Shown: piece by piece, positions 1 through 64,000 of the stretch
How the letters are laid out: each line of letters opens with the position of its first letter
How positions within the stretch are numbered: the stretch's first letter is position 1
NCBI GenBank assembly: GCA_003990705.1
Contig: AP018318.1
Span: forward strand, 496,001-560,000
Reading direction: 5' to 3'
DNA from: Nostoc sp. HK-01
GTDB taxonomy: Bacteria > Cyanobacteriota > Cyanobacteriia > Cyanobacteriales > Nostocaceae
DNA length: 64,000 bases
Made by a program: the position numbers and the translations under genes
Notes under the pieces: generated by a model
What the model saw: the letters and a program-made list of their open reading frames with translations, nothing else
What the model was told of the DNA's origin: nothing
Database searches by the model: none

Positions 1-1098
1 GGTGGAATTCGTTCGTTAAATGTGGCATTACGGCAAATTTTTGACTTGTATGCTTGCGTGCGTCCTTGCCGTTACTATGCTGGTACGCCTTCGCCGCACA
101 AAAATCCTGAGAAGCTAGATGTAATTGTTTATCGAGAAAATACCGAAGATATTTATTTGGGAATTGAATGGAAACAAGGTAGTGAAATTGGTTCACGCTT
201 AATTTCCATCCTCAACAAAGAACTCATCCCCGCCACCCCAGAACACGGCAAAAAGCAAATTCCTCTCGATTCTGGTATTGGCATCAAACCCATCAGTAAA
301 ACTGGTTCTCAGCGTCTAGTACGTCGCGCCATCAAACACGCCTTAACCTTACCCAAACATAAGCAACAGGTGACTCTGGTGCATAAGGGTAACATTATGA
401 AGTACACCGAAGGCGCGTTTCGTGATTGGGGTTATGAACTAGCAACTACTGAGTTTCGCCAAGAGACAGTTACCGAACGGGAATCTTGGATTTTAAGCAA
501 CAAGGAGAAAAATCCTAATATTTCCTTAGAAGAAAACGCCCGTCAAATTGATCCTGGTTTTGATGCACTTACCCCAGAGAAAAAAGCCCAAATTGTCAAG
601 GAAGTGGAAACAGTTCTTAACTCAATTTGGGATAGCCACGGCAATGGCAAGTGGAAAGATAAAGTCATGGTCAATGACCGCATTGCTGACAGTATTTTTC
701 AACAAATCCAAACCAGACCAGATGAATATTCAATTCTGGCGACAATGAACCTCAACGGGGATTACTTGTCGGATGCGGCTGCGGCAATTGTTGGTGGTTT
801 AGGTATGGGGCCTGGCGCGAATATTGGCGATGCTTGCGCCGTTTTTGAAGCAACTCACGGTACCGCACCCAAGCACGCAGGCTTAGACAAAATTAACCCT
901 GGTTCAGTGATTTTATCTGGCGTGATGATGTTGGAATATCTGGGTTGGCAAGAAGCCGCCGACTTAGTGAAGAAAGGTTTAGGAGATGCGATCGCCAACA
1001 GTCAAGTTACTTACGATTTAGCACGGTTACTCGAACCACCTGTAGAACCTCTCAAATGTTCTGAATTTGCCGACGCAATTATCAAACATTTCGGTTAA
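1..1098 (+). CDS. icd: NADP-dependent isocitrate dehydrogenase, 3' part (partial at left edge)
   Basis: Oxidises isocitrate to 2-oxoglutarate and CO2. In cyanobacteria, which use 2-oxoglutarate as the nitrogen-status signal, this enzyme feeds GS-GOGAT and NtcA signalling. The reading frame is open from base 1 (GGIRSLN before the GTG at 22), so the start lies outside the window. About 365 of the usual roughly 470 residues are present. Visible family blocks are the N-terminal [18 protein letters not shown] and YRENTEDIY, the central [31 protein letters not shown], and [23 protein letters not shown] near the C-terminus. The insertion around residues 150-215 is the long form usual in cyanobacterial IDH. 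The GTG at 22 is internal and not a real start. Confidence 0.96.
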
Positions 1099-1111
1099 TT
1101 TTAGTTAACCT

Positions 1112-1136
1112 TTAGGGCGGGTTTTTCCCGTCCTAA
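1112..1136 (+). terminator. Hairpin after icd
   Basis: A 10-bp stem (TTAGGGCGGG pairing with CCCGTCCTAA, one G-U pair) with a TTTTT loop begins 13 nt after the icd stop. There is no strong T-run after it, so intrinsic termination is probable rather than certain. Confidence 0.6.
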
Positions 1137-1247
1137 CATCAATTCATTTATTGCTTATTGCATAATAATTCATATAAATTTTAAGTATTTAGCAAGAATT
1201 AAATATAAAAGTTAATCAAATAAATCCCATTAGTTCAAACTACAAAT

Positions 1248-1529
1248 AATTGGTTAGAAGACATTGGTTTAGGCGTTACCTTGTGGACTGGAGAATTTGA
1301 AGGGAGAAATAACACTTGGTTGCGCTGGTGTGACCAAGCAGGTAGTATTTTACTGACTGGTGATGAACGCACCAAATTATACCATTTTGGATTTTAGATT
1401 TTGGATTTTGGATTGATAAAGGGTTTACTGGTAAGCTGTTCAGAAATCCATTTGTCGCAATCATTTTTCAAATTGGTATTACTAGCCGAGAGATTAAAAG
1501 CTCTGGGTGTAGACCCTGGTAGTATTTAA
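1248..1529 (+). pseudogene. Remnant of a Uma2-family nuclease gene (C-terminal part)
   Basis: Frame 3 reads NWLEDIGLGVTLWTGEFEG, then NTWLRWCDQAGSILLTGDE and RTKL, which matches the C-terminal beta-hairpin region of Uma2 (DUF820) proteins. After a TAG at 1395 and about 80 nt of unrelated DNA rich in GATTTTGGATT repeats, the same frame resumes as VLLAERLKALGVDPGSI plus stop, the usual Uma2 tail. There is no start codon and the N-terminal catalytic part is missing. An insertion of repeat DNA into a decaying gene explains the picture. Family assignment is from recalled motifs. Confidence 0.6.
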
Positions 1530-1646
1530 CCTAAATTTAACTATATTTATTTTTGTGTTTAAGCCATAAAGATGATTTTTTGTAGCCTAAATCTATGACA
1601 ATGAAAATTGACAACAAATTGCGTAGATTTGCTGTAAAAAATTCTT

Positions 1647-2387
1647 ATGACTCTTAACCGCAGACATTTCTTATTTTTACTGGGTGCAGGTGCAGGTAGT
1701 TTTGCATTAGATTCTTTGGCGTTGGCTGATAAATCACCTGTTAGTCAAGCACCAAGCACTACAGGCGTAATTGAACTACCACCTTTACCATACGCTTACG
1801 AAGCATTAGAACCACACATTGATGCGAAAACAATGCAGTTTCATCACGATAAGCACCATGCGGCTTATGTGAAAAACTTGAATGCTGCTTTAGACAAACA
1901 CCCAGAACTGAAAAACAAACCTGTTGAAGAACTGTTACGCAAACTTGGCAAAGTTCCGGCAGATATCCGTACAACAGTCCGCAATAATGGTGGTGGTCAT
2001 GTTAACCACTCAATGTTTTGGAAAATTATGAAGCCGGAGGGAGGCGGAGAACCAACAGGAGAAATCGCCACTGCAATTAATCAAAATTTTGGTAATTTTG
2101 CCGCCTTTAAAAAGCAATTTAACGACGCTGGCGCAGCACGTTTTGGTAGTGGTTGGGTTTGGCTTGTACGTAACAAAAATGGTAAGCTAGAAATTACAAC
2201 CACAGCTAATCAAGATAATCCCATTAGTGAAGGTAAATATCCCATTCTCGGTAATGATGTCTGGGAACATGCCTATTATCTCAACTATCAAAACCGCCGC
2301 GCTGATTATTTAACAGCATGGTGGAATGTTGTTAACTGGGATGAGATTAACAGCCGATTTGCAGAAGCAAATAAATTTGCTTATTAA
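1647..2387 (+). CDS. sodA: Exported Mn-type superoxide dismutase
   Basis: Dismutes superoxide to H2O2 and O2. The first 30 residues carry a Tat-like signal ([14 protein letters not shown], alanine-rich end), so the enzyme is probably placed in the thylakoid or cytoplasmic membrane or periplasm, as known for the membrane-targeted SodA of Anabaena. The predicted metal ligands are H66 (in HHDKHH), H121 (NHSMFW), D204 and H208 (DVWEHAYY). The GGGHVNH block favours a Mn-type or cambialistic enzyme over the FeSOD form. At 246 aa it is about 40 residues longer than cytosolic SODs because of the signal and linker. It is monocistronic, with a strong terminator behind it. Confidence 0.95.
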
Positions 2388-2417
2388 AGGTTAATTTGTA
2401 AATACAAATAAGCTCAG

Positions 2418-2446
2418 ATCCCCGACTTCTTCGAGAAGTCGGGGAT
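2418..2446. terminator. Bidirectional terminator between sodA and the M15 peptidase gene
   Basis: A perfect 13-bp stem (ATCCCCGACTTCT pairing with AGAAGTCGGGGAT) closes a TCG loop and is followed by TTTTG. It sits between two convergent genes and is a common cyanobacterial repeat type. Confidence 0.85.
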
Positions 2447-2479
2447 TTTGTTGTTTATAAAATATAGAGGATTGTCATA

Positions 2480-3181
2480 TCACAGTCCCAATGCTTTGCG
2501 TGTACCTGGCCCAACAATACCATCAGCTGTTAAACCTTGCTTGTTTTGAAAAGCTGTCACAGCATTATCAGTAGCCGCACCAAATATCCCATCGACTTTA
2601 AGATTAAATCCTTTTTGAATGAGAGCTTTCTGCACAGCAATTACATCATCTCCTTGCATAGGTGGCTCAGTCAGAAATAAAATTCTTGGCTGTCCAGAAA
2701 CAGAATTAGGTTGAGATAAAGCTCTCATTTCTGATTGGATAATAGGAAACTTGGCATCCCAAGTAGCAGCATCTCTGACATTTAACCCATCATCAATATG
2801 AACTGAATCTGCGGGGGTAAAATCTCCTCCCCATCGTAGCATCGGATCATTACGGATGCTTTGAATAAAGTTTTGAATTGCTTGTGGCAGATTTTTTAAG
2901 TTGCTTTTGTCGAGAGCGTCACTGTTAAATAGCTTATCTCCTAGAGAAACATTCATATCAATGCCATGACCGACTAAATGATTTGACCGACTAGCGGGAC
3001 GGACAATTGCGCCTGAGACTACGCCACCTTGTAAGCGAGTAGAACTAGTGACATAAAGTTTGATACCAGCATCAGTCGCAAATTGATCAACTTTTTCTAG
3101 GGAGTCAAAAAACTCAATGTCTGCTAAAAGAGGTTTACCTATAAATCGAGGTGATTTAAATGCTTCTAATTTAGTTACCAT
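2480..3181 (-). CDS. M15-type peptidoglycan peptidase with C-terminal peptidoglycan-binding domain
   Basis: Likely hydrolyses peptide bonds in the cell wall. Residues 20-155 resemble the M15 (VanY/endolysin) family. SNHLVGHGIDMN supplies the His and Asp zinc ligands and DSVHIDD the second His, with WGGDF between. Residues 175-233 form a PG_binding_1 domain (GDDVIAVQKAL, VDGIFGAATDNAVTAFQ, LTADGIVGPGTRKAL). No signal peptide is apparent, as in some phage-derived lysins, so the route to the wall is unclear. An L-Ala-D-Glu or D-Ala-D-Ala endopeptidase is equally possible. Confidence 0.82.
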   Translation of the reverse strand: MVTKLEAFKSPRFIGKPLLADIEFFDSLEKVDQFATDAGIKLYVTSSTRLQGGVVSGAIVRPASRSNHLVGHGIDMNVSLGDKLFNSDALDKSNLKNLPQAIQNFIQSIRNDPMLRWGGDFTPADSVHIDDGLNVRDAATWDAKFPIIQSEMRALSQPNSVSGQPRILFLTEPPMQGDDVIAVQKALIQKGFNLKVDGIFGAATDNAVTAFQNKQGLTADGIVGPGTRKALGL

Positions 3182-3332
3182 AATTACCTTGATTTGGGAT
3201 GCAGTAGTTAATTCTTTGGAAACAATCTATGGTGATGGAGGAATTGAGACTAGATAATTATGGATTTATAATATTTCTCATACCTTTAGTAGTAGCCTTA
3301 AGTATAATTTTGGCTTTTTTTAGATGAAACTA

Positions 3333-4328
3333 TTAAGAAATATCAATTGATGTAAAGCGATCGCGCACACTTAAAGCAGTATCAGAAAAGTCACTAAATA
3401 CGCCATCAACGCCTAAACTAAAAAATAGTTCATATTCCCCTTGGGGATTACCTGGGAAGTCTAGAGGTAAAAAGCTGTCTTCGTTGCGAAAAGTCCAGAT
3501 ATGTACCTTTAAACCAACAGCATGGGCATTTTGTAGCACAGATGTGGGCGATCGCAATTTATTTTTATGATCTCTAGGAACTAAAATATCTTTATGAATA
3601 CCAATTGCTTGGGCGTATTTAGCAATCTCCTCCAACCCTGATTTTGTTACTAAATCGGTATATGTGCGAACATCACCACTAACAACAAAGTCATAAGGTT
3701 GACCAGTAAGATTGATTAATTGGACTAAAGGTAAATTAGTTATTTGGGCTAAATATCGTAAGTTACTCACTTCAAAAGATTGAATAAAAATTGGGGCGTT
3801 TTTTTCGTGATAACCGTTGGCTCGTAAAGTATTGAGTAAAGGTTCTTCTAAACTTAAATTGATAGACCTAAAATAAGTGGGATGTTTTGTTTCAGGATAA
3901 ATGCCAATATTCCGACCCAATTTTTTACTATAATTTTTGGCTAAATAAATAATTTCTTGGAGTGTAGGAATTTCCCACAAATCATCATAAATAGTATTTT
4001 GTTGGCGTAATTGAGGGATTCTTTCTTTGGCGCGTAATGTTTTGATTTCAGCTAGGGTAAAGTCTTCTGTAAACCAACCCTTTTTTGATTCGCCATCGAT
4101 AATTTTAGTGGTGCGCCGTTGAGCAAATTCTGGATGTTTAGCAACATTAGTGGTTTCTGAAATTTCGTTTTCGTGACGCGCAATTAAAACACCATCTTGA
4201 GTTGAAACTAAATCTGGTTCAATGTAGTCTGCACCAAAATTAATTGCTAATTCGTAAGCGGCTAAAGTGTGTTCTGGACGATAGCCACTCGCGCCGCGAT
4301 GAGCAATAATGATGGGTTTTTTATTCAT
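3333..4328 (-). CDS. Glycerophosphodiester phosphodiesterase
   Basis: Hydrolyses glycerophosphodiesters to glycerol-3-phosphate and an alcohol (GDPD/GlpQ family, TIM barrel). The catalytic block is at the N-terminus: AHRGASGYRPEHTLAAY contains the HR and second His motifs, followed by the metal-binding EPDL and ARHE. The C-terminal LGVDGVFSDF is also typical. I start at the ATG at 4328 (MNKKPIIIAHRG), giving 331 aa, because the upstream in-frame TTG at 4352 adds nothing conserved. No signal peptide follows this start, so a cytoplasmic role in phospholipid turnover is likely. Confidence 0.88.
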   Translation of the reverse strand: MNKKPIIIAHRGASGYRPEHTLAAYELAINFGADYIEPDLVSTQDGVLIARHENEISETTNVAKHPEFAQRRTTKIIDGESKKGWFTEDFTLAEIKTLRAKERIPQLRQQNTIYDDLWEIPTLQEIIYLAKNYSKKLGRNIGIYPETKHPTYFRSINLSLEEPLLNTLRANGYHEKNAPIFIQSFEVSNLRYLAQITNLPLVQLINLTGQPYDFVVSGDVRTYTDLVTKSGLEEIAKYAQAIGIHKDILVPRDHKNKLRSPTSVLQNAHAVGLKVHIWTFRNEDSFLPLDFPGNPQGEYELFFSLGVDGVFSDFSDTALSVRDRFTSIDIS

Positions 4329-4539
4329 GAGGATGATTGTGGTGGAAGACAAGAATTGTTTATCTCACGCAGAGGCGCAAAGAGTTACAGCAAAGTTATC
4401 TGTTTAGTCAGCAGAATCAGAATTTATGCAACAGGTTTATAAATTTATGGGGATTTTTTTAACAAATGTTAATATTGGGAGACAGGATGCGATCGCCTAT
4501 TACCTATTGCTCATGCCTTTTGATACCCAAGAAGATTAA

Positions 4540-6633
<2,094 letters not shown>

Positions 6634-6643
6634 ACTCTAGAGA

Positions 6644-7696
6644 TTAACTAAACTCCATCGTCTCCACAAAAGACAAAATATTATCCTTAATATACTCAGC
6701 TTCTTCGGCGATATCATTTGGTATTTCGCCATATAAAAAGCTGCGTTGATTGCTAACTATATATAAAAACTCTCCATTAATAAAAGCCAGCAATCCACGG
6801 TAAGCATCCAATCTAGTAGCAGTACCGTTATTTCCTTGTTGAGACATGGTTGAACCTTTAGGCATATCAACTAAGGCGTAATATGCACCCGCAAAAATGT
6901 CTTCTAAATACTCACTATACTTGATTTGAGCATCTGACACATTTGTAAAAATTGCTTGGGGGACATATTTATCTACTACGATATTTTTTAAATATTCCTC
7001 CTGTCCCTCAGATTCTAATTCTTCTAACTGTTCTGGAGGGATAGGATAATAATCAATCCGTAACAAAGTCCCAAAGTCATCAGAAAAACCCACTACTCCT
7101 TCTTGTGTTTGAATCTTACCTCCTTGTGTTGGATCAACAGGAATCGAAACTGTAAAATTGCCTAAAGGAGATTCATAGACATCTTCGAGATAGTCTTCTA
7201 CAGTAATTGTGTCATCTTCATCATCAAAATCTGCTTCATTTTCTCCTGCTTGAAAAGCCGCAATTATTTCTTTGACAATTTCATCGGCTTCTTCATCTTC
7301 AAGGTCTAATGCTGTTTGTAACCTTTTTAAGAAAGGCTGTTTATTTTGAGGAACAATTAATTCTTCTTCATCTAAAAGTGCAACTACCCCAGCCGCAAAA
7401 CCATCTAAGACTAAATCTTCAGGGAGAGATTCATTTGCCGTGTTAAACAACGGACTCAACCCTTGTGATTCTGCTATATAGATGAGTTTATCGACGATTT
7501 CGATCATTTCATCTTCGGAATATTCTTCAAAAACCTCAAATTCCCAGAGGATACCTGCTAAACCTTCGGGATCTACTTCTTCAATCGAAGCATCTGCGAT
7601 CGCCGTTACCACCGCGATCGCTGCTACAGCTTCTTCTGGTGTTAAAGACTCGGCTAATGTTTTTTGTGAGTTAAAAACATTATCATATTTAGTCAT
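6644..7696 (-). CDS. Acidic protein of unknown function, TerB-like N-terminal half
   Basis: Not recognised as a named family. The 350-aa protein is very acidic. Residues about 10-155 are two helical segments resembling TerB-type repeats (LTPEEAVAAIAVVTAIADASI, then FEEYSEDEMIEIVDKL). An acidic linker (ENEADFDDEDD) follows, and the C-terminal half (GNFTVSIPVDPTQGG, RIDYYPIPPEQLEEL, FLYIVSNQRSF) looks like a compact beta-rich domain seen in cyanobacterial unknown proteins. No signal peptide or membrane segment. The start is the ATG at 7696 with GGGTAG 5-6 nt upstream; the longer frame to 7747 lacks support. Confidence 0.75.
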   Translation of the reverse strand: MTKYDNVFNSQKTLAESLTPEEAVAAIAVVTAIADASIEEVDPEGLAGILWEFEVFEEYSEDEMIEIVDKLIYIAESQGLSPLFNTANESLPEDLVLDGFAAGVVALLDEEELIVPQNKQPFLKRLQTALDLEDEEADEIVKEIIAAFQAGENEADFDDEDDTITVEDYLEDVYESPLGNFTVSIPVDPTQGGKIQTQEGVVGFSDDFGTLLRIDYYPIPPEQLEELESEGQEEYLKNIVVDKYVPQAIFTNVSDAQIKYSEYLEDIFAGAYYALVDMPKGSTMSQQGNNGTATRLDAYRGLLAFINGEFLYIVSNQRSFLYGEIPNDIAEEAEYIKDNILSFVETMEFS

Positions 7697-8365
7697 AATT
7701 GCTACCCTTGTTGATTGCTTACTAGTTTGATTAAAATTTCCCTTCAATTCATATTCATTTGTATTTAATTAATCCCCTTAGCTTTTTTCATCCTCCAAAT
7801 GAGACATCCAAAAGTAATTAGCAATATGTCTGCAAAAAACAGCAAAAATTTGCTATAAATTTGGACAATTCACCCATCACTTAGATTAATTAGTCTTGAT
7901 AAACTTAGCTTTCATGAAAACTCTTTTGTTTTAACAGTTGAATTTCCTAATTCATCTACTGCTAATGATTACCATAAAAAATCAATTTATAATTTTTTTT
8001 AACAGTTCTATAAATTCTCTCATCACCAAACAAAGATCTGAATGCAGCAAACAGGGTTTGTCATCCTGATATTTGATGCACTACAACACATCAATTTGAT
8101 TTGCTTTGTATCACATAACCTTGACACTGTATGCAACATAATACTTTACCAAGAGCCAATTTCTTAGGATTAATTTAATTTTGATGACAAAATCTCTATA
8201 TATGAACTGCTAGAACATCGATTTTTTGACCTCTAGCAAGAGAACTATATCTAATGATAGAAAATAAACTAGCTCTCGATAGATTTTCTTTACCAATAGC
8301 AGGATGGCATAATACCGAAGTGCAAAGCAACACATAGAAATTATTTAAATCCCAATTTAAATCTT
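7697..8365. other. AT-rich intergenic region, divergent promoters
   Basis: About 670 bp between divergent genes with no credible coding sequence. It should contain promoters for the acidic protein gene and the amylase gene. A TTGACA hexamer is at 8121-8126 but has no well-spaced -10 box, so I do not call a promoter. Confidence 0.5.
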
Positions 8366-10294
8366 ATGGTGCAAACACCTCCATCCCAGTTCTCACCAGA
8401 CCAATACACAGTAGATTCAGCCACAGCCGAAGTAGAAGCGCTGATTCAAACGCCACCATCAGATACAGAGCTTAATCTAGAGTTTCTCTACACCAGAGAT
8501 ATTGAATTTCGCCAAGAAACAATTTACTTTATCGTTGTCGATCGCTTTCATGATGGCGACCCCGAAAATAGTGAAGGTATTAATCCAGAATTGTATGATC
8601 CCAGCGGACAAGACTGGGGTAAATACTGGGGTGGCGATTTGCAAGGTGTTATAGAAAAATTAGACTATCTCAAAAATATGGGAGTTACCGCTGTTTGGTT
8701 AACTCCTTTATTTGAGCAAGTAGAAGAATTATTTGTTGGTAATGCAGCCATACATGGCTATTGGACAAAAGACTTTAAACGCATCAATCCCAGGTATATT
8801 GCTAAAGACGAAAACCCGTCGTTAAATGAAACCCAAGAAGCCAAAAATACAACATTTGATCGCTTAATTGAAGAGTTGCACAAACGCAACATGAAACTGG
8901 TGCTAGATATTGTTTGTAACCACAGTACCCCTGATACTAGCGGTAGTAAAGGTGAATTGTATGACGACGGTGTAAAAATCGCCGACTTTAATAACGATGT
9001 TAATAACTGGTATCACCATTATGGTGAAGTGCAGAACTGGGAAGATGATTGGCAAGTCCAAAACTGTGAATTAGCTGGTTTAGCCACCTTCAATGAAAAC
9101 AACAGCGAATATCGTGAGTACATCAAATCAGCCATTAAGCAATGGCTAGATAGAGGTGTAGATGCCTTGCGGGTAGACACTGTGAAGCACATGCCCATTT
9201 GGTTTTGGCAAGAATTCACAGGCGATATGTACAATCACAGACCAGATGTATTCATTTTTGGGGAATGGATTTATAGTGGCCCCACCGACGATCGCTCTTT
9301 GGAATTTGCCAATAATTCTGGGATGACTATTCTAGACTTTGGCTTGTGTGTTGCCATTCGTGCCGCCCTCGCCCAAGGCTCTGAAAATGGATTTCACACC
9401 ATTCAATACATTTTTGATGAAGACTACCGCTACAACGGCGCAACCGAGTTAATCACCTTCATCGATAACCACGATATGCCGCGCTTTCAATCGCTCAACC
9501 CTGACCCAGCGATGTTGAGAGTGGCGATCGCCTTAATTATGACATCCCGTGGTATTCCCTGCATCTATTACGGCACAGAACAGTATCTCCATAACGATAC
9601 TGATGGCGGTAACGACCCATACAACCGCCCCATGATGGAAACATGGGACAACGATACAGAAGTTTATCGCTACATCCGCTTACTGTCTGGCTTACGACGA
9701 CTGAACCCAGCTATCTCAATGGGTAGTCATTGGCAAAAATACATCACCCCCGATGTTTACTGCTACGTCCGCCGTTACCGTGATTCTCTGTGCTTCGTCG
9801 CCCTCAACCGAGGTGGAGAAGTCACATTGCCAGAAATCGAAACAGAACTACCCGACGGCGAACACACTTGTGTCATCACACGCAATAAATACGAAGTCAA
9901 AGACGGCAAAATTTACGACCTGCAACTAGAAGAACGGGGAGTAATTGTCATCAGCCATGTTGGCGAAAGAATCAAAGGACAAACCATCATTCGGGTACAA
10001 CTCAACGGCGTAAATACCCAACTCGGTGAAACCATCGTCGTCACAGGCGACTGTCCAGAATTAGGTAATTGGGATATTAGCAAAGCTTATCCCTTGGAAT
10101 ATATCAACGCCAACACTTGGTTTGCCGAGATTCCCTTTGATGAAAGTGCAGGCAAATTGATTAGTTATAAATATGCTCTCTGGCGCGAAGGGCGATCGCC
10201 CCTACGCGAAAACACCACACCCCGCCGTTGGGTAGTCGCCAAAGAAGGCACAGTCAAATGGCGTGACACCTGGGCAACCGGACGAGAATCTTAG
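8366..10294 (+). CDS. GH13 alpha-amylase-family enzyme with C-terminal CBM20
   Basis: Acts on alpha-1,4-glucans such as glycogen or starch. The catalytic barrel has all four GH13 regions: DIVCNH; GVDALRVDTVKH with nucleophile D271; FIFGEW with acid/base E300; FIDNHD with stabiliser D370. Residues about 545-640 form a CBM20 starch-binding domain (RVQLNGVNTQLGETIVVTGDCPELGNW, SYKYAL). The architecture resembles alpha-amylases and cyclodextrin glucanotransferases; the product cannot be decided from sequence alone. No signal peptide is seen, which fits intracellular glycogen use. No clear ribosome-binding site precedes the ATG. Confidence 0.92.
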   Translation: MVQTPPSQFSPDQYTVDSATAEVEALIQTPPSDTELNLEFLYTRDIEFRQETIYFIVVDRFHDGDPENSEGINPELYDPSGQDWGKYWGGDLQGVIEKLDYLKNMGVTAVWLTPLFEQVEELFVGNAAIHGYWTKDFKRINPRYIAKDENPSLNETQEAKNTTFDRLIEELHKRNMKLVLDIVCNHSTPDTSGSKGELYDDGVKIADFNNDVNNWYHHYGEVQNWEDDWQVQNCELAGLATFNENNSEYREYIKSAIKQWLDRGVDALRVDTVKHMPIWFWQEFTGDMYNHRPDVFIFGEWIYSGPTDDRSLEFANNSGMTILDFGLCVAIRAALAQGSENGFHTIQYIFDEDYRYNGATELITFIDNHDMPRFQSLNPDPAMLRVAIALIMTSRGIPCIYYGTEQYLHNDTDGGNDPYNRPMMETWDNDTEVYRYIRLLSGLRRLNPAISMGSHWQKYITPDVYCYVRRYRDSLCFVALNRGGEVTLPEIETELPDGEHTCVITRNKYEVKDGKIYDLQLEERGVIVISHVGERIKGQTIIRVQLNGVNTQLGETIVVTGDCPELGNWDISKAYPLEYINANTWFAEIPFDESAGKLISYKYALWREGRSPLRENTTPRRWVVAKEGTVKWRDTWATGRES

Positions 10295-10319
10295 AAGTCT
10301 GAAGGCTCGGAGGGCGTAA

Positions 10320-10359
10320 GGAGACAAAGTGTAATTTCTAGGTATTACACATTGTCTCC
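10320..10359 (+). terminator. Terminator after the amylase gene
   Basis: Long stem (GGAGACAA then GTGTAAT, pairing with ATTACAC then TTGTCTCC, with one A-A mismatch) starting 25 nt after the stop and followed by AAAATTTTT. Confidence 0.75.
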
Positions 10360-10503
10360 CTACTAAAATTTTTCCATCACCCTATAAGTGATTTGGGCGA
10401 AAAACAGGTGGCGTTATACATTAAATGTATAGCAAGAAGCAGAGAGCGTTAGACAAAAAGCATGAATGGTAGGAATAGTCATAACTTTTTCGCCTGCCTC
10501 TCC

Positions 10504-10541
10504 GCAGTCGCTACAACGGGGGAACCCCCGCAACGCGCTGC
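10504..10541. repeat. GC-rich interspersed palindrome, copy 1
   Basis: GCAGTCGC...GGGGGAACCCCCG...GCGCTGC forms nested inverted repeats. Related elements are at 16683-16723 and, more diverged, at 51658-51702. This palindrome family is common in Nostoc-type genomes. Confidence 0.7.
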
Positions 10542-10611
10542 TCTCTGCCTCCTGCTATACTCTCACACCTGACCAACTCAGGCTTGGTCGTTCACAGCGA
10601 AGGGTTTGGAA

Positions 10612-12093
10612 ATGTTTGCTTCCTCAGAGACTCCTATAATTGGGACAATTTTATTAGTAGCTTTCGGCATTTTAGGCTGGGGCTTTTATCGCGCCAGACC
10701 TTTTGGAAAACTGGGAATCTTAGCCTGGTTGCAGTCAGTGGTGTTAATGTCTCCCTGGCTGCTATTCTTTGGTTTATTTGCTGCCGGAATTTACCTCAAC
10801 ATAGTTGGCATATTGTTATTGGTGGTAGCTTCAGCTGGATTATATATCTACCTCGGCAGAAAACTGCGGGCGGCTGGGCAAGATGCCATTCTCCAGCAAC
10901 GAGCAACAGAAAGGCTTGCAGCTAATTCCACCTCGGAAGATAATGCTGCACAAACACCAGTTATTGCCGAACTAAAAGAAGTCTTATCAATTCCCGAAGC
11001 AGATTTGAGTGCCATTAAAAGCATTTTTGGCGTAGATACATTTTTCGCCACAGAAACGATCGCCTACCAAGAAGGCGCTATCTTTAACGGTAATCTGCGC
11101 GGCGAACCCCAAGAAGTTCACAACCGCCTCAGTGACAAGTTACGCGAACGCCTGGGTGAACAATATCGCCTGTTTTTAGTCGAAAACACAGACGGTAAAC
11201 CTGTGGTGATTGTATTACCTAGCCGTAACGATCCCCGTCCCACTACAACAGGGCAAAAAGCCTTTGCCGGAATTTTGCTCATCGCCACTCTGGCTACATG
11301 TTTAGAAACTGCCGGTTTACTCCTGAACTTCGATTTATTTGCCACCCCAGCACGCTTCACCCAAGCCTTACCCATCGGCCTTGGTATATTTGTAATTTTA
11401 ATTGGCCACGAAATCGGTCATTGGGTAATTGCGCGGCGTTATCAAGTCCGTCTTAGCTGGCCATTCTTTTTACCTGCTGTGCAGATTGGCTCCTTTGGTT
11501 CAATTACCCGCTTTGAATCTCTCTTGCCCAACCGTACTGCATTATTCGATATTACTTTGGCAGGGCCAGCCGCTGGCGGTATCGTCTCTTTAATCATGTT
11601 GATTGCGGGGTTATTACTTTCCCACCCAGGCAGTTTATTTCAATTACCTAATCAGTTCTTCCAAGGTTCCATTTTAGTTGGTAGCTTGGCGCGAGTAGTC
11701 CTCGGTTCAGCTTTACAATCACCCTTAGTCAACGTCCATCCTTTAGTCATCATTGGTTGGCTGGGGTTAGTAATTACTGCGTTAAACCTGATGCCAGCCG
11801 GTTCTCTAGATGGTGGACGCATCGTCCAAGCCATTTATGGGCGCAAAACTGCCAGAAGAGCCACATTTGCCACTTTAATTTTGTTGGCATTAGTTTCGCT
11901 TGGTAATACCTTGGCGATGTACTGGGCAATTGTCATTGTGTTTTTACAACGAGACTTAGAACGCCCCAGCTTAAACGAAATCAGCGAACCTGATGATGCC
12001 AGAGCCGCTTTAGGTCTTTTGGCACTATTCTTAATGATTGCCACTCTTCTGCCCTTAACTCCCGGTTTAGCTGGGCGTTTAGGCATTGGCTGA
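10612..12093 (+). CDS. Site-2-type intramembrane metalloprotease (M50, EGY-like)
   Basis: An intramembrane zinc protease of the M50B family closest in layout to plant and cyanobacterial EGY proteins. A short hydrophobic N-terminus (two membrane segments) is followed by a soluble segment of about 110 residues, then a multi-span core. The zinc motif is HEIGH (H266, E267, H270) and the second signature is NLMPAGSLDGGR. The substrate is unknown; membrane-bound anti-sigma factors or thylakoid proteins are typical for the family. The ATG at 10612 is preferred over an upstream TTG because GAAGGG lies 7 nt before it. Length 493 aa. Confidence 0.9.
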   Translation: MFASSETPIIGTILLVAFGILGWGFYRARPFGKLGILAWLQSVVLMSPWLLFFGLFAAGIYLNIVGILLLVVASAGLYIYLGRKLRAAGQDAILQQRATERLAANSTSEDNAAQTPVIAELKEVLSIPEADLSAIKSIFGVDTFFATETIAYQEGAIFNGNLRGEPQEVHNRLSDKLRERLGEQYRLFLVENTDGKPVVIVLPSRNDPRPTTTGQKAFAGILLIATLATCLETAGLLLNFDLFATPARFTQALPIGLGIFVILIGHEIGHWVIARRYQVRLSWPFFLPAVQIGSFGSITRFESLLPNRTALFDITLAGPAAGGIVSLIMLIAGLLLSHPGSLFQLPNQFFQGSILVGSLARVVLGSALQSPLVNVHPLVIIGWLGLVITALNLMPAGSLDGGRIVQAIYGRKTARRATFATLILLALVSLGNTLAMYWAIVIVFLQRDLERPSLNEISEPDDARAALGLLALFLMIATLLPLTPGLAGRLGIG

Positions 12094-12277
12094 TTAACTC
12101 TGAAATCTGAAGAATCTTCAAAAAATTTTTAGTGGCGTGAACTAAATTAATTAGCCCCCGCCACTAAAAACTCCGCTTAACTTCGCGTTTACCTCTTGAT
12201 TCCTCTGCGTTGAAAAACACTTATTAACTTAAAAATTAATATAAAAAAACAGCCAAATTTTTAATTATCAATAGGCT

Positions 12278-12442
12278 CTAATAATCACTATCAGCGACAC
12301 AAATACCTTTACATTTAATCCCATTTGTAGCAGTACGCAGACAATGAGGACAGAGGATTTTTTCTGCTGCTATTTCTTGATTTATCTCTATACTAGTACT
12401 TGCCTGTAAATTATCTTTCTCTGTCTGGGGTGTTACAGTCAT
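12278..12442 (-). CDS. Small zinc-ribbon-like protein, unknown function
   Basis: A 54-aa product starting at the ATG at 12442. The C-terminal half has a CPHC pair followed by two more cysteines (IKCKGIC), a pattern that could bind zinc, and ends in VADSDY. The N-terminal half is low complexity and polar. It stands alone between a protease gene and a tRNA-modification gene. The cysteine pattern makes it more credible than a random short frame, but conservation was not tested. Confidence 0.5.
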   Translation of the reverse strand: MTVTPQTEKDNLQASTSIEINQEIAAEKILCPHCLRTATNGIKCKGICVADSDY

Positions 12443-12677
12443 AAAAATTGCAGAATCGTTTGGCACTTTCACTTAAATGCTAACAATATTTTAATTGATT
12501 GTAGCTCCGAAAGGTTGCACTGACTCGAACACAGGGATTTCACTCCAAACTCAATTTTGTACTCCTACCCATCTGCGGATGGAGGCAAAAAATTTTTACT
12601 AGACTGATAATGGCTGCGCCAATGCCAAAAGCGATCGCATCTCCAGAATGATTTAGAGTCAACTGTAGCAGCCATAA
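12443..12677. other. Intergenic region without clear feature
   Basis: 235 bp downstream of the dihydrouridine synthase gene. A tRNA-like GTTCGAGTC string is present on the minus strand but does not form a cloverleaf. Nothing else is supported. Confidence 0.4.
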
Positions 12678-13697
12678 TTACACACCAGAATAAGGCGCTA
12701 GAGCAAAAGTTTGCGTAGTATCAACAACAAGAAAGCGATCGCATAAATTAAACAGTTCTGCCTGAGTCTGAGTTTGTCGCATCAGCCGCAAGAAAACACC
12801 TTCAGAGTCAACACTCAAGGCGATGTAGTTGAGGAACATTTTGAGGTAACCTACACGCGCACGCTCTGGGATATTTGGTGCTGCTGGGGTTTGCCATAAA
12901 CGATCAATGTATTTACGTACCTCGATTAAAGGAACAGGTGCGATCGGTTCCAAGCGCAAAGCCTGCCGGATTTGCTCAAAAATCCAAGGATTTCCAATTG
13001 CCCAGCGTCCCACCATCACACCAGCCGCACCTGTTTGAGCCAGCACCGATAGTGCTTGTGCCGCCGAGTAGATATTTCCGTTGGCCAGCACTGGACAATT
13101 AACTCGTCTGACGGCTTCGGCAATCAAATCATAATTCACTCGTCCGTGGTATCGATCTACAACTGTGCGACCATGTAAACTCAGCAAATCTATGTTGTGG
13201 CGATTGATTAAATCTAGAATTTGGTAAAAGGTATCGGTATTTTCAAAACCTAAACGCATCTTGACTGTAAAAGGTCGATCATTAACTGCTTGCCGCAATT
13301 CCCCCAGAATTCGATCCACTTTTTCAGGTGAAAGCAGCAATCCACCCCCAGCTTTTTTGCGGTAAATTCTGGGTGCGGGACAGCCCATATTCAAGTCAAC
13401 TCCCGCAATATTATAACCGCAGAGTTCTTGTGCTGTTTTGACTAAATGAGGAATGCTTTCACCCATCATTTGAGCGAAAACAGGGCGACTAGTATCGTTT
13501 TCGGTGATTGATGCCAGAATGCTAGGGTTGAGTCGTGAGGTTTCATTGACGCGGAAATATTCGGTAAAAAAGTAGTCAGGACTGCCGTACTGATTAATGA
13601 CCTTCATAAACCAGAGATTTGTGACATCCTGCATAGGCGCAAGAGCAGTCAGGGGTAAATCTAGGTGAAGTGATTGAGGGAGCAATACCTGGGACAT
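12678..13697 (-). CDS. tRNA-dihydrouridine synthase (Dus family)
   Basis: FMN/NADPH enzyme reducing uridines in the tRNA D-loop. The barrel starts with LTALAPMQDVTN; the family signature with the catalytic Cys is VDLNMGCPAPR, followed by KKAGGGLLL, then phosphate-binding VLANGNIYS and GVMVGRWAIGNPW. The C-terminal helical domain is present. ATG at 13697 (MSQVLLPQ) is chosen; a GTG at 13718 would add seven residues and cannot be excluded, as neither has a good ribosome-binding site. It is one of several Dus proteins usual per genome, so uridine specificity is unknown. Confidence 0.92.
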   Translation of the reverse strand: MSQVLLPQSLHLDLPLTALAPMQDVTNLWFMKVINQYGSPDYFFTEYFRVNETSRLNPSILASITENDTSRPVFAQMMGESIPHLVKTAQELCGYNIAGVDLNMGCPAPRIYRKKAGGGLLLSPEKVDRILGELRQAVNDRPFTVKMRLGFENTDTFYQILDLINRHNIDLLSLHGRTVVDRYHGRVNYDLIAEAVRRVNCPVLANGNIYSAAQALSVLAQTGAAGVMVGRWAIGNPWIFEQIRQALRLEPIAPVPLIEVRKYIDRLWQTPAAPNIPERARVGYLKMFLNYIALSVDSEGVFLRLMRQTQTQAELFNLCDRFLVVDTTQTFALAPYSGV

Positions 13698-13825
13698 AAA
13701 ATAGAGAGCATTCGACACAGCATCACTCTATCAAACAAAATGAACCAATTAGGGACGCTTATTGTAGACCTAATGGTGTGTTGATAATGTTGCCATTAAA
13801 GCAACCTCTAAAAAATTATTAATTG

Positions 13826-13854
13826 TTCTTGATTAAGCAAGGCGTAATCAAGAA
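13826..13854. terminator. Hairpin at the end of the hydrolase remnant
   Basis: Perfect 10-bp stem (TTCTTGATTA pairing with TAATCAAGAA) with a 9-nt loop, overlapping the stop of the minus-strand pseudogene. Probably its former terminator. Confidence 0.5.
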
Positions 13855-14040
13855 TACTTTAATAGTTGCATAAATTTGTTTTTTTGCGCCTTACTAAAAC
13901 CTCTATGTTCTGCACCTTTAACAGTTAATAATTGATTTATAGTCCCAGCTTGGCGCAATGCTTGATTATAGTCTGACTGCATAGCTATAAGGAAAAAAAT
14001 GATCTTTTTTACCATGTATTGTCAGAATTGGTGGTAGATT
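13848..14040 (-). pseudogene. Remnant of an alpha/beta-hydrolase (esterase) gene
   Basis: Reading the minus strand from about 14040 gives LPPILTIHGKKDHFFPYSYAVRL, then a frameshift, then YNQALRQAGTINQLLTVKGAEHRGF and KFMQLLKYS plus stop. This is the C-terminal third of a BD-FAE/acetylesterase-type alpha/beta hydrolase, including the catalytic Asp (GKKDH) and His (AEHRGF) blocks. The N-terminal nucleophile region is not recognisable; decayed sequence may extend to about 14130. At least one frameshift and stops in all frames make it a pseudogene. Confidence 0.7.
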
Positions 14041-14134
14041 TTAACACGCATTTAATTGGGAAAAATATTATTCATTTCACCTTGCGTTTGACTAATGAAT
14101 TGTGATAAGTTTCTAATCAATAATTAAATACGGT

Positions 14135-14155
14135 AATTACATCAATTTGCCGTAG
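14135..14155. promoter_or_regulatory. Copy of the 21-nt sulfur-island motif before the DUF1932 gene
   Basis: AATTACATC followed by AATTTGCCGTAG. Its right half matches the site before tauD (46486-46506) except for one base. It lies 64 nt before the ATG at 14220. Confidence 0.5.
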
Positions 14156-14219
14156 TTTACTCAATAACTCATCACCAAAATCAGTTAAAAGCTGAATATA
14201 AAGCATTATCAAGCTTTTT

Positions 14220-15104
14220 ATGCCAATTCAAACAGTCGGTATTTTAAGTCCTGGTGATATGGGACAAGCGATCGCATCTGTTCTCAATCACAATGGATTA
14301 AGGACGATTGCAGCCTTAGAAAATCGCAGCCAAAGAACTCGCCAGTTAGCCGCCGCCGCGAATATAGAGGATGTGGGTTCTCTTACACAGTTGGTAATTG
14401 AATCTGATATAGTGTTATCCGTTTTGGTTCCCGCCGCCGCCGCAGAGGTAGCCCAGCAAGTAGCTGCGGTGATAAGTAATGTAGGGAAACAGATTCTTTA
14501 TGTTGATGGTAATGCGATCGCACCCCAAAAGGTAAAAACTATCGCTCAAATCATCGAATCATCTGGAGCAACTTTCGTCGATGCTTCCATCATCGGCCCA
14601 CCTCCCAGAGTTCCCGGACGCACGCGCATCTATGCTTCTGGCAAACAAGCTGTGGAATTTCAACAACTAAGTAATTATGGCTTAGATATCCGGGTCATTG
14701 GCGATGAAATTGGTCAAGCTTCGGGTTTGAAAATGTCTTATGCCGCCCTCACCAAAGGACTAACAGCAATTAGTACAGAATTATTAATTGCTGCCCATCG
14801 CTTAGGCTTAGATGAAGAACTATGGAGTGAAGTATCTAGTAGTCAGCCGGAACTTGCTCATATACTTGCTCGTTCCATTCCATCTATGACACCAAAAGCA
14901 CATCGTTGGGTTGGGGAAATGGAGGAGATTGCCGAAACCTTCAAAGAATTAGGTTTGACTGAACGCATATTTTATGGTGCAGCTGATGTTTATCGTTTAG
15001 TGAAAGATACTTCTTTAGGGCAGGAAACACCAGAAGAACGCGATCGCGATCGGCAATTGTCAGAAATTATCACGACGCTTTCTGACGAAACTACATCAAA
15101 CTAA
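14220..15104 (+). CDS. NAD(P)-dependent dehydrogenase, 6PGDH/DUF1932 type
   Basis: Beta-hydroxyacid-dehydrogenase-like protein of 294 aa. The N-terminus is a Rossmann domain with GILSPGDMGQAIASVL as the dinucleotide loop, followed by SDIVLSVLVP and the mid-protein DASIIGPPP. A catalytic-type Lys is in GLKMSYAALTKG (about residue 175), and the C-terminal helical part matches DUF1932 (LIAAHRLGLDEELW, PKAHRWVGEMEEIAETF). The substrate is unknown. The sulfur-island motif lies 64 nt upstream, suggesting co-regulation with the island that starts 4 kb downstream. Confidence 0.85.
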   Translation: MPIQTVGILSPGDMGQAIASVLNHNGLRTIAALENRSQRTRQLAAAANIEDVGSLTQLVIESDIVLSVLVPAAAAEVAQQVAAVISNVGKQILYVDGNAIAPQKVKTIAQIIESSGATFVDASIIGPPPRVPGRTRIYASGKQAVEFQQLSNYGLDIRVIGDEIGQASGLKMSYAALTKGLTAISTELLIAAHRLGLDEELWSEVSSSQPELAHILARSIPSMTPKAHRWVGEMEEIAETFKELGLTERIFYGAADVYRLVKDTSLGQETPEERDRDRQLSEIITTLSDETTSN

Positions 15105-15143
15105 ATAGGATTTACGCACAAAGTTGAGACTGGGTATAGGGGA

Positions 15144-15176
15144 GAGGGCTAAGGGTTTTGAACACCTTTAGCCCTC
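15144..15176 (+). terminator. Hairpin after the DUF1932 gene
   Basis: 12-bp stem (GAGGGCTAAGGG pairing with CCTTTAGCCCTC, one G-U) with a 9-nt loop, 40 nt after the stop. No strong T-run follows. Confidence 0.5.
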
Positions 15177-15305
15177 AATGTACTGCGAATTTACAAAATT
15201 TTGCGCTTAGTAGAACAATCACCTCTAAGTTCAGGCAAATAAGCGATGATCATATAATAATCGTTAGTTAATCTAATAGTTAGTAAAACATATCGAACTT
15301 TCCCT

Positions 15306-16604
15306 ATGAAAATTTGGCAGGGACAACTAGGCGATCGCATCAGTAAGGCAATTTACCACCATCTCCCCGCCTTTCGTTGGCGGAATTTTCGTCTATTTTT
15401 CGGGGGACAGTTACTATCAATGTCTGGGACATTTATGACCCAGCAGTTGACTATTCCTTGGTTAGTATACGATTTGACTAAATCTGCTTGGTTGTTAGGA
15501 GTTGCCGGGTTTATACAATTTTTGCCTACGTTGTTAGTGATTCCCTTTTCAGGCGTATTGTCTGATCGCTGGAGTCGTCGTGACTTGTTAATGCTGGTGC
15601 AGATATTGGGAATTAGTGTGTCCTTGGCTTTAACAATTCTGACCTTTACGAATTGGATTACCTTTCCCATCCTATTAATTCTGAGTGTTCTCAACGGTTT
15701 TCTCAAGGGATTAGATATGCCAGTGCGCCATACAATCGTTACCGAAACCGTAGACGATCGCGCTGATTGGAGTAATGCGATCGCTTTAAATTCCGTCATG
15801 TTAAGCTCCTCTCTGGTATTGGGGCCAGCTATGGGTGGGATTTTAATTGCAACTCTAGGGGTGAAATATTGTTTTCTCTACGATACTCTCAGCTACATCC
15901 CAGCAATTTTTACCCTATTAGCAATGCGGCTGAAAGTTAGACCGATGCAGACTATGACTAACCTGAGCGATACTTTCCAGAAAATGCGAGAGGGCTTTGA
16001 ATATGTCTCCAAATTTCAACCGATTAGAGCAATTTTGTTGATGTTAGCGTTACATGGTTTAGTTGGGATGTCTCATGTCGCACTTATGCCTGTTTTTGCA
16101 GCTAAGATTCTCAATGGAGATGCCACAACAATGGCTCACCTTAGCACTTCAGCACCGATTGGCTCGTTTTTTGCTTGTGTCTATCTGAGTGTCAGACGAG
16201 GGATTGTGGGCTTAGACCGTTTGATTATCATCGCTCAAGTTTTAATCGGAATGAGTTTGATATCCTTTTCACTCTCGCGTCAAGTTTGGCTGTCGATCAT
16301 CATCCTTGTGTTTGTTGGCTGCTTTTCTATTCTCAACATTACAAGTAGTAATATGATTATCCAGACCTTAGTTGCCGAAGATAAGCGTGGAAGAGTAATG
16401 AGTTTTTATGCCCTAGCAATGGTGGGTACAATGCCCTTTGGCAATCTTTTAGCTGGAACTTTAGCACATAACTTTGGTGCGACGAATGCCTTGATTGTTT
16501 GTGGCAGTTTGTTTATCTTAGGTGCGCTATGGTTTTCTGCACAATTACCAGTAGTGAGCCGTTGGATAGCTGGCGAAACAAGTGGCTTATCTTTGGAAAA
16601 GTGA
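15306..16604 (+). CDS. MFS exporter, copy 1
   Basis: A 432-aa, 12-span major-facilitator transporter of the MFS_3/enterobactin-exporter-like group. It opens with LPAFRWRNFRLFFGGQLLSMSGTFMTQ; the loop 2-3 motif is SGVLSDRWSRRDLL and the mid-protein signature is LNGFLKGLDMPVRHTIV. It is a clear paralogue of the transporter at 23147-24415, with the same length and blocks in the same order. Substrate unknown; exporters of this kind move hydrophobic small molecules. The long ORF on the opposite strand within it is a shadow. Confidence 0.9.
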   Translation: MKIWQGQLGDRISKAIYHHLPAFRWRNFRLFFGGQLLSMSGTFMTQQLTIPWLVYDLTKSAWLLGVAGFIQFLPTLLVIPFSGVLSDRWSRRDLLMLVQILGISVSLALTILTFTNWITFPILLILSVLNGFLKGLDMPVRHTIVTETVDDRADWSNAIALNSVMLSSSLVLGPAMGGILIATLGVKYCFLYDTLSYIPAIFTLLAMRLKVRPMQTMTNLSDTFQKMREGFEYVSKFQPIRAILLMLALHGLVGMSHVALMPVFAAKILNGDATTMAHLSTSAPIGSFFACVYLSVRRGIVGLDRLIIIAQVLIGMSLISFSLSRQVWLSIIILVFVGCFSILNITSSNMIIQTLVAEDKRGRVMSFYALAMVGTMPFGNLLAGTLAHNFGATNALIVCGSLFILGALWFSAQLPVVSRWIAGETSGLSLEK

Positions 16605-16682
16605 AATTAATGTGATTTTTTGACCTCTCTCCCAACCTCTCTGTCTTGAAAAGTTTTGCGCCGGGAAACCCGGACGCGCAAC

Positions 16683-16723
16683 GCCAGTTGCTTTATGCCG
16701 GGGAACCTGTCCAACGCACTGGC
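16683..16723. repeat. GC-rich interspersed palindrome, copy 2
   Basis: GCCAGTTGC...GGGGAACC...GCACTGGC, with a second palindrome GCCGGGAAACCCGG just before it. Same family as 10504-10541. Confidence 0.65.
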
Positions 16724-16795
16724 TCAACTTTTCGCTCCGACGCGGAGAGGGGAGGATAGAGTATGAGATATCAATGAGAAATTACGATTTTAAAG

Positions 16796-16836
16796 CCTCT
16801 CCCCTGCAAGGAGAGAGGTTTGGAGAGGGGTTTTTT
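16796..16836 (+). terminator. Interspersed repeat with terminator form
   Basis: CCTCTCC...GGAGAGAGG followed by GGAGAGGGGTTTTTT. A related CTCTCCCCTGCAAG copy lies at about 43077-43091. It may terminate the MFS transcript. Confidence 0.5.
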
Positions 16837-16894
16837 AAATCTGTCGAATTCACGTTAAATTAGCTGAATAAAAACGACTACTCAACATCAGAAA

Positions 16895-16928
16895 AAGAGG
16901 TGATCACAACATCTGATGATCACCTCTT
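16895..16928 (-). terminator. Terminator of the groES-groEL operon
   Basis: Perfect 12-bp stem (AAGAGGTGATCA pairing with TGATCACCTCTT), 10-nt loop, followed on the minus strand by TTTTTC. It lies 50 nt beyond the groEL stop. Confidence 0.85.
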
Positions 16929-16977
16929 AAGATTTAGCAAATAGACGAAAAATCTCGCGGTTAATTTCGATGAATGA

Positions 16978-18651
<1,674 letters not shown>

Positions 18652-18726
18652 TTATTTGCGAATGTCATGGGTTATTCGTCATTCAGTGTTGCGGAGTCAG
18701 AATGATGAATAAATCAGGTCTATCGA

Positions 18727-19038
18727 CTAGGAAACAATTGCCAAGATGTCTTTTTCAGACAATAGGACGTACTCTTCTGTACCTAACTTGATGTCAGTGC
18801 CAGCATACTTGGAGTAAAGAACCTTATCGCCAATAGCAATATCAATAGTTTGATGAGTGCCATCGTCGTTGCGTTTACCAGGGCCGACCGCAACGATTTC
18901 ACCCACTTGGGGCTTTTCTTTAGCACTATCAGGGAGAAAAATACCTCCGGCTGTTTTCTCTTCCGACTCACTAACCTTGATGAAAACGCGATCGCCTAGA
19001 GGTTTAACAGTAGATACGCTCAACGCTATAGCTGCCAT
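18727..19038 (-). CDS. groS: Co-chaperonin GroES
   Basis: Ten-kDa lid of the chaperonin. It starts at the ATG at 19038 ([18 protein letters not shown]) with GGAG 8 nt upstream, giving the usual 103 aa; the frame is open further upstream but unconserved. Blocks include [14 protein letters not shown], which covers the mobile loop, [10 protein letters not shown], the [13 protein letters not shown] strand, and the ending EKDILAIVS. It is first in the operon with groL. Confidence 0.97.
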
Positions 19039-19081
19039 ACAAAATTCTCCAAACAAACTTTTCTTAAGGTGGACAAATGGT

Positions 19082-19107
19082 TGCAATTAAGTCATCGACT
19101 AATTGCA
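19082..19107. promoter_or_regulatory. Inverted repeat in the groES leader
   Basis: TGCAATTA and TAATTGCA separated by 10 nt, 44 nt upstream of the groES start. Many cyanobacterial groESL operons carry the HrcA-bound CIRCE element (TTAGCACTC half sites) in this position; no CIRCE was found here. The repeat may be an operator or a leader hairpin. Speculative. Confidence 0.35.
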
Positions 19108-19547
19108 GATGTTTAACTAGCAGGAAAATTTATCATGCGTGATGTTTCTCAAATTCAACACTAAGCATGAACGGCATTCTAATCAAACCAACTAATAAAT
19201 CGTCAGTAAAATCAGAAATTGCCAGTAGCGGAGATTAACTACACTAAGTCTATCGGATTAATGTAGTTTACATTGTGTTAAGTATGATGTCATATAATTT
19301 TCAAAAAATCAAGAGTTTAAATAAGGAAGATATGGGTGTAAAGGTATAGGGGTGTAAGGGAAAAAATGAACCCGACGATTTACGACTTAATATATAGTGA
19401 GAAAGAACGCACTCATCCCCTACACCCACTTCTCGCAAAGGTTTCACCTTTCGTCGTTGCCTTCAGACCTTGCTTCTCCTAGCGTAGCCTCTCCACCAAC
19501 GAGCCATATCTATTCCCTATCACCTGTCACCCGTAACCTGTAACCTA
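19108..19547. other. Intergenic region upstream of groES
   Basis: 440 bp with no coding potential. It contains the groESL promoter by position and pyrimidine-rich low-complexity DNA near 19420-19550. No motif is called. Confidence 0.4.
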
Positions 19548-20900
19548 TCACACCCAAATATCGGAAGTACAATCACCACCGGGATAGCGAATTTCATGAG
19601 CGCGAGCAGGGCCAGCAGGTTCTTTACCAAAGTCAACGTAAAAATTTTCGTTAATTTTCATCCCACCATTTTCCGTATCGCAATCAATCTGCAATAAATA
19701 TGAGCCACTTTTCGACAAATCAGGGTAAAACTGATTATCCCAACTGCTAAATAGGGAATTAGTGACATAAAGCCGCTTACCGTCCAAACTCAGCTGTAGC
19801 ATCTGCGGGCCACCAGCTAATTTATGCCCTTGGACTTCGCCACTTAACCCTTGCAAACCACCACACCAAACCTGACCAGTTAAACGAGGATGAGCAGGAT
19901 CACTAATATCGTATTGACGAATATCTCCATGCAGCCAATTGGAGAAATAAATATAGCGATCGTCCAGAGAAATTAAGATATCAGTAATTAACGATGGCAC
20001 AGGTATCGGCCAGCCTTCTATTTCTATTGATGGTATATCCAAGACTTTTTCTACTTGCCAATGGCCATTAGACTTGTGCCAATGCCAAACATTACTGCTG
20101 AGTGCGGCCGCAACAAATCCATGTGTGCTATCAGGATTATGATGAAAGCGTAGTTCTAAGGGGATTAAACCTTCTTCTCCTAAGTCAACAGTTTGAATAA
20201 TTTCGTGAGTTGACCAATCCCAAAAATGTATCTGCTGTCCATAGTTACCTGATGTTACATCGTTGAGGTCAAAGCCTGGGTAATATGTTTTGGGTGCAGC
20301 CCACTCACTACTAACCATGACATTATGACGCGGCTGATACCAAAAGTCATAGTTAAACCGCATACCCTCGGCTTGATGTTCCCAGCGTCCAGCAATATCA
20401 AAATTTTCATCTAGTAACAAAAAACCACCAGGGCCGTTACCTTCGCTGTCACCTAACATTGAGATCATCACATGACCATCTGCGAGGCAATGTACTGTAT
20501 GAGGTGCAGTTAAGTTGGTTTTAGCTTTAATTTCTTCTGGTTCAATAACTTTATAGAGTTTTGGTGCTTTAGTCTCTGCTGTATCAACAATGTAAATTCG
20601 ACTAGATTTTTGTCCAGGAATTACACTAAATCGTCGGGATTTACTGGCATCACCATGACAAGAACTACAAGCATTCCAACCAAAATGATGTAACTCATCA
20701 CCAATATAAGGCACAGGTAAACGATGAATTACTTGGGAGTAGGTTGGAGATTGCGGATCAACGTCTACAGTTGCTAAATAATCTGGTTCTTCAATGCCTG
20801 TACCTGTATACACAGCAATTACATAAAGCACTGTTTCCTTTTCTGCCTGGATAGCTGCTTCTGGGGAAGCATAACCAGGGCCACAGCAAGCATGAGCCAT
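19548..20900 (-). CDS. Selenium-binding-protein-56 family methanethiol oxidase
   Basis: Converts methanethiol to formaldehyde, H2S and H2O2 in characterised bacterial and human members (MTO/SELENBP1). At 450 aa it is full length and begins [13 protein letters not shown]. Family blocks include [30 protein letters not shown], the CSSC pair, [37 protein letters not shown] and the end [12 protein letters not shown]. Histidine-rich blocks fit copper binding known for the family. AAGG precedes the ATG by 9 nt. It is divergent from the flavoprotein gene at 21383 and shares a region with a sulfur-island motif, so it probably releases sulfide from methanethiol in this pathway. Confidence 0.93.
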
Positions 20901-21382
20901 AATTTGAAACCTTATTAGTTAGTATGTGTGGGTGCGGATCGCGTGACGAATGATATTGTCCAGCGAAAAATCTATTTTATTTAGTTTTTCTAAGTATTCG
21001 CACTACAGATAATTAGATTGCCATATATTTAATTCGCTAAGGACTTGAATTTTCTGGGGTGTAATGTAATACTGCTAAATTAAATCCTACTAAATCGGTC
21101 AATAATTAGTATTTTATCGAAAAACCTCGTTTGACCTGACAAATAAGTCTGTCGAGTTTTCTCAAATATCGTTAAAAAATCCTATCTGTTAGACCATTGT
21201 CCCACCAAACCTTTGACAGCGGCAGGATTGAAACTCTTAAGTTCCACAAAACAGTTTCTCGCTGATTTTGAGATTAAAGATTGGCACATACCCGATCCCT
21301 AAAAGGTTTACCCAGTTTTAATCTGGCATCTTTGGGGAAGTTCCATCTTTCCCCTTTTCTTACTTTTAAAGGAGTTGATTTC
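20901..21382. other. Divergent promoter region with sulfur-island motif
   Basis: 480 bp between the methanethiol oxidase and flavoprotein genes, without a gene. It contains one motif copy at 21087-21107. Confidence 0.5.
21087..21107. promoter_or_regulatory. 21-nt sulfur-island motif (methanethiol oxidase/flavoprotein)
   Basis: On the minus strand: AATTATTGACC followed by GATTTAGTAG. Ends match the other copies; the inner GATTTA is shifted by two bases, making this one of the weaker members. Confidence 0.5.
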
Positions 21383-22993
21383 ATGAATAGTATCCATCAA
21401 CATGCTTCTCAGATTAATTTAACCGCCGATGTATTAGTGATTGGCGGTGGCCCGGCTGGGACTTGGGCTGCTTGGAGTGCAGCCAGCAATGGTGCAAAAG
21501 TTGTATTAGTAGACAAAGGTTACTGCGGTACAAGTGGTGCCGCCGCCGCATCTGGCAATGGTGTTTGGTATATTCCACCAGAGCCAGAACAACGGGAAGC
21601 AGCAATGGCCAGTCGGGAAGCAATGGGAGGCTTTTTAGCAGATAGGCACTGGATGACGAGGGTATTAGATCGCACCTACGACAACATTAATTCTCTGGCA
21701 GATGAGGGTTATCGTTTCAGTGTTGATGCTAATGGCCAAGTTATCCGCCGTTCCTTGCAAGGGCCAGAGTATATGCGGTTCATGCGGAAACGGATTAAAC
21801 AAGCAGGGGTGAAAATTCTAGACCACAGCCCCGCTTTAGAATTGCTCGTAGATGCAGAAGGCGCTGTAGCTGGGGCTAAGGGAATTAATCGTCAATTTGG
21901 CACATCTTGGACAGTTAAAGCTGGTGCAGTCGTCATTGCCACCGGTGGCTGTGCTTTCTTGAGTAAGGCTCTGGGTTGTAATGTCTTAACTGGAGATGGT
22001 TATTTAATGGCAGCTGAAGCGGGTGCTGACTTCTCTGGAATGGAATTTTCTAATGCTTACGCAATTTCTCCGGCGTTTTCTTCTGTCACCAAGACTCGAT
22101 ATTATGATTGGGCTTCTTTCACTTATGAAGATGGCACGATAATTGAAGGTGCAGGTTCTAAGCGCGGTCGCTCTGTCATTGCCAAAACATTGCTAAATGA
22201 GCCTGTGTATGCTCGTCTCGACCAAAATATGGATGAAGAGACAAAAGCTTGGATGCGAGCCTCTCAACCGAACTTCTTTGTTGTCTTCGATCGCGCTGGT
22301 ATTGACCCCTTTACTCAAAGATTCCCCATAACTTTACGTTTAGAAGGAACTGTCCGCGGTACTGGGGGAATTCGCATTGCTGACTACACTTGCGCTACCT
22401 CAGTCAGTGGATTGTATGCGGCGGGAGATGCAGCCACACGGGAATTAATCTGTGGTGGTTTTACAGGTGGTGGTAGTCATAATGCAGCTTGGGCAATGTC
22501 TTCTGGCTATTGGTCGGGACAATCTGCGGCTAACTATGCAATTAGTTTAGGAGAACAAGCCTCTCAGCGCAGTGTCCAAGGCGTTGGGGCAGCGGGATTG
22601 CGTGGTGAAGGTCATGATAAATTCTCAGCAAATGAAGCGATCGCGGCAACCCAAGCAGAAGTTTTCCCGTACGATCGCAACCTTTTCCGTAGTGATGCAG
22701 GGTTAAGTGCATCTTTAGACAGATTAGATCACCTATGGCAAGAAATCCGTCATAGTCATGCACCGGATGATAGTCAGATTGTGCGATCGCGGGAAGCTGC
22801 GGCAATGGTAGCGACTGCGCGTTGGATGTACAACAGTGGTTTGCAACGTCAGGAAACTAGAGGGATGCACAAACGCATAGATTACCCACAACAAGATCCC
22901 AATCAGCAATATCGCCTGCGGAGTGGTGGTTTAGATCAGATTTGGGTCAAGCCTGAGTCGTTAGTAGCAAATCGGGAATTGGTGACAGTGTAA
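21383..22993 (+). CDS. Fumarate-reductase/AprA-like FAD flavoprotein, copy 1
   Basis: A 536-aa FAD enzyme of the succinate dehydrogenase/fumarate reductase flavoprotein superfamily. The N-terminal FAD motif is VLVIGGGPAGTWAAWSAAS, followed by DKGYCGTSGAAAASGNG, then VVIATGGCAFLS, GGIRIADYTCATSVSGLYAAGDAA near 380-400, and a C-terminal RQETRGMHKRIDYPQQDP that replaces the usual RTESRGAH block. The start is the ATG at 21383 with GGAG 9 nt before it. It is paralogous to 31691-33328 but lacks an adjacent ferredoxin. Its reaction is unknown; adjacent sulfur genes suggest oxidation or reduction of a sulfur or carbon intermediate. Confidence 0.85.
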   Translation: MNSIHQHASQINLTADVLVIGGGPAGTWAAWSAASNGAKVVLVDKGYCGTSGAAAASGNGVWYIPPEPEQREAAMASREAMGGFLADRHWMTRVLDRTYDNINSLADEGYRFSVDANGQVIRRSLQGPEYMRFMRKRIKQAGVKILDHSPALELLVDAEGAVAGAKGINRQFGTSWTVKAGAVVIATGGCAFLSKALGCNVLTGDGYLMAAEAGADFSGMEFSNAYAISPAFSSVTKTRYYDWASFTYEDGTIIEGAGSKRGRSVIAKTLLNEPVYARLDQNMDEETKAWMRASQPNFFVVFDRAGIDPFTQRFPITLRLEGTVRGTGGIRIADYTCATSVSGLYAAGDAATRELICGGFTGGGSHNAAWAMSSGYWSGQSAANYAISLGEQASQRSVQGVGAAGLRGEGHDKFSANEAIAATQAEVFPYDRNLFRSDAGLSASLDRLDHLWQEIRHSHAPDDSQIVRSREAAAMVATARWMYNSGLQRQETRGMHKRIDYPQQDPNQQYRLRSGGLDQIWVKPESLVANRELVTV

Positions 22994-23146
22994 TTTGTGG
23001 GAATTGAGGAATTTCTCTACCTTTGAGCTAGGAAGGAATTAGGCTATTGTCTTGTTTCTTCCTGTTTCTTTTTTTAAACGCAAAGGTGTGAGGAGGTTAG
23101 CGCAGAGTAACGCAGAGTGTTTGTCAGGCCAATTTGCTATAAATTA

Positions 23147-24415
23147 ATGAAATTATTATCTAAATATAGATTCCAGTTGAATCTTGATCTACCTGCTTTG
23201 CGATCGCGTAATTATCGCCTTTATTTTGCTGGACAAGCTTGGTCGATGACTGGCAGTTTCATGACGCAAGTAGCGATTCTCTGGCTGATTTATCGATTAA
23301 CTGATTCAGCTTTACTATTGGGATTAGCAGGATTTTTTGGACAATTACCAGTATTTGCTTTAGCGCCAATTTCCGGTATTTTAGCCGATCGCTACAATCG
23401 CCATCACCTGTTACTGCTGCTTCAGATTGTCGGGATTTCCCTATCTGTAATTTTGACAGTGATGACATTTCTCGGTTGGGCAGATTTCTGGACATTGCTG
23501 ACTTTTAGTACATTGTTAGGTTTGTTGAAAGGGTTAGATGTTCCTGTACGTCACGCATTTGTTAGTGATATGGTCAGCCGTGAACTCATGGCAAATGCGA
23601 TCGCCCTCAATGCAGCTTTTCTTCATACTGCGAGGCTAATTGGCCCTGCCCTTGGCGGCATTTTTATTGCTAAGTTTGGTGCAGGTTATTGCTTTTTATA
23701 CGATAGTCTCAGCTATGTTGTGGCTATTTGGGCAATTTCAGTTATGCAGATTACACCCAGAAAGGTGGAAATACATACTAGTAATCCTTGGCAGAAGTTG
23801 AAAGAAGGGTTTCAATATGCTTATCAATTCTTGCCTGTGCGGTCTATTTTGTCGTTACTCGCAGTAGCCAGCTTAGTTGGAATGTCATATACAACACTGC
23901 TACCCATCTTTGCAGTCGAAGTTCTGCGGGGAGGTTCGGAAACTTTGGGTTTTCTCACAGCCGCAGCCGCAATGGGTTCAGTGTTCGCCTGTGTTTATCT
24001 CAGTTTCCGGCAAAAGGTGGCAGGTTTAGAGCGTCTCATTGCTTTTTCTCCAGCAATTATGGGAATTGGCTTTATATTTTTCTCTTTATCTCAAGTTTTC
24101 TGGATTTCGCAATTAGCTTTAGTTTTAGTTGGTTGGAGTTCTACGCTTCAGGTAGCTGCTAGTAATACGCTGCTGCAATTTATTGTGGAAGATAGCAAAC
24201 GGGGTAGGGTGATGAGCTTTTATGCTATGTGCTTTATGGGGATGTCGCCTTTCGGTAACTTGCTCGCCGGAACTTCGGCATATTACTTTAATGCTCCGAA
24301 TACACTGATTGCAGGCGGTGTAGTTTGTATTATTGGTTCGATACTGTTCATCCAGCAATTACCCCAAATGGCGCGGTTAATCCACTTGGGGAAACATCAA
24401 GTGGCGAATAATTAA
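23147..24415 (+). CDS. MFS exporter, copy 2
   Basis: A 422-aa MFS_3-type transporter paralogous to the one at 15306. Shared blocks are LPALRSRNYRLYFAGQAWSMTGSFMTQ, SGILADRYNRHHLL, LLGLLKGLDVPVRHAFV and KRGRVMSFYAMCFMG. The ATG at 23147 is used; the GTG at 23117 would add ten unconserved residues. It lies between the flavoprotein and the Ssu transporter genes in the same direction, so export of a toxic by-product or intermediate is a possible role. Confidence 0.9.
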   Translation: MKLLSKYRFQLNLDLPALRSRNYRLYFAGQAWSMTGSFMTQVAILWLIYRLTDSALLLGLAGFFGQLPVFALAPISGILADRYNRHHLLLLLQIVGISLSVILTVMTFLGWADFWTLLTFSTLLGLLKGLDVPVRHAFVSDMVSRELMANAIALNAAFLHTARLIGPALGGIFIAKFGAGYCFLYDSLSYVVAIWAISVMQITPRKVEIHTSNPWQKLKEGFQYAYQFLPVRSILSLLAVASLVGMSYTTLLPIFAVEVLRGGSETLGFLTAAAAMGSVFACVYLSFRQKVAGLERLIAFSPAIMGIGFIFFSLSQVFWISQLALVLVGWSSTLQVAASNTLLQFIVEDSKRGRVMSFYAMCFMGMSPFGNLLAGTSAYYFNAPNTLIAGGVVCIIGSILFIQQLPQMARLIHLGKHQVANN

Positions 24416-24542
24416 AGTATTGAGCAGAGCGATCGCTCTTGTTTAATTCAAATTGATCGCTTGACGATTGCTATAGCTGAATAGCAAGTCAGTTTCTCTA
24501 GAATCTAGTTGATACTGTAAATAAATATTTTTAATCTTGACT

Positions 24543-24563
24543 AAATACGTGTATTTACCGGAG
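24543..24563. promoter_or_regulatory. 21-nt sulfur-island motif before the ssu operon
   Basis: AAATACGTG followed by TATTTACCGGAG. It lies 37 nt before the TTG start at 24600, inside the longer open frame, which supports the shorter start. Confidence 0.6.
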
Positions 24564-24599
24564 AATAAACCTTACTTATACAAAATAGGGAGTTCAACC

Positions 24600-25538
24600 T
24601 TGAGTAACACAAATTTGGCACTCAAGAAAATTACCACCGAGATTAGTGGGACAGTGTTCTCATTGCCTTACTATGTAGCTCGTGATCAAGGATATTTTAA
24701 CGACTTAGGGCTAGAGATAGAGTTTGTCAAACGCAACTATGGCGATCGCCCAGCCAATATCACACTGATTGATGATCATCGCCAAGTAAGTTCTTTTGGC
24801 GGCCCTTCTTTATTTGAACAAGGACAAAGCACCCTTTACCGCGCTTGCGAATGGGGACAAGTCCGCCGCACATACGACAGTTCTCGTGGTGGACAGGTGA
24901 TAGCCAAGCGGGCGGCGATCGCCAGTCAAGCGATTATCGTACGTCCAGATTCACCCTATAACATCCCCCAAGACTTAGCTAATGTACCTGTTGGTGTGAA
25001 CTTTCACCACGGTTCTCACTACATCGCTATTCAAACCCTTGAAGGCTTCTTGGCTCCAGAGGAGATTAAAGTAGTACACATCGAAGGCGGTGGACAACAT
25101 AAACAATTCAACCGCTTTGTCGCTTTGCGTGATGGGCTAGTTGATGCAGTTGCAGTCATGGAACCCTGGATTACAGTTGCCGAAAAACTGGGCTACAAGA
25201 TTATCGCTGAGGCTCACTATGTCGGTCTAGAAATTGCTAGTCCCGACCTAGACGAAGAGAGTTTCGAGGCGATTAATAAAGCTATTCGTCGCGCTGTTCA
25301 GGATTTGCAAACAGACCCTATCCGCTATACAAAGTATCTGATTGATGACGTATCAGAAGAGATTGTCAAGCTCGAACCATCAGATTTCCGGCGCAACCGC
25401 CTGCGCTATAACAACCCAGCACCATACTCGGAAACTGATTTCCACCGCACCTACAACTGGATGGTGAAGTGGGGACTGATTCAACCTGATGCAACTTTCC
25501 AGCAGATTGTTGATAACCGAGTTATTGCAGCTAATTGA
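24600..25538 (+). CDS. NMT1/THI5-like binding-protein-fold protein without signal peptide
   Basis: 312 aa with the type II periplasmic-binding-protein fold of SsuA/THI5/DszB proteins: FSLPYYVARDQGYFNDLGLEIEF, SSFGGPSLFEQG, VRPDSPYNIPQDLANVPVGV, GLVDAVAVMEPWITVAEKLG. The TTG at 24600 has AGGGAG 7 nt upstream. There is no signal peptide or lipobox, so it is probably cytoplasmic, unlike the next gene's product. In the cytosolic desulfinase DszB the catalytic Cys27 and His60 are key; in my hand alignment from memory both positions are Thr here. It may be a binding protein missing its leader, or an enzyme of a related type. First gene of an operon with 25822, ssuB and ssuC. Confidence 0.75.
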   Translation: MSNTNLALKKITTEISGTVFSLPYYVARDQGYFNDLGLEIEFVKRNYGDRPANITLIDDHRQVSSFGGPSLFEQGQSTLYRACEWGQVRRTYDSSRGGQVIAKRAAIASQAIIVRPDSPYNIPQDLANVPVGVNFHHGSHYIAIQTLEGFLAPEEIKVVHIEGGGQHKQFNRFVALRDGLVDAVAVMEPWITVAEKLGYKIIAEAHYVGLEIASPDLDEESFEAINKAIRRAVQDLQTDPIRYTKYLIDDVSEEIVKLEPSDFRRNRLRYNNPAPYSETDFHRTYNWMVKWGLIQPDATFQQIVDNRVIAAN

Positions 25539-25578
25539 ACAACTGCGAAAAATGCTGAGTGAAGAGTAAGACTAATTT

Positions 25579-25716
25579 AGGACTTACGCAAGTGTCAGAT
25601 TTTTTTCGTTTAGGCTGTCAATAGTCAATGGTCAATAGTCCAAAAAAACCTTAGTTTTTGACCATTGACCCTTGACTCTTGTACCAGAAAATAGATCTGC
25701 CAGTTGCGTAAATCCT
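25579..25716. mobile_element. MITE-like element of 138 bp
   Basis: Terminal inverted repeats AGGACTTACGCAAGTGTCAG and (reverse complement of right end) AGGATTTACGCAACTGGCAG agree at 17 of 20 positions. The core has GTCAATA-type heptamers and an internal stem. A truncated copy of its right half ends the gene at 59766-61316 (see 61311-61405). Confidence 0.7.
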
Positions 25717-25821
25717 GATTTGATTACGTGAAATTTTATCCCCTAATTTAGCAACGCTTTAACTCCAAATTCCCACATTAATATTACTTGCTTGTAATTT
25801 AAATAAATCTTGAATAAGCAA

Positions 25822-26847
25822 ATGCACAGACGTAGAGACTTTTTAAAATATGCTTCTTTAGGAGTAACAACTGCTATAGTTACACAAGCCTGTAATAATA
25901 TAACTAAACCTGCTGCTAATCAAGAAACTATCAGTATTAAATTGGGGGCTGTAAGTGGTATTAACTCAATTGATGTTTGGATTCCCCAGGATTTAGGTTA
26001 TTTTAATGCTGCTGGTTTGAATGCTGAAGTCATTACTTTCCAAAGTAGTGCCAAAATGCGAGATGCGTTGATTGCGGGAGAAATTGATTTTAGCGCCCAA
26101 GCACCTCTGCACGTTTATCTTTCTCGCTTGAAGGGAGTGCCGTTAAATGTCGTCGCTAATCGTCGGAATCTGGTTGATACTTCCTTAATTGTTCGTTCTG
26201 ATTTACGCTCTCAAATTAAGAGTGTTGCTGACCTCAAAGGTAGAAAAATTTCCGCGGGTGAAATTGGCACTTGGAGTTGGGCCGTATTCGTCAAATATCT
26301 GCGGCAAAATGGTCTGAACGATAAAGATGTTGAGTATGTTCAAAGTACAACAGCTTCTACTTATACATTGCTCAAAACTAAACAAGTAGACGCTGCGATC
26401 GCAGGTGCGCCCGACCTCCATAAATTAATCAAAGAAGGCACAGTTTTTCAACTATTAAATGCTTTAGATCCAGATGTGCATAAGAAATATTTTGGTGCTA
26501 ACGAGGCGATGACTCGTGCTTGGCTTAGTCATGAGCGCGTTGCTTCTGAAAAGCCGGAAGCTATTAAAAGATTGGTTGAAGTTGTCAATCGCACTTTTAC
26601 ATATATGCACCAAACTGCACCAGAAGACATTCTTAAAGTCGTCGGTAAACGGTTTGATAGTCAAAATTTAGACGCTATCCTCACAGGTCTGAATACCGAA
26701 CTCAAACGCTCAGTGCCGAAAGATGCCTCTATCAGTGAAGCTGCTTATTTGGCTGACCAAAGAGTATTTTTTGATACGGGAATTATTAAGAAAATGGTTC
26801 CTTATGCTGAAGGGGTATTTGATAAATTTGCCGGTCATCGAGCTTAA
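25822..26847 (+). CDS. SsuA-like substrate-binding lipoprotein
   Basis: Sulfonate/nitrate-type ABC binding protein of 341 aa. The N-terminus HRRRDFLKYASLGVTTAIVTQAC combines a Tat motif with a lipobox (TQAC), so it is anchored on the outer face of the cytoplasmic membrane. The mature part has the type II binding fold: DVWIPQDLGYFNAAGLNAEVI, ALIAGEIDFSAQAPL, VADLKGRKISAGEIGTWSW, TLLKTKQVDAAIAGAPD. ATG at 25822 chosen over TTG at 25810. It is followed 13 bp later by ssuB, so it is the binding protein for that transporter; the ligand is probably an organosulfonate or related anion. Confidence 0.87.
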   Translation: MHRRRDFLKYASLGVTTAIVTQACNNITKPAANQETISIKLGAVSGINSIDVWIPQDLGYFNAAGLNAEVITFQSSAKMRDALIAGEIDFSAQAPLHVYLSRLKGVPLNVVANRRNLVDTSLIVRSDLRSQIKSVADLKGRKISAGEIGTWSWAVFVKYLRQNGLNDKDVEYVQSTTASTYTLLKTKQVDAAIAGAPDLHKLIKEGTVFQLLNALDPDVHKKYFGANEAMTRAWLSHERVASEKPEAIKRLVEVVNRTFTYMHQTAPEDILKVVGKRFDSQNLDAILTGLNTELKRSVPKDASISEAAYLADQRVFFDTGIIKKMVPYAEGVFDKFAGHRA

Positions 26848-26860
26848 GGAACAACCTAAT

Positions 26861-27658
26861 ATGTCACTCCCGACAATCACTACTCAAAATCTTGGCATTT
26901 CTTATTGGAGTAAAAATAAGCGCATTGATGCACTACAGAATGTCAGCTTGACTATTAATCGTGGTGAGTTTGTAACCTTAATTGGGCCTAGTGGTTGTGG
27001 TAAAAGTACTTTATTAAATGTGATTGCAGGTTTAACTAGTCCGGGTACAGATGTCAATGGTAGTTTTAACACCAGCGGAATCCAAGAAATTGGCTACTTG
27101 TTCCAAAAGCAAACTTTGTTACCCTGGCGGACAGTTATCGATAATGTGACTGCACCTCTAGAAATTCGTGGTATACCTCGAACTGAAAGAAGAAAAAAAG
27201 CCTTGACAATGCTCGAAAAATATGGGTTGTCTGGCTTTGAAAATAGCTTTCCCAGAGAATTATCAGGGGGAATGCAGCAGCGTGTGTTGTTAATTCGCAC
27301 GCTGATTTATCAACCAGATGTGGTGTTACTGGATGAGCCGCTAAGTAGTTTAGATGCTCAAACACGCGCTCTGTTACAAGATGAATTTCTGCGATTATGG
27401 CGTGATACCGGATGCACCTTTGTTTTAGTAACTCATGACTTGGATGAAGCGATCGCACTTTCAGAGCGGGTATTTCTCTTAAGCGCGCGTCCTGGCAGAA
27501 TTGTCAAGGAATTTCAGATTGATTTACCCACAGAACGATCGGCGATCGCCATTCGTACCGATCCGAGATTTCAGCAAATCCAGCGTGAGATGTGGTCAGA
27601 GTTAACCACACAAGTATTACAACAACAAGACCGAGGATTCGCACTCTTTAAAACATAA
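26861..27658 (+). CDS. ssuB: ABC transporter ATP-binding protein, SsuB type
   Basis: Energises sulfonate-type import. The 265-aa ATPase has Walker A GPSGCGKST at residues 42-50, signature LSGGMQQR, Walker B VVLLDEPLSSLD and switch His in LVTHDLDEA. ATG at 26861 with AAGGA 10 nt upstream; the frame is open further upstream into the previous gene but unconserved. It is 1 nt from ssuC, so translation is coupled. Confidence 0.92.
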   Translation: MSLPTITTQNLGISYWSKNKRIDALQNVSLTINRGEFVTLIGPSGCGKSTLLNVIAGLTSPGTDVNGSFNTSGIQEIGYLFQKQTLLPWRTVIDNVTAPLEIRGIPRTERRKKALTMLEKYGLSGFENSFPRELSGGMQQRVLLIRTLIYQPDVVLLDEPLSSLDAQTRALLQDEFLRLWRDTGCTFVLVTHDLDEAIALSERVFLLSARPGRIVKEFQIDLPTERSAIAIRTDPRFQQIQREMWSELTTQVLQQQDRGFALFKT

Positions 27659-27659
27659 A

Positions 27660-28544
27660 ATGAAAACTACCCGCCATAAAATTTTCCCTCTCGGACAATC
27701 CACGCTCTCTGCTACTAATAAACAGCCAAAAACACCCAGTTTTCAACCCCATCAAATTCAAGGGTGGCAACGCTTACAACAAATAGCGATACAACTCACA
27801 CCTCTGGCGGTAATTTTGCTAGTGTGGGAAATTGGGACAGGAGCATTTAACATTCCTCAGTTTATTGAACCAGCATTGGTTGGTAAGCCGAGTGCAATTG
27901 TCCAAGAAATATGGAAGTTATTATCTAGCGGTAGCATATTTCAACATATCTTTGTGACATTTCAAGAGGCGATGACTGGACTGGCTTTAGCAATGACTGG
28001 CGGTGTGAGTCTGGGAATTCTGCTTGCTTATTCGCCATCAGGGGCAAAAATCACGCTTCCCTATGTTCAGATATTTAATTCTCTACCTCGAATTGCTTTA
28101 GCTCCCTTTTTTATTGTCTGGTTTGGCATTGGATTACTCTCAAAAGTATTATTAGCAGCTTTAGCCGCGTTTTTCCCCATATTTTTTACAACTTATCAGG
28201 GACTCCAAAGTATTGAACGCGAGTTGGTTTCGGCTTTTCAGGTGATGGGGGCAAATCGTTGGCAGATGTTGTACATGGTTGTTTTACCTTCTGTTTTGAG
28301 TTGGGTAATTGCCGGGATTCGCACAAGTTTGGGTATGGCTTTAGTCGGGGCGTTAGTCGCTGAATATATCGGTTCAACGCGGGGTTTAGGTTATCTATTA
28401 ATGTCAGCCCAGGGAACTTTAAATGTTGATCAAGCTTGGGCAATATTAGTAATTTTGGCATCCATTAGCGTTTTCCTTGATTGGGGAGTGCGTGTTTTAG
28501 AAGCTTACGTTTTACGCTGGCGACCAAATCCTAGAGAATTGTAG
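27660..28544 (+). CDS. ssuC: ABC transporter permease, SsuC type
   Basis: Membrane subunit of the sulfonate/nitrate/taurine importer family, 294 aa with about six spans after a longer polar N-terminus of about 40 residues. Hallmarks are FVTFQEAMTGLALAMTGG, the LPRIALAPFFIVWFG segment, and the EAA loop AFQVMGANRWQMLYMVVLPSVLSWVIAGIR. The ATG follows the ssuB stop by one base. The operon ends here; the next gene is convergent with 14 bp between stops. Confidence 0.92.
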   Translation: MKTTRHKIFPLGQSTLSATNKQPKTPSFQPHQIQGWQRLQQIAIQLTPLAVILLVWEIGTGAFNIPQFIEPALVGKPSAIVQEIWKLLSSGSIFQHIFVTFQEAMTGLALAMTGGVSLGILLAYSPSGAKITLPYVQIFNSLPRIALAPFFIVWFGIGLLSKVLLAALAAFFPIFFTTYQGLQSIERELVSAFQVMGANRWQMLYMVVLPSVLSWVIAGIRTSLGMALVGALVAEYIGSTRGLGYLLMSAQGTLNVDQAWAILVILASISVFLDWGVRVLEAYVLRWRPNPREL

Positions 28545-28558
28545 TATTAGATCATGAA

Positions 28559-29224
28559 TCACTGATGTTCGGATATCAGTTGGCAAAGCTGCTGCATATC
28601 ATGAAAAACTATCTTAGCTCCAGCCGCAGTTAGCGCAGTGCGATCGCTATGTTGGGCATAACCAAAAACCGTCATCCCTGCTGCGTATCCTGCTTGCACA
28701 CCTGTTACAGAGTCTTCAATCACAACACAATGTTCTGGATTTGTGTTCATTTGCTCGGCTGCATGGAGATACACATCAGGAAAAGGTTTGGGGCGCGAAA
28801 CATCATGAGCGCTGTATAACTTGCCCTTAAATTGATGCAAAATTCCTGTTAAATTTAATACCAGTTGAATATGACGGTGGCTGCTATTTGATGCCACACA
28901 TTTTGGTAATGTAATTTGCTCTAATACTTCGGTAATGCCGGAAACTGCTGTTAATTCTTGCTGCAATGCGGCTATTTCTCGTTCCTTGCAACGTTCGACA
29001 AAGTTTTTCGGCAATGATTTATTATAAGATTCCTCAATAATCTCTAAACAGGTTTGTAGAGACTTGCCTATAAATTTTTGAGTTACTTCTGCATAGGTAA
29101 TCGGAAATCCAGCTTCGGTGAGCGTTTGTGCAAAAATGCGATTGACGATTGGTTCACTATCAACCAAGACTCCATCACAATCAAAAATCACAAGCTTGAA
29201 CCGATTGTGCCTTAAATTGAGCAT
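28559..29224 (-). CDS. HAD-family phosphatase, copy 1
   Basis: A 221-aa HAD subfamily IA hydrolase of the beta-phosphoglucomutase-like group. Motif I is FDCDGVLVDSEP (Asp nucleophile and acid/base), motif II CVASNSS, motif III SRPKPFPDVYL, motif IV VVIEDSVTGVQAG. A helical cap follows motif I. It lies 15 bp after the second HAD gene and is transcribed with it. Substrate unknown; sugar phosphates or phosphoglycolate are common. Confidence 0.88.
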   Translation of the reverse strand: MLNLRHNRFKLVIFDCDGVLVDSEPIVNRIFAQTLTEAGFPITYAEVTQKFIGKSLQTCLEIIEESYNKSLPKNFVERCKEREIAALQQELTAVSGITEVLEQITLPKCVASNSSHRHIQLVLNLTGILHQFKGKLYSAHDVSRPKPFPDVYLHAAEQMNTNPEHCVVIEDSVTGVQAGYAAGMTVFGYAQHSDRTALTAAGAKIVFHDMQQLCQLISEHQ

Positions 29225-29239
29225 TTTCTCATTGAAGTG

Positions 29240-29902
29240 CTAATTATTATTCTTTGCGATTGATGAGCGATCGCATTTCATCGTGTAAATTTTATCGAGC
29301 CGTTGCGAAAGAAATTGCATATTAGAAAACACATTATTTTTTTCCTCTAATTCTTCAGAATATTGCAACGCATAAATTCCTGCTGAATGTGCTGCTTGAA
29401 TTCCTACATCGCTATCCTCAATGACAACACAATATTCGGGAGAGAAACCCATTTTATTTGCTGCGTATAAAAATAAACCTGGATCTGGTTTCCACGCGCC
29501 TACCTCATAAGAGCTAAACAAGCGATCTCCAAAGTAATGAGACAGAGTAGTTACATTGAGAGCCTTACGAATTTTTGCTATGGGCGCACTTGAAGCAACA
29601 CAAAATGGATATTTCAGGGTTTTTAGCATCTCTGGAACACCTGTTATTGGCTGCAAGTAAAATTCAAATAACTCATCTACATGGTGACGATATGTTGCTT
29701 CAAAATCTATGGGTAGCTTTGCGCCAAACCTCATTTCTATGTCCGCTAAAATTAAAGCCAATTTTCTGCCGCGATATCGTCGAATCAGACTTTCAACTGA
29801 TTCGTTGATAAACGGTAGCAGATCAATAAATGCTTGGTTACAAAGCTTCTCACTATCAACTAATGTTCCATCCAAATCAAAAATTACACAAATATGATTC
29901 AT
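29240..29902 (-). CDS. HAD-family phosphatase, copy 2
   Basis: 220-aa HAD hydrolase with FDLDGTLVDSEK, CVASSAP, WKPDPGLFLYA and VVIEDSDVGIQAA. It is first of a two-gene unit with the HAD gene at 28559. The two are related but diverged paralogues. No direct sulfur link is visible; they separate the ssu genes from the SfnB-like gene and could be passengers. Confidence 0.86.
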   Translation of the reverse strand: MNHICVIFDLDGTLVDSEKLCNQAFIDLLPFINESVESLIRRYRGRKLALILADIEMRFGAKLPIDFEATYRHHVDELFEFYLQPITGVPEMLKTLKYPFCVASSAPIAKIRKALNVTTLSHYFGDRLFSSYEVGAWKPDPGLFLYAANKMGFSPEYCVVIEDSDVGIQAAHSAGIYALQYSEELEEKNNVFSNMQFLSQRLDKIYTMKCDRSSIAKNNN

Positions 29903-29973
29903 GTTCTCTCAAATTTTTTAGTGAAATTTTTGAATTTATCAATGCGATCGCATTTCCTTTTTGCCAACAACCT

Positions 29974-31158
29974 CTAAGAGTAAAAGTTGGGTTTTGGTAG
30001 TTCATCGTTTAACGCCCAATTTCCTATGTCTCGGATTTTATAATCAACTGGATCATGGAGAGTGAATGTGCGGAGATTCCGCCAATAACGGTCAAAGCCA
30101 TATTTAGCATTAGTAGCGCGTGCGCCCATAACTTCAAAGATGCGGTTGGTGATGTCTAAACCAACTCTAGTGGCGATAACTTTGGTAGTAGCAATAAACA
30201 GCGCACATTCTCCCCGTTGTTCTGCAGTGAGTGACCATTCCTGATCCCAAGCTTGTTGTAATAATTCTCCTGCTTGGTCAACTAAACAAGTAGCAGCCTG
30301 AAGGTCAACCCATATATTGCCATAGTGTTGGAGGATATAAGGATCTTTGGTTGCACTCTCTACACCTGATGTCAGCCAAGGTTTTGTATTAGTGCCAGTA
30401 TAGGTTTTAGCAGCTTCAAATGCTCCTTGGGCAATTCCCAGGTAGATATTAGCCAGATTCAATTGAGTTAAGCAGGCGCGAATAGTGGTGAAGGGTTGAC
30501 TGGGTTTATCTCTAATACCCAGAATTTCGTCTGGGTATACCAGTACATTTTCAAATGTCACAGTACCGCTGTCTGTTTGACGTTGCCCCATATTATCCCA
30601 ATCATCATGAACAGTCACACCTTGGCGTTGGGTAGGAATTGCCAGAATTTTCAATTCAGCAGTTTCTTGATCAGTAGCGGTGATTGGTAATATATCCGAA
30701 TCTTGGGAGCCAGAGCAAAAGCTTTTAATGCCGTTAAGACGGAAATAATTATTTTCTGGTGTCAGCGTCGTTCTTTTATCTAAAGGGTTGAGGGCATTGC
30801 ACCAAAACCAATTGTTGTCAATAGTTTCTGCATAATATCGCTGTTTCTGCTCTGTTGAACCAAATATGTGAGGAACTACTACACCTAGATGGTGGTAAGA
30901 AAAGACGTGAGCAATAGAACTATCAACCTTGGCAAACTCACGGGTAATTCTGAGAACGGTAATCCAGCTTTCTCCTACACCACCGTACTCTGTCGGTACG
31001 ATCAATTTTAACAAGTTGCTTTGGCGCAGGCGATCGCGTTCATATTTTGGTGTTCCCCCTTTTGCATCTCGCTCTACAGCAGTTTCCGCAAATTCCTTTG
31101 CTAAAGACCTAGCTATATCAAGATAATTTTGAGACTTTTTAGTTCCGATTAATTGCAT
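29974..31158 (-). CDS. SfnB/DszC-like flavoprotein (acyl-CoA dehydrogenase fold), copy 1
   Basis: 394-aa member of the acyl-CoA dehydrogenase superfamily closest to SfnB and DszC, FMNH2-dependent enzymes of organosulfur use rather than fatty-acid oxidation. Seen: LLKLIVPTEYGGVGESW, DSSIAHVFSYHHLG, RLNGIKSFCSGSQDSD, DNMGQRQTDSGTVTFENV, and the C-terminal RYWRNLRTFTLHDPVDYK, which replaces the acyl-CoA dehydrogenase catalytic region and is typical of this group. ATG at 31158 with GGAG upstream. A partial motif (CCTACCGTAT, about 31238) lies 80 nt before it. Confidence 0.85.
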   Translation of the reverse strand: MQLIGTKKSQNYLDIARSLAKEFAETAVERDAKGGTPKYERDRLRQSNLLKLIVPTEYGGVGESWITVLRITREFAKVDSSIAHVFSYHHLGVVVPHIFGSTEQKQRYYAETIDNNWFWCNALNPLDKRTTLTPENNYFRLNGIKSFCSGSQDSDILPITATDQETAELKILAIPTQRQGVTVHDDWDNMGQRQTDSGTVTFENVLVYPDEILGIRDKPSQPFTTIRACLTQLNLANIYLGIAQGAFEAAKTYTGTNTKPWLTSGVESATKDPYILQHYGNIWVDLQAATCLVDQAGELLQQAWDQEWSLTAEQRGECALFIATTKVIATRVGLDITNRIFEVMGARATNAKYGFDRYWRNLRTFTLHDPVDYKIRDIGNWALNDELPKPNFYS

Positions 31159-31291
31159 ATTTCGCAACTTCTCCTGCCAACTTTTTATGAGGAGCAACTA
31201 TCAATTGTGCTGAAAAATTTTAGATTTACAATAGTTTAACAAACCTACCGTATCAGGTTTATTAATCAGCTTTTCAGTTAAAGATAATAAT

Positions 31292-31322
31292 AAGTTGGGT
31301 TGTACTTCGTTCAACCCAACTT
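31292..31322 (-). terminator. Hairpin after the ferredoxin gene
   Basis: Perfect 11-bp stem (AAGTTGGGTTG pairing with CAACCCAACTT), 9-nt loop, 13 nt beyond the ferredoxin stop. It is also a common interspersed repeat type in Nostoc. Confidence 0.6.
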
Positions 31323-31335
31323 ACTGACATAGCTA

Positions 31336-31677
31336 TTAACTTTGATAAGGACGTGGCAGTTGGCGGAGTTTATGAGCAGTATCTAACTCACTATTATTTT
31401 TTCTGCCATATCCCCAACCTAATATCTTACGATATTCACCCATAATGCCACTTTCAATCAAATCATCCTCATTAACTACAATCTCTGTATGAGATTGGGG
31501 TGCAACATAAAGCGCATCCGCCGGACAATATGCCTCACACATAAAACAAGTTTGACAGTCTTCTTTGCGAGCAATTACAGGTGGTTGGTTAGGAACTGCA
31601 TCAAAGACATTAGTCGGACAAACTTGAACACACAGATTGCAATTAATACAGAGTTTATGGCTGACAAGCTCAATCAT
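31336..31677 (-). CDS. 2x[4Fe-4S] ferredoxin-type protein
   Basis: 113 aa with two complete clusters near the N-terminus, CINCNLCVQVCP and CQTCFMCEAYCP, and a C-terminal extension of about 50 residues (GIMGEYRKILGWGYGRK) that may dock to a partner. ATG at 31677 (MIELVSHKLC). It starts 13 bp after the flavoprotein gene stop, so it is almost certainly the electron-transfer subunit of that flavoprotein, comparable in layout to AprBA-type pairs. Confidence 0.9.
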   Translation of the reverse strand: MIELVSHKLCINCNLCVQVCPTNVFDAVPNQPPVIARKEDCQTCFMCEAYCPADALYVAPQSHTEIVVNEDDLIESGIMGEYRKILGWGYGRKNNSELDTAHKLRQLPRPYQS

Positions 31678-31690
31678 GATTTTATTTTGG

Positions 31691-33328
31691 CTACAACTTT
31701 GATACAGCAGGTGTGGATGGAGTAGTTTGTAATGATGGCGTAGCAGGTGCATCCGTTATCCAATCACGTCTTACCCACAGCTTATCTAAGCCGCCTGTGG
31801 CTTGATAATAACGCTGATGGGGATCGGTCTGGGGATAGTCTATACGAATGTGTTCGCTGCGGGTTTCTGTGCGATGTAATGCACTAAAATATGCCCATCT
31901 GGCGACAGCAGTCAGAGCAACTGCACGCCGAGAAAATTCGATATCGCGTACACTATCTTGTTTGGGATTACCTTGTACTTGCTGCCACAGCGTTTCTAAT
32001 TTAGCGAGGGAATCTAGAAGTTTCTGTTCCGAACGCAAGTAGTTTTTCTCCAATGGGAACATTTCAGCTTGCACACCACGCGCGATCGCATCACTATCGA
32101 ATGTTGCAGAGGTGGAGGAGTCTGAACGCATTCCCACTTGTCCCGCTGCACGTGCAATTCTTTCATTTGCACGTGCGCCCAAATTCTTAGCAAACTTAGC
32201 TGCCCCTTCTCCTGCCCACTGCCCTGTAGAGATTGCCCAAGCCGCATTAGGGCCGCCACCACCAGAAGCTAAACCAGCTAGAAATTCCCGTGATGCCGCA
32301 TCCCCAGCAGCATATAGTCCAGGTACTTTTGTCGCGCAACTATCATCAATAATCCGAACACCACCTGTACCCCGGACTGTCCCTTCTAAAATCAATGTCA
32401 CAGGTACTCTTTCTGTATAGGGATCAATCCCAGCTTTTTTATAAGGTAGAAAAGCGATGAAATGAGACTTTTCAATCACAGCTTTGACTTCCGGTGTAGC
32501 TCTATCTAAACGAGCATAAACAGACCCTTTCATCAGGGCATTTGGAAGGAATGCAGGATCACGACGACCATTAATATAGCCACCTAAATCATTACCTGCT
32601 TCATCGCTATAACTAGCCCAACCAAAGGGAACACCCCGTGTGACTGTGGCATTAAAAGCAGTGGAGATTGCATAGTGATTAGATGCTTCCATACTGGAGA
32701 GTTCACCACCAGCTTCTACCGCCATTAGCATTCCATCACCTGTATTAGTATTGCAACCTAATGCTTTACTTAAGAATGCACAACCGCCATTCGCCAATAC
32801 TACTGCACCAGCACGAACAGTATAAAAACGATGATGTTGTCTTTGTACACCTCTTGCCCCAGCCACAGAACCATCTTCAGCTACTAAAAGCTCAAGAGCC
32901 GGGCTTTGGTCGAGAATCTGCACCCCAGAACGCAGCAAGTTTTTCCGCATTACCCGCATATATTCCGGGCCATAATAACTCTGACGCACAGATTCCCCAT
33001 TTTCTTTCGGGAAACGATAACCCCAATCTTCTAATAAGGGCAAACTCAGCCAAGTTTTTTCAACTACACGCTCTATCCAACGCAAGTTAGCGAGGCCTTT
33101 TCCTACACGAAAACGCTCCGAGACAACTTTTTCCCAGTTCTCTGGAGAAGGAGCCATGATGCCATTACCACTCGCAGCAGCAGCACCACTTGTACCCAGA
33201 AAACCTTTATCAACAATGATGACTTTGACACCTTGAGATGCTGCTGACCATGCTGCCCATGCTGCGGCAGGGCCACCACCAATCACCAGCACGTCAGCAT
33301 TTAGTTGTAGTTCATTTTCTGTGAGCAA
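31691..33328 (-). CDS. Fumarate-reductase/AprA-like FAD flavoprotein, copy 2
   Basis: 545-aa paralogue of 21383-22993: VLVIGGGPAAAWAAWSAAS, DKGFLGTSGAAAASGNG, VVLANGGCAFLSKALGCNTNTGDG, GGVRIIDDSCATKVPGLYAAGDAA, and RTETRSEHIRIDYPQTDPHQRY. It starts at a TTG at 33328 with a good AGGAG 8 nt upstream. Followed by the ferredoxin gene, it probably forms a two-subunit redox enzyme. The substrate cannot be read from sequence; context points to an organosulfur or sulfite-level intermediate. Confidence 0.87.
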   Translation of the reverse strand: MLTENELQLNADVLVIGGGPAAAWAAWSAASQGVKVIIVDKGFLGTSGAAAASGNGIMAPSPENWEKVVSERFRVGKGLANLRWIERVVEKTWLSLPLLEDWGYRFPKENGESVRQSYYGPEYMRVMRKNLLRSGVQILDQSPALELLVAEDGSVAGARGVQRQHHRFYTVRAGAVVLANGGCAFLSKALGCNTNTGDGMLMAVEAGGELSSMEASNHYAISTAFNATVTRGVPFGWASYSDEAGNDLGGYINGRRDPAFLPNALMKGSVYARLDRATPEVKAVIEKSHFIAFLPYKKAGIDPYTERVPVTLILEGTVRGTGGVRIIDDSCATKVPGLYAAGDAASREFLAGLASGGGGPNAAWAISTGQWAGEGAAKFAKNLGARANERIARAAGQVGMRSDSSTSATFDSDAIARGVQAEMFPLEKNYLRSEQKLLDSLAKLETLWQQVQGNPKQDSVRDIEFSRRAVALTAVARWAYFSALHRTETRSEHIRIDYPQTDPHQRYYQATGGLDKLWVRRDWITDAPATPSLQTTPSTPAVSKL

Positions 33329-33548
33329 TTTCTTTCTCCTTTTTGATGTTGCCTTAGCAGTAGCCGCTGATTTGTTTGTGATAAATGAGTGCCGTTTTAT
33401 TGGACTAATTATGCAGAAAATAGAGTCTGCATAATATACGCAAAGAGTACGTAAAACGAATCACAAATAGTATGATACTCTAACTATTAGTTTGTCAAAC
33501 ATTAAGTATTGCGAGTTAATCTTGTTACTTTTGTCTGCTGAGAAATTC

Positions 33549-34604
33549 CTAAGCAACTTTTTGCAAGTGTCGCACACGCGGCATAATTTCTTCGGCAAAA
33601 CGTGTCATCTCCTGCACAAAGGGATTAAATTGCAGCATAAAAGTATCGATACCTGCATCAACAAAAGCGGCAACGCGAGTGGCGACTGTATCATAACTGC
33701 CAACTAAACCTGCGGCTGTACCACCATTCCCCCCAACAGCGGGATTTTTAGCAAAGAGTTGAAACATAACCGCTTCTTTGTCAACGCCTTTGGCAACACT
33801 TAATTTATATTGTTCTTCCAGCTTTTGCAGTGCCATCAGTCGTTCTAGTTCTGCTTGTGCTTCTTCATCGGTCGGACGCGCAATCACAAAGGCTGATAAA
33901 CCAAAACGGACTGTTTGAGGTAAGGAACGGGGACGGCTGATAACTTGTTGAATTACTTTGCGGACATCTGCAATTGGTTGACCGTTGATAAAGTAAACAT
34001 CAGCTTGTTGCGCTGCTAATATCTGCGCTGGCTCTGATGCGCCGCCAAGATAAATCCGTGGATAGGGTTGAGCAACAGGAAAGGGTCGAAAACTTAAATC
34101 TTGAATTTTGAAATATTCGCCTTCAAAGTTAACCTTTTCTCCACTCCACAAGGCTCTTACTACTTGTAACCACTCACCTGAATAGCGGTAACGTTCATCG
34201 TGGGGCGGAAAGGGAATATTAGTCCGTTCCATTTCTGGACGGAACCAAGCACTAATTAAGTTAATGGCAAAACGTCCCTGACTAATGGCATCAATACCTA
34301 AAGCCATCTTCGCTAAGACGGCTGGGTGAAATAATAAAGGTTTAATGGCGGCGATAATTTCTATACTTTCCGTAGCTTCTGCTAAGGCTGCACAAGCTGT
34401 CCAAGTTTCTAGCTGTTCTAAATCTAAACTGCGGGGGTTGGCAATGTGTTGGGCAACTAAGGTTGTGACATATCCTAAACGTTCTGCTTCTAATACTAGC
34501 GATCGCGTGCGTTCATAACTAGCATTCATCGGTTCATCCGGCGTATTCAGCGGGCCAAAGTTACCCCCAACAGGCGACCAAATACCATAGCGTGGTTCTG
34601 ACAT
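33549..34604 (-). CDS. SfnG-like FMN-dependent monooxygenase (luciferase-like), copy 1
   Basis: 351-aa bacterial-luciferase-like monooxygenase of the alkanesulfonate/dimethylsulfone group, which cleaves C-S bonds with FMNH2 and O2. Blocks: MSEPRYGIWSPVGGNFGPLN, KPLLFHPAVLAKMALGIDAISQGRFAINLISAWFRPEME, HDERYRYSGEWLQVVRALW, FVIARPTDEEA, GGTAAGLVGSYDTVATRV. ATG at 34604 with GGAGG 6 nt upstream. It is divergent from a close paralogue at 34779, with a motif copy between them. Confidence 0.87.
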   Translation of the reverse strand: MSEPRYGIWSPVGGNFGPLNTPDEPMNASYERTRSLVLEAERLGYVTTLVAQHIANPRSLDLEQLETWTACAALAEATESIEIIAAIKPLLFHPAVLAKMALGIDAISQGRFAINLISAWFRPEMERTNIPFPPHDERYRYSGEWLQVVRALWSGEKVNFEGEYFKIQDLSFRPFPVAQPYPRIYLGGASEPAQILAAQQADVYFINGQPIADVRKVIQQVISRPRSLPQTVRFGLSAFVIARPTDEEAQAELERLMALQKLEEQYKLSVAKGVDKEAVMFQLFAKNPAVGGNGGTAAGLVGSYDTVATRVAAFVDAGIDTFMLQFNPFVQEMTRFAEEIMPRVRHLQKVA

Positions 34605-34700
34605 TCTTACCTCCAAGTTCGGCAAAAACAAAGGAGATAAAAATATATATACCCCTTGTTTTTTATCTTCATCTGTGCAAGCCTTATAGTATAGTACTAT

Positions 34701-34721
34701 AAATCTACCGATTTACAGTAG
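34701..34721. promoter_or_regulatory. 21-nt sulfur-island motif between two SfnG-like genes
   Basis: AAATCTACC followed by GATTTACAGTAG, about midway between the divergent starts at 34604 and 34779. Confidence 0.65.
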
Positions 34722-34778
34722 AATATTCTGGTTACTAAACTAAGGTTTTAGTGCCGACTACAAAGGTTCTAGAAAGCT

Positions 34779-35876
34779 ATGTCTGAACCACGCTATGGGA
34801 TATGGATTCCTGTTTACGGCAACTGCGGCGTAATGAACCATCCTCTTGAACCTCGTGATGCTAGTTACTCACGAGCCAAGAATTTAATTAGGTTGGCCCA
34901 AAGGTGCGGATTTACCACAACTTTAATAGCGCAACATATCATCAATCCCAGAAATCAAGAACTTGACCAGATGGAAACCTGGACAACAGCAGCAGCACTT
35001 GCAGAAGCGACAGACTCTATAGAGATTATTGCAGCTGTCAAACCTTTATTGTTTCATCCTGCTGTCTTAGCCAAGATGGCTTTAGGTATTGATGCAATTA
35101 GCCAAGGACGTTTTGCAATTAACTTAGTGAGTGCTTGGTTCCGTCCAGAAATGGAAAAACCAGGGATCAATTTTTTGTCTCACGACGAACGTTATCGCTA
35201 TTCTGACGAATGGATAAGAGTTGTCAAAGCTTTGTGGAGTGGGGAAAACGTTAACTTCCACGGCGACTATTTTCACATCAATGATTTGAAGTTGAATCCT
35301 CCACCTATCGCTAAACCCCATCTGCGTGTGTATGTAGGGGGAGAGTCAGAACCAGCGCAAGAACTCGCAGTAAAAGAAGCGCACACATTCTTTCTAAATG
35401 GTCGTCCGATAGAAGTTATCCGCGAAACAATTGCTCAGGTGCGGCAAAAAGCTCACTCTCGCTCTCAACCGTTAGGCTTTGCGATGTCAGCGTTTGTAAT
35501 TGCTCGACCGACAGACTCAGAAGCCGAAGCAGAATATCAAAATTTAAGAGCAATGGTACTTGCACAAGACGATCGCACAGAACTACTCAAAGGAGTAGAT
35601 TCCGAAGTGGTCATGTTCAAAAATATGGCTAAATATCCCGGTGTAGGAAGCAATGGCGGGACTGCGGCTGGTTTGGTTGGGAGTTATGAAACCGTAGCCC
35701 AGCGTATTACTGAATTTACCAAAGTAGGAATTGATACTTTCATGCTGCAATTCCAACCTTTCGCTACAGAAATGGAGCGTTTTGCTACGGAGATTATACC
35801 AAGAGTAAGAGCGTTAACAGAAGAAAGTGAAGCGATCGCCAACGCCAAAATAGGGGCTAAGAATTTTAGATTTTAG
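34779..35876 (+). CDS. SfnG-like FMN-dependent monooxygenase, copy 2
   Basis: 365-aa paralogue of the previous protein, with the same blocks (MSEPRYGIWIPVYGNCGVMN, AVLAKMALGIDAISQGRFAINLVSAWFRPEME, HDERYRYSDEW, FVIARPTDSEAEAE, GGTAAGLVGSYETVAQRI). The two genes likely arose by inverted duplication and then specialised. The ferritin-like gene follows 48 bp later. Same FMNH2-dependent C-S cleavage chemistry is expected; substrate not known. Confidence 0.87.
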   Translation: MSEPRYGIWIPVYGNCGVMNHPLEPRDASYSRAKNLIRLAQRCGFTTTLIAQHIINPRNQELDQMETWTTAAALAEATDSIEIIAAVKPLLFHPAVLAKMALGIDAISQGRFAINLVSAWFRPEMEKPGINFLSHDERYRYSDEWIRVVKALWSGENVNFHGDYFHINDLKLNPPPIAKPHLRVYVGGESEPAQELAVKEAHTFFLNGRPIEVIRETIAQVRQKAHSRSQPLGFAMSAFVIARPTDSEAEAEYQNLRAMVLAQDDRTELLKGVDSEVVMFKNMAKYPGVGSNGGTAAGLVGSYETVAQRITEFTKVGIDTFMLQFQPFATEMERFATEIIPRVRALTEESEAIANAKIGAKNFRF

Positions 35877-35924
35877 ATTGAATCCAAACATCTTTTCCTA
35901 CTCCTCACTACCAAAGGAGACTTT

Positions 35925-36740
35925 ATGACTGCAATTTTGACTCGTCCAGCTTGGACTACAGATTTAGAACTGGAAATCTTCGATAAATTAGTCGATAAAT
36001 ACGCACCGCACATTCCCAAAAAGCGATTAGTTGAACCAAGACCACCGGAAACTGATGAAGAAAGAGAGAATTTTTATCGTTTTCGTGTAGCTGGTGCAGC
36101 CCATGATTTATTTATTGTGCAAGTCTGTGCCAAGATAATTGACTCCTTTCCTGACCCTGACCTACAGCTATTTTTGAGCAGACAAATAGGGGATGATGGC
36201 GCACACGCCCAAAACACCCGTTTAAGAGCGCAAGCAATATCTGGACATGACCCCATTGAAGATATCCAAAAACAAGTGCAGAAGCATTGGGATTATATGG
36301 GTGATTTACCCATTCGTAATTGGCAAGGCTTTTTAGCATTTGAATTACATTATGAATTGCATATTGTGGCTTTGTTATTTATTAACAGCCGTACTAACAA
36401 AATCAGTGACCCAGACTCAGCCAAATATGCAGCAGAAAAAATCTTACCAGATGAAGCAGTTCATCGTTTAGGTGTGGTTGATTGGTGGCAACGTAAATTT
36501 GATCATGCTTCACAAGTAGAGAAAGAAGATTTAATTTTCCAAGCTTTAGAAGCTGATGAAGAAGGTCAACGTCGGCGCAATTCTTATCTTCGGAATCATT
36601 GGCAATTGAGTCAAAAAGCTATTGGAGTTGAAATTGATAATTTGCCAACACTTTATGACACTTGGCGGCAAGAAGTTTTGTCTTACTTCTTAGATATACC
36701 TGTATCTAAACTGCCAAAACTTGTGAGTGTAAATGATTAA
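35925..36740 (+). CDS. Ferritin-like diiron protein of unknown function
   Basis: 271-aa all-helical protein with spaced carboxylate/His motifs fitting a ferritin-like diiron site: DGAH (D91, H94), FELHYELH (E140, H142, E144) and DEAVH (E177, H180). It lacks a membrane segment or signal. AGGAG lies 8 nt before the ATG. It follows the SfnG-like gene in the same direction and ends at a strong terminator, so it belongs to that unit. It could be a diiron oxygenase acting on the sulfur-derived product; I know no named homologue. Function is inferred only from fold-type motifs. Confidence 0.65.
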   Translation: MTAILTRPAWTTDLELEIFDKLVDKYAPHIPKKRLVEPRPPETDEERENFYRFRVAGAAHDLFIVQVCAKIIDSFPDPDLQLFLSRQIGDDGAHAQNTRLRAQAISGHDPIEDIQKQVQKHWDYMGDLPIRNWQGFLAFELHYELHIVALLFINSRTNKISDPDSAKYAAEKILPDEAVHRLGVVDWWQRKFDHASQVEKEDLIFQALEADEEGQRRRNSYLRNHWQLSQKAIGVEIDNLPTLYDTWRQEVLSYFLDIPVSKLPKLVSVND

Positions 36741-36810
36741 TAAATATTAAATAAAAAGTAGAAAAACTACTTTATTATTTATTCAAGCTGTATTCATAAC
36801 ACCTTCTAGT

Positions 36811-36837
36811 ATTACTAATTATTGAATAATTAGTAAT
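36811..36837 (+). terminator. Terminator after the ferritin-like gene
   Basis: Perfect 13-bp inverted repeat (ATTACTAATTATT and AATAATTAGTAAT, 1-nt spacer) followed by CTTTTTCTTTG. Confidence 0.75.
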
Positions 36838-37104
36838 CTTTTTCTTTGTTTAATTTTGGAAAGATTTTTGTTAAAAATTGATATATAAAAACTCAAATTT
36901 AGTCGCAATAAACACAGCAATTATTTAGGCAATAAATATATTATATCGTTTTTAATAGAACTAGTTGCAGATAGTTATTGACTAAGTTTAGCCAGAAATT
37001 TGGGCATAGATAAAAGATGTTTTTCTATCCCAATAATAAATTCATGATACTTTTAAAAACCCAAAATTGCATTGGAATAATGTGACATAAATGAGGGTTG
37101 ATTT
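36838..37104. other. AT-rich intergenic region
   Basis: 267 bp with no gene or motif seen. Confidence 0.4.
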
Positions 37105-37257
37105 ATGTTAAGGCAAATGATAAATAAAATTTTAGGTGTTTTCAAAGGGAGGGAATTATTTAAGTATCAAAAAATTAAGGTTTTTGCTGTATTGTTTGTG
37201 CTGGGTATAGGATTGAGTTTGGCGATCGCATCTTGCGCCCCCAAACTGGATTCCTGA
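37105..37257 (+). pseudogene. Orphan lipoprotein leader, probable 5' stump of a binding-protein gene
   Basis: A 50-codon frame ends just after a lipoprotein signal: positively charged start (MLRQMINKILGVFKGRE), hydrophobic VFAVLFVLGIGLSLAIASC with an ASC lipobox, then APKLDS and stop. Such leaders begin SsuA-like lipoproteins. No mature domain follows; a motif copy and metQ come next. Either the rest of the gene was deleted or this is a tiny lipoprotein. Remnant is favoured. Confidence 0.5.
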
Positions 37258-37261
37258 CCAA

Positions 37262-37282
37262 AAGTGGTAAATCGAGATAATT
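37262..37282. promoter_or_regulatory. 21-nt sulfur-island motif before metQ (partial)
   Basis: On the minus strand: AATTATCTC followed by GATTTACCACTT. The central GATTTACC is intact, the right end is not. It lies 65 nt before the metQ start. Confidence 0.45.
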
Positions 37283-37346
37283 CGTAATTCGTAATTAAGA
37301 AGACGAAGATTTTATCACGTTGTTGTTGATTAAAATAGGCGATCGC

Positions 37347-38237
37347 ATGAATACCATCAATATTAACCGTCGATTCTTTGTCATAGCCATTACCTCATTT
37401 GCTGCTTCTACAATATTTTCTAGCTGTAGTTCACCACAAAATAATTCTGCTGCTAGTACAACTGCAAATATATCAGCAACCCCAGCGGCTAACACTACTA
37501 CAAGCGCAACTAAAGAAAAAATCAAAGTTGGTGTCACACCAGTTCCAGCCGGCGAAATTTTAGAGTTTGTCAAAAAGAATTTAGCACCAGAAGCGGGACT
37601 AGATATCGAAATAGTTACATTCAATGACTTTGTGCAGAATAACACTGCTTTGAAAGATGGTGTGATTGATGCCAATTATTTCCAACATATCCCTTTTATG
37701 GAGGACTATGGCAAGAAACATAACTTTGAAATGTATGCTTTTACGCCGCAAATTCATTTAAATCCCGTGGGACTCTTTTCTAAAAAATATAAGTCCCTCA
37801 AAGATTTACCGAATAAAGCCCTAGTCACAATTCCTGATGATCCTAGTAATGCTCATCGGGCTTTAAAAGTCTTGGAATCATCAGGCTTAATCAAACTTAA
37901 GGAAAATGTTCGTCCGGCAAGTCCTAAAGATATTATTGCTAACCCCAAAAATATCCAAATTAAAGAAATACCAGGAGCGCAAGCAATTCCCAGTCTTCCT
38001 GATGTGGATTTAGCCGGAGTTACAGGTAATTGGATTTTACAAGCTGGCTTGAAAACTGATAAAGATGCTTTAGCAATAGAGTCAGCAAACGAGCAAATTT
38101 ATGCTGTAACAGTTACAACCTTAAAAGGCAAAGAAACTGACCCCAGAATTCAGAAATTATATAAGTTACTCCGCGATGATAAAGTCAAACAATTTATTAG
38201 AGATAAATATCAAGGTTCAGTGATTCCTATTCCTTAA
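37347..38237 (+). CDS. metQ: MetQ/NlpA-type substrate-binding lipoprotein
   Basis: 296-aa lipoprotein with a lipobox FSSC after a hydrophobic leader, a Ser/Thr/Ala-rich linker, and the NlpA/MetQ domain: KIKVGVTPVPAGEILEFVKKNLAPEAGLDIEIVTFNDFVQNNTAL, DANYFQHIPFMEDYGKKH, PVGLFSKKYKSLKDLP, TIPDDPSNAHRALKVLESSGLIKL. ATG at 37347 preferred to TTG at 37320. It binds methionine or another sulfur amino acid for MetNI; the monooxygenase neighbours suggest a modified thioether amino acid. Confidence 0.93.
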   Translation: MNTININRRFFVIAITSFAASTIFSSCSSPQNNSAASTTANISATPAANTTTSATKEKIKVGVTPVPAGEILEFVKKNLAPEAGLDIEIVTFNDFVQNNTALKDGVIDANYFQHIPFMEDYGKKHNFEMYAFTPQIHLNPVGLFSKKYKSLKDLPNKALVTIPDDPSNAHRALKVLESSGLIKLKENVRPASPKDIIANPKNIQIKEIPGAQAIPSLPDVDLAGVTGNWILQAGLKTDKDALAIESANEQIYAVTVTTLKGKETDPRIQKLYKLLRDDKVKQFIRDKYQGSVIPIP

Positions 38238-38269
38238 AAAATAATAATTTATCGTGGAAGCATTCTGAG

Positions 38270-39247
38270 ATGATTACATTTACCGATGTTCGTAAAATTT
38301 ATCACCAAGGCAACCAAAAAGTTGTTGCGTTAGATGGTGTGAGTGTTCATGTCAAACCAGGAGAAATTTTTGGTGTTTTAGGTCAAAGTGGCGCGGGTAA
38401 AAGCACATTAATTCGCTGTGTTAATCAACTAGAAAAACCGACATCGGGTTCAGTTGTAGTTGATGGACAGGAAATAACAAAATTGTCAGGAGATAAACTG
38501 CGTCGCGCCCGTCAACATATTGGAATGATTTTTCAACACTTTAATTTACTGAGTTGCCGAACTGTGGCGGAAAATATTGCTTTTCCTTTGGAAGTGATGG
38601 GCTATAGCAGATTGCAACGTCGGGCAAAAGTGGAAGAATTGATTTCACTTGTCGGGTTGAAAGGTAAGGCAGATGCTTATCCAGCACAACTTTCTGGTGG
38701 TCAAAAGCAACGAGTAGGTATCGCTAGGGCTTTGGCTGGAGAACCTAATGTATTACTTTCTGATGAAGCCACATCTGCACTCGATCCCCAAACTACGAGG
38801 TCAATTCTAGACCTGTTACGTGACCTAAACAAGCGTATGGGTTTAACAATCTTACTAATTACCCATGAAATGGGTGTAGTCAAGCAAATCTGCGATAGTG
38901 TGGCAATACTCAACGCAGGCAAAATTGTCGAAAAGGGATATGTTAGTGATTTAATCTCCAAACCAGAATCATTTCTTGCCCAAGAATTTTTTCCTCGTCG
39001 TAATGGTTATAGACTAAAACCTGGTGCTGTCCTCGCCACGATCGCCTTTGCGGGAGAACAAGCCAGTCAGCCAATTTTCGCCACCTTAGCCCGACGGTTT
39101 GATGTAGATGTCAATATCCTGAGTGGAAGTGTGGAAACTGTAGGCGATCGCCGCGTTGGTCAATTCCACGTCGAATTAATCGGGCAAAAGATAACGCAAG
39201 CTTTGAAATATTTACACGAAGAAAATTTTGAAGTGGAAGTGCATTAA
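38270..39247 (+). CDS. metN: MetN-type ABC ATPase with NIL domain
   Basis: 325 aa. Walker A GQSGAGKST at 38-46, signature LSGGQKQR, Walker B NVLLSDEATSALD, His switch LITHEMG. The C-terminal 75 residues (ATIAFAGEQASQPIFATLARRFDVDVNILSG) form the NIL domain that binds methionine and causes trans-inhibition in characterised MetN proteins. It lies 32 bp after metQ. Its permease, metI, is 5.2 kb downstream in the same direction. Confidence 0.95.
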   Translation: MITFTDVRKIYHQGNQKVVALDGVSVHVKPGEIFGVLGQSGAGKSTLIRCVNQLEKPTSGSVVVDGQEITKLSGDKLRRARQHIGMIFQHFNLLSCRTVAENIAFPLEVMGYSRLQRRAKVEELISLVGLKGKADAYPAQLSGGQKQRVGIARALAGEPNVLLSDEATSALDPQTTRSILDLLRDLNKRMGLTILLITHEMGVVKQICDSVAILNAGKIVEKGYVSDLISKPESFLAQEFFPRRNGYRLKPGAVLATIAFAGEQASQPIFATLARRFDVDVNILSGSVETVGDRRVGQFHVELIGQKITQALKYLHEENFEVEVH

Positions 39248-39432
39248 TAAGAAGCAAAGGGAACAGGGAATAGTTCTGTTTGAAGTATTTGTGCAATTTA
39301 TTCTTTAGAAAAGATTCAGATTCTTAATGACGAATTATTTATACAAATTAATCATAAATATCTCTCATCCGCATCTTAAAGATTGAGTTTTCAGGGGAGA
39401 GCGGTGCATTCAATTCATAATACGGAGGAATA

Positions 39433-40782
39433 ATGAGCATAACGAAGCAATTAAAACTTGGTGCATTCATGCGCCCGGTAAGCATACATACAGGGGCTTG
39501 GCGTTATCCTGGGGCTATACCTGATGCTAATTTCAACTTCTCTGCACTGAAAAAATTCATCCAAAAACTAGAGCAAGGCAAATTTGACGCATTCTTCATG
39601 GCAGATCACTTAGCAGTGCTAAATATGCCAGTCAACGCTCTGAAACGCAGTCATACGGTGACATCTTTCGAGCCGTTTACCCTGCTTTCTGCCCTCTCTA
39701 CCGTCACCGAAAACATCGGATTAGTAGCTACAGCTTCCACAACGTATGATGCGCCTTACCACATCGCGCGTCGCTTCGCCTCTCTAGACCATATCAGTGG
39801 CGGTCGTGCTGGCTGGAACATCGTCACTACAGCCAATCCAGATGCCGCACTCAACTTTAATTTAGAAGAAGAGATAGAGCATGACGAACGCTACCGCCGG
39901 GCGAGGGAATTTTATGATGTTGTTACGGGGCTTTGGGATTCCTTTGCTGATGATGCCTTTGTTCGGGATGTGGAAGCCGGGATTTATTTTGACCCCGATA
40001 AGCTTCACGTTCTGAATCACAAAGGCAAATATCTCTCGGTGCGGGGGCCATTAAATATTGCTAGACCCGTCCAAGGCTGGCCTGTAATTGTCCAGGCTGG
40101 CGCATCGGAAGCGGGACGGCAATTAGCCGCCGAAACTGCCGAGGCTGTGTTTGCGCCAGCGGGTAATCTGGAGGCTGGTAAGGCTTTATTTGCAGATATC
40201 AAAGGACGCGCGAAAGCGATTGGACGTGACCCCGATAGTATAAAAATTCTTCCTGGTGCTTTAGTTGTGGTCGGGGAAACCGTCGCTGAAGCACAAGCCA
40301 AACGTGTTTATTTAGATAGCCTCGTACATTACGACAGTGGAATCGCCAGCTTAAATGGTGCGCTGGGCTACGATGTTTCCGGTTTTGACCCTGATGGCCC
40401 CTTACCAGAAATTCCCCCAACTAATGCCGGACACTCTTCACGAGAAAGAGTAATAGCCTTAGCGCAACGTGAAAATCTCACTATTCGACAACTGGCGCAA
40501 CGCGTTGGCAGTTATGGCGGGTTGGCTTTCGTTGGTACACCCCAAACCATCGCCGATGAGATGGAAAAATGGCTGTTTGAGGAAGGCTCTGACGGCTTCA
40601 ACATTATGTTCCCTTATCTTCCTGAAGGGTTGAACGATTTTGTTGACAAGGTAATCCCCGAACTCCAAAGCCGGGGAATTTTCCGCACCGAGTACGAGGG
40701 AACAACCTTGCGGGAAAATCTGGGACTCCCCCGCCCTGCTAACCGTTTCTTTGAATCTGAACGATCGCCAGCAGTTATTTAG
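39433..40782 (+). CDS. DszA/NtaA/YxeK-family FMN-dependent monooxygenase
   Basis: 449-aa luciferase-like monooxygenase of the NtaA/SnaA/DszA/SoxA group, using FMNH2 from a partner reductase. Blocks: KLGAFMRPVSIHTGAWRYPGA, FFMADHLAVL, FEPFTLLSALSTVTENIGLVATAST, YHIARRFASLDHISGGRAGWNIVT, HDERYRRAREFYDVVTGLWDS, and VIVQAGASEAGRQLAAETAEAVF. GGAGG precedes the ATG. Members cleave C-S or C-N bonds (dibenzothiophene sulfone, S-succinocysteine, NTA). Between metN and a GST gene, a thioether or modified cysteine substrate is plausible. Confidence 0.9.
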   Translation: MSITKQLKLGAFMRPVSIHTGAWRYPGAIPDANFNFSALKKFIQKLEQGKFDAFFMADHLAVLNMPVNALKRSHTVTSFEPFTLLSALSTVTENIGLVATASTTYDAPYHIARRFASLDHISGGRAGWNIVTTANPDAALNFNLEEEIEHDERYRRAREFYDVVTGLWDSFADDAFVRDVEAGIYFDPDKLHVLNHKGKYLSVRGPLNIARPVQGWPVIVQAGASEAGRQLAAETAEAVFAPAGNLEAGKALFADIKGRAKAIGRDPDSIKILPGALVVVGETVAEAQAKRVYLDSLVHYDSGIASLNGALGYDVSGFDPDGPLPEIPPTNAGHSSRERVIALAQRENLTIRQLAQRVGSYGGLAFVGTPQTIADEMEKWLFEEGSDGFNIMFPYLPEGLNDFVDKVIPELQSRGIFRTEYEGTTLRENLGLPRPANRFFESERSPAVI

Positions 40783-40821
40783 TCATTAATCTATAGTCAA
40801 CAGTCCTCACAGGAGAAAACA

Positions 40822-41457
40822 TTGTCATCCACATCTATTCTTCTCTATGTCGATATCCAGTACATCAGCCCCTATGCACTGTCGGCATTCGTGTCTCTGC
40901 ATGAAAAAGGACTGTTGTTCGACATCCAGACCATTGACCTTGCAGCTAAAGCCCAGCATGAACCAGGTTTTGCAACTAAGTCTTTGACGAGCCGTGTACC
41001 GACCTTAATTCACGATGAATTCTCGTTGTCGGAGTCTTCGGCGATCGCTGAATACATTGATGAAGTTTTTCCTGGTACTCCGTTATACCCAGCAGAACCA
41101 CAGAATCGGGCAAGAGCGCGTCAGGTGCAAGCTTGGCTCCGCAGCGATCTCACACCTATCAAACAAGAGCGTCCTACTGAAGTGATATTCTACGGGGCAA
41201 CAAAGCCACCTCTATCACAGAAGGCGCAAACAGCAGCCGAGAAATTGTTCTTCGCCGCCGAGTTACTACTATCTGCTAATACGGAAAACCTCTTTGGTCA
41301 GTGGTCTATCGCCGATGTCGATCTCGCACTCATACTCCATCGCCTAATTTTAAATGACGACCCAGTACCAGAGAATTTGGTTGCATACGCTAAACATCAA
41401 TGGCAACGGCCATCTGTTCAGTTATGGGTCAATCAGCAACGCCAGCCCCTGTGCTGA
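40822..41457 (+). CDS. Glutathione S-transferase, YfcF-like
   Basis: 211-aa GST that closely follows E. coli YfcF: ISPYALSAFVSLHEKGL, SRVPTLIHDEFSLSESSAIAEYIDE, the NRARARQVQAWLRSDLTPIKQERPTEVIFYGA block, and FGQWSIADVDLALILHRL. The start is a TTG with AGGAG 6 nt upstream. It could form or remove glutathione conjugates of intermediates. Lies 39 bp after the monooxygenase gene, so co-transcribed. Confidence 0.9.
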   Translation: MSSTSILLYVDIQYISPYALSAFVSLHEKGLLFDIQTIDLAAKAQHEPGFATKSLTSRVPTLIHDEFSLSESSAIAEYIDEVFPGTPLYPAEPQNRARARQVQAWLRSDLTPIKQERPTEVIFYGATKPPLSQKAQTAAEKLFFAAELLLSANTENLFGQWSIADVDLALILHRLILNDDPVPENLVAYAKHQWQRPSVQLWVNQQRQPLC

Positions 41458-41777
41458 TAAAAGATTGACAACTTATAGAAAATTAAGGATTATTAATCTA
41501 CGGTATTTCGATAAATTTTTAGTTGTTTAATAGTGTTTAGCTTAACTTAAATGTGTTACCAGCGGTAAACGCCGCAGAGATAAAAGCATTCTTGACGTTC
41601 TCTCCATACATGGCTGCGGGGGATTCTTGTTTCAACGAAGTTCTTCATAACTAAGAGGGATTCAGGCTAGGCGAATCAACAAAACGGCGATGAAAGTTTA
41701 TTTACGCCGACCTGTACTAGTTGCTTACAACTCGCCAACATAGATTTTCTACAAGAAAAAATTTGGAGATAAAAATA
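41458..41777. other. Intergenic region with sulfur-island motif
   Basis: 320 bp. Apart from the motif at 41498-41518 nothing is recognised; the start region of the next gene has GGAG at 41765. Confidence 0.5.
41498..41518. promoter_or_regulatory. 21-nt sulfur-island motif before the SfnB-like gene 2
   Basis: On the minus strand: AAATTTATC followed by GAAATACCGTAG. Both outer parts match the consensus; it lies 260 nt before the ATG at 41778. Confidence 0.55.
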
Positions 41778-43016
41778 ATGATTAAAAGTCTAGAAAAAGT
41801 TGCAGATACAACAATCCAGTTTTCGGCTCCAATCAGAACTAACTCACCGGAACTCCAACAGTTGCTCGACTATATAGCTCTGGGAGCAAGTGATCGCGAT
41901 CGCGATCGCATCTTGCCTTTTGATGTAGTTGAATTAATTCGACGTTCCAAGTTAGGTGCATTACGAATCCCCGTAGCCGAAGGTGGCGGTGGTAGCACAG
42001 CAAGAGAATTATTCGAGGTGGTGATTAAGTTAGGCGATGCAGACCCGAACGTAGCTCACATTGTCCGCAATCATTTTTCTGTCACAGAGCGAATTTTGCG
42101 TTCTGAACGCACCGAAAGAAATCGGCGTTGGTTAAAAGCCGTGGCTGATGGGGCAATTATTGGCCTCGCTTCTACAGAATTAGAAGTTAAACGGGCTGGC
42201 GGTGGCCAAGTTGTGAATACAAAATTAACTCCCGATGGCGACGGCTATCGTCTGAATGGGACGAAGTATTACAGCACTGGCAGTCTTTATGCAGACTGGA
42301 TTTTTGTGCGGGTACTAGTACCCGATGGCACTACAGCGTTCATATTAATTCCTACTAACCGTGAAGGAATTGATCTGATAGATGATTGGGACGGCTTCGG
42401 ACAAAGACTTACAGGCACAGGAACAACCACATTCACCAATGTTCGTGTCGAAACAAGTGAAGTGTTTTTTGAGACGGACACAGACAAAGACAACCTGCCA
42501 TACAATATCGTCCCGCAATTATTCTTGACTGCTATTAACGCTGGTATTATTCGCAGCGTTCTGCGTGATGCCACAAACCTTGTCCATAAACGTCCCCGGA
42601 CTTTTTATCATGCCGTATCCGAGCAAGCAGCAGAAGACCCCATCTTACAGCAAACTGTTGGACAAATTGCTGCCAATGCCTTTGCGGCAGAAGCGATCGT
42701 TTTAGCCGCAGCCGATGGACTTGATTTGCTCCCTGCGGCTAAAGCCCAAGGCGAAGAAGCAGAAACCGCCGCAGCCTTAGAAACTTCTTTAAGTGCAGCT
42801 AAAGCCAAATTAATTGTCGATGATTTGGCTTTACGTTCAGCCACCTTACTATTTGAAGTTGGCGGGGCTTCCACAACGAAAAAAAGCTCCAACTTTGACC
42901 GCCACTGGCGCAATGCTCGTACTTTATCCTCACACAACCCAAATCACTTTAAGGCGCGTGCGATCGGCGACTATGAGATAAACGGTACGCCATTGCCGCA
43001 GAGAGGATTCTTTTAA
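41778..43016 (+). CDS. SfnB/DszC-like flavoprotein, copy 2
   Basis: 412-aa acyl-CoA-dehydrogenase-fold enzyme: FDVVELIRRSKLGALRIPVAEGGGG, DADPNVAHIVRNHFSVTER, RLNGTKYYSTGSLYADW, DDWDGFGQRLTGTGTTTFTNV, and DRHWRNARTLSSHNPNHFKARAIGDY near the end. The last block marks the SfnB/DszC-type monooxygenases. ATG at 41778 with GGAG 9 nt upstream; the in-frame extension to 41721 is unconserved. Expected to use reduced flavin from a reductase elsewhere in the genome; none is in the window. Confidence 0.88.
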   Translation: MIKSLEKVADTTIQFSAPIRTNSPELQQLLDYIALGASDRDRDRILPFDVVELIRRSKLGALRIPVAEGGGGSTARELFEVVIKLGDADPNVAHIVRNHFSVTERILRSERTERNRRWLKAVADGAIIGLASTELEVKRAGGGQVVNTKLTPDGDGYRLNGTKYYSTGSLYADWIFVRVLVPDGTTAFILIPTNREGIDLIDDWDGFGQRLTGTGTTTFTNVRVETSEVFFETDTDKDNLPYNIVPQLFLTAINAGIIRSVLRDATNLVHKRPRTFYHAVSEQAAEDPILQQTVGQIAANAFAAEAIVLAAADGLDLLPAAKAQGEEAETAAALETSLSAAKAKLIVDDLALRSATLLFEVGGASTTKKSSNFDRHWRNARTLSSHNPNHFKARAIGDYEINGTPLPQRGFF

Positions 43017-43145
43017 GGGTGTAGGGGGAAGAGATGAACTTGATATGCGACTTATTTTTGATACCCCTCTCCAAACCTCTCCCCTGCAAGTGGCGTAGAG
43101 GCTTTAAAAAGTCAATTCTTCATTCATAATTTGGGGATGTTAAAG

Positions 43146-43168
43146 CCCCTCTCCGACACGGAGAGGGG
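43146..43168. repeat. Palindromic interspersed repeat
   Basis: Perfect 10-bp stem (CCCCTCTCCG and CGGAGAGGGG, ACA loop) in a purine/pyrimidine-biased stretch between two sulfur genes. Related DNA is near 16740-16836. It could act as a transcript-stabilising hairpin. Confidence 0.6.
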
Positions 43169-43261
43169 TTGGGGGTGAGGTTCATCAAATTCACGTTAAT
43201 TCTTACTCCCCTATACCCTCACATCCTTTCTTAACAAGACTTTTATTTGTGAAATTCTACT

Positions 43262-44455
43262 ATGAGCGTAATTGATACTACTGCTGTAAGAAAGGATATA
43301 GAGGTGCTTACTTCTCCTACAGACTATCCTGATAGTCCATTATCTCAAGCTCTGAAACAGCCTGTATTACTAGGGTTATTCTTACCAATTCATCACGGTG
43401 GCTGGAGTTCATCACATTTGCCGCGCACTACCGATTGGTCTTTTGATTACAATGCCAAGTTGACCCAAAAGGCTGAGGAGTTGGGGTTTGACCTCGTTTT
43501 TGGTTATTCCACATGGCAACCGAAGGGTGGGCAAGGCCCAACACGCACGGAAGCGGGTTTGGATGCGTTCATTGCAACTGCTTCTCTGGCTGGGATGACC
43601 TCACGAATTCTCTTAATCTCAACAATTCACGTTCTTTATGGGCCTTGGCATCCCATTCATCTGGCTAAATTTGGGGCGACATTAGACCACATTTCCAAAG
43701 GTCGGTGGGGAATTAACGTTGTCACGGGACACCGGGCTTATGAGCATGAATTGTTCGGTTGGAGTCAAATCGAACACGATCGCCGCTACGAAATGGCTGA
43801 TGAATTTGTCACTGTCTTAAAGAGACTTTGGTCAGAAACCGAGAACTTTTCTTACCAGAGTCAAAAAAGCTCTTGGCAGTTCAAAGATGCTTACATTAGT
43901 CCTCGTCCGCTTTATGGTCGTCCTGTTTTAGTTAACGCCACTGGTTCAGATGCGGGTATCGAGTTTGCGGGTCGTCATTCTGATATTGTGTTTATCACCA
44001 GTCCGGCTGGCGGAGATATAGACAGTGCTTTGTCATCGTTACCTGCCCATACTAAGCGCGTGAAGCAATCGGCGATCGCCCAAGGTAGACAAGTCCGCAC
44101 GCTGCTAAATCCGTTGATTGTTCTGCGAGACACGGAAAAAGAGGCGGAAGAATACGCTCAGGCAATTATTGACCATGCCGATTATGAGTCAATTGCGGGA
44201 CGTTCTCGCATTAGCAGCGATGCACACGCTTGGAGAGGGCATCAAAAGGGAAATCTGCGTCATAGCGTTGGTAGTGCGATCGGCGGTAACGTGCAGCTAA
44301 TTGGTTCGCCAGAACAAATCACCGAACAACTTTTGCAACTAAATAAAGCTGGTGTCGATGGTTTTCAGATAGCTTTCTACGATTTTGAGCCTGATTTAGA
44401 TTTATTCGGTAAGCGAGTTCTACCACTACTCAAACAAGCTGGTCTGAGAATTTAA
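43262..44455 (+). CDS. Luciferase-like FMN-dependent monooxygenase (SfnG/RutA-like)
   Basis: 397 aa. Blocks: VLLGLFLPIHHGGWSSS, DYNAKLTQKAEELGFDLVFGYSTW, ILLISTIHVLYGPWHPIHLAKFGATLDHISKGRWGINVVTGH, HDRRYEMADEFVTVLKRLW, VLVNATGSDAGIEFAGRHSDIVF, VQLIGSPEQITEQLLQLNKAGVDGFQIAFYDFEP. It belongs to the alkanesulfonate/dimethylsulfone/RutA branch. metI follows 21 bp later, tying this gene to the Met-type transporter. Substrate unknown. Confidence 0.87.
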   Translation: MSVIDTTAVRKDIEVLTSPTDYPDSPLSQALKQPVLLGLFLPIHHGGWSSSHLPRTTDWSFDYNAKLTQKAEELGFDLVFGYSTWQPKGGQGPTRTEAGLDAFIATASLAGMTSRILLISTIHVLYGPWHPIHLAKFGATLDHISKGRWGINVVTGHRAYEHELFGWSQIEHDRRYEMADEFVTVLKRLWSETENFSYQSQKSSWQFKDAYISPRPLYGRPVLVNATGSDAGIEFAGRHSDIVFITSPAGGDIDSALSSLPAHTKRVKQSAIAQGRQVRTLLNPLIVLRDTEKEAEEYAQAIIDHADYESIAGRSRISSDAHAWRGHQKGNLRHSVGSAIGGNVQLIGSPEQITEQLLQLNKAGVDGFQIAFYDFEPDLDLFGKRVLPLLKQAGLRI

Positions 44456-44476
44456 TTCCTACACCCTTCTTAAAAG

Positions 44477-45133
44477 ATGCAAGGACAAGAACTACTACAA
44501 AGCTTGCTGCAAGCCACTACTGAAACTTTTTACATGGTTGGTATATCTGCCCTAGTTGCTATAGCTTTAGGCTTGCCTTTGGGGTTGTTGCTAGTGATGA
44601 CAGGCCCTGGTAACTTGTTAGATTTTCCGCAACTGCATAAAGTATTGGGTGCGATCGTTAATACTGGACGCTCATTTCCGTTTATTATTCTGCTGGTCGT
44701 TTTAACTCCACTCACCCGCTTAATTGTCGGTACTTCCATCGGTAGCACCGCCGCCTTAGTTCCCCTCACCCTCGCCGCCATTCCATTTTTTGGCCGCATT
44801 GCTGAAACCAGCATTTTAGAAGTTGATAAAGGACTCATAGAGGCCGCCCAAGCAATGGGATGCAATTATTGGCAAATCATTCTCAAAGTATTGATACCGG
44901 AAGCTTTGCCTTCACTAGTATTAGGTATGACAATTCTGATTGTGAGTTTACTTAACTCCTCCGCAATGGCTGGGGCTGTTGGTGGCGGTGGTTTAGGTAA
45001 CTTAGCAATTCAATACGGCTACCAACGCTTTGATGTAGGGGTGATGTTTTCTACCATTGTAGTTTTAATTGCATTAGTACAGATTATTCAATTCTTAGGT
45101 GATTTAATTGCCCAGCGTATGCGAAAACGCTAA
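44477..45133 (+). CDS. metI: MetI-type ABC permease
   Basis: 218-aa permease with five or so spans and the MetI hallmarks ISALVAIALGLPLGLLL, NTGRSFPFIILLVVLTPLTRLIVGTSIG, EAA loop IEAAQAMGCNYWQIILKVLIPEALPSLVLGMTI and SAMAGAVGGGGLGNLAIQYGYQRF. It is the missing partner of MetQ and MetN, encoded after four enzyme genes in the same orientation. Confidence 0.94.
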   Translation: MQGQELLQSLLQATTETFYMVGISALVAIALGLPLGLLLVMTGPGNLLDFPQLHKVLGAIVNTGRSFPFIILLVVLTPLTRLIVGTSIGSTAALVPLTLAAIPFFGRIAETSILEVDKGLIEAAQAMGCNYWQIILKVLIPEALPSLVLGMTILIVSLLNSSAMAGAVGGGGLGNLAIQYGYQRFDVGVMFSTIVVLIALVQIIQFLGDLIAQRMRKR

Positions 45134-45336
45134 AAAAATATCTCATATCATGTCCGGCTAATTAGTGATAATTCCCGAATCTATGCACAAAATCCAAAAA
45201 CTCTTCCTCTGTGGCCTTAATGATAAGTATTTGACCGGACACGATATCATCCCAATTCTTGTAATAAAACCTTCGCATAACTTTGCGTGAAAAAATTATA
45301 TTTTGCGTAGGTTTCAACGTCTCTCCTGAATAAATT

Positions 45337-45368
45337 AAAATACGGCAGACTTAAGCCTACCGTATTTT
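45337..45368 (-). terminator. Terminator of tauD
   Basis: A 32-nt near-palindrome (AAAATACGG...CTTAAG...CCGTATTTT). As minus-strand RNA it pairs fully, using two G-U pairs, and ends in UUUU; in the plus direction it has two mismatches. It lies 38 nt beyond the tauD stop. Confidence 0.75.
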
Positions 45369-45406
45369 AAACGTGATTATTTTGGGCGATCGCTTGGATT
45401 TATTGC

Positions 45407-46375
45407 TTAGTTTAGCGCTGGTTCTGCTAACACCTTCTCAGCTTTTTGTTTCAGGACTGTTGGTAAATCACTTGTTAATGGCTCACCTTCAACCACTTGC
45501 GATTTAAAACCATCTGGCCCAACAGGAACATCGCCTGTAATGGTGGTGCGATAGAGTACGCGCTCAACTTCTATATGATCTAAATCCTGGGGTGCTAAAT
45601 GGGAAGTAGCGCGGTTGTCCCAGAATGCAATATCACCATTGTGCCAACGGAAGCGGGTGGTGTAAGCAGGTTTAGTGATTTGGTTGAAGAACAACTCCAG
45701 GAGTAGTTCGCTTTCTTGGGGCGACACATCCAGAATGTGGGAGGTGAAGCCAGGATTCACAAATAGTGCGCGTTCACCAGTCTCAGGATGAACCCGCACT
45801 ACTGGGTGAATCGAAACCTGTGGATTAGCTGCAATCCGTTGAGCATATTTGCTATTACTGGGTATCCGCAAACGTGCATTAAATCTATGCTCGGCTTTTA
45901 ATCCATCTGCTAGGGCGCGTAAGGGTGCAGACAAACCTTCATAAGCTGCAACCAAGTTAGTCCACTGTGTATCACCGCCAAAGGTGGGAACATTCACCGC
46001 CCGCAAAATTGAACCCGCAGGAGGGTTAACAACCGCAGTCACATCAGTGTGCCAACGGCTTTCATAGCTGGTACGCCGTAGACCGTTGCGACGCTCAAAG
46101 CGGCTGCGGTCAATTGGTAAGATTTGGGAAAAGCCTTCTATTGGCTCATCTTCGTGGGGATGTGCATAAGTCACTTCGCCGAAACGAGATGTAAAGGCGA
46201 TTTGTGCCGCATGATCTATATTTTGGTTGCGAAAGAATACGACTTTCCACTTCAATAGTGCTTTGCGAATTTCGGCAACTACATCATCGTGCAGATGAGT
46301 TGAAAGATTCACGCCGCTGATTTCAGCACCAGTGAAACCAGAAGTTGGTTTGACTTCAATATGCTTGTAGCCCAT
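45407..46375 (-). CDS. tauD: TauD/TfdA-family Fe(II)/2-oxoglutarate dioxygenase
   Basis: 322 aa. Hydroxylates taurine or a related sulfonate or alkyl sulfate, releasing sulfite or sulfate. Iron ligands are visible as WHTDVT (His, Asp) and the distal His in FWDNRATSHLA; the 2-oxoglutarate-binding Arg is in ERVLYRTTI. The N-terminus GAEISGVNLS and the ALLKWKVVFFRNQ block are typical. Taurine cannot be separated from other sulfonates or sulfate esters by sequence here. A motif copy lies 110 nt upstream. Confidence 0.9.
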   Translation of the reverse strand: MGYKHIEVKPTSGFTGAEISGVNLSTHLHDDVVAEIRKALLKWKVVFFRNQNIDHAAQIAFTSRFGEVTYAHPHEDEPIEGFSQILPIDRSRFERRNGLRRTSYESRWHTDVTAVVNPPAGSILRAVNVPTFGGDTQWTNLVAAYEGLSAPLRALADGLKAEHRFNARLRIPSNSKYAQRIAANPQVSIHPVVRVHPETGERALFVNPGFTSHILDVSPQESELLLELFFNQITKPAYTTRFRWHNGDIAFWDNRATSHLAPQDLDHIEVERVLYRTTITGDVPVGPDGFKSQVVEGEPLTSDLPTVLKQKAEKVLAEPALN

Positions 46376-46485
46376 GTCTATTCTCCAAAGTTTGATCTAT
46401 GGGTGAATGTTGGTATTCGACAGCTTTCTTTGGAAGATTTTGATTAAATCCAAAGAAACATTTGTCACCGAATCTATTCTACTTT

Positions 46486-46506
46486 AAATCTATCAATTTA
46501 CCGTAG
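46486..46506. promoter_or_regulatory. 21-nt sulfur-island motif before tauD
   Basis: AAATCTATC followed by AATTTACCGTAG, between the end of the CmcJ-like gene and the tauD start. Confidence 0.65.
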
Positions 46507-46535
46507 TATAGATTGTTAAGAAATTTCAGTGAAAC

Positions 46536-47402
46536 TTAGTCAGGATAAAAAACAAATGTCCGCAACTCTATACTTTCTCTAGGTGGTGCATCGATAGGAC
46601 TGCTGGGATCTGCAAAAGCTGTATGGGCGGCGAAACGTGCGCGTCCGTCTTCCGCGGAGTCAAAGCATTTGATAAACAGTACCTCGTTTCTCTGCATTTG
46701 GGGAAAGTAGAACCATTGGTGTTCTGGGTTATAAGTAACTGCGTAGGTTTCACCAATGCGATCGCGGTATACTAAATCTCCAGCTACAAGGTCTGATGGT
46801 GCAATACTTTGAGCATCACATACCGCCAATGGTGACTCTTGGATTGTGTTGGCAATTCCTCGCCAAACATTGATAATGGCAAATCGTTGTTGTAATAGCC
46901 CATCAATGTCTTCTATACCCCGCGCTGCCAACTCCCAATAAGCCCTTGTATAGCCAGATGTGGCAGTAAAATCGTTGTGTACGCGCTTGGCAGGTTCTTT
47001 AATGTTGTTCTCACCAAGCTTTGATTGAGCAGCATTACGTAGAGTGTGATCAAATATCACTACTTGAGTTGCACCCGTCAGTTGCTTTAATAATTGCTCC
47101 GCTTCTGGGTAATAGATGTGGCGGATTTCCTCTTCATCATAAAAATCGCGGACTTGTGTATTGTGGGCAGTAAAAGCAAAACCTTCTTGATCTAGGGAGA
47201 TTTTTTCTGAGATAGAACGCGCATTATGAATAGGTAACTGATAAGTCTGGAAAGTGCTGTTGGTGCGGGGAACCCCTGATGGTGGTTCATAAGTGTAGTT
47301 GACAGGCTTTTCTGCCATTGGTAAAAGATAGCTGAGATTAGCTTTTACCGATGGTAAGCCGTAAGAAAGGGGTTTATCTATAACTTGGTTATTTAGGCTC
47401 AT
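46536..47402 (-). CDS. CmcJ/NvfI-family oxygenase-like protein
   Basis: 288 aa. Matches the CmcJ/NvfI (gibberellin-desaturase-like) group, a 2-oxoglutarate-oxygenase-related family known from secondary metabolism. Blocks: VNYTYEPPSGVPRTN, EGFAFTAHNTQVRDFYDEEEIRHIYYPEAEQLL, VVIFDHTLRN, RVHNDFTATSGYTRAYW, and the C-terminal AHTAFADPSSPIDAPPRESIELRTFVF. The HND pair and later His fit a metal site. It is 40 bp behind the FAD monooxygenase gene in the same direction. A role in modifying a sulfur compound is inferred from context. Confidence 0.8.
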   Translation of the reverse strand: MSLNNQVIDKPLSYGLPSVKANLSYLLPMAEKPVNYTYEPPSGVPRTNSTFQTYQLPIHNARSISEKISLDQEGFAFTAHNTQVRDFYDEEEIRHIYYPEAEQLLKQLTGATQVVIFDHTLRNAAQSKLGENNIKEPAKRVHNDFTATSGYTRAYWELAARGIEDIDGLLQQRFAIINVWRGIANTIQESPLAVCDAQSIAPSDLVAGDLVYRDRIGETYAVTYNPEHQWFYFPQMQRNEVLFIKCFDSAEDGRARFAAHTAFADPSSPIDAPPRESIELRTFVFYPD

Positions 47403-47442
47403 AGTTCATACCTGTTTTGAGAATTACAAATGCTACGCAGAT

Positions 47443-48885
47443 TTAACTGACTCCCGCCTTCACTGGCTTTTTCCAGACTGCATCTGCATACAGTGATGAC
47501 TCGAAGTCTGGTGCAACATTGTCACTAGTAATCCGGGCTTCGTGTTGTGACCAATCGGCAAAGAATAAGTCATGGCTGATACGTTCTACTATGGCTGGTA
47601 CATCCCGGCGGATGCTGGGGACATCGCCGATAGGCAGACCAAAGCTGACGAAACCAGCCGGATTGAAAACATGAATATCCTTGAGATAAGGAGCCGTACC
47701 AGGGACTTTTTCTTGGTATTCGTGGGCGCTACCAAGATAAGGGTATGTACTGAGTTGCTCGTTGTGCTGCTCTGTTGGAGGTTCATAGCGATCGCGCCAA
47801 AGGGCAATATGATGAGCAAAATCGGCAAGCTCTGGGCGCTTAGTTGGGTCAACAAAATAGCCAGTCCCAGCGATCGCAAAATCGAACTCCAACACATCAT
47901 CATTCACTTGCGCCACAATGCGATCACCTTGGTTGTGAGCAGATTTCCAGGTTGCAGATAAATGTAGGTGGAAGTTAGAAAAAGCAGTTACCCGCGCAAT
48001 AGCGTCTGGTGGTGGTGTCGAGCCAACTTGATTAAACCGCCAAGCTTGAAACCAACGAGCAGCATCAGGTAGTTGAGCATAGTTGTAGTAAGCGCCAGGA
48101 TAACCCCGCACACGAATCACAGGTAAAGATGCAATTTGCGATCGCCGTGCAAACAGATGTACTGCCTTAGCACCTGATTCTAGCGCCACACCTGCTGCAT
48201 CAAAAGCCGAAGCCGCCGCACCCAAAACTGCTACAGTTTTACCGCGCAACTCACTGAAGTTAATTAGCTCGGACGTATGTGCATAGAGGTGGCGTGGTAG
48301 AGATGCCAGTACAAGCGGGATATTTGCGCCACCAGTACCAGCTACACCATTGGCGAAGATAATCTTGCGTGTGGTTTCTACTTGTCTGACACCGTTCACT
48401 TCCAGATGTAACCGCAAGAAACCGACATCTGGCTCAATACGTATCAACTTCGTCTGATATCTCACTGGAATGTTCAAGAAATGCCGATACCAACTGAGAT
48501 ATTCAGCCCATAAGACTCGCGGAATGCGGTCGATTGCGGCATATGCTTCTGTACCGTGTCGTGCTTCGTACCAAGCCTGAAACGAAAGTGCGGGAATCCC
48601 TAGTTCTGGCCCTGGCAGGTTTTTCGGTGTGCGGAGCTTTTTCATCCGCGCCCGTGTGAGCCATACACCTGCATGGGCTTCGTCTTCAGCCTCATCAATG
48701 ACTGTCACACCACCAATACCAGCACGCCGCAAAGCAAATGCGAAAGTGCTACCACTGCCACTACCACCGACTATCGTGACATTATGGTCAATGCCTGGCT
48801 GATCAAACACCCAATTTTCAGGGTCGGGGCCGAGTAGGCGCAACGCCTCCCGTGCAGCAAAATCAATATCAGTCGTTGTTGTCAT
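47443..48885 (-). CDS. FAD/NAD(P)-binding monooxygenase-like protein
   Basis: 480-aa two-dinucleotide-domain flavoprotein related to flavin-containing and Baeyer-Villiger monooxygenases. The first Rossmann motif is VTIVGGSGSGSTFAFALRRAG (an atypical loop), followed by WLTRARMKKLRTPKNLPGPELG; the second is KTVAVLGAAASAFDAAGVAL. Later blocks: FDFAIAGTGYFVDP and HVFNPAGFVSFGLPIGD. Flavin-containing monooxygenases often S-oxygenate sulfides, consistent with its place here. Probable operon with the CmcJ-like gene. Confidence 0.82.
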   Translation of the reverse strand: MTTTTDIDFAAREALRLLGPDPENWVFDQPGIDHNVTIVGGSGSGSTFAFALRRAGIGGVTVIDEAEDEAHAGVWLTRARMKKLRTPKNLPGPELGIPALSFQAWYEARHGTEAYAAIDRIPRVLWAEYLSWYRHFLNIPVRYQTKLIRIEPDVGFLRLHLEVNGVRQVETTRKIIFANGVAGTGGANIPLVLASLPRHLYAHTSELINFSELRGKTVAVLGAAASAFDAAGVALESGAKAVHLFARRSQIASLPVIRVRGYPGAYYNYAQLPDAARWFQAWRFNQVGSTPPPDAIARVTAFSNFHLHLSATWKSAHNQGDRIVAQVNDDVLEFDFAIAGTGYFVDPTKRPELADFAHHIALWRDRYEPPTEQHNEQLSTYPYLGSAHEYQEKVPGTAPYLKDIHVFNPAGFVSFGLPIGDVPSIRRDVPAIVERISHDLFFADWSQHEARITSDNVAPDFESSLYADAVWKKPVKAGVS

Positions 48886-48907
48886 ATTAGTCTTTCAGAA
48901 TAAATAA

Positions 48908-49156
48908 TCAAAGAACTCTTTTCGCTTTTTTATTAGCGATCGCTTTGAGATAAAAACTTTTTAGTTGACTAAAAAAACTCAACTGTTTTATCTCCTGTTG
49001 TGGAACAGGTTCACAATAAGTAGATAGTTGTGGTGGTAATTCCCAAATATCATGTTTTTGCGTCGCTAATAATTCACTTTCAGGGGGAGGTTGAGAGTAT
49101 TGAGCCAGTAACCCTGATTCTCCATTTAGTAATTCTCTTTCGATTCCATGAAACAT
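48908..49156 (-). CDS. Small unknown protein in the sulfur island
   Basis: 82 aa with no recognised domain. The middle is polar and proline-rich (QPPPESELL, QKHDIWELPPQLSTYCEPVPQQE) and the C-terminus is basic and hydrophobic (FFSQLKSFYLKAIANKKAKR). There is no clear ribosome-binding site. It lies between two sulfur genes in the same direction, 22 bp from the next. It could be a short partner protein or a chance frame. Confidence 0.4.
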   Translation of the reverse strand: MFHGIERELLNGESGLLAQYSQPPPESELLATQKHDIWELPPQLSTYCEPVPQQEIKQLSFFSQLKSFYLKAIANKKAKRVL

Positions 49157-49238
49157 ATTTTTAGGGAATTGAAAATTATCAGAGTTTTAATTTTCATGTA
49201 GAGGTGCAAAGATTTAGGCGCAATTGATTTGCACCAAT

Positions 49239-50450
49239 TTAATGAACATTTGCCAATTTTTTAATTTTTAACGCTGACCTCCCTAAAGCCGAACAAATTA
49301 CATCATTTTGGGGTGTATGAATTCGGCTACACAGCACATCTCGATAATGTCTTTCTAGAGGATTTTTTTTAGATAAACCAGGATTTCCTATTAGTTGTAA
49401 CCCAATTTCTACAGCCTTAATAGCATTACTTGTAGCTAAATATTTAACTGTTTGTGCTGACAAATTCACATTCGTATGGTGTTCCCCTCTATCAATATCT
49501 GCTGCCAGACTGTAAATTAATCGATGGTTGGCGTATAGTAATGCTTCGATTTCACCAACGGCGGTTTGAAAATTGGGTAAAGTTGCTAAACTTGCACCTA
49601 AATTAGTAGGCGACCGCTCATTCAAATATTCAACCAACCAATCTCGTGCGGCTGTTGCTACTCCTTGATACAACGCACTTAACAGTAAACTACCAGCTGC
49701 CAGCATTAAGGGATCAGGTTGTGACCAAGCCTTTGCCGGACGGACATCTAAGGCGTACTCCGGGGGAATGCAGACATCTGCTAAAATTAAGTCGTGGCTC
49801 CCTGTTGCCCGCATTCCTAAATGATCCCAAGTTTCTGCAATCTTCACCCCTGGAATGTCACGGGGAACTAAAAAACTCCCGACTTGGGGTTCATCGTCAT
49901 TTGTCCGCGCCCAAACTACGAAGTAACGTAAAATCGGACTGCCCGTGGTGTATTGTTTGTGACCAGTGATTGACCAACCATCTAATGTGCGTTTGGCGAT
50001 CGTTGCAGGTAATCCACCTCTGGCTGGTGTACCTAATTCTGGTTCGACACGGGCAGCATTCAGCAAAGCAATCCCTTCCACAGATTCCCGACACAACTTT
50101 TCATAAACAGCCGGATGCCAGCGTCGGTGTCGGGCGGCGTTTGCGTGTTGTAAGTAGTGCATTGTCAACACCAAAGCCGTAGAAGCATCTCCACTGGCTA
50201 TTTTTTCAATCACCTTACAGGCTGTGGTATATCCTACAGCCAGCCCACCAAATTCTACTGGTATAGTCAGACTTAATAATTTTGCTTTGTGCAGGGTATC
50301 AAAGTTTTTAAAGGGAAAGGAACTATCGCGGTCGTGGGTGGCGGCGCGGGTGGCAAAATCCGCAGCCAGAGAATCTACAAGCTCAAATAGATTAGGTAAG
50401 AATTTTGTTGTTGCGGTGGCGGATGCTTCTAACACAGGTGGTTTTGACAT
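49239..50450 (-). CDS. SfnB/DszC-like flavoprotein, copy 3
   Basis: 403 aa, acyl-CoA dehydrogenase fold: FDTLHKAKLLSLTIPVEFGGLAVGY, GDASTALVLTMHYLQH, TLDGWSITGHKQYTTGSPILRYFVVWART, ETWDHLGMRATGSHDLILADV, ERHYRDVLCSRIHTPQNDV. The HLGMRATGSHD block and the ending are closer to true acyl-CoA dehydrogenase relatives than copies 1 and 2. ATG at 50450; upstream frame overlaps the intergenic region and is unconserved. It follows the SsuA-like gene at 50561 in the same direction. Confidence 0.85.
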   Translation of the reverse strand: MSKPPVLEASATATTKFLPNLFELVDSLAADFATRAATHDRDSSFPFKNFDTLHKAKLLSLTIPVEFGGLAVGYTTACKVIEKIASGDASTALVLTMHYLQHANAARHRRWHPAVYEKLCRESVEGIALLNAARVEPELGTPARGGLPATIAKRTLDGWSITGHKQYTTGSPILRYFVVWARTNDDEPQVGSFLVPRDIPGVKIAETWDHLGMRATGSHDLILADVCIPPEYALDVRPAKAWSQPDPLMLAAGSLLLSALYQGVATAARDWLVEYLNERSPTNLGASLATLPNFQTAVGEIEALLYANHRLIYSLAADIDRGEHHTNVNLSAQTVKYLATSNAIKAVEIGLQLIGNPGLSKKNPLERHYRDVLCSRIHTPQNDVICSALGRSALKIKKLANVH

Positions 50451-50560
50451 TTGGCTTTTGACTCCTGGATTGGGAGGGGTAAGGGTGTAGGGTGCCAGGA
50501 TTGAAGGGAGAAATAATTTCTGTTCATTCTTTCCCCTATACCCCTTCCTACGCCCTAGTT

Positions 50561-51592
50561 CTACTGGCATTTAGCGATATCTTCGTTAAAACTGCTGTCC
50601 CAAAGTTGTTTGACATCAACTTTTGCGGGAATTACACCCGCTTGGAAAAATGTGTCAGCAACCTTTTGTTGAGAAGCTATAGCTGCGTCAGAAACCGGGA
50701 GTAATTCTTGACGACGCTGTTTTTGACCTTGCTGGGCATCTTGATAAACAATACCTTCATCGACATTAATGGTAGTTGCATAGGTCTTAGACCATTGCTT
50801 GAGGTTAGATTCGCGCCAGTTTTGGGATTTTTGCAAACGACATAAGAAATCAGCGATCGCCACTTTTTTTTGGGAATCAGCGATCGCATTTGGTGAAGCA
50901 ATAATCACGAAGTTACCGCTCAAAATATCTTTGGCCGATTCCAGTACCCGCGCCCCTTCTTTTTCGGCTTGGGGGATGGAGTAACCGTAGGTAGCCCAAG
51001 CATCAAGCTGTCCTTTACGAAAAGCAGCTAGTCCATCAGGTATCGATAAAGGAATTGCATTGATATCCTTCATCGTCAGCCCAACTTTTTCCAACATCTT
51101 AATCAGGAAGTAGTGGGCAGTCGTGGCTTTAACGTATCCTACTTTCTTACCCTTGAGATCAGTGATGGTTTTGGCTGTTGAATTTTTGGGTATAAGTACA
51201 ACTTGACCAACTGTTGGCCCTTTAAGAGTAGCGATAATTTTGACAGATGCTTTCGATTCAATTGCAAAAATCGGCGGAATTTCACTCGCTGAGGCCAAAT
51301 CAATTGCACCAGCATTGATGGCTTGTACCATCAAATTACCGCCAGTAAACTCAGTAAATTGAGTTTGGTATGGAAAATCATCTAGTCCAGCTAACTTTAA
51401 ATTTAAATCCCAGCCACCTTTGTACTTAGCAACCCGTAATTGAGTTGTATTCGATACTGCCACTTCAGATGGACTAGGATTTGCTGCGATCGTTGTTGGA
51501 CTGGTAGACTTAACCTCTGAGCAAGCCGTTGTTGCTGCTAACAAACACCCCAGAGGCAAGATAAAATTCTGCCGTAACCAATTAGTAAACAC
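50561..51592 (-). CDS. SsuA-like substrate-binding lipoprotein, orphan 1
   Basis: 343 aa from a GTG at 51592: leader FTNWLRQNFILPLGCLLAATTAC with lipobox TTAC, then LRVAKYKGGWDLNLKLAGL, MVQAINAGAIDLASASEIPPIFAIES, TITDLKGKKVGYVKATTAHYFLIKMLEKVGLTMKDI, GLAAFRKGQLDAWATYGYSIPQAEKEGARVL. The longer frame to 51871 would overlap the aldolase gene and cross a repeat, so it is rejected. No permease or ATPase gene is adjacent; it may share SsuBC at 26.9 kb. Confidence 0.85.
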   Translation of the reverse strand: MFTNWLRQNFILPLGCLLAATTACSEVKSTSPTTIAANPSPSEVAVSNTTQLRVAKYKGGWDLNLKLAGLDDFPYQTQFTEFTGGNLMVQAINAGAIDLASASEIPPIFAIESKASVKIIATLKGPTVGQVVLIPKNSTAKTITDLKGKKVGYVKATTAHYFLIKMLEKVGLTMKDINAIPLSIPDGLAAFRKGQLDAWATYGYSIPQAEKEGARVLESAKDILSGNFVIIASPNAIADSQKKVAIADFLCRLQKSQNWRESNLKQWSKTYATTINVDEGIVYQDAQQGQKQRRQELLPVSDAAIASQQKVADTFFQAGVIPAKVDVKQLWDSSFNEDIAKCQ

Positions 51593-51657
51593 GTTAATTC
51601 TTAAGTATAAAAAGACAAAATCTCTAATAACCTCTCCGCGTACCTCCCTTCGGGTTC

Positions 51658-51702
51658 GCCAGTCCCCCATCGTGACGGAGACCGCCAAGACGGGGGCTGG
51701 TC
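51658..51702. repeat. GC-rich interspersed palindrome, copy 3
   Basis: CCAGTCCCCC...GGGGGCTGG with a GACGGAGACCGCCAAGAC core. More diverged member of the 10504/16683 family, inside the gap between the aldolase and binding-protein genes. Confidence 0.6.
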
Positions 51703-51752
51703 TCACCGCGCCAACCTCCGCATACCTTTGCGTTAAAAAAAGGTATTCGCAA

Positions 51753-52514
51753 CTACTCCAATAAATCCGGTTCTTCCCGCACAATCCGGTCATAGAGAGG
51801 CTGAAAACTAAACCAACCGCCCGAATGTGTTCCCACTTGACCATGAGTGAAAGCCGCCGTTTCATGATCAATTGGCAGTGGTTTACCAGCCGCTTCTGCC
51901 AACAGTTGAGCTTGAGCCGATCGCTCGAAGGAAATGTACCAAAAAGCAGCCTCGTCGACTGTTTGTCCCACAGTCAAAAAGCCATGATTTCTGAGGATGA
52001 CAGCTTTTTTATCTCCCAAGGTTTCAGCAATTCTTCTACCTTCAGAAGTATCTAAAACCACACCTTTATAGTCATTAAATAAAACATGGTCTTGATAAAA
52101 AGCACAAGCATCTTGGGTTAAAGGGTCAAGCAGACGACCCAAACTCGACCAAGATTTCCCATGCAGCGAATGAGCATGAGCCGCTGCAACTATATCAGGT
52201 CGTGCTTCATGTACCTGGGAATGAATCGCAAAGGCGGCACGATTCACAGGCGCATCACCTTTGACAACTTCCCCTTCTCTATCAACTAAAAGCAAGTCAG
52301 AAACACGGATGTGACCAAAATACTTACCCAAGGGATTCACCCAAAAATGGTCGGTAAATTCAGGGTCTCGGGCGGTAATGTGGCCAGCTATTCCTTCACT
52401 AAAGCCAAAACGACCAAATAGCCGAAATGCCGCGGCTAGGCGTTGTTTGCGATAAAGGCGTTCTTCTTCCACCCGTTCAAATACTGGCGGTTGGGGTCTA
52501 GTGAAATTTGGCAT
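51753..52514 (-). CDS. Class II aldolase/adducin-family protein
   Basis: 253 aa. Zinc-dependent aldolase fold: GRFGFSEGIAGHITARDPEFTDHFWVNPLGKYFGHIRVSDLLLVD, the metal site AHAHSLHGK, RNHGFLTVG and EAAFWYISFERSAQAQLLAEAAG. Members act on fuculose-type phosphates or decarboxylate; some are enzymes of sulfur salvage (methylthioribulose-phosphate dehydratase relatives). Substrate not assignable. It lies 13 bp after the cupin gene, within a probable operon. Confidence 0.85.
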   Translation of the reverse strand: MPNFTRPQPPVFERVEEERLYRKQRLAAAFRLFGRFGFSEGIAGHITARDPEFTDHFWVNPLGKYFGHIRVSDLLLVDREGEVVKGDAPVNRAAFAIHSQVHEARPDIVAAAHAHSLHGKSWSSLGRLLDPLTQDACAFYQDHVLFNDYKGVVLDTSEGRRIAETLGDKKAVILRNHGFLTVGQTVDEAAFWYISFERSAQAQLLAEAAGKPLPIDHETAAFTHGQVGTHSGGWFSFQPLYDRIVREEPDLLE

Positions 52515-52527
52515 GATTTTCTCTTTC

Positions 52528-53172
52528 TTATTTCACAGGTACATTAGAATATCCAGAACGAAAAGACCGCACGCTCTTTTGTTCGGGATGATAATGATTT
52601 CGCCAAATGCTACCAGTATCATTCCCCATAACATGAATTGAAATGGATGGAGCAAAGACAGTAGTCGCTTTGACAGAGTGAATATCGTTGTCTGGAGGTA
52701 ATAAATGATAAATATCCCCAGTTTTTACTTGATAGGTTCCCACTGCTTTCAACTGGGCTTGTTCCTCTAATTCGCCGCTATCGAGACGACGATATACGGT
52801 TTCTTCCTGTTTACCTTGATATAAACCGACAAGTCCCCAAGATAAATGATCGTGGACAGGCGTGATTGCATTAGGAGGAATCACCAAACTGAAGATAGTT
52901 AGCGATCGCTCCTGGGAACGATATAGCAACCATTGTCCAATTCCTCCGCCCAAACCACTGTCAGGATTTGGTTGGTCAAAAGGTTTGGGTAGCCAATTCT
53001 TTTTTTTCAGCAGTGCTGCAAAGTGCGGCTCTAAAGCATTGAGGGTTTCGGCGCGGTTATGAGTTGTGCGTGAGCTAATTTCTTGCGCGATCGCCACAAA
53101 CTCACGCAAATCAGGACTATCTACAAACCATTGGTCTGCTTGTAAAGGTTCAAGAACAGTGGTGTGGGGCAT
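52528..53172 (-). CDS. Cysteine-dioxygenase-family cupin (thiol dioxygenase)
   Basis: 214-aa cupin of the cysteine/3-mercaptopropionate dioxygenase family. The iron ligands sit in PPNAITPVHDHLSWGLVGLYQG (HDH) and the later His in PSISIHVMG. YRRLDSGEL and DIYHLLPPDNDIHSVKAT are family blocks. It oxidises a thiol to a sulfinate, a natural partner for desulfonating and desulfinating enzymes. Lies 13 bp after the SsuD-like gene; overlapping frames on the other strand are shadows. Confidence 0.88.
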   Translation of the reverse strand: MPHTTVLEPLQADQWFVDSPDLREFVAIAQEISSRTTHNRAETLNALEPHFAALLKKKNWLPKPFDQPNPDSGLGGGIGQWLLYRSQERSLTIFSLVIPPNAITPVHDHLSWGLVGLYQGKQEETVYRRLDSGELEEQAQLKAVGTYQVKTGDIYHLLPPDNDIHSVKATTVFAPSISIHVMGNDTGSIWRNHYHPEQKSVRSFRSGYSNVPVK

Positions 53173-53185
53173 AGTTGGGGATTTC

Positions 53186-54292
53186 TCAAGCTACGATTGC
53201 TGTTTGTCGTTCTTGTCGTTGGACTTCTTGACGTACCAAAGGAATCACATCTCGACCGTAGGCGATCGCATCTTCTACTGGGTCAAAACCACGAATCAAG
53301 ATTGTTGTGACTCCCGCTTGGTAGTAATCAAATAATGACTCTGCTACCTGTTCTGGAGTCCCGACTAAGGCTGTAGTGTTACCACGCGCACCAGTAGCAG
53401 CTGCGATCGGTGTCCATAAACGCTTATCGTGAATTTCCCTTTCCTTAGCAAAATCCAGCAAGCGCAATGAACCAACAGCTTCAGGTCGTGCAGCATCAGG
53501 AGATAATTGAATACCTGCGTTCCTACGGGTTTCATTGATCCGCGAAAGAATATAATGGGCTTTCTCCCAGGCTTTTGCTTCGGTTTCGCCCAAAATCGGA
53601 CGCAAGGAAATACTAAACCGTAAATCTTTTCCTGGCGGTGATGCGGCTTTTACCTCGGCGATGCGTTGTTTAATCGCCGCGATGGGTTCTCCCCAGAAAG
53701 CATAGACATTACTGTGTTTTGCCCCTACACCCACAGCCGCACCAGAAGCACCGCCAAAATATATGGGAATATGTGGTTGCTGTATGGGTTTAACGTCGGA
53801 AAATGCCCCTTTGAATTGGTAAAATTCCCCTGCATAATCAAAAGGTTCTGTACTCGTCCAAACTCGTCGCACAACATCAAGATATTCATCAGTTCGACGA
53901 TAGCGAGTATCATGATCAAGCCAGTCACCATCACGCTGTTGTTCAGCATCGCTCCCGCCAGTAATGATATGTACAGCAACACGACCATTGCTAAAGTGAT
54001 CTAATGTAGCTAATTTGCGTGCGGCTAAAGTAGGAGACACAAAACCCGGTCTATGAGCAAGTAAAAACTTGAGCCTTTCGGTTGCAGCAGCCACATAACT
54101 AACAACATTAAAACCATCCGGGCCTGTAGAGCTATAACCAACCAGCACTCGGTCAAAGCCACCATCTTCATGGACTTTGGCAAAGTTACGAACATAACCT
54201 AAGTCTATGCTTCCCCCTGTAATTGATACGGTAGGGCTATGTAATTCCGACGCATCTCGCGTACCAATCATGCCAATAAATTCAACAGACAT
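53186..54292 (-). CDS. ssuD: Alkanesulfonate monooxygenase, SsuD-type
   Basis: 368 aa and the closest protein here to E. coli SsuD. Shared blocks: RLKFLLAHRPGFVSPTLAARKLATLDHFSNGRVAVHIITGG, DGDWLDHDTRYRRTDEYLDVVRRVW, QQPHIPIYFGGASGAAVGVGAKHSNVYAFWGEP, and LWTPIAAATGARGNTTALVGTPEQVAE. It would release sulfite from alkanesulfonates with FMNH2 and O2. It lacks the usual ssuE-type reductase next to it. First enzyme of the ssuD-cupin-aldolase unit, downstream of the SsuA-like gene at 54391. Confidence 0.9.
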   Translation of the reverse strand: MSVEFIGMIGTRDASELHSPTVSITGGSIDLGYVRNFAKVHEDGGFDRVLVGYSSTGPDGFNVVSYVAAATERLKFLLAHRPGFVSPTLAARKLATLDHFSNGRVAVHIITGGSDAEQQRDGDWLDHDTRYRRTDEYLDVVRRVWTSTEPFDYAGEFYQFKGAFSDVKPIQQPHIPIYFGGASGAAVGVGAKHSNVYAFWGEPIAAIKQRIAEVKAASPPGKDLRFSISLRPILGETEAKAWEKAHYILSRINETRRNAGIQLSPDAARPEAVGSLRLLDFAKEREIHDKRLWTPIAAATGARGNTTALVGTPEQVAESLFDYYQAGVTTILIRGFDPVEDAIAYGRDVIPLVRQEVQRQERQTAIVA

Positions 54293-54309
54293 ATTAAACC
54301 TCGTTTGTC

Positions 54310-54345
54310 ATTAGTCATTGGTCAATAGTCAATAGTCAATAGTTT
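54310..54345. repeat. Heptanucleotide tandem repeat
   Basis: Repeats of the type CATTGGTCAATAGTCAATAG, typical Nostocales short tandem repeats, between ssuD and the SsuA-like gene. Confidence 0.7.
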
Positions 54346-54390
54346 TTTACTCCCCTGCTCCTCTGCCCCTCTGCCGCCCTGCTCTTTTTC

Positions 54391-55482
54391 CTACCTAGAA
54401 GCAGTAGTTCCCAACGGACACACTGCTGTAGCAACATCTACCCGTTGTGGAATAATTTTTTGTTCTAGTAACCAGTCAGCAGTTTTCTGAAGTTTGGCGA
54501 CATCTTCACTATTCGGAAATACGTAAGATTCAGGGCCACGATTTTTAGTAACTTGCTTGGCTACAACATCAGAAAGTTTTAACTCTTTGACCAAAAAATC
54601 TGATGCTGCATTACTATTTTGATTTAGCCATTCACCATCCTCACTCAAAGCAGTCAGAGCAGCTTTCACCGCTACAGGATTTTCTTTTGCTGCATCACCA
54701 CGCACAACCATAATGCTGTAGGTAGGTGCAGGGTGTGTAGTAGTAATTCTTCTGGCTTTATGCTCTAATTCGGCAAGAGAAATATACGGTTCCCAAACTG
54801 CCCAAGCATCAACAGAACCTTGATATAAAGCTGGTGCAGCGTCATTTGGTGATAGGTAAACTCGCTGGACTTTTTCTTTAGGAATATTTTCTTTTTCCAA
54901 AACTTTTAATAATAGATATTCGCCTGCACCACCTTGGTTAACTGCAACTTTTTTACCTATTAAATCAGCCGGTTTACGAATAGCAGAATTACCCCGCACT
55001 AAGATGGCGTTACTTAAAGAATCGGGACTCGGACGCTGGACGGAACCAATACAAAGAGGTTGTCCCGCAGCGATTCCAGAAAGGGTAGGAATATCACCAC
55101 AGCCGCCAATATCCGCCCGATTACCATTGAGAGAACTTAAAAGCGTCGCACATCGGTCAAATGGCCCACTCCATTCAACTTTAATATTTTGTGTTGTTAA
55201 TTGACGCTCTAGCTCACCTCTTTGACGCGCTAGGGGAATAATCCCGCCTTTTTGATATCCCAAGCGAATAACATTATTTTTCTCTGTAATTTTGGTAGAC
55301 ACCGTGTTTGAGGCGGTATCTGATTTAGCTGAGATATTGGTGGCTGTTTGTTGACTGCAACTAGAAGCAAGCAGTCCTACAAAAGAAGCTGCGATCGCCA
55401 ATATCTTACCAGTAGGATATGTCTGTTTGTGCGTAAAGCGGTGTTCTTTTAAAGAATTGACCACAATTGACTCCTTGCTCAC
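54391..55482 (-). CDS. ssuA: SsuA-like substrate-binding lipoprotein, orphan 2
   Basis: 363 aa with a long leader: about 25 polar residues, hydrophobic ILAIAASFVGLLASSC with lipobox ASSC, then the binding fold: VIRLGYQKGGIIPLARQRGELERQL, VEWSGPFDRCATLLSSLNGNRADIGGCGDIPTLSGIAAG, KPADLIGKKVAVNQGGAGEYLLLKVLEKENI, GSVDAWAVWEPYISLAELE. This is a classical aliphatic-sulfonate-binding protein. It is the first gene of the unit running to 51753 and perhaps beyond; the motif at 55537 is 55 nt upstream. No permease is adjacent. Confidence 0.9.
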   Translation of the reverse strand: MSKESIVVNSLKEHRFTHKQTYPTGKILAIAASFVGLLASSCSQQTATNISAKSDTASNTVSTKITEKNNVIRLGYQKGGIIPLARQRGELERQLTTQNIKVEWSGPFDRCATLLSSLNGNRADIGGCGDIPTLSGIAAGQPLCIGSVQRPSPDSLSNAILVRGNSAIRKPADLIGKKVAVNQGGAGEYLLLKVLEKENIPKEKVQRVYLSPNDAAPALYQGSVDAWAVWEPYISLAELEHKARRITTTHPAPTYSIMVVRGDAAKENPVAVKAALTALSEDGEWLNQNSNAASDFLVKELKLSDVVAKQVTKNRGPESYVFPNSEDVAKLQKTADWLLEQKIIPQRVDVATAVCPLGTTASR

Positions 55483-55828
55483 AATTTTTAGGAGTTTAGG
55501 CTGGTATATCTGTAATCATCAATGTTTAACTACTTTAAATCGACCGATTTACCGGAGTTAACAAGAATTACAATACCACTTTTTTGCTGAACTGCCCAAA
55601 TTAAGTAAATATTTCTTTATCTCTCAATCTAATAAAACGTGCTAAACCACTGCTATATGGAGTTCAACTCCTGATTGTAGTTCGCGTACCAAAATCAAGC
55701 GAGTAGGGTCGGCTAAATTAATTTTGCCATCGGAATCATTTTGAATTTCTTTGAGCTTTTATTAGTAAATAAGATGCTTTCGCCCTGATGCTTTAGGGAC
55801 TTTCAACAAGTACAATAGTGAGAGTAGA
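55483..55828. other. Intergenic region with sulfur-island motif
   Basis: 345 bp. Besides the motif, a 38-codon frame without start on the minus strand (55642-55758; contains DPTRLILVRELQSGVELHIAVV) looks like a gene tail, but I cannot name its family. Confidence 0.4.
55537..55557. promoter_or_regulatory. 21-nt sulfur-island motif before ssuA
   Basis: AAATCGACC followed by GATTTACCGGAG. It is the best-conserved member, 55 nt upstream of the ssuA start. Confidence 0.65.
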
Positions 55829-56623
55829 CTACTTGTACAGAAAAGATAAAGGGTTGCTCATACTTTCCGCAAAACCCAAAATAGAGCGATCGCGATGTTC
55901 GTAAATTAGTTTTCCTTGCACATCAAATAGAAAAGTTCCGCCGCGTTGTGTCAAATAAGATGAATCTGGTACATAAATATTCCAGTTACTCAAAACTTCG
56001 GTCATGTTTCGCAAGCGTAGGGTTGCTAGTTCAAATGGACGCTGAAAACCTTTTCCTCCAGCCGCTTTGAAAAAAGAACCTTTAATTGGTGGTAAAGGTG
56101 TACCCTTGACAACTTCCTCATCAGCAATTAACTGCGGAGCTTTTTTATCACCTGTATAACCTCGAAAAACTTCCTTCAGCGTTCCAGGGCTACCCACCCC
56201 AGCGCACATTAGCAATAAGTTCAGCCAAGCTTTTTGTGAACTTGATAGCAAAGGAAACTGTATAGACAAACCGCGATAAAGCCCTAAAAGCCGATGAATT
56301 TCAGCATTTGCATCTACAAACAAACATTCTTGAGGGAAGCCAGTATATTTGCAAAATTTTATCCCTGAATTGCGATCGCCAATTCCAATAGCACGAATTG
56401 TAATTCCTCTAGCTTCGATCTGTTCTTTTTCTCTTTGCAGCCACCAAGCGTATTCTAAATTATCAAAATCTCCTAACTGTGACCAAATAAGTATGAGTAA
56501 CTTTGAAGTATCGGTGCAACCATCTAAAATGGGCTTAATCTCTCCATCGCTAACTCGCAGGCGTTGAGTTTGGCTCAAAATAGAATAAATATCTGGGGAA
56601 TTGGAGCTTGTTTGAGTATTCAT
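55829..56623 (-). CDS. Peroxiredoxin-like (AhpC/TSA_2) protein
   Basis: 264-aa thioredoxin-fold protein of the peroxiredoxin-like group: LLILIWSQLGDFDNLEYAWWLQREKEQIEARGITIRAIGIGD, KFCKYTGFPQECLFVDANAEIHRLLGLYRGL, and RGGTFLFDVQGKLIYEHRDRSILGFA. No CXXC pair is seen; Cys in KFCKYTGFPQEC may be redox-active. Expected cytoplasmic. It lies beyond the sulfur island and shows no clear tie to it. Function of the family in cyanobacteria is unknown to me. Confidence 0.78.
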   Translation of the reverse strand: MNTQTSSNSPDIYSILSQTQRLRVSDGEIKPILDGCTDTSKLLILIWSQLGDFDNLEYAWWLQREKEQIEARGITIRAIGIGDRNSGIKFCKYTGFPQECLFVDANAEIHRLLGLYRGLSIQFPLLSSSQKAWLNLLLMCAGVGSPGTLKEVFRGYTGDKKAPQLIADEEVVKGTPLPPIKGSFFKAAGGKGFQRPFELATLRLRNMTEVLSNWNIYVPDSSYLTQRGGTFLFDVQGKLIYEHRDRSILGFAESMSNPLSFLYK

Positions 56624-56716
56624 ACAGGTGAGAGCAATTAAATTATCCTAAGCGTCTTGAGGCTCTATCTTCTTAAACTTGCTAAATTCTGCGCTGAAAC
56701 TAGCTAAACTTAATCA

Positions 56717-57049
56717 ATGTCAAGTTTTTTAGCTGTAGAGATGATTTATAAAAGTTTATCACCTAGGATATTTTTGGCAATAAAATTTATATCTATTTGT
56801 TTGATTACTGGCGCACTTGGCTTAGAATTAGCAAATCTTTATCTACCTTTAAACAAGATATTCACACTGCCTAGTTTAAATATTATCTTGACATTAGAAA
56901 GATTTGCGCTCATTACCCATTTCTTAGAAGCAGTAATCGCCGTTTTTTACGCACATTCAAAGAATAAAATACCATTAAATTATGGTGTTTATACTTTTTT
57001 TGTTGGGACGATTGGCTTATTAGAACTATTTAATAACGAAGATATCTAA
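56717..57049 (+). CDS. Small membrane protein, unknown function
   Basis: 110 aa with three probable membrane segments (IFLAIKFISICLITGALGLELA, LERFALITHFLEAVIAVFY, NYGVYTFFVGTIGLLELF). No family recognised. It is divergent from the peroxiredoxin-like gene with 93 bp between starts. ATG start; hydrophobic layout and size suggest a real gene. Confidence 0.6.
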   Translation: MSSFLAVEMIYKSLSPRIFLAIKFISICLITGALGLELANLYLPLNKIFTLPSLNIILTLERFALITHFLEAVIAVFYAHSKNKIPLNYGVYTFFVGTIGLLELFNNEDI

Positions 57050-57177
57050 TTTTTCTCGCTGAATTAAGCAGTTACTAATCGCTACATATATCTTGTACCA
57101 AGCGACTGAAACCGTGGCTACACGGACAAAACCTCTTCAGGTTCCGAGGTGACGCTCCTTCGTCGCTAAGGCTGCAC

Positions 57178-57280
57178 TAATACCATTTCACGAAAAAATG
57201 ATACAAATTTATGGGTTTTTCATTCTTTCCCTCTGCCGCCAGCGGTCTATTTGTATCAAACTTAAAGTGAAACGGTATAA
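57178..57280. mobile_element. MITE-like element of about 103 bp
   Basis: Ends are long imperfect inverted repeats: TAATACCATTTCACG...ATGATACAAAT at the left and, reverse-complemented from the right, TTATACCGTTTCACT...TTGATACAAAT. No coding sequence inside. Looks like a non-autonomous insertion element. Confidence 0.65.
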
Positions 57281-57360
57281 CGACGGGAAGCGCCAAGACT
57301 GCGACTCCATAACCTTGATTGTATATGAGTCCGAGTAGTACTTAGTTTAGACTGCCTTGT

Positions 57361-58602
57361 TTACGGTTTCCAGCCCGCCAATAAATTTGGGTAATTTGCT
57401 GGTGTAGGGAACATCTTCTGTAAGCTGGCTTGGCGCACTGAGGCTGATTCTTTGCTGAGATTCCACAGACTTTCGTAGAAAAAGAAGGAGACACCAGCAA
57501 AGTTGCGATCGCGGACTTTCTGCACCTGATTTTGAATTTGAGCAAATGGAATTGATTTGTTCTTTAACCCAGTTATAATTCCAATACTTACAGGAATATG
57601 ACTGCGGGCTGTTTTCACTTCGGGATACTCTAATTCTTTGATAAACACATTCAAGTCATCTCGATATATCTGCAACACCAATTCTTCCACAAGTCCCAGA
57701 CGTTCCCATTTTTGCCAGTCAGCTAAAAAGTATTCGTAAGAAAAACGCTGGGGATTAGGCGCAACAGAAACTAAACAGTTCTTTTTTGTAGTTTTAATAG
57801 CTGTGAACACCCGCTTCATAAAGTCGGTGATTTTATTCGCCCGCCAACGCACCCATTCAGGATCTTTGGGATTTTTCGATGGTGCTTTTCCTCGGTGTTC
57901 TTTTTTGTAAAGCGCAACTGTATACGCATCGTAGCCTAACTCTGAAGGCAAACCGAAATGATCATCAAATTGAATCCCATCAATGTCGTAGTTGCGGACA
58001 ATTTCCACAATTAAATCTTGGATAAATTTCTGGACATCTGGGTGGAAGGGATTTAACCAAACTCTATCATGTATACCTTCTTTGACAATTTTTGTACCAT
58101 TGCTGCGGCTTGTCAGCCATTGGGGGCGATTTTTAGCTAATAAAGAATCGGCGGGAGCCATAAACCCAAATTCAAACCAGGGAATTACCGTTAACCCTTG
58201 TTTATGTCCCTCATCAACAATTTCTTTGAGCATATCGCGTCCTTGTAACCCTGGTGTCGGATCGAGCGATCGCCCAATTACTTTAGCAGCTACTTTGCTG
58301 GGATATAATGTGTAGCCCCAATTCCATACCGCCGGATAAACTGTATTAAAGTTTAATTCATCCAGCCGCTGCAAAGCATTCTTCAGACGGTTACGTTCAA
58401 ACAACACCTCACTATCAATATTTGTTAACCATACGCCCCTTAATTCTGAACGCGTCGGCAGATTTTGCGCCGCAATCGGGAACGAAAGCAAGACTGTAGC
58501 GATCATGCTGAGAATAACTATAACGGCGAAAAAAGCTTGTTTCCGGCTGTGATACAGATTCCAGGCAAATAACTCAACACACCACTTAACAAATTTTTTC
58601 AT
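57361..58602 (-). CDS. GH10-like (GHL10, DUF187/YddW) glycosidase
   Basis: 413 aa with a signal anchor (residues about 20-45: AFFAVIVILSMIATVLLSFPIAA) and the GHL10 barrel: ELRGVWLTNIDSEVLFERNRLKNALQRLDELNFNTVYPAVWNWGYTLYPS, GHKQGLTVIPWFEFGFM, VWLNPFHPDVQKFIQDLIVEIVRNYDIDGIQFDDHFGLPSELGYD, LVSVAPNPQRFSYEYFLADWQKW, VSFFFYESLW. The family includes enzymes acting on peptidoglycan glycan strands. Probably periplasmic or cell-envelope located. Confidence 0.88.
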   Translation of the reverse strand: MKKFVKWCVELFAWNLYHSRKQAFFAVIVILSMIATVLLSFPIAAQNLPTRSELRGVWLTNIDSEVLFERNRLKNALQRLDELNFNTVYPAVWNWGYTLYPSKVAAKVIGRSLDPTPGLQGRDMLKEIVDEGHKQGLTVIPWFEFGFMAPADSLLAKNRPQWLTSRSNGTKIVKEGIHDRVWLNPFHPDVQKFIQDLIVEIVRNYDIDGIQFDDHFGLPSELGYDAYTVALYKKEHRGKAPSKNPKDPEWVRWRANKITDFMKRVFTAIKTTKKNCLVSVAPNPQRFSYEYFLADWQKWERLGLVEELVLQIYRDDLNVFIKELEYPEVKTARSHIPVSIGIITGLKNKSIPFAQIQNQVQKVRDRNFAGVSFFFYESLWNLSKESASVRQASLQKMFPTPANYPNLLAGWKP

Positions 58603-59029
58603 ATTTGGTTACAGACAAAAGAAAACATGGAAAAATGACTGCTATATCAGGGCAGAAGTTGCTTAGACATCTGCTACGCAAAATTTAATTGCCAAAGACT
58701 TAACATATAACAGTTTTCCCTTACACTCATATACCCTTATACCCATCCTTCACAAGGGTTTCAGATTTTTTTAGTGCCATTAGTCTTTGTATTTGCCTAT
58801 TTCTGTTACTTCAATAGCATTGTAGTTATAGTTACACAAAGTTAGATAAATTCTATGTATACAAATCTTGACTTATTTACCTAATATTGGACATTTAGGA
58901 TTATGCTATTTATTACAAGAAAAAAACTTATCCCAATTGTCATTGCAACAACTGTAATATAAGTAACAAATAAACAAGTAACTTCACTATATAAATAAGC
59001 CCTCTTAAAGAGCAAGTGCAAGGTATGTA
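58603..59029. other. AT-rich intergenic region
   Basis: 427 bp, promoter regions of two divergent genes by position; no motif, repeat or small gene seen. Confidence 0.4.
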
Positions 59030-59527
59030 ATGAATATTCCTAATAACTCACCAGAAGATTTAGGCAATAATCTCGCAGCGGCCGAGAGGTTAGCAAGGGC
59101 GATTAAGGTTGCAGGGGGAGAATTTTCTTTGATATTAGCCTGTTGCGACTCTATTGCTAAACAACAGCAGATACTAAAACTTTTACAAGAATTGTCATCT
59201 GTAGCAATTCAAGAAATGAGATTAATGCCTACAGATGAAACACTTTATACAACCATCACAAATACTATCGGTATTTCGCAACCTCAAGCTTTGATGGTGC
59301 ATGGTTTAGAATCTGTTGTAGCAATACCGCAAATGCTGATCAGTACAAATCTCATGCGAGATGAGTTTCGCAAAAATTTGCATTTTCCTATAGTACTGTG
59401 GGTTAATAATGAAGTTCTGAGCCAGCTAGTTTGGTTAGCGCCAGATTTAAAAAACTGGGCAGCAACTACTATTAGGTTTGATATTTCTAATAGTCAATTA
59501 ATTGAAAATCAAGCAGTGAGTGCTTAA
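59030..59527 (+). CDS. Stand-alone domain normally found at the N-terminus of large cyanobacterial NTPase/TPR proteins
   Basis: 165 aa: NNLAAAERLARAIKVAGGEFSLILACCDS, then TNLMRDEFRKNLHFPIVLWVNNEVLSQLVWLAPDLKNWAATTIRFD. The second block is, from memory, the start region of large cyanobacterial proteins with AAA/TPR or WD40 parts, which inspect an ATP-bound partner. Here the frame ends with TAA after VSA and nothing of the rest follows, so it is a truncated gene or a regulatory single-domain protein. Confidence 0.55.
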   Translation: MNIPNNSPEDLGNNLAAAERLARAIKVAGGEFSLILACCDSIAKQQQILKLLQELSSVAIQEMRLMPTDETLYTTITNTIGISQPQALMVHGLESVVAIPQMLISTNLMRDEFRKNLHFPIVLWVNNEVLSQLVWLAPDLKNWAATTIRFDISNSQLIENQAVSA

Positions 59528-59765
59528 CTAAGCCTAATCTATTAAATATTTATTTTTAAACATATTTTTAATATTGTTAATTTTTAGTAAAAAGAAAGGA
59601 ACAAACCATCTGTATACTAGCGTCTCTCTTCATATCTGCTTCACAAGACAGATTTTTGAAGAATCCCAAATACATTAGAATTTTGGGACTATATATTTTT
59701 TGTCATTAATTACTAGATATAAGTTTTTAATGCCTTAAATATTGACTAATAGAGGCATTTTATTG

Positions 59766-61316
59766 ATGAAACCTATGCTAAAAAATCCACAAACAACCAA
59801 TCAAGCCCGAATTTTTACTGCCTTAGTTTTGACTAGTATTTTGTCTGTTGCTAGTGGGTTAACCCTGATCAAAAGTGCCATAGCTAACCCAATAAACCTT
59901 CTACCTGCAACTACCAATGAAGTTTACGCAGATAAAAGTAAACCAAATCGCTTACCACCGTCAGTCACTAATGCGGTGCTAAGAGATTTAGCCAGCAGAA
60001 TTGGAACATCTAGGGGAGAATTGCAAATTGTTAATTATAGTCAAAAGACTTGGCGCAATGGTTGTTTAGAACTACCGCAACCAAATGAATTTTGTACCCA
60101 AGCATTAGTTCCTGGTTGGCTAGTCGTAGTATCTAATGGTAGACAAAAGTGGACTTATCATACTAATAATAATGGGCGTTCTTTACGTTTAGCTTCGTCA
60201 AATAATTCATCACAAAACGAATTACCGAGAAAAGTTCGAGAAGCAGTTTTACAACAAGCGCAAGAAGTTTCAGGATTATCAGCGCGATCGCTATCTATTC
60301 TAAATTTTAAAGCAACAGATTGGTCAGATGGTTGCGATCGCTCCACTCCTCCCTATCCTTGTGATCCCATTGTTGTCTCTGGTTGGCAAGTAACCGTAGG
60401 TGCAGCAAATCAACGCTGGGTGTTCTTATCAGATAACGATGGTGCGCGCGTCAAGCTGGCTAAAGATCAGAATTCAACAAATGCAAACAAACCTCTAACC
60501 ATCCCGCAGAGTGAATTACCACCACCTTTAGATCAAGGTGTAGTATTCCGCCAAATCTCCAGCGGTGGTTTTGCTGGGAGAACCTACCAAACAGTCTTAC
60601 TCAATGACGGGAGTTTGATTCGCGTACGCATTGGTGATGCTAATGATTCAGAACGCAGTGTGCGCCGTGTTTCTCGCCAACAAGTGCAACAATTTGAACA
60701 ATTGCTACAACGCACCAGAGGAGAATTTAGAAATGTGAATTATCCAGCACCTACTGGCGCAGCCGATTATATTACTTACACTCTCACCAGCCGTCAGGGT
60801 ACAGTGCAGTACAACGATATTGCACAAAATAACCTACCGCAAAATTTACAACTAGTCATTAAAGCTTGGAGTGAAATTAACAACAACCAAGCGACAGATG
60901 ATACCTCTAAGCTTGTACCTATCCCGCAAAGTGAATTACCACCACCTTTAGATCAAGGTGTAGTATTCCGTCAAATCTCTAGCGGTGGTTTTGCGGCTAG
61001 AACCTATGAAACTGTATTACGTAATGATGGGACTTTGATTCGAGTACGTGTTGGTGACGCTAACGATTCCGAACGCAGTGTACGCCGTATTTCTCGCCAA
61101 CAAGTGCAACAATTTGAACAATTGCTACAACGCACCAAATGGGACTTTAGAAATGTGAGTTATCCAGCACCCAACGGCGCGGCTGATTTTATCACCCATA
61201 CTTTGACTAGCCAAAATGGTACAGTGCAATATAACGATATCTCACAAAATAACTTGCCTACAAAGTTACAACGAGTAGTTACAGCCTGGAATCAACTTTT
61301 AGGTACTAGTCAATAG
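59766..61316 (+). CDS. Exported protein with two duplicated domain pairs
   Basis: 516 aa with a signal peptide (FTALVLTSILSVASGLTLIKSAIA). Two related domains, each about 80 residues, come first (residues about 65-150 and 160-245: LPPSVTNAVLRDLASRIG / LPRKVREAVLQQAQEVSG, each ending WTYHTNNNGRSLRLA or WVFLSDNDGARVKLA). Then two nearly identical domains of about 130 residues (IPQSELPPPLDQGVVFRQIS ... VQYNDIAQNNLPQNLQ). ATG at 59766 with AGAGG 10 nt upstream. The stop TAG lies inside a GTCAATAG repeat. Likely periplasmic; function unknown. Confidence 0.75.
   Translation: MKPMLKNPQTTNQARIFTALVLTSILSVASGLTLIKSAIANPINLLPATTNEVYADKSKPNRLPPSVTNAVLRDLASRIGTSRGELQIVNYSQKTWRNGCLELPQPNEFCTQALVPGWLVVVSNGRQKWTYHTNNNGRSLRLASSNNSSQNELPRKVREAVLQQAQEVSGLSARSLSILNFKATDWSDGCDRSTPPYPCDPIVVSGWQVTVGAANQRWVFLSDNDGARVKLAKDQNSTNANKPLTIPQSELPPPLDQGVVFRQISSGGFAGRTYQTVLLNDGSLIRVRIGDANDSERSVRRVSRQQVQQFEQLLQRTRGEFRNVNYPAPTGAADYITYTLTSRQGTVQYNDIAQNNLPQNLQLVIKAWSEINNNQATDDTSKLVPIPQSELPPPLDQGVVFRQISSGGFAARTYETVLRNDGTLIRVRVGDANDSERSVRRISRQQVQQFEQLLQRTKWDFRNVSYPAPNGAADFITHTLTSQNGTVQYNDISQNNLPTKLQRVVTAWNQLLGTSQ
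60508..61250 (+). repeat. Two direct repeats of 420-nt period within the coding region
   Basis: The DNA at 60508-60830 and 60928-61250 is nearly identical for long stretches, for example AGTGAATTACCACCACCTTT at both. This points to a recent intragenic duplication. Confidence 0.75.
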
Positions 61317-61405
61317 TCAATGGTCAATAGTCCAAAAAAACCTTGATTTTTGACCACTAACTCTTGTACCAGAAAATAGGTGTGCCAGTTGCATAAGTCC
61401 TGAGT
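61311..61405. mobile_element. Truncated copy of the 25579-25716 MITE
   Basis: About 90 bp match the core and right end of the element (GTCAATGGTCAATAGTCC, then CTTGTACCAGAAAATAG, then CCAGTTGCATAAGTCCTGA) with several substitutions; the left terminal repeat is missing. It supplies the stop codon of the preceding gene. Confidence 0.65.
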
Positions 61406-61437
61406 CAAATGAAGTTTCAATCTAAGCCGAAGAACAA

Positions 61438-62034
61438 CTAATCTAACTCTCGCCGTCCTTCTAAGGCTCTAGCTAAAGTTACTTCGTCGGCGTATTCTAA
61501 ATCTCCACCCACAGGTAAACCAAAGGCAATTCGTGTCACCTTGGTAAAGGGTTTCAGTAGTTGACCAATATACAGTGTGGTGGTTTCCCCTTCTATACTC
61601 GGACTGATTGCTAAAATCACTTCCTGGGGTTTTTGCTGACTTACCCGCCGCACTAAAGGTTGGAGATTCAACTGTTCTGGGCCGATTCCATCCATTGGGG
61701 AAATCACGCCACCTAAAACATGATATTTACCTTTATATTCGCGGGTTTTTTCCAGCGCAATCACATCCCGCGAATCAGCTACGACGCAAATAGTTTGATT
61801 GTCGCGGTTAGGATTTCGGCAGATTTCACAAACTGGCTCCGCAGATAAGTGAAAACAGACTGAACACAAGCCTATTTGTTTTTTTGCGTCAACCAACGCT
61901 TGCGCCAGAGCCTCTACTTCTGCTTCTGGTCGCTTCAAAATGTGCAAAGCCAGTCGCTGGGCTGATTTGGGGCCTACTCCTGGCAGACGTTGCAACTGTT
62001 CGATTAACCGTGCTAAAGGGCGTGCGTAAACCGT
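61438..62034 (-). CDS. recR: Recombination mediator RecR, apparent ACG start
   Basis: Works with RecF/RecO to load RecA at gaps. The frame has Hh[20 protein letters not shown], the Cys4 zinc finger ([16 protein letters not shown]), and a Toprim domain ([50 protein letters not shown]). The first TTG (61995) would remove the usual N-terminus, but upstream in frame are [12 protein letters not shown] and, 8 nt after a GGAG (62046-62043), an ACG at 62034. With it the protein is 198 aa, the normal RecR length. The ACG could be a rare start, or a T-to-C change, or an error. Confidence 0.88.
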
Positions 62035-62125
62035 GGTCTTATCTCCAGAATGTGTTCACCTTAACTATGATGACATAGGCTGAGGAGGAAGAGGAAACAG
62101 GGCAGGGTGCAGGGGAGAAACACAA

Positions 62126-62180
62126 ATGACTGTTGACCATTGACCATTGACTATTGACTATTAACCATTGACTTTTGACA
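62126..62180. repeat. Heptanucleotide tandem repeat
   Basis: Repeats of TGACCAT and TGACTAT between recR and rexT. They encode the last residues (KSMVNSQ) and stop of rexT. Confidence 0.75.
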
Positions 62181-62492
62181 CAAAAACAACGGTTGTGCCG
62201 ATCGCAATACTGCTTCTAATAAACCAGGAAACAGCATTTCTAAATCTTCGCGCCGCAATTGATTGATGTGCTGGGTTCCTTCTTTATGAGTCAAGACTAC
62301 ACCCGACTCTCTCAAAATCTTAAAGTGGTTGGACATGGTAGACTTGGCGATCGCAAAATCAAAATCGGCACAGCATTGCTCCCCTTTGGTTGCTAACAAC
62401 CGCACAATCTCTAGCCGCACTGGGTCGCCTAACGCATACAATACCGCTGATAGTGATATATCTTTTTTGTCTGGGTGATATAAAAATCTCAT
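62151..62492 (-). CDS. rexT: Redox-sensing ArsR-family repressor RexT
   Basis: 113-aa winged-helix protein: LSAVLYALGDPVRLEIVRLLATKGEQCCADFDF, STMSNHFKILRESGVVLTHKEGTQHINQLRREDLEMLFP. With the ATG at 62492 the vicinal pair falls at C40-C41, exactly the H2O2-sensing cysteines known in Anabaena RexT, which represses trxA2. It is divergent from trxA, as in that organism. The upstream frame to 62570 is not used. The last seven residues come from a tandem repeat. Confidence 0.92.
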   Translation of the reverse strand: MRFLYHPDKKDISLSAVLYALGDPVRLEIVRLLATKGEQCCADFDFAIAKSTMSNHFKILRESGVVLTHKEGTQHINQLRREDLEMLFPGLLEAVLRSAQPLFLCQKSMVNSQ

Positions 62493-62529
62493 ACTTGTAT
62501 TATCTCTTGAACTAGCGTATATTTTAATT

Positions 62530-62546
62530 ATTCGATAAAATCGAAT
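62530..62546. promoter_or_regulatory. Palindromic operator between rexT and trxA
   Basis: ATTCGAT-AAA-ATCGAAT, a perfect 7-bp inverted repeat with a 3-nt spacer, 26 nt before the trxA ATG and 37 nt before the rexT start. The length and position fit an ArsR-family site; RexT binding here is inferred from the known regulation. Confidence 0.75.
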
Positions 62547-62572
62547 AAACGAATTAAAACAGGAAGGCAACT

Positions 62573-62905
62573 ATGTCATCTGTTACAAATGTCACAGAAG
62601 CCACTTTCAAGCCAGAAGTTTTAGACAGTGAGGTACCAGTTTTAGTAGATTTTTGGGCCCCTTGGTGCGGCCCTTGTCGAATGGTCGGGCCAGTTGTTGA
62701 TGAAGTTGCCACCGAATACGAAGGACAGGTAAAAGTAGTGAAGGTGAACACAGATCAAAATCCCACTGTCGCCAGCCATTACGGAATTCGCACTATACCT
62801 ACACTTATGATATTTAAGGGTGGGCGACAAGTGGATACGGTTGTCGGTGCAGTGCCAAAATCTACATTAACTAAGACTTTAGCACAGCATATTTCACAGC
62901 AGTAA
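62573..62905 (+). CDS. trxA: Thioredoxin A2
   Basis: 110 aa with the canonical active site WCGPC (W31-C35), the [18 protein letters not shown] block and the cis-proline loop [11 protein letters not shown], ending in thioredoxin helix 4. The typical m-type fold of cyanobacterial thioredoxins is complete. It is divergent from rexT, which is known to repress trxA2 in Anabaena and release it under peroxide. AGGA lies 9 nt before the ATG. Confidence 0.95.
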
Positions 62906-63063
62906 TAGCTATGGGTGGGCATTTGCTCACCCAGAAGCTTAAACAAGCTAGTTGAAAATTATACTAAACTCAGGCAGGAGGCAGAAGGTAAACACATTAC
63001 TGTTTCTGTCCTCATTTGAATGCTCTTGGCTATATAGCAGTCCTAAATCATTTGAGAAAAGAT

Positions 63064-63858
63064 ATGGACTTGAAATTAGAAAATAAATCGGCCTTAATTA
63101 GTGGTTCGACCACAGGTATTGGTTTGGCGATTGCCCAAACTTTAGCGCAAGAAGGTGCATCAGTAATTGTCAATGGTCGCACAGAACAACGAGTTACCCA
63201 AGCAGTTGATAAAATCAAACGTACCAATCCTGACGCGAAAGTTACTGGAATTGTTGCTGATTTAGCGACCAAAGCAGGCATTGAGCAAATTGTTACCCAG
63301 GTTCCGCAAGTTGATATTCTCATCAACAATCTGGGAATCTACGAGCCGAAAGGATTTTTCGAGATTACTGACGAAGATTGGCTGCATATATTGGAAGTGA
63401 ACTTACTTAGCGGAGTTCGTTTGAGTCGCAAATATCTACAAAAGATGCTAGAGCAAAACTGGGGACGAGTAATTTTTATCTCCAGTGAATCAGGTTTTCA
63501 AATCCCCGTAGAAATGATTCACTACGGTGTGACTAAAACTGCTCAAATTTCCCTAGCACGCGGTTTAGCAGAAATGACTGTCGGTACAGCAGTTACAGTC
63601 AACTCTGTCTTACCAGGGCCAACCCGTTCCGAAGGCGTTGAAGAATTTATCACCCAGATGGGAAAAGAAAAGGGAATCAGCGCCAGGGAAGTTGAGGCGG
63701 AATTTTTTCAAAAAGTACGTCCAAGTTCTCTTATCCAACGCTTTGCAACTAACGAAGAAGTCGCCACACTTGTCGCTTATCTTTCCAGTCCCCTTGCTTC
63801 TGCAACTAATGGTGCGGCTGTGCGGGTTGATGGCGGCGTAATTCGCTCGATTATTTAG
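63064..63858 (+). CDS. Short-chain dehydrogenase/reductase
   Basis: 264-aa classical SDR. NAD(P)-binding TGxxxGxG motif reads SGSTTGIGLAIA, NNLG replaces the usual NNAG, the catalytic triad has S in FISSESG, then YGVTK with Tyr and Lys, and the C-terminal part ends AAVRVDGGVIRSI. ATG at 63064 is chosen; the upstream frame to 63016 is unconserved. Lies 158 bp after trxA in the same direction, and in Anabaena-type genomes this neighbourhood is redox-regulated; substrate unknown. Confidence 0.88.
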   Translation: MDLKLENKSALISGSTTGIGLAIAQTLAQEGASVIVNGRTEQRVTQAVDKIKRTNPDAKVTGIVADLATKAGIEQIVTQVPQVDILINNLGIYEPKGFFEITDEDWLHILEVNLLSGVRLSRKYLQKMLEQNWGRVIFISSESGFQIPVEMIHYGVTKTAQISLARGLAEMTVGTAVTVNSVLPGPTRSEGVEEFITQMGKEKGISAREVEAEFFQKVRPSSLIQRFATNEEVATLVAYLSSPLASATNGAAVRVDGGVIRSII

Positions 63859-64000
63859 TGCTGAGTAATATAGCAGGCGAGAGGTAACAGGTGACGGAGT
63901 TAAAAGTCTTTTGATGTCTCATTTTGATCATTTACCGATGTCCTACTCCTGCTTTCTCTAAACGATAAGTGTTCACATCGAATAGCCAAATATTTATCAA

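Follow-up and report, generated by a model that had tools for sequence, protein, structure and literature searches.

A 28-bp palindrome before organosulfur genes of Nostoc sp. HK-01 as the probable operator of a CymR-like Rrf2 repressor

A 28-bp palindrome, CTACNNTAAATNNATNNATTTANNGTAG, was found before organosulfur genes scattered over the genome of Nostoc sp. HK-01. It is probably the operator of an autoregulated repressor of the Rrf2 family (designated A), which would be held on the DNA by CysK, released by O-acetylserine (OAS) and set over the organosulfur genes and an accessory groESL. Binding of the motif by A, repression of the genes behind it and a sensor function of CysK and OAS are inferred. 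No description of a cyanobacterial Rrf2 sulfur regulator or of such a 28-bp operator was found in the literature searched, which consisted mostly of papers available free of subscription.

Form and number of the sites

The window, i.e. the whole stretch of 64,000 nucleotides that was analysed, corresponds to C1:496001-560000 of a genome of 7.52 Mb in 8 contigs, all of which was searched. An earlier note on the window had described eight copies of a near-palindromic 21-nt motif as the probable operator of a sulfur-starvation or organosulfur regulator. The symmetry was borne out and the length was not. With up to 3 mismatches allowed, the literal 21-mer recovered three of the eight sites (0 expected, 100 shuffles); it was dropped as the unit, and extension by 7 nt revealed the 28-bp palindrome of which it is a part. 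At up to 3 mismatches, 17 palindrome sites were present genome-wide, versus one for the reversed pattern.

Sites were scored with an earlier matrix of 13 sites, from which the site at 41498 was left out, and with a final matrix of 15 sites, which includes five window sites and no site from the promoters of A. The background of the 13-site matrix in 2 Mb of simulated sequence was 2 positions above 12 and 11 positions above 8. With a sequence-only model, applied to the best 150 of 4624 first-look candidates, at least 20 distinct genome sites were obtained at E<0.3; of the 20 sites from these best 150 candidates, five lie inside the window and 15 outside. The count of operators excludes two further palindrome matches, at C1:2630030 (9.3, 13-site matrix) and C1:4987134 (at most 6 with that matrix).

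Sites in the window

The predicted operators of the window and the genes beside them are as follows (window coordinates).

14128..14155, + strand: palindromic predicted operator (14135 of the earlier note), score 28.1, 64 nt before the DUF1932-domain dehydrogenase gene
14220-15104, + strand: DUF1932-domain dehydrogenase gene (Pfam)
18615-16978, - strand: accessory groEL, downstream of the accessory groES
19038-18730, - strand: accessory groES
19239..19266, - strand: weaker palindromic predicted operator, score 14.4 (13-site matrix) or 13.2 (15-site matrix), 200 nt before the accessory groES
24536..24563, + strand: doubtful operator (24543 of the earlier note), score 1.8, before a substrate-binding-protein gene of an ssu-like cluster
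33549-34631, - strand: SfnG-like flavin monooxygenase gene (Pfam PF00296)
34694..34721, no strand assigned: palindromic predicted operator (34701 of the earlier note), score 34.3, between the two divergent SfnG-like genes
34779-35876, + strand: SfnG-like flavin monooxygenase gene (Pfam PF00296), scoring below the NCBIfam SfnG cut-off
41498..41525, + strand: palindromic predicted operator, score 26.8 (24.2 out of sample, 13-site matrix), before the SfnB-like gene
41721-43016, + strand: SfnB-like gene of the acyl-CoA dehydrogenase family (Pfam)
45407-46375, - strand: tauD-like gene (Pfam TauD)
46479..46506, - strand: palindromic predicted operator (46486 of the earlier note), score 37.3, 103 nt before the tauD-like gene
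54391-55482, - strand: ssuA-like binding protein gene (Pfam), followed by a luciferase-like monooxygenase gene
55530..55557, - strand: palindromic predicted operator (55537 of the earlier note), score 34.1, 47 nt before the ssuA-like gene

Five of the eight positions listed earlier (14135, 34701, 41498, 46486 and 55537) were thus kept, with scores from 26.8 to 37.3 under the 15-site matrix, in whose training set all five stand, and the site at 46479..46506 is the only one in the genome that matches the palindrome pattern with 0 mismatches. The site at 19239..19266 was absent both from the training set and from the earlier list. The position 24543 stayed doubtful: its core TAAATACGTGTATTTA is symmetric and its left CTAC arm is replaced. 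A near-identical sequence stands shortly before the orthologous binding-protein gene in the relative G108, and the site may still be relevant despite its low score; a search for the variant gave orthologues in 4 of 60 genomes, with G108 as the one supporting relative.

The remaining two positions did not fit the palindrome matrix and were rejected as operators, namely 21087 (21085..21112, best score -7.0) and 37262 before metQ (37260..37287, best score -21.6). A metQ homologue in the relative G078 is preceded by a strong site (L049, 39.9), and metQ-type genes may be targets in other genomes. Between 37320 and 45133 of the window, monooxygenase, GST and SfnB-like genes stand between the MetQ-/MetN-type genes (37320-39247) and a permease gene (44477-45133), so that the transporter set is split.

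Genes behind the sites in the genome and in relatives

The sulfur assignment of the earlier note was upheld, as the sites recur before ssu-, tau- and sfn-type genes and, weakly, before sulfate-transport genes. Inside the window the candidate targets are the DUF1932, SfnG-like, SfnB-like, tauD-like and ssuA-like genes and the accessory groESL. The site neighbours outside it include an SDR-tauD-GST unit, a methyltransferase-ssuA-like pair, further ssuA-like genes, luciferase-like (ssuD-type) genes, AprA-like flavoproteins, an aldo/keto reductase-arylsulfotransferase unit, and GST and dienelactone hydrolase genes. Weaker sites (16-17) precede a TauE-family permease gene and a solute-binding protein gene read as sulfate-binding. 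Sites were also present upstream of two genes with a BLH-phosphatase domain, at L201:4581-4608 (C1:53580, 19.6) and L203:5082-5109 (C1:4273081, 20.5), respectively; both genes are distant from other recognised sulfur genes.

When the 20 sites at E<0.3 (from the best 150 of 4624 candidates) were sorted by us according to their neighbours, 14 were clearly sulfur-linked, three were plausible (GST/hydrolase, BLH, and DUF1932 within the window cluster) and three were unclear, standing beside a protein without Pfam match (C1:1011970), an O-methyltransferase (C1:343879) and a HAD-type gene (contig C4). The last is a good site (G000:C4:4575-4602, L041; 20.9, 13-site matrix) on a small contig, and the regulon may reach onto a plasmid.

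Of the 30 loci that the pattern retrieved from relatives, 24 contain a site above 12. Homologues of proteins that neighbour a site in the genome of HK-01 were present at 17 of these 24 loci, one of them weak (MFS, 28%), and at none of the other six. The sites precede homologues of the target genes in relatives as well, and the absence before orthologous sulfur genes that the earlier note had named as counter-evidence was not what these 30 loci presented.

Accessory groESL

The groES-groEL pair of the window is a second copy, the other groES being located at C1:4622801 (81% identical). The accessory set was defined as the six groES copies, including the one in the window, with at least 90% identity to the window groES. 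In five of these six a predicted operator, scoring 13.2 to 24.0, stands 200-253 nt upstream; none of 25 other groES loci has a site above 6. The neighbours in the accessory set are an SBP56 gene (one copy, that of HK-01), ssuA-like genes (three copies, about 30% identity) and a CmcJ-type fragment (one copy); at the sixth copy only groEL is visible in the short flank. Control of a chaperonin operon by sulfur supply would come as a surprise.

Candidate regulator A

As the earlier note had stated, the window holds no regulator gene. The candidate A, a gene of the Rrf2 family, is located outside it at C1:4471846-4472298, 3.9 Mb away on the same contig, directly upstream of cysK and with cysE divergent. 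Two sites precede it (23.3 and 15.8, 13-site matrix). Among the 84 fetched A loci, a cysK gene stands close to A at 50, and none was found at the other 34. A was detected in 84 of 145 Nostocaceae genomes (best E <1e-58), and its promoters, scored with the 15-site matrix, contain a site above 8 in 83 of 84 cases, a site above 12 in 73 and two sites in 57, mostly at -44 and near -135. A set of 80 named loci comes from Nostoc, Anabaena, Calothrix, Cylindrospermum, Dolichospermum, Brasilonema and other genera, the closest being Nostoc sp. LEGE 06077 (97% identity); it is in large part drawn from the same assemblies and thus not independent. In this set a site above 8 was present in 77 and above 12 in 66. 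This conservation is weak proof by itself, because the conserved stretch extends from about -55 to the start codon, beyond the operator alone. A partial A gene at G063:C343:3365-3631 (83% identity, residues 1-89) contains two in-frame stops and is apparently a decayed copy.

The genome has four Rrf2 genes, including a second Rrf2-cysK pair, B (C1:5759266-5759652, L046), which is 48% identical to A. None of 22 B promoters contains a site (15-site matrix), and the idea that every Rrf2-cysK pair has one was rejected. The C-terminal tail MYYI is invariant in A (86 of 86 rows, 84 distinct loci) and present in 79 of the 80 named loci, in 5 of 5 sister proteins (see below) and in 22 of 22 B proteins; in the predicted model of A these last residues are at pLDDT <50. 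Since B shares both the tail and the cysK neighbour and lacks the operator, neither of these two features distinguishes A.

Co-occurrence and phylogeny

Genomes with A have a mean of 6.3 palindrome matches and those without A 1.9, versus 1.1 and 1.0, respectively, for the reversed pattern (Mann-Whitney p about 1e-15 for the motif count, a statistic that ignores relatedness). In the nine genera in which both states occur, the members with A have more matches in eight and equal numbers in one. At least 4 matches were counted in four genomes without A, one of them G030; the three that were examined (G009, G076 and G095) each carry a sister Rrf2 (50-52% identity) with a site within its own promoter. 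One genome with A, G001, has 0 pattern matches at 3 mismatches, and its A promoter scores 16.7. The co-occurrence is also compatible with A being, as it may be, a mere target.

A quick tree built from 67 Rrf2 proteins places every promoter above 12 in one clade of 50 rows (SH-aLRT 89), and no promoter above 12 was found for B and the other Rrf2 outside that clade. Sites also precede the genes of two clade members that belong to another order (L300, 30.3; L301, 24.2). Before the genes of four clade members from other families (L302-L305) neither a detectable site nor an alternative palindrome was found; one of these genomes, G324, has 3 pattern matches elsewhere and none before its A-like gene. 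Of 292 genomes of the phylum, 42 contain an Rrf2 match at E<=1e-40, a threshold that also admits B-like proteins, and pattern matches in the phylum genomes outside the family number mostly 0-1, with exceptions up to 4.

Comparison with known regulators

A belongs to the Rrf2 superfamily by its scores against PF02082 (117 bits, cut-off 30) and TIGR00738 (109.9, cut-off 73.3), and a winged-helix Rrf2 fold is predicted for it. Where the earlier note had guessed at either an Rrf2-type (CymR-like) or a LysR-type regulator, the comparison of genomes favours the former. Because the score of A against CymR (93.5 bits) is under the NCBIfam NF047409 cut-off of 195, A is called CymR-like and is not filed as CymR. 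The likeness is drawn from the protein and the cysK linkage. Like CymR, A ends in an isoleucine tail of the CysK-partner kind, which B shares and which is therefore not specific to A. Unlike CymR-CysK of Bacillus subtilis and CymR of Staphylococcus aureus, A would act chiefly on genes for organosulfur oxygenases and transporters and on groESL, and the phylum is another one. With IscR, A has the Rrf2 fold in common and a similar score to solved IscR structures; its 74 bits are below the NCBIfam cut-off of 207.55 and the target genes differ. The fold was discarded as a criterion between CymR and IscR, A being about equally close to both. Another cyanobacterial Rrf2 regulator, Slr0846 of Synechocystis PCC 6803, is known here from a paper title, which refers to psaAB expression, and from a table, in which it is an "uncharacterized IscR".

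Proposed mechanism and alternatives

A CysK-linked repressor released by OAS is proposed from the tail of A and from the literature on CysK partners and CymR. According to PMC12895370 and PMC4961446, CysE is anchored in CysK by a C-terminal isoleucine, a feature that CymR and other CysK partners share. In B. subtilis, as described in PMC2940859, CysK stabilises CymR on the DNA and reads the state of the cysteine pool from OAS. By analogy, when sulfur is plentiful, A would sit on the 28-bp operators near the starts of its target genes and block transcription, and would be kept in place by CysK, whose active site would take up the C-terminal -MYYI tail. With a shortage of sulfide and cysteine, OAS would accumulate and occupy CysK, the tail would be freed and A would leave the DNA, whereby the organosulfur-scavenging genes, A-cysK and the accessory groESL would be switched on.

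That A senses an iron-sulfur cluster, as IscR does, or cysteine or redox state directly, and not CysK and OAS, is rather unlikely. Such sensing would agree with the nearness of A in fold and sequence to IscR entries, which is about that to CymR, and with the 34 of 84 fetched A loci at which no neighbouring cysK was found. The cluster site of IscR consists of three cysteines, and most A proteins have too few for an iron-sulfur cluster: of 86 rows, 66 have one cysteine, 13 have two, five have none and only two have three, so that 71 rows with 0 or 1 cysteine speak against an IscR-type cluster, as the invariant MYYI tail speaks against the alternative as a whole. Activation of the target genes by A under sulfur starvation, in place of repression, is improbable. 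It would suit the sites at 100-250 nt upstream (tauD 103, groES 200-253) and the second A site near -135; against it, many sites stand 16-65 nt upstream of start codons, and TTG (-35-like) was found at -46 to -36 before 16 of 32 sites (mean 9.5 and maximum 17 in other windows), a -35/-10 scan that is only suggestive of repressor-type promoter geometry. CymR itself is a repressor (PMC2940859).

A could also be a mere member of the regulon, with the motif bound by another regulator, either of LysR type, e.g. CysB, or of Crp type, such as CysR, a member of the Crp family; we consider this quite improbable. In its favour, LysR-type control of sulfur genes is common (PMC2940859) and CysR governs sulfate assimilation in Synechococcus elongatus PCC 7942; CysR is thus likewise a cyanobacterial sulfur regulator, for which no link to the 28-bp palindrome or to organosulfur genes is seen in the accessible part of PMC12016511. 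On the other side, no other regulator gene, LysR included, was recognised beside the listed sites when the translations were read by eye, and the motif and the Rrf2 lineage travel together, including the sister Rrf2 of the three genomes without A. LysR boxes and Crp sites also differ in look from the 28-bp palindrome. The several copies within one 64-kb region might suggest a small mobile element that landed there, which is extremely improbable: 15 of the 20 best sites (from the best 150 of 4624 candidates) are outside the window, the flanks differ, and the place before A is kept across many genera, by which that reading is already contradicted.

Significance

With A as the CysK-linked repressor, an anonymous repeat becomes a testable circuit: the operator is described by a matrix, a candidate for the regulator is at hand, the scattered targets are listed, and the cyanobacteria of this group are culturable. 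If this is true, a sulfur switch of the Firmicutes kind, in which an Rrf2 protein is linked to CysK, would operate in cyanobacteria as well and act there on other genes, and numerous unnamed oxygenases and transporters could be tied to sulfur supply. More tentatively, a CymR-like Rrf2 repressor together with CysK might be the master switch of organosulfur scavenging in heterocyst-forming cyanobacteria, and its regulon might take in a dedicated second GroES-GroEL that is made only when organic sulfur is mined.
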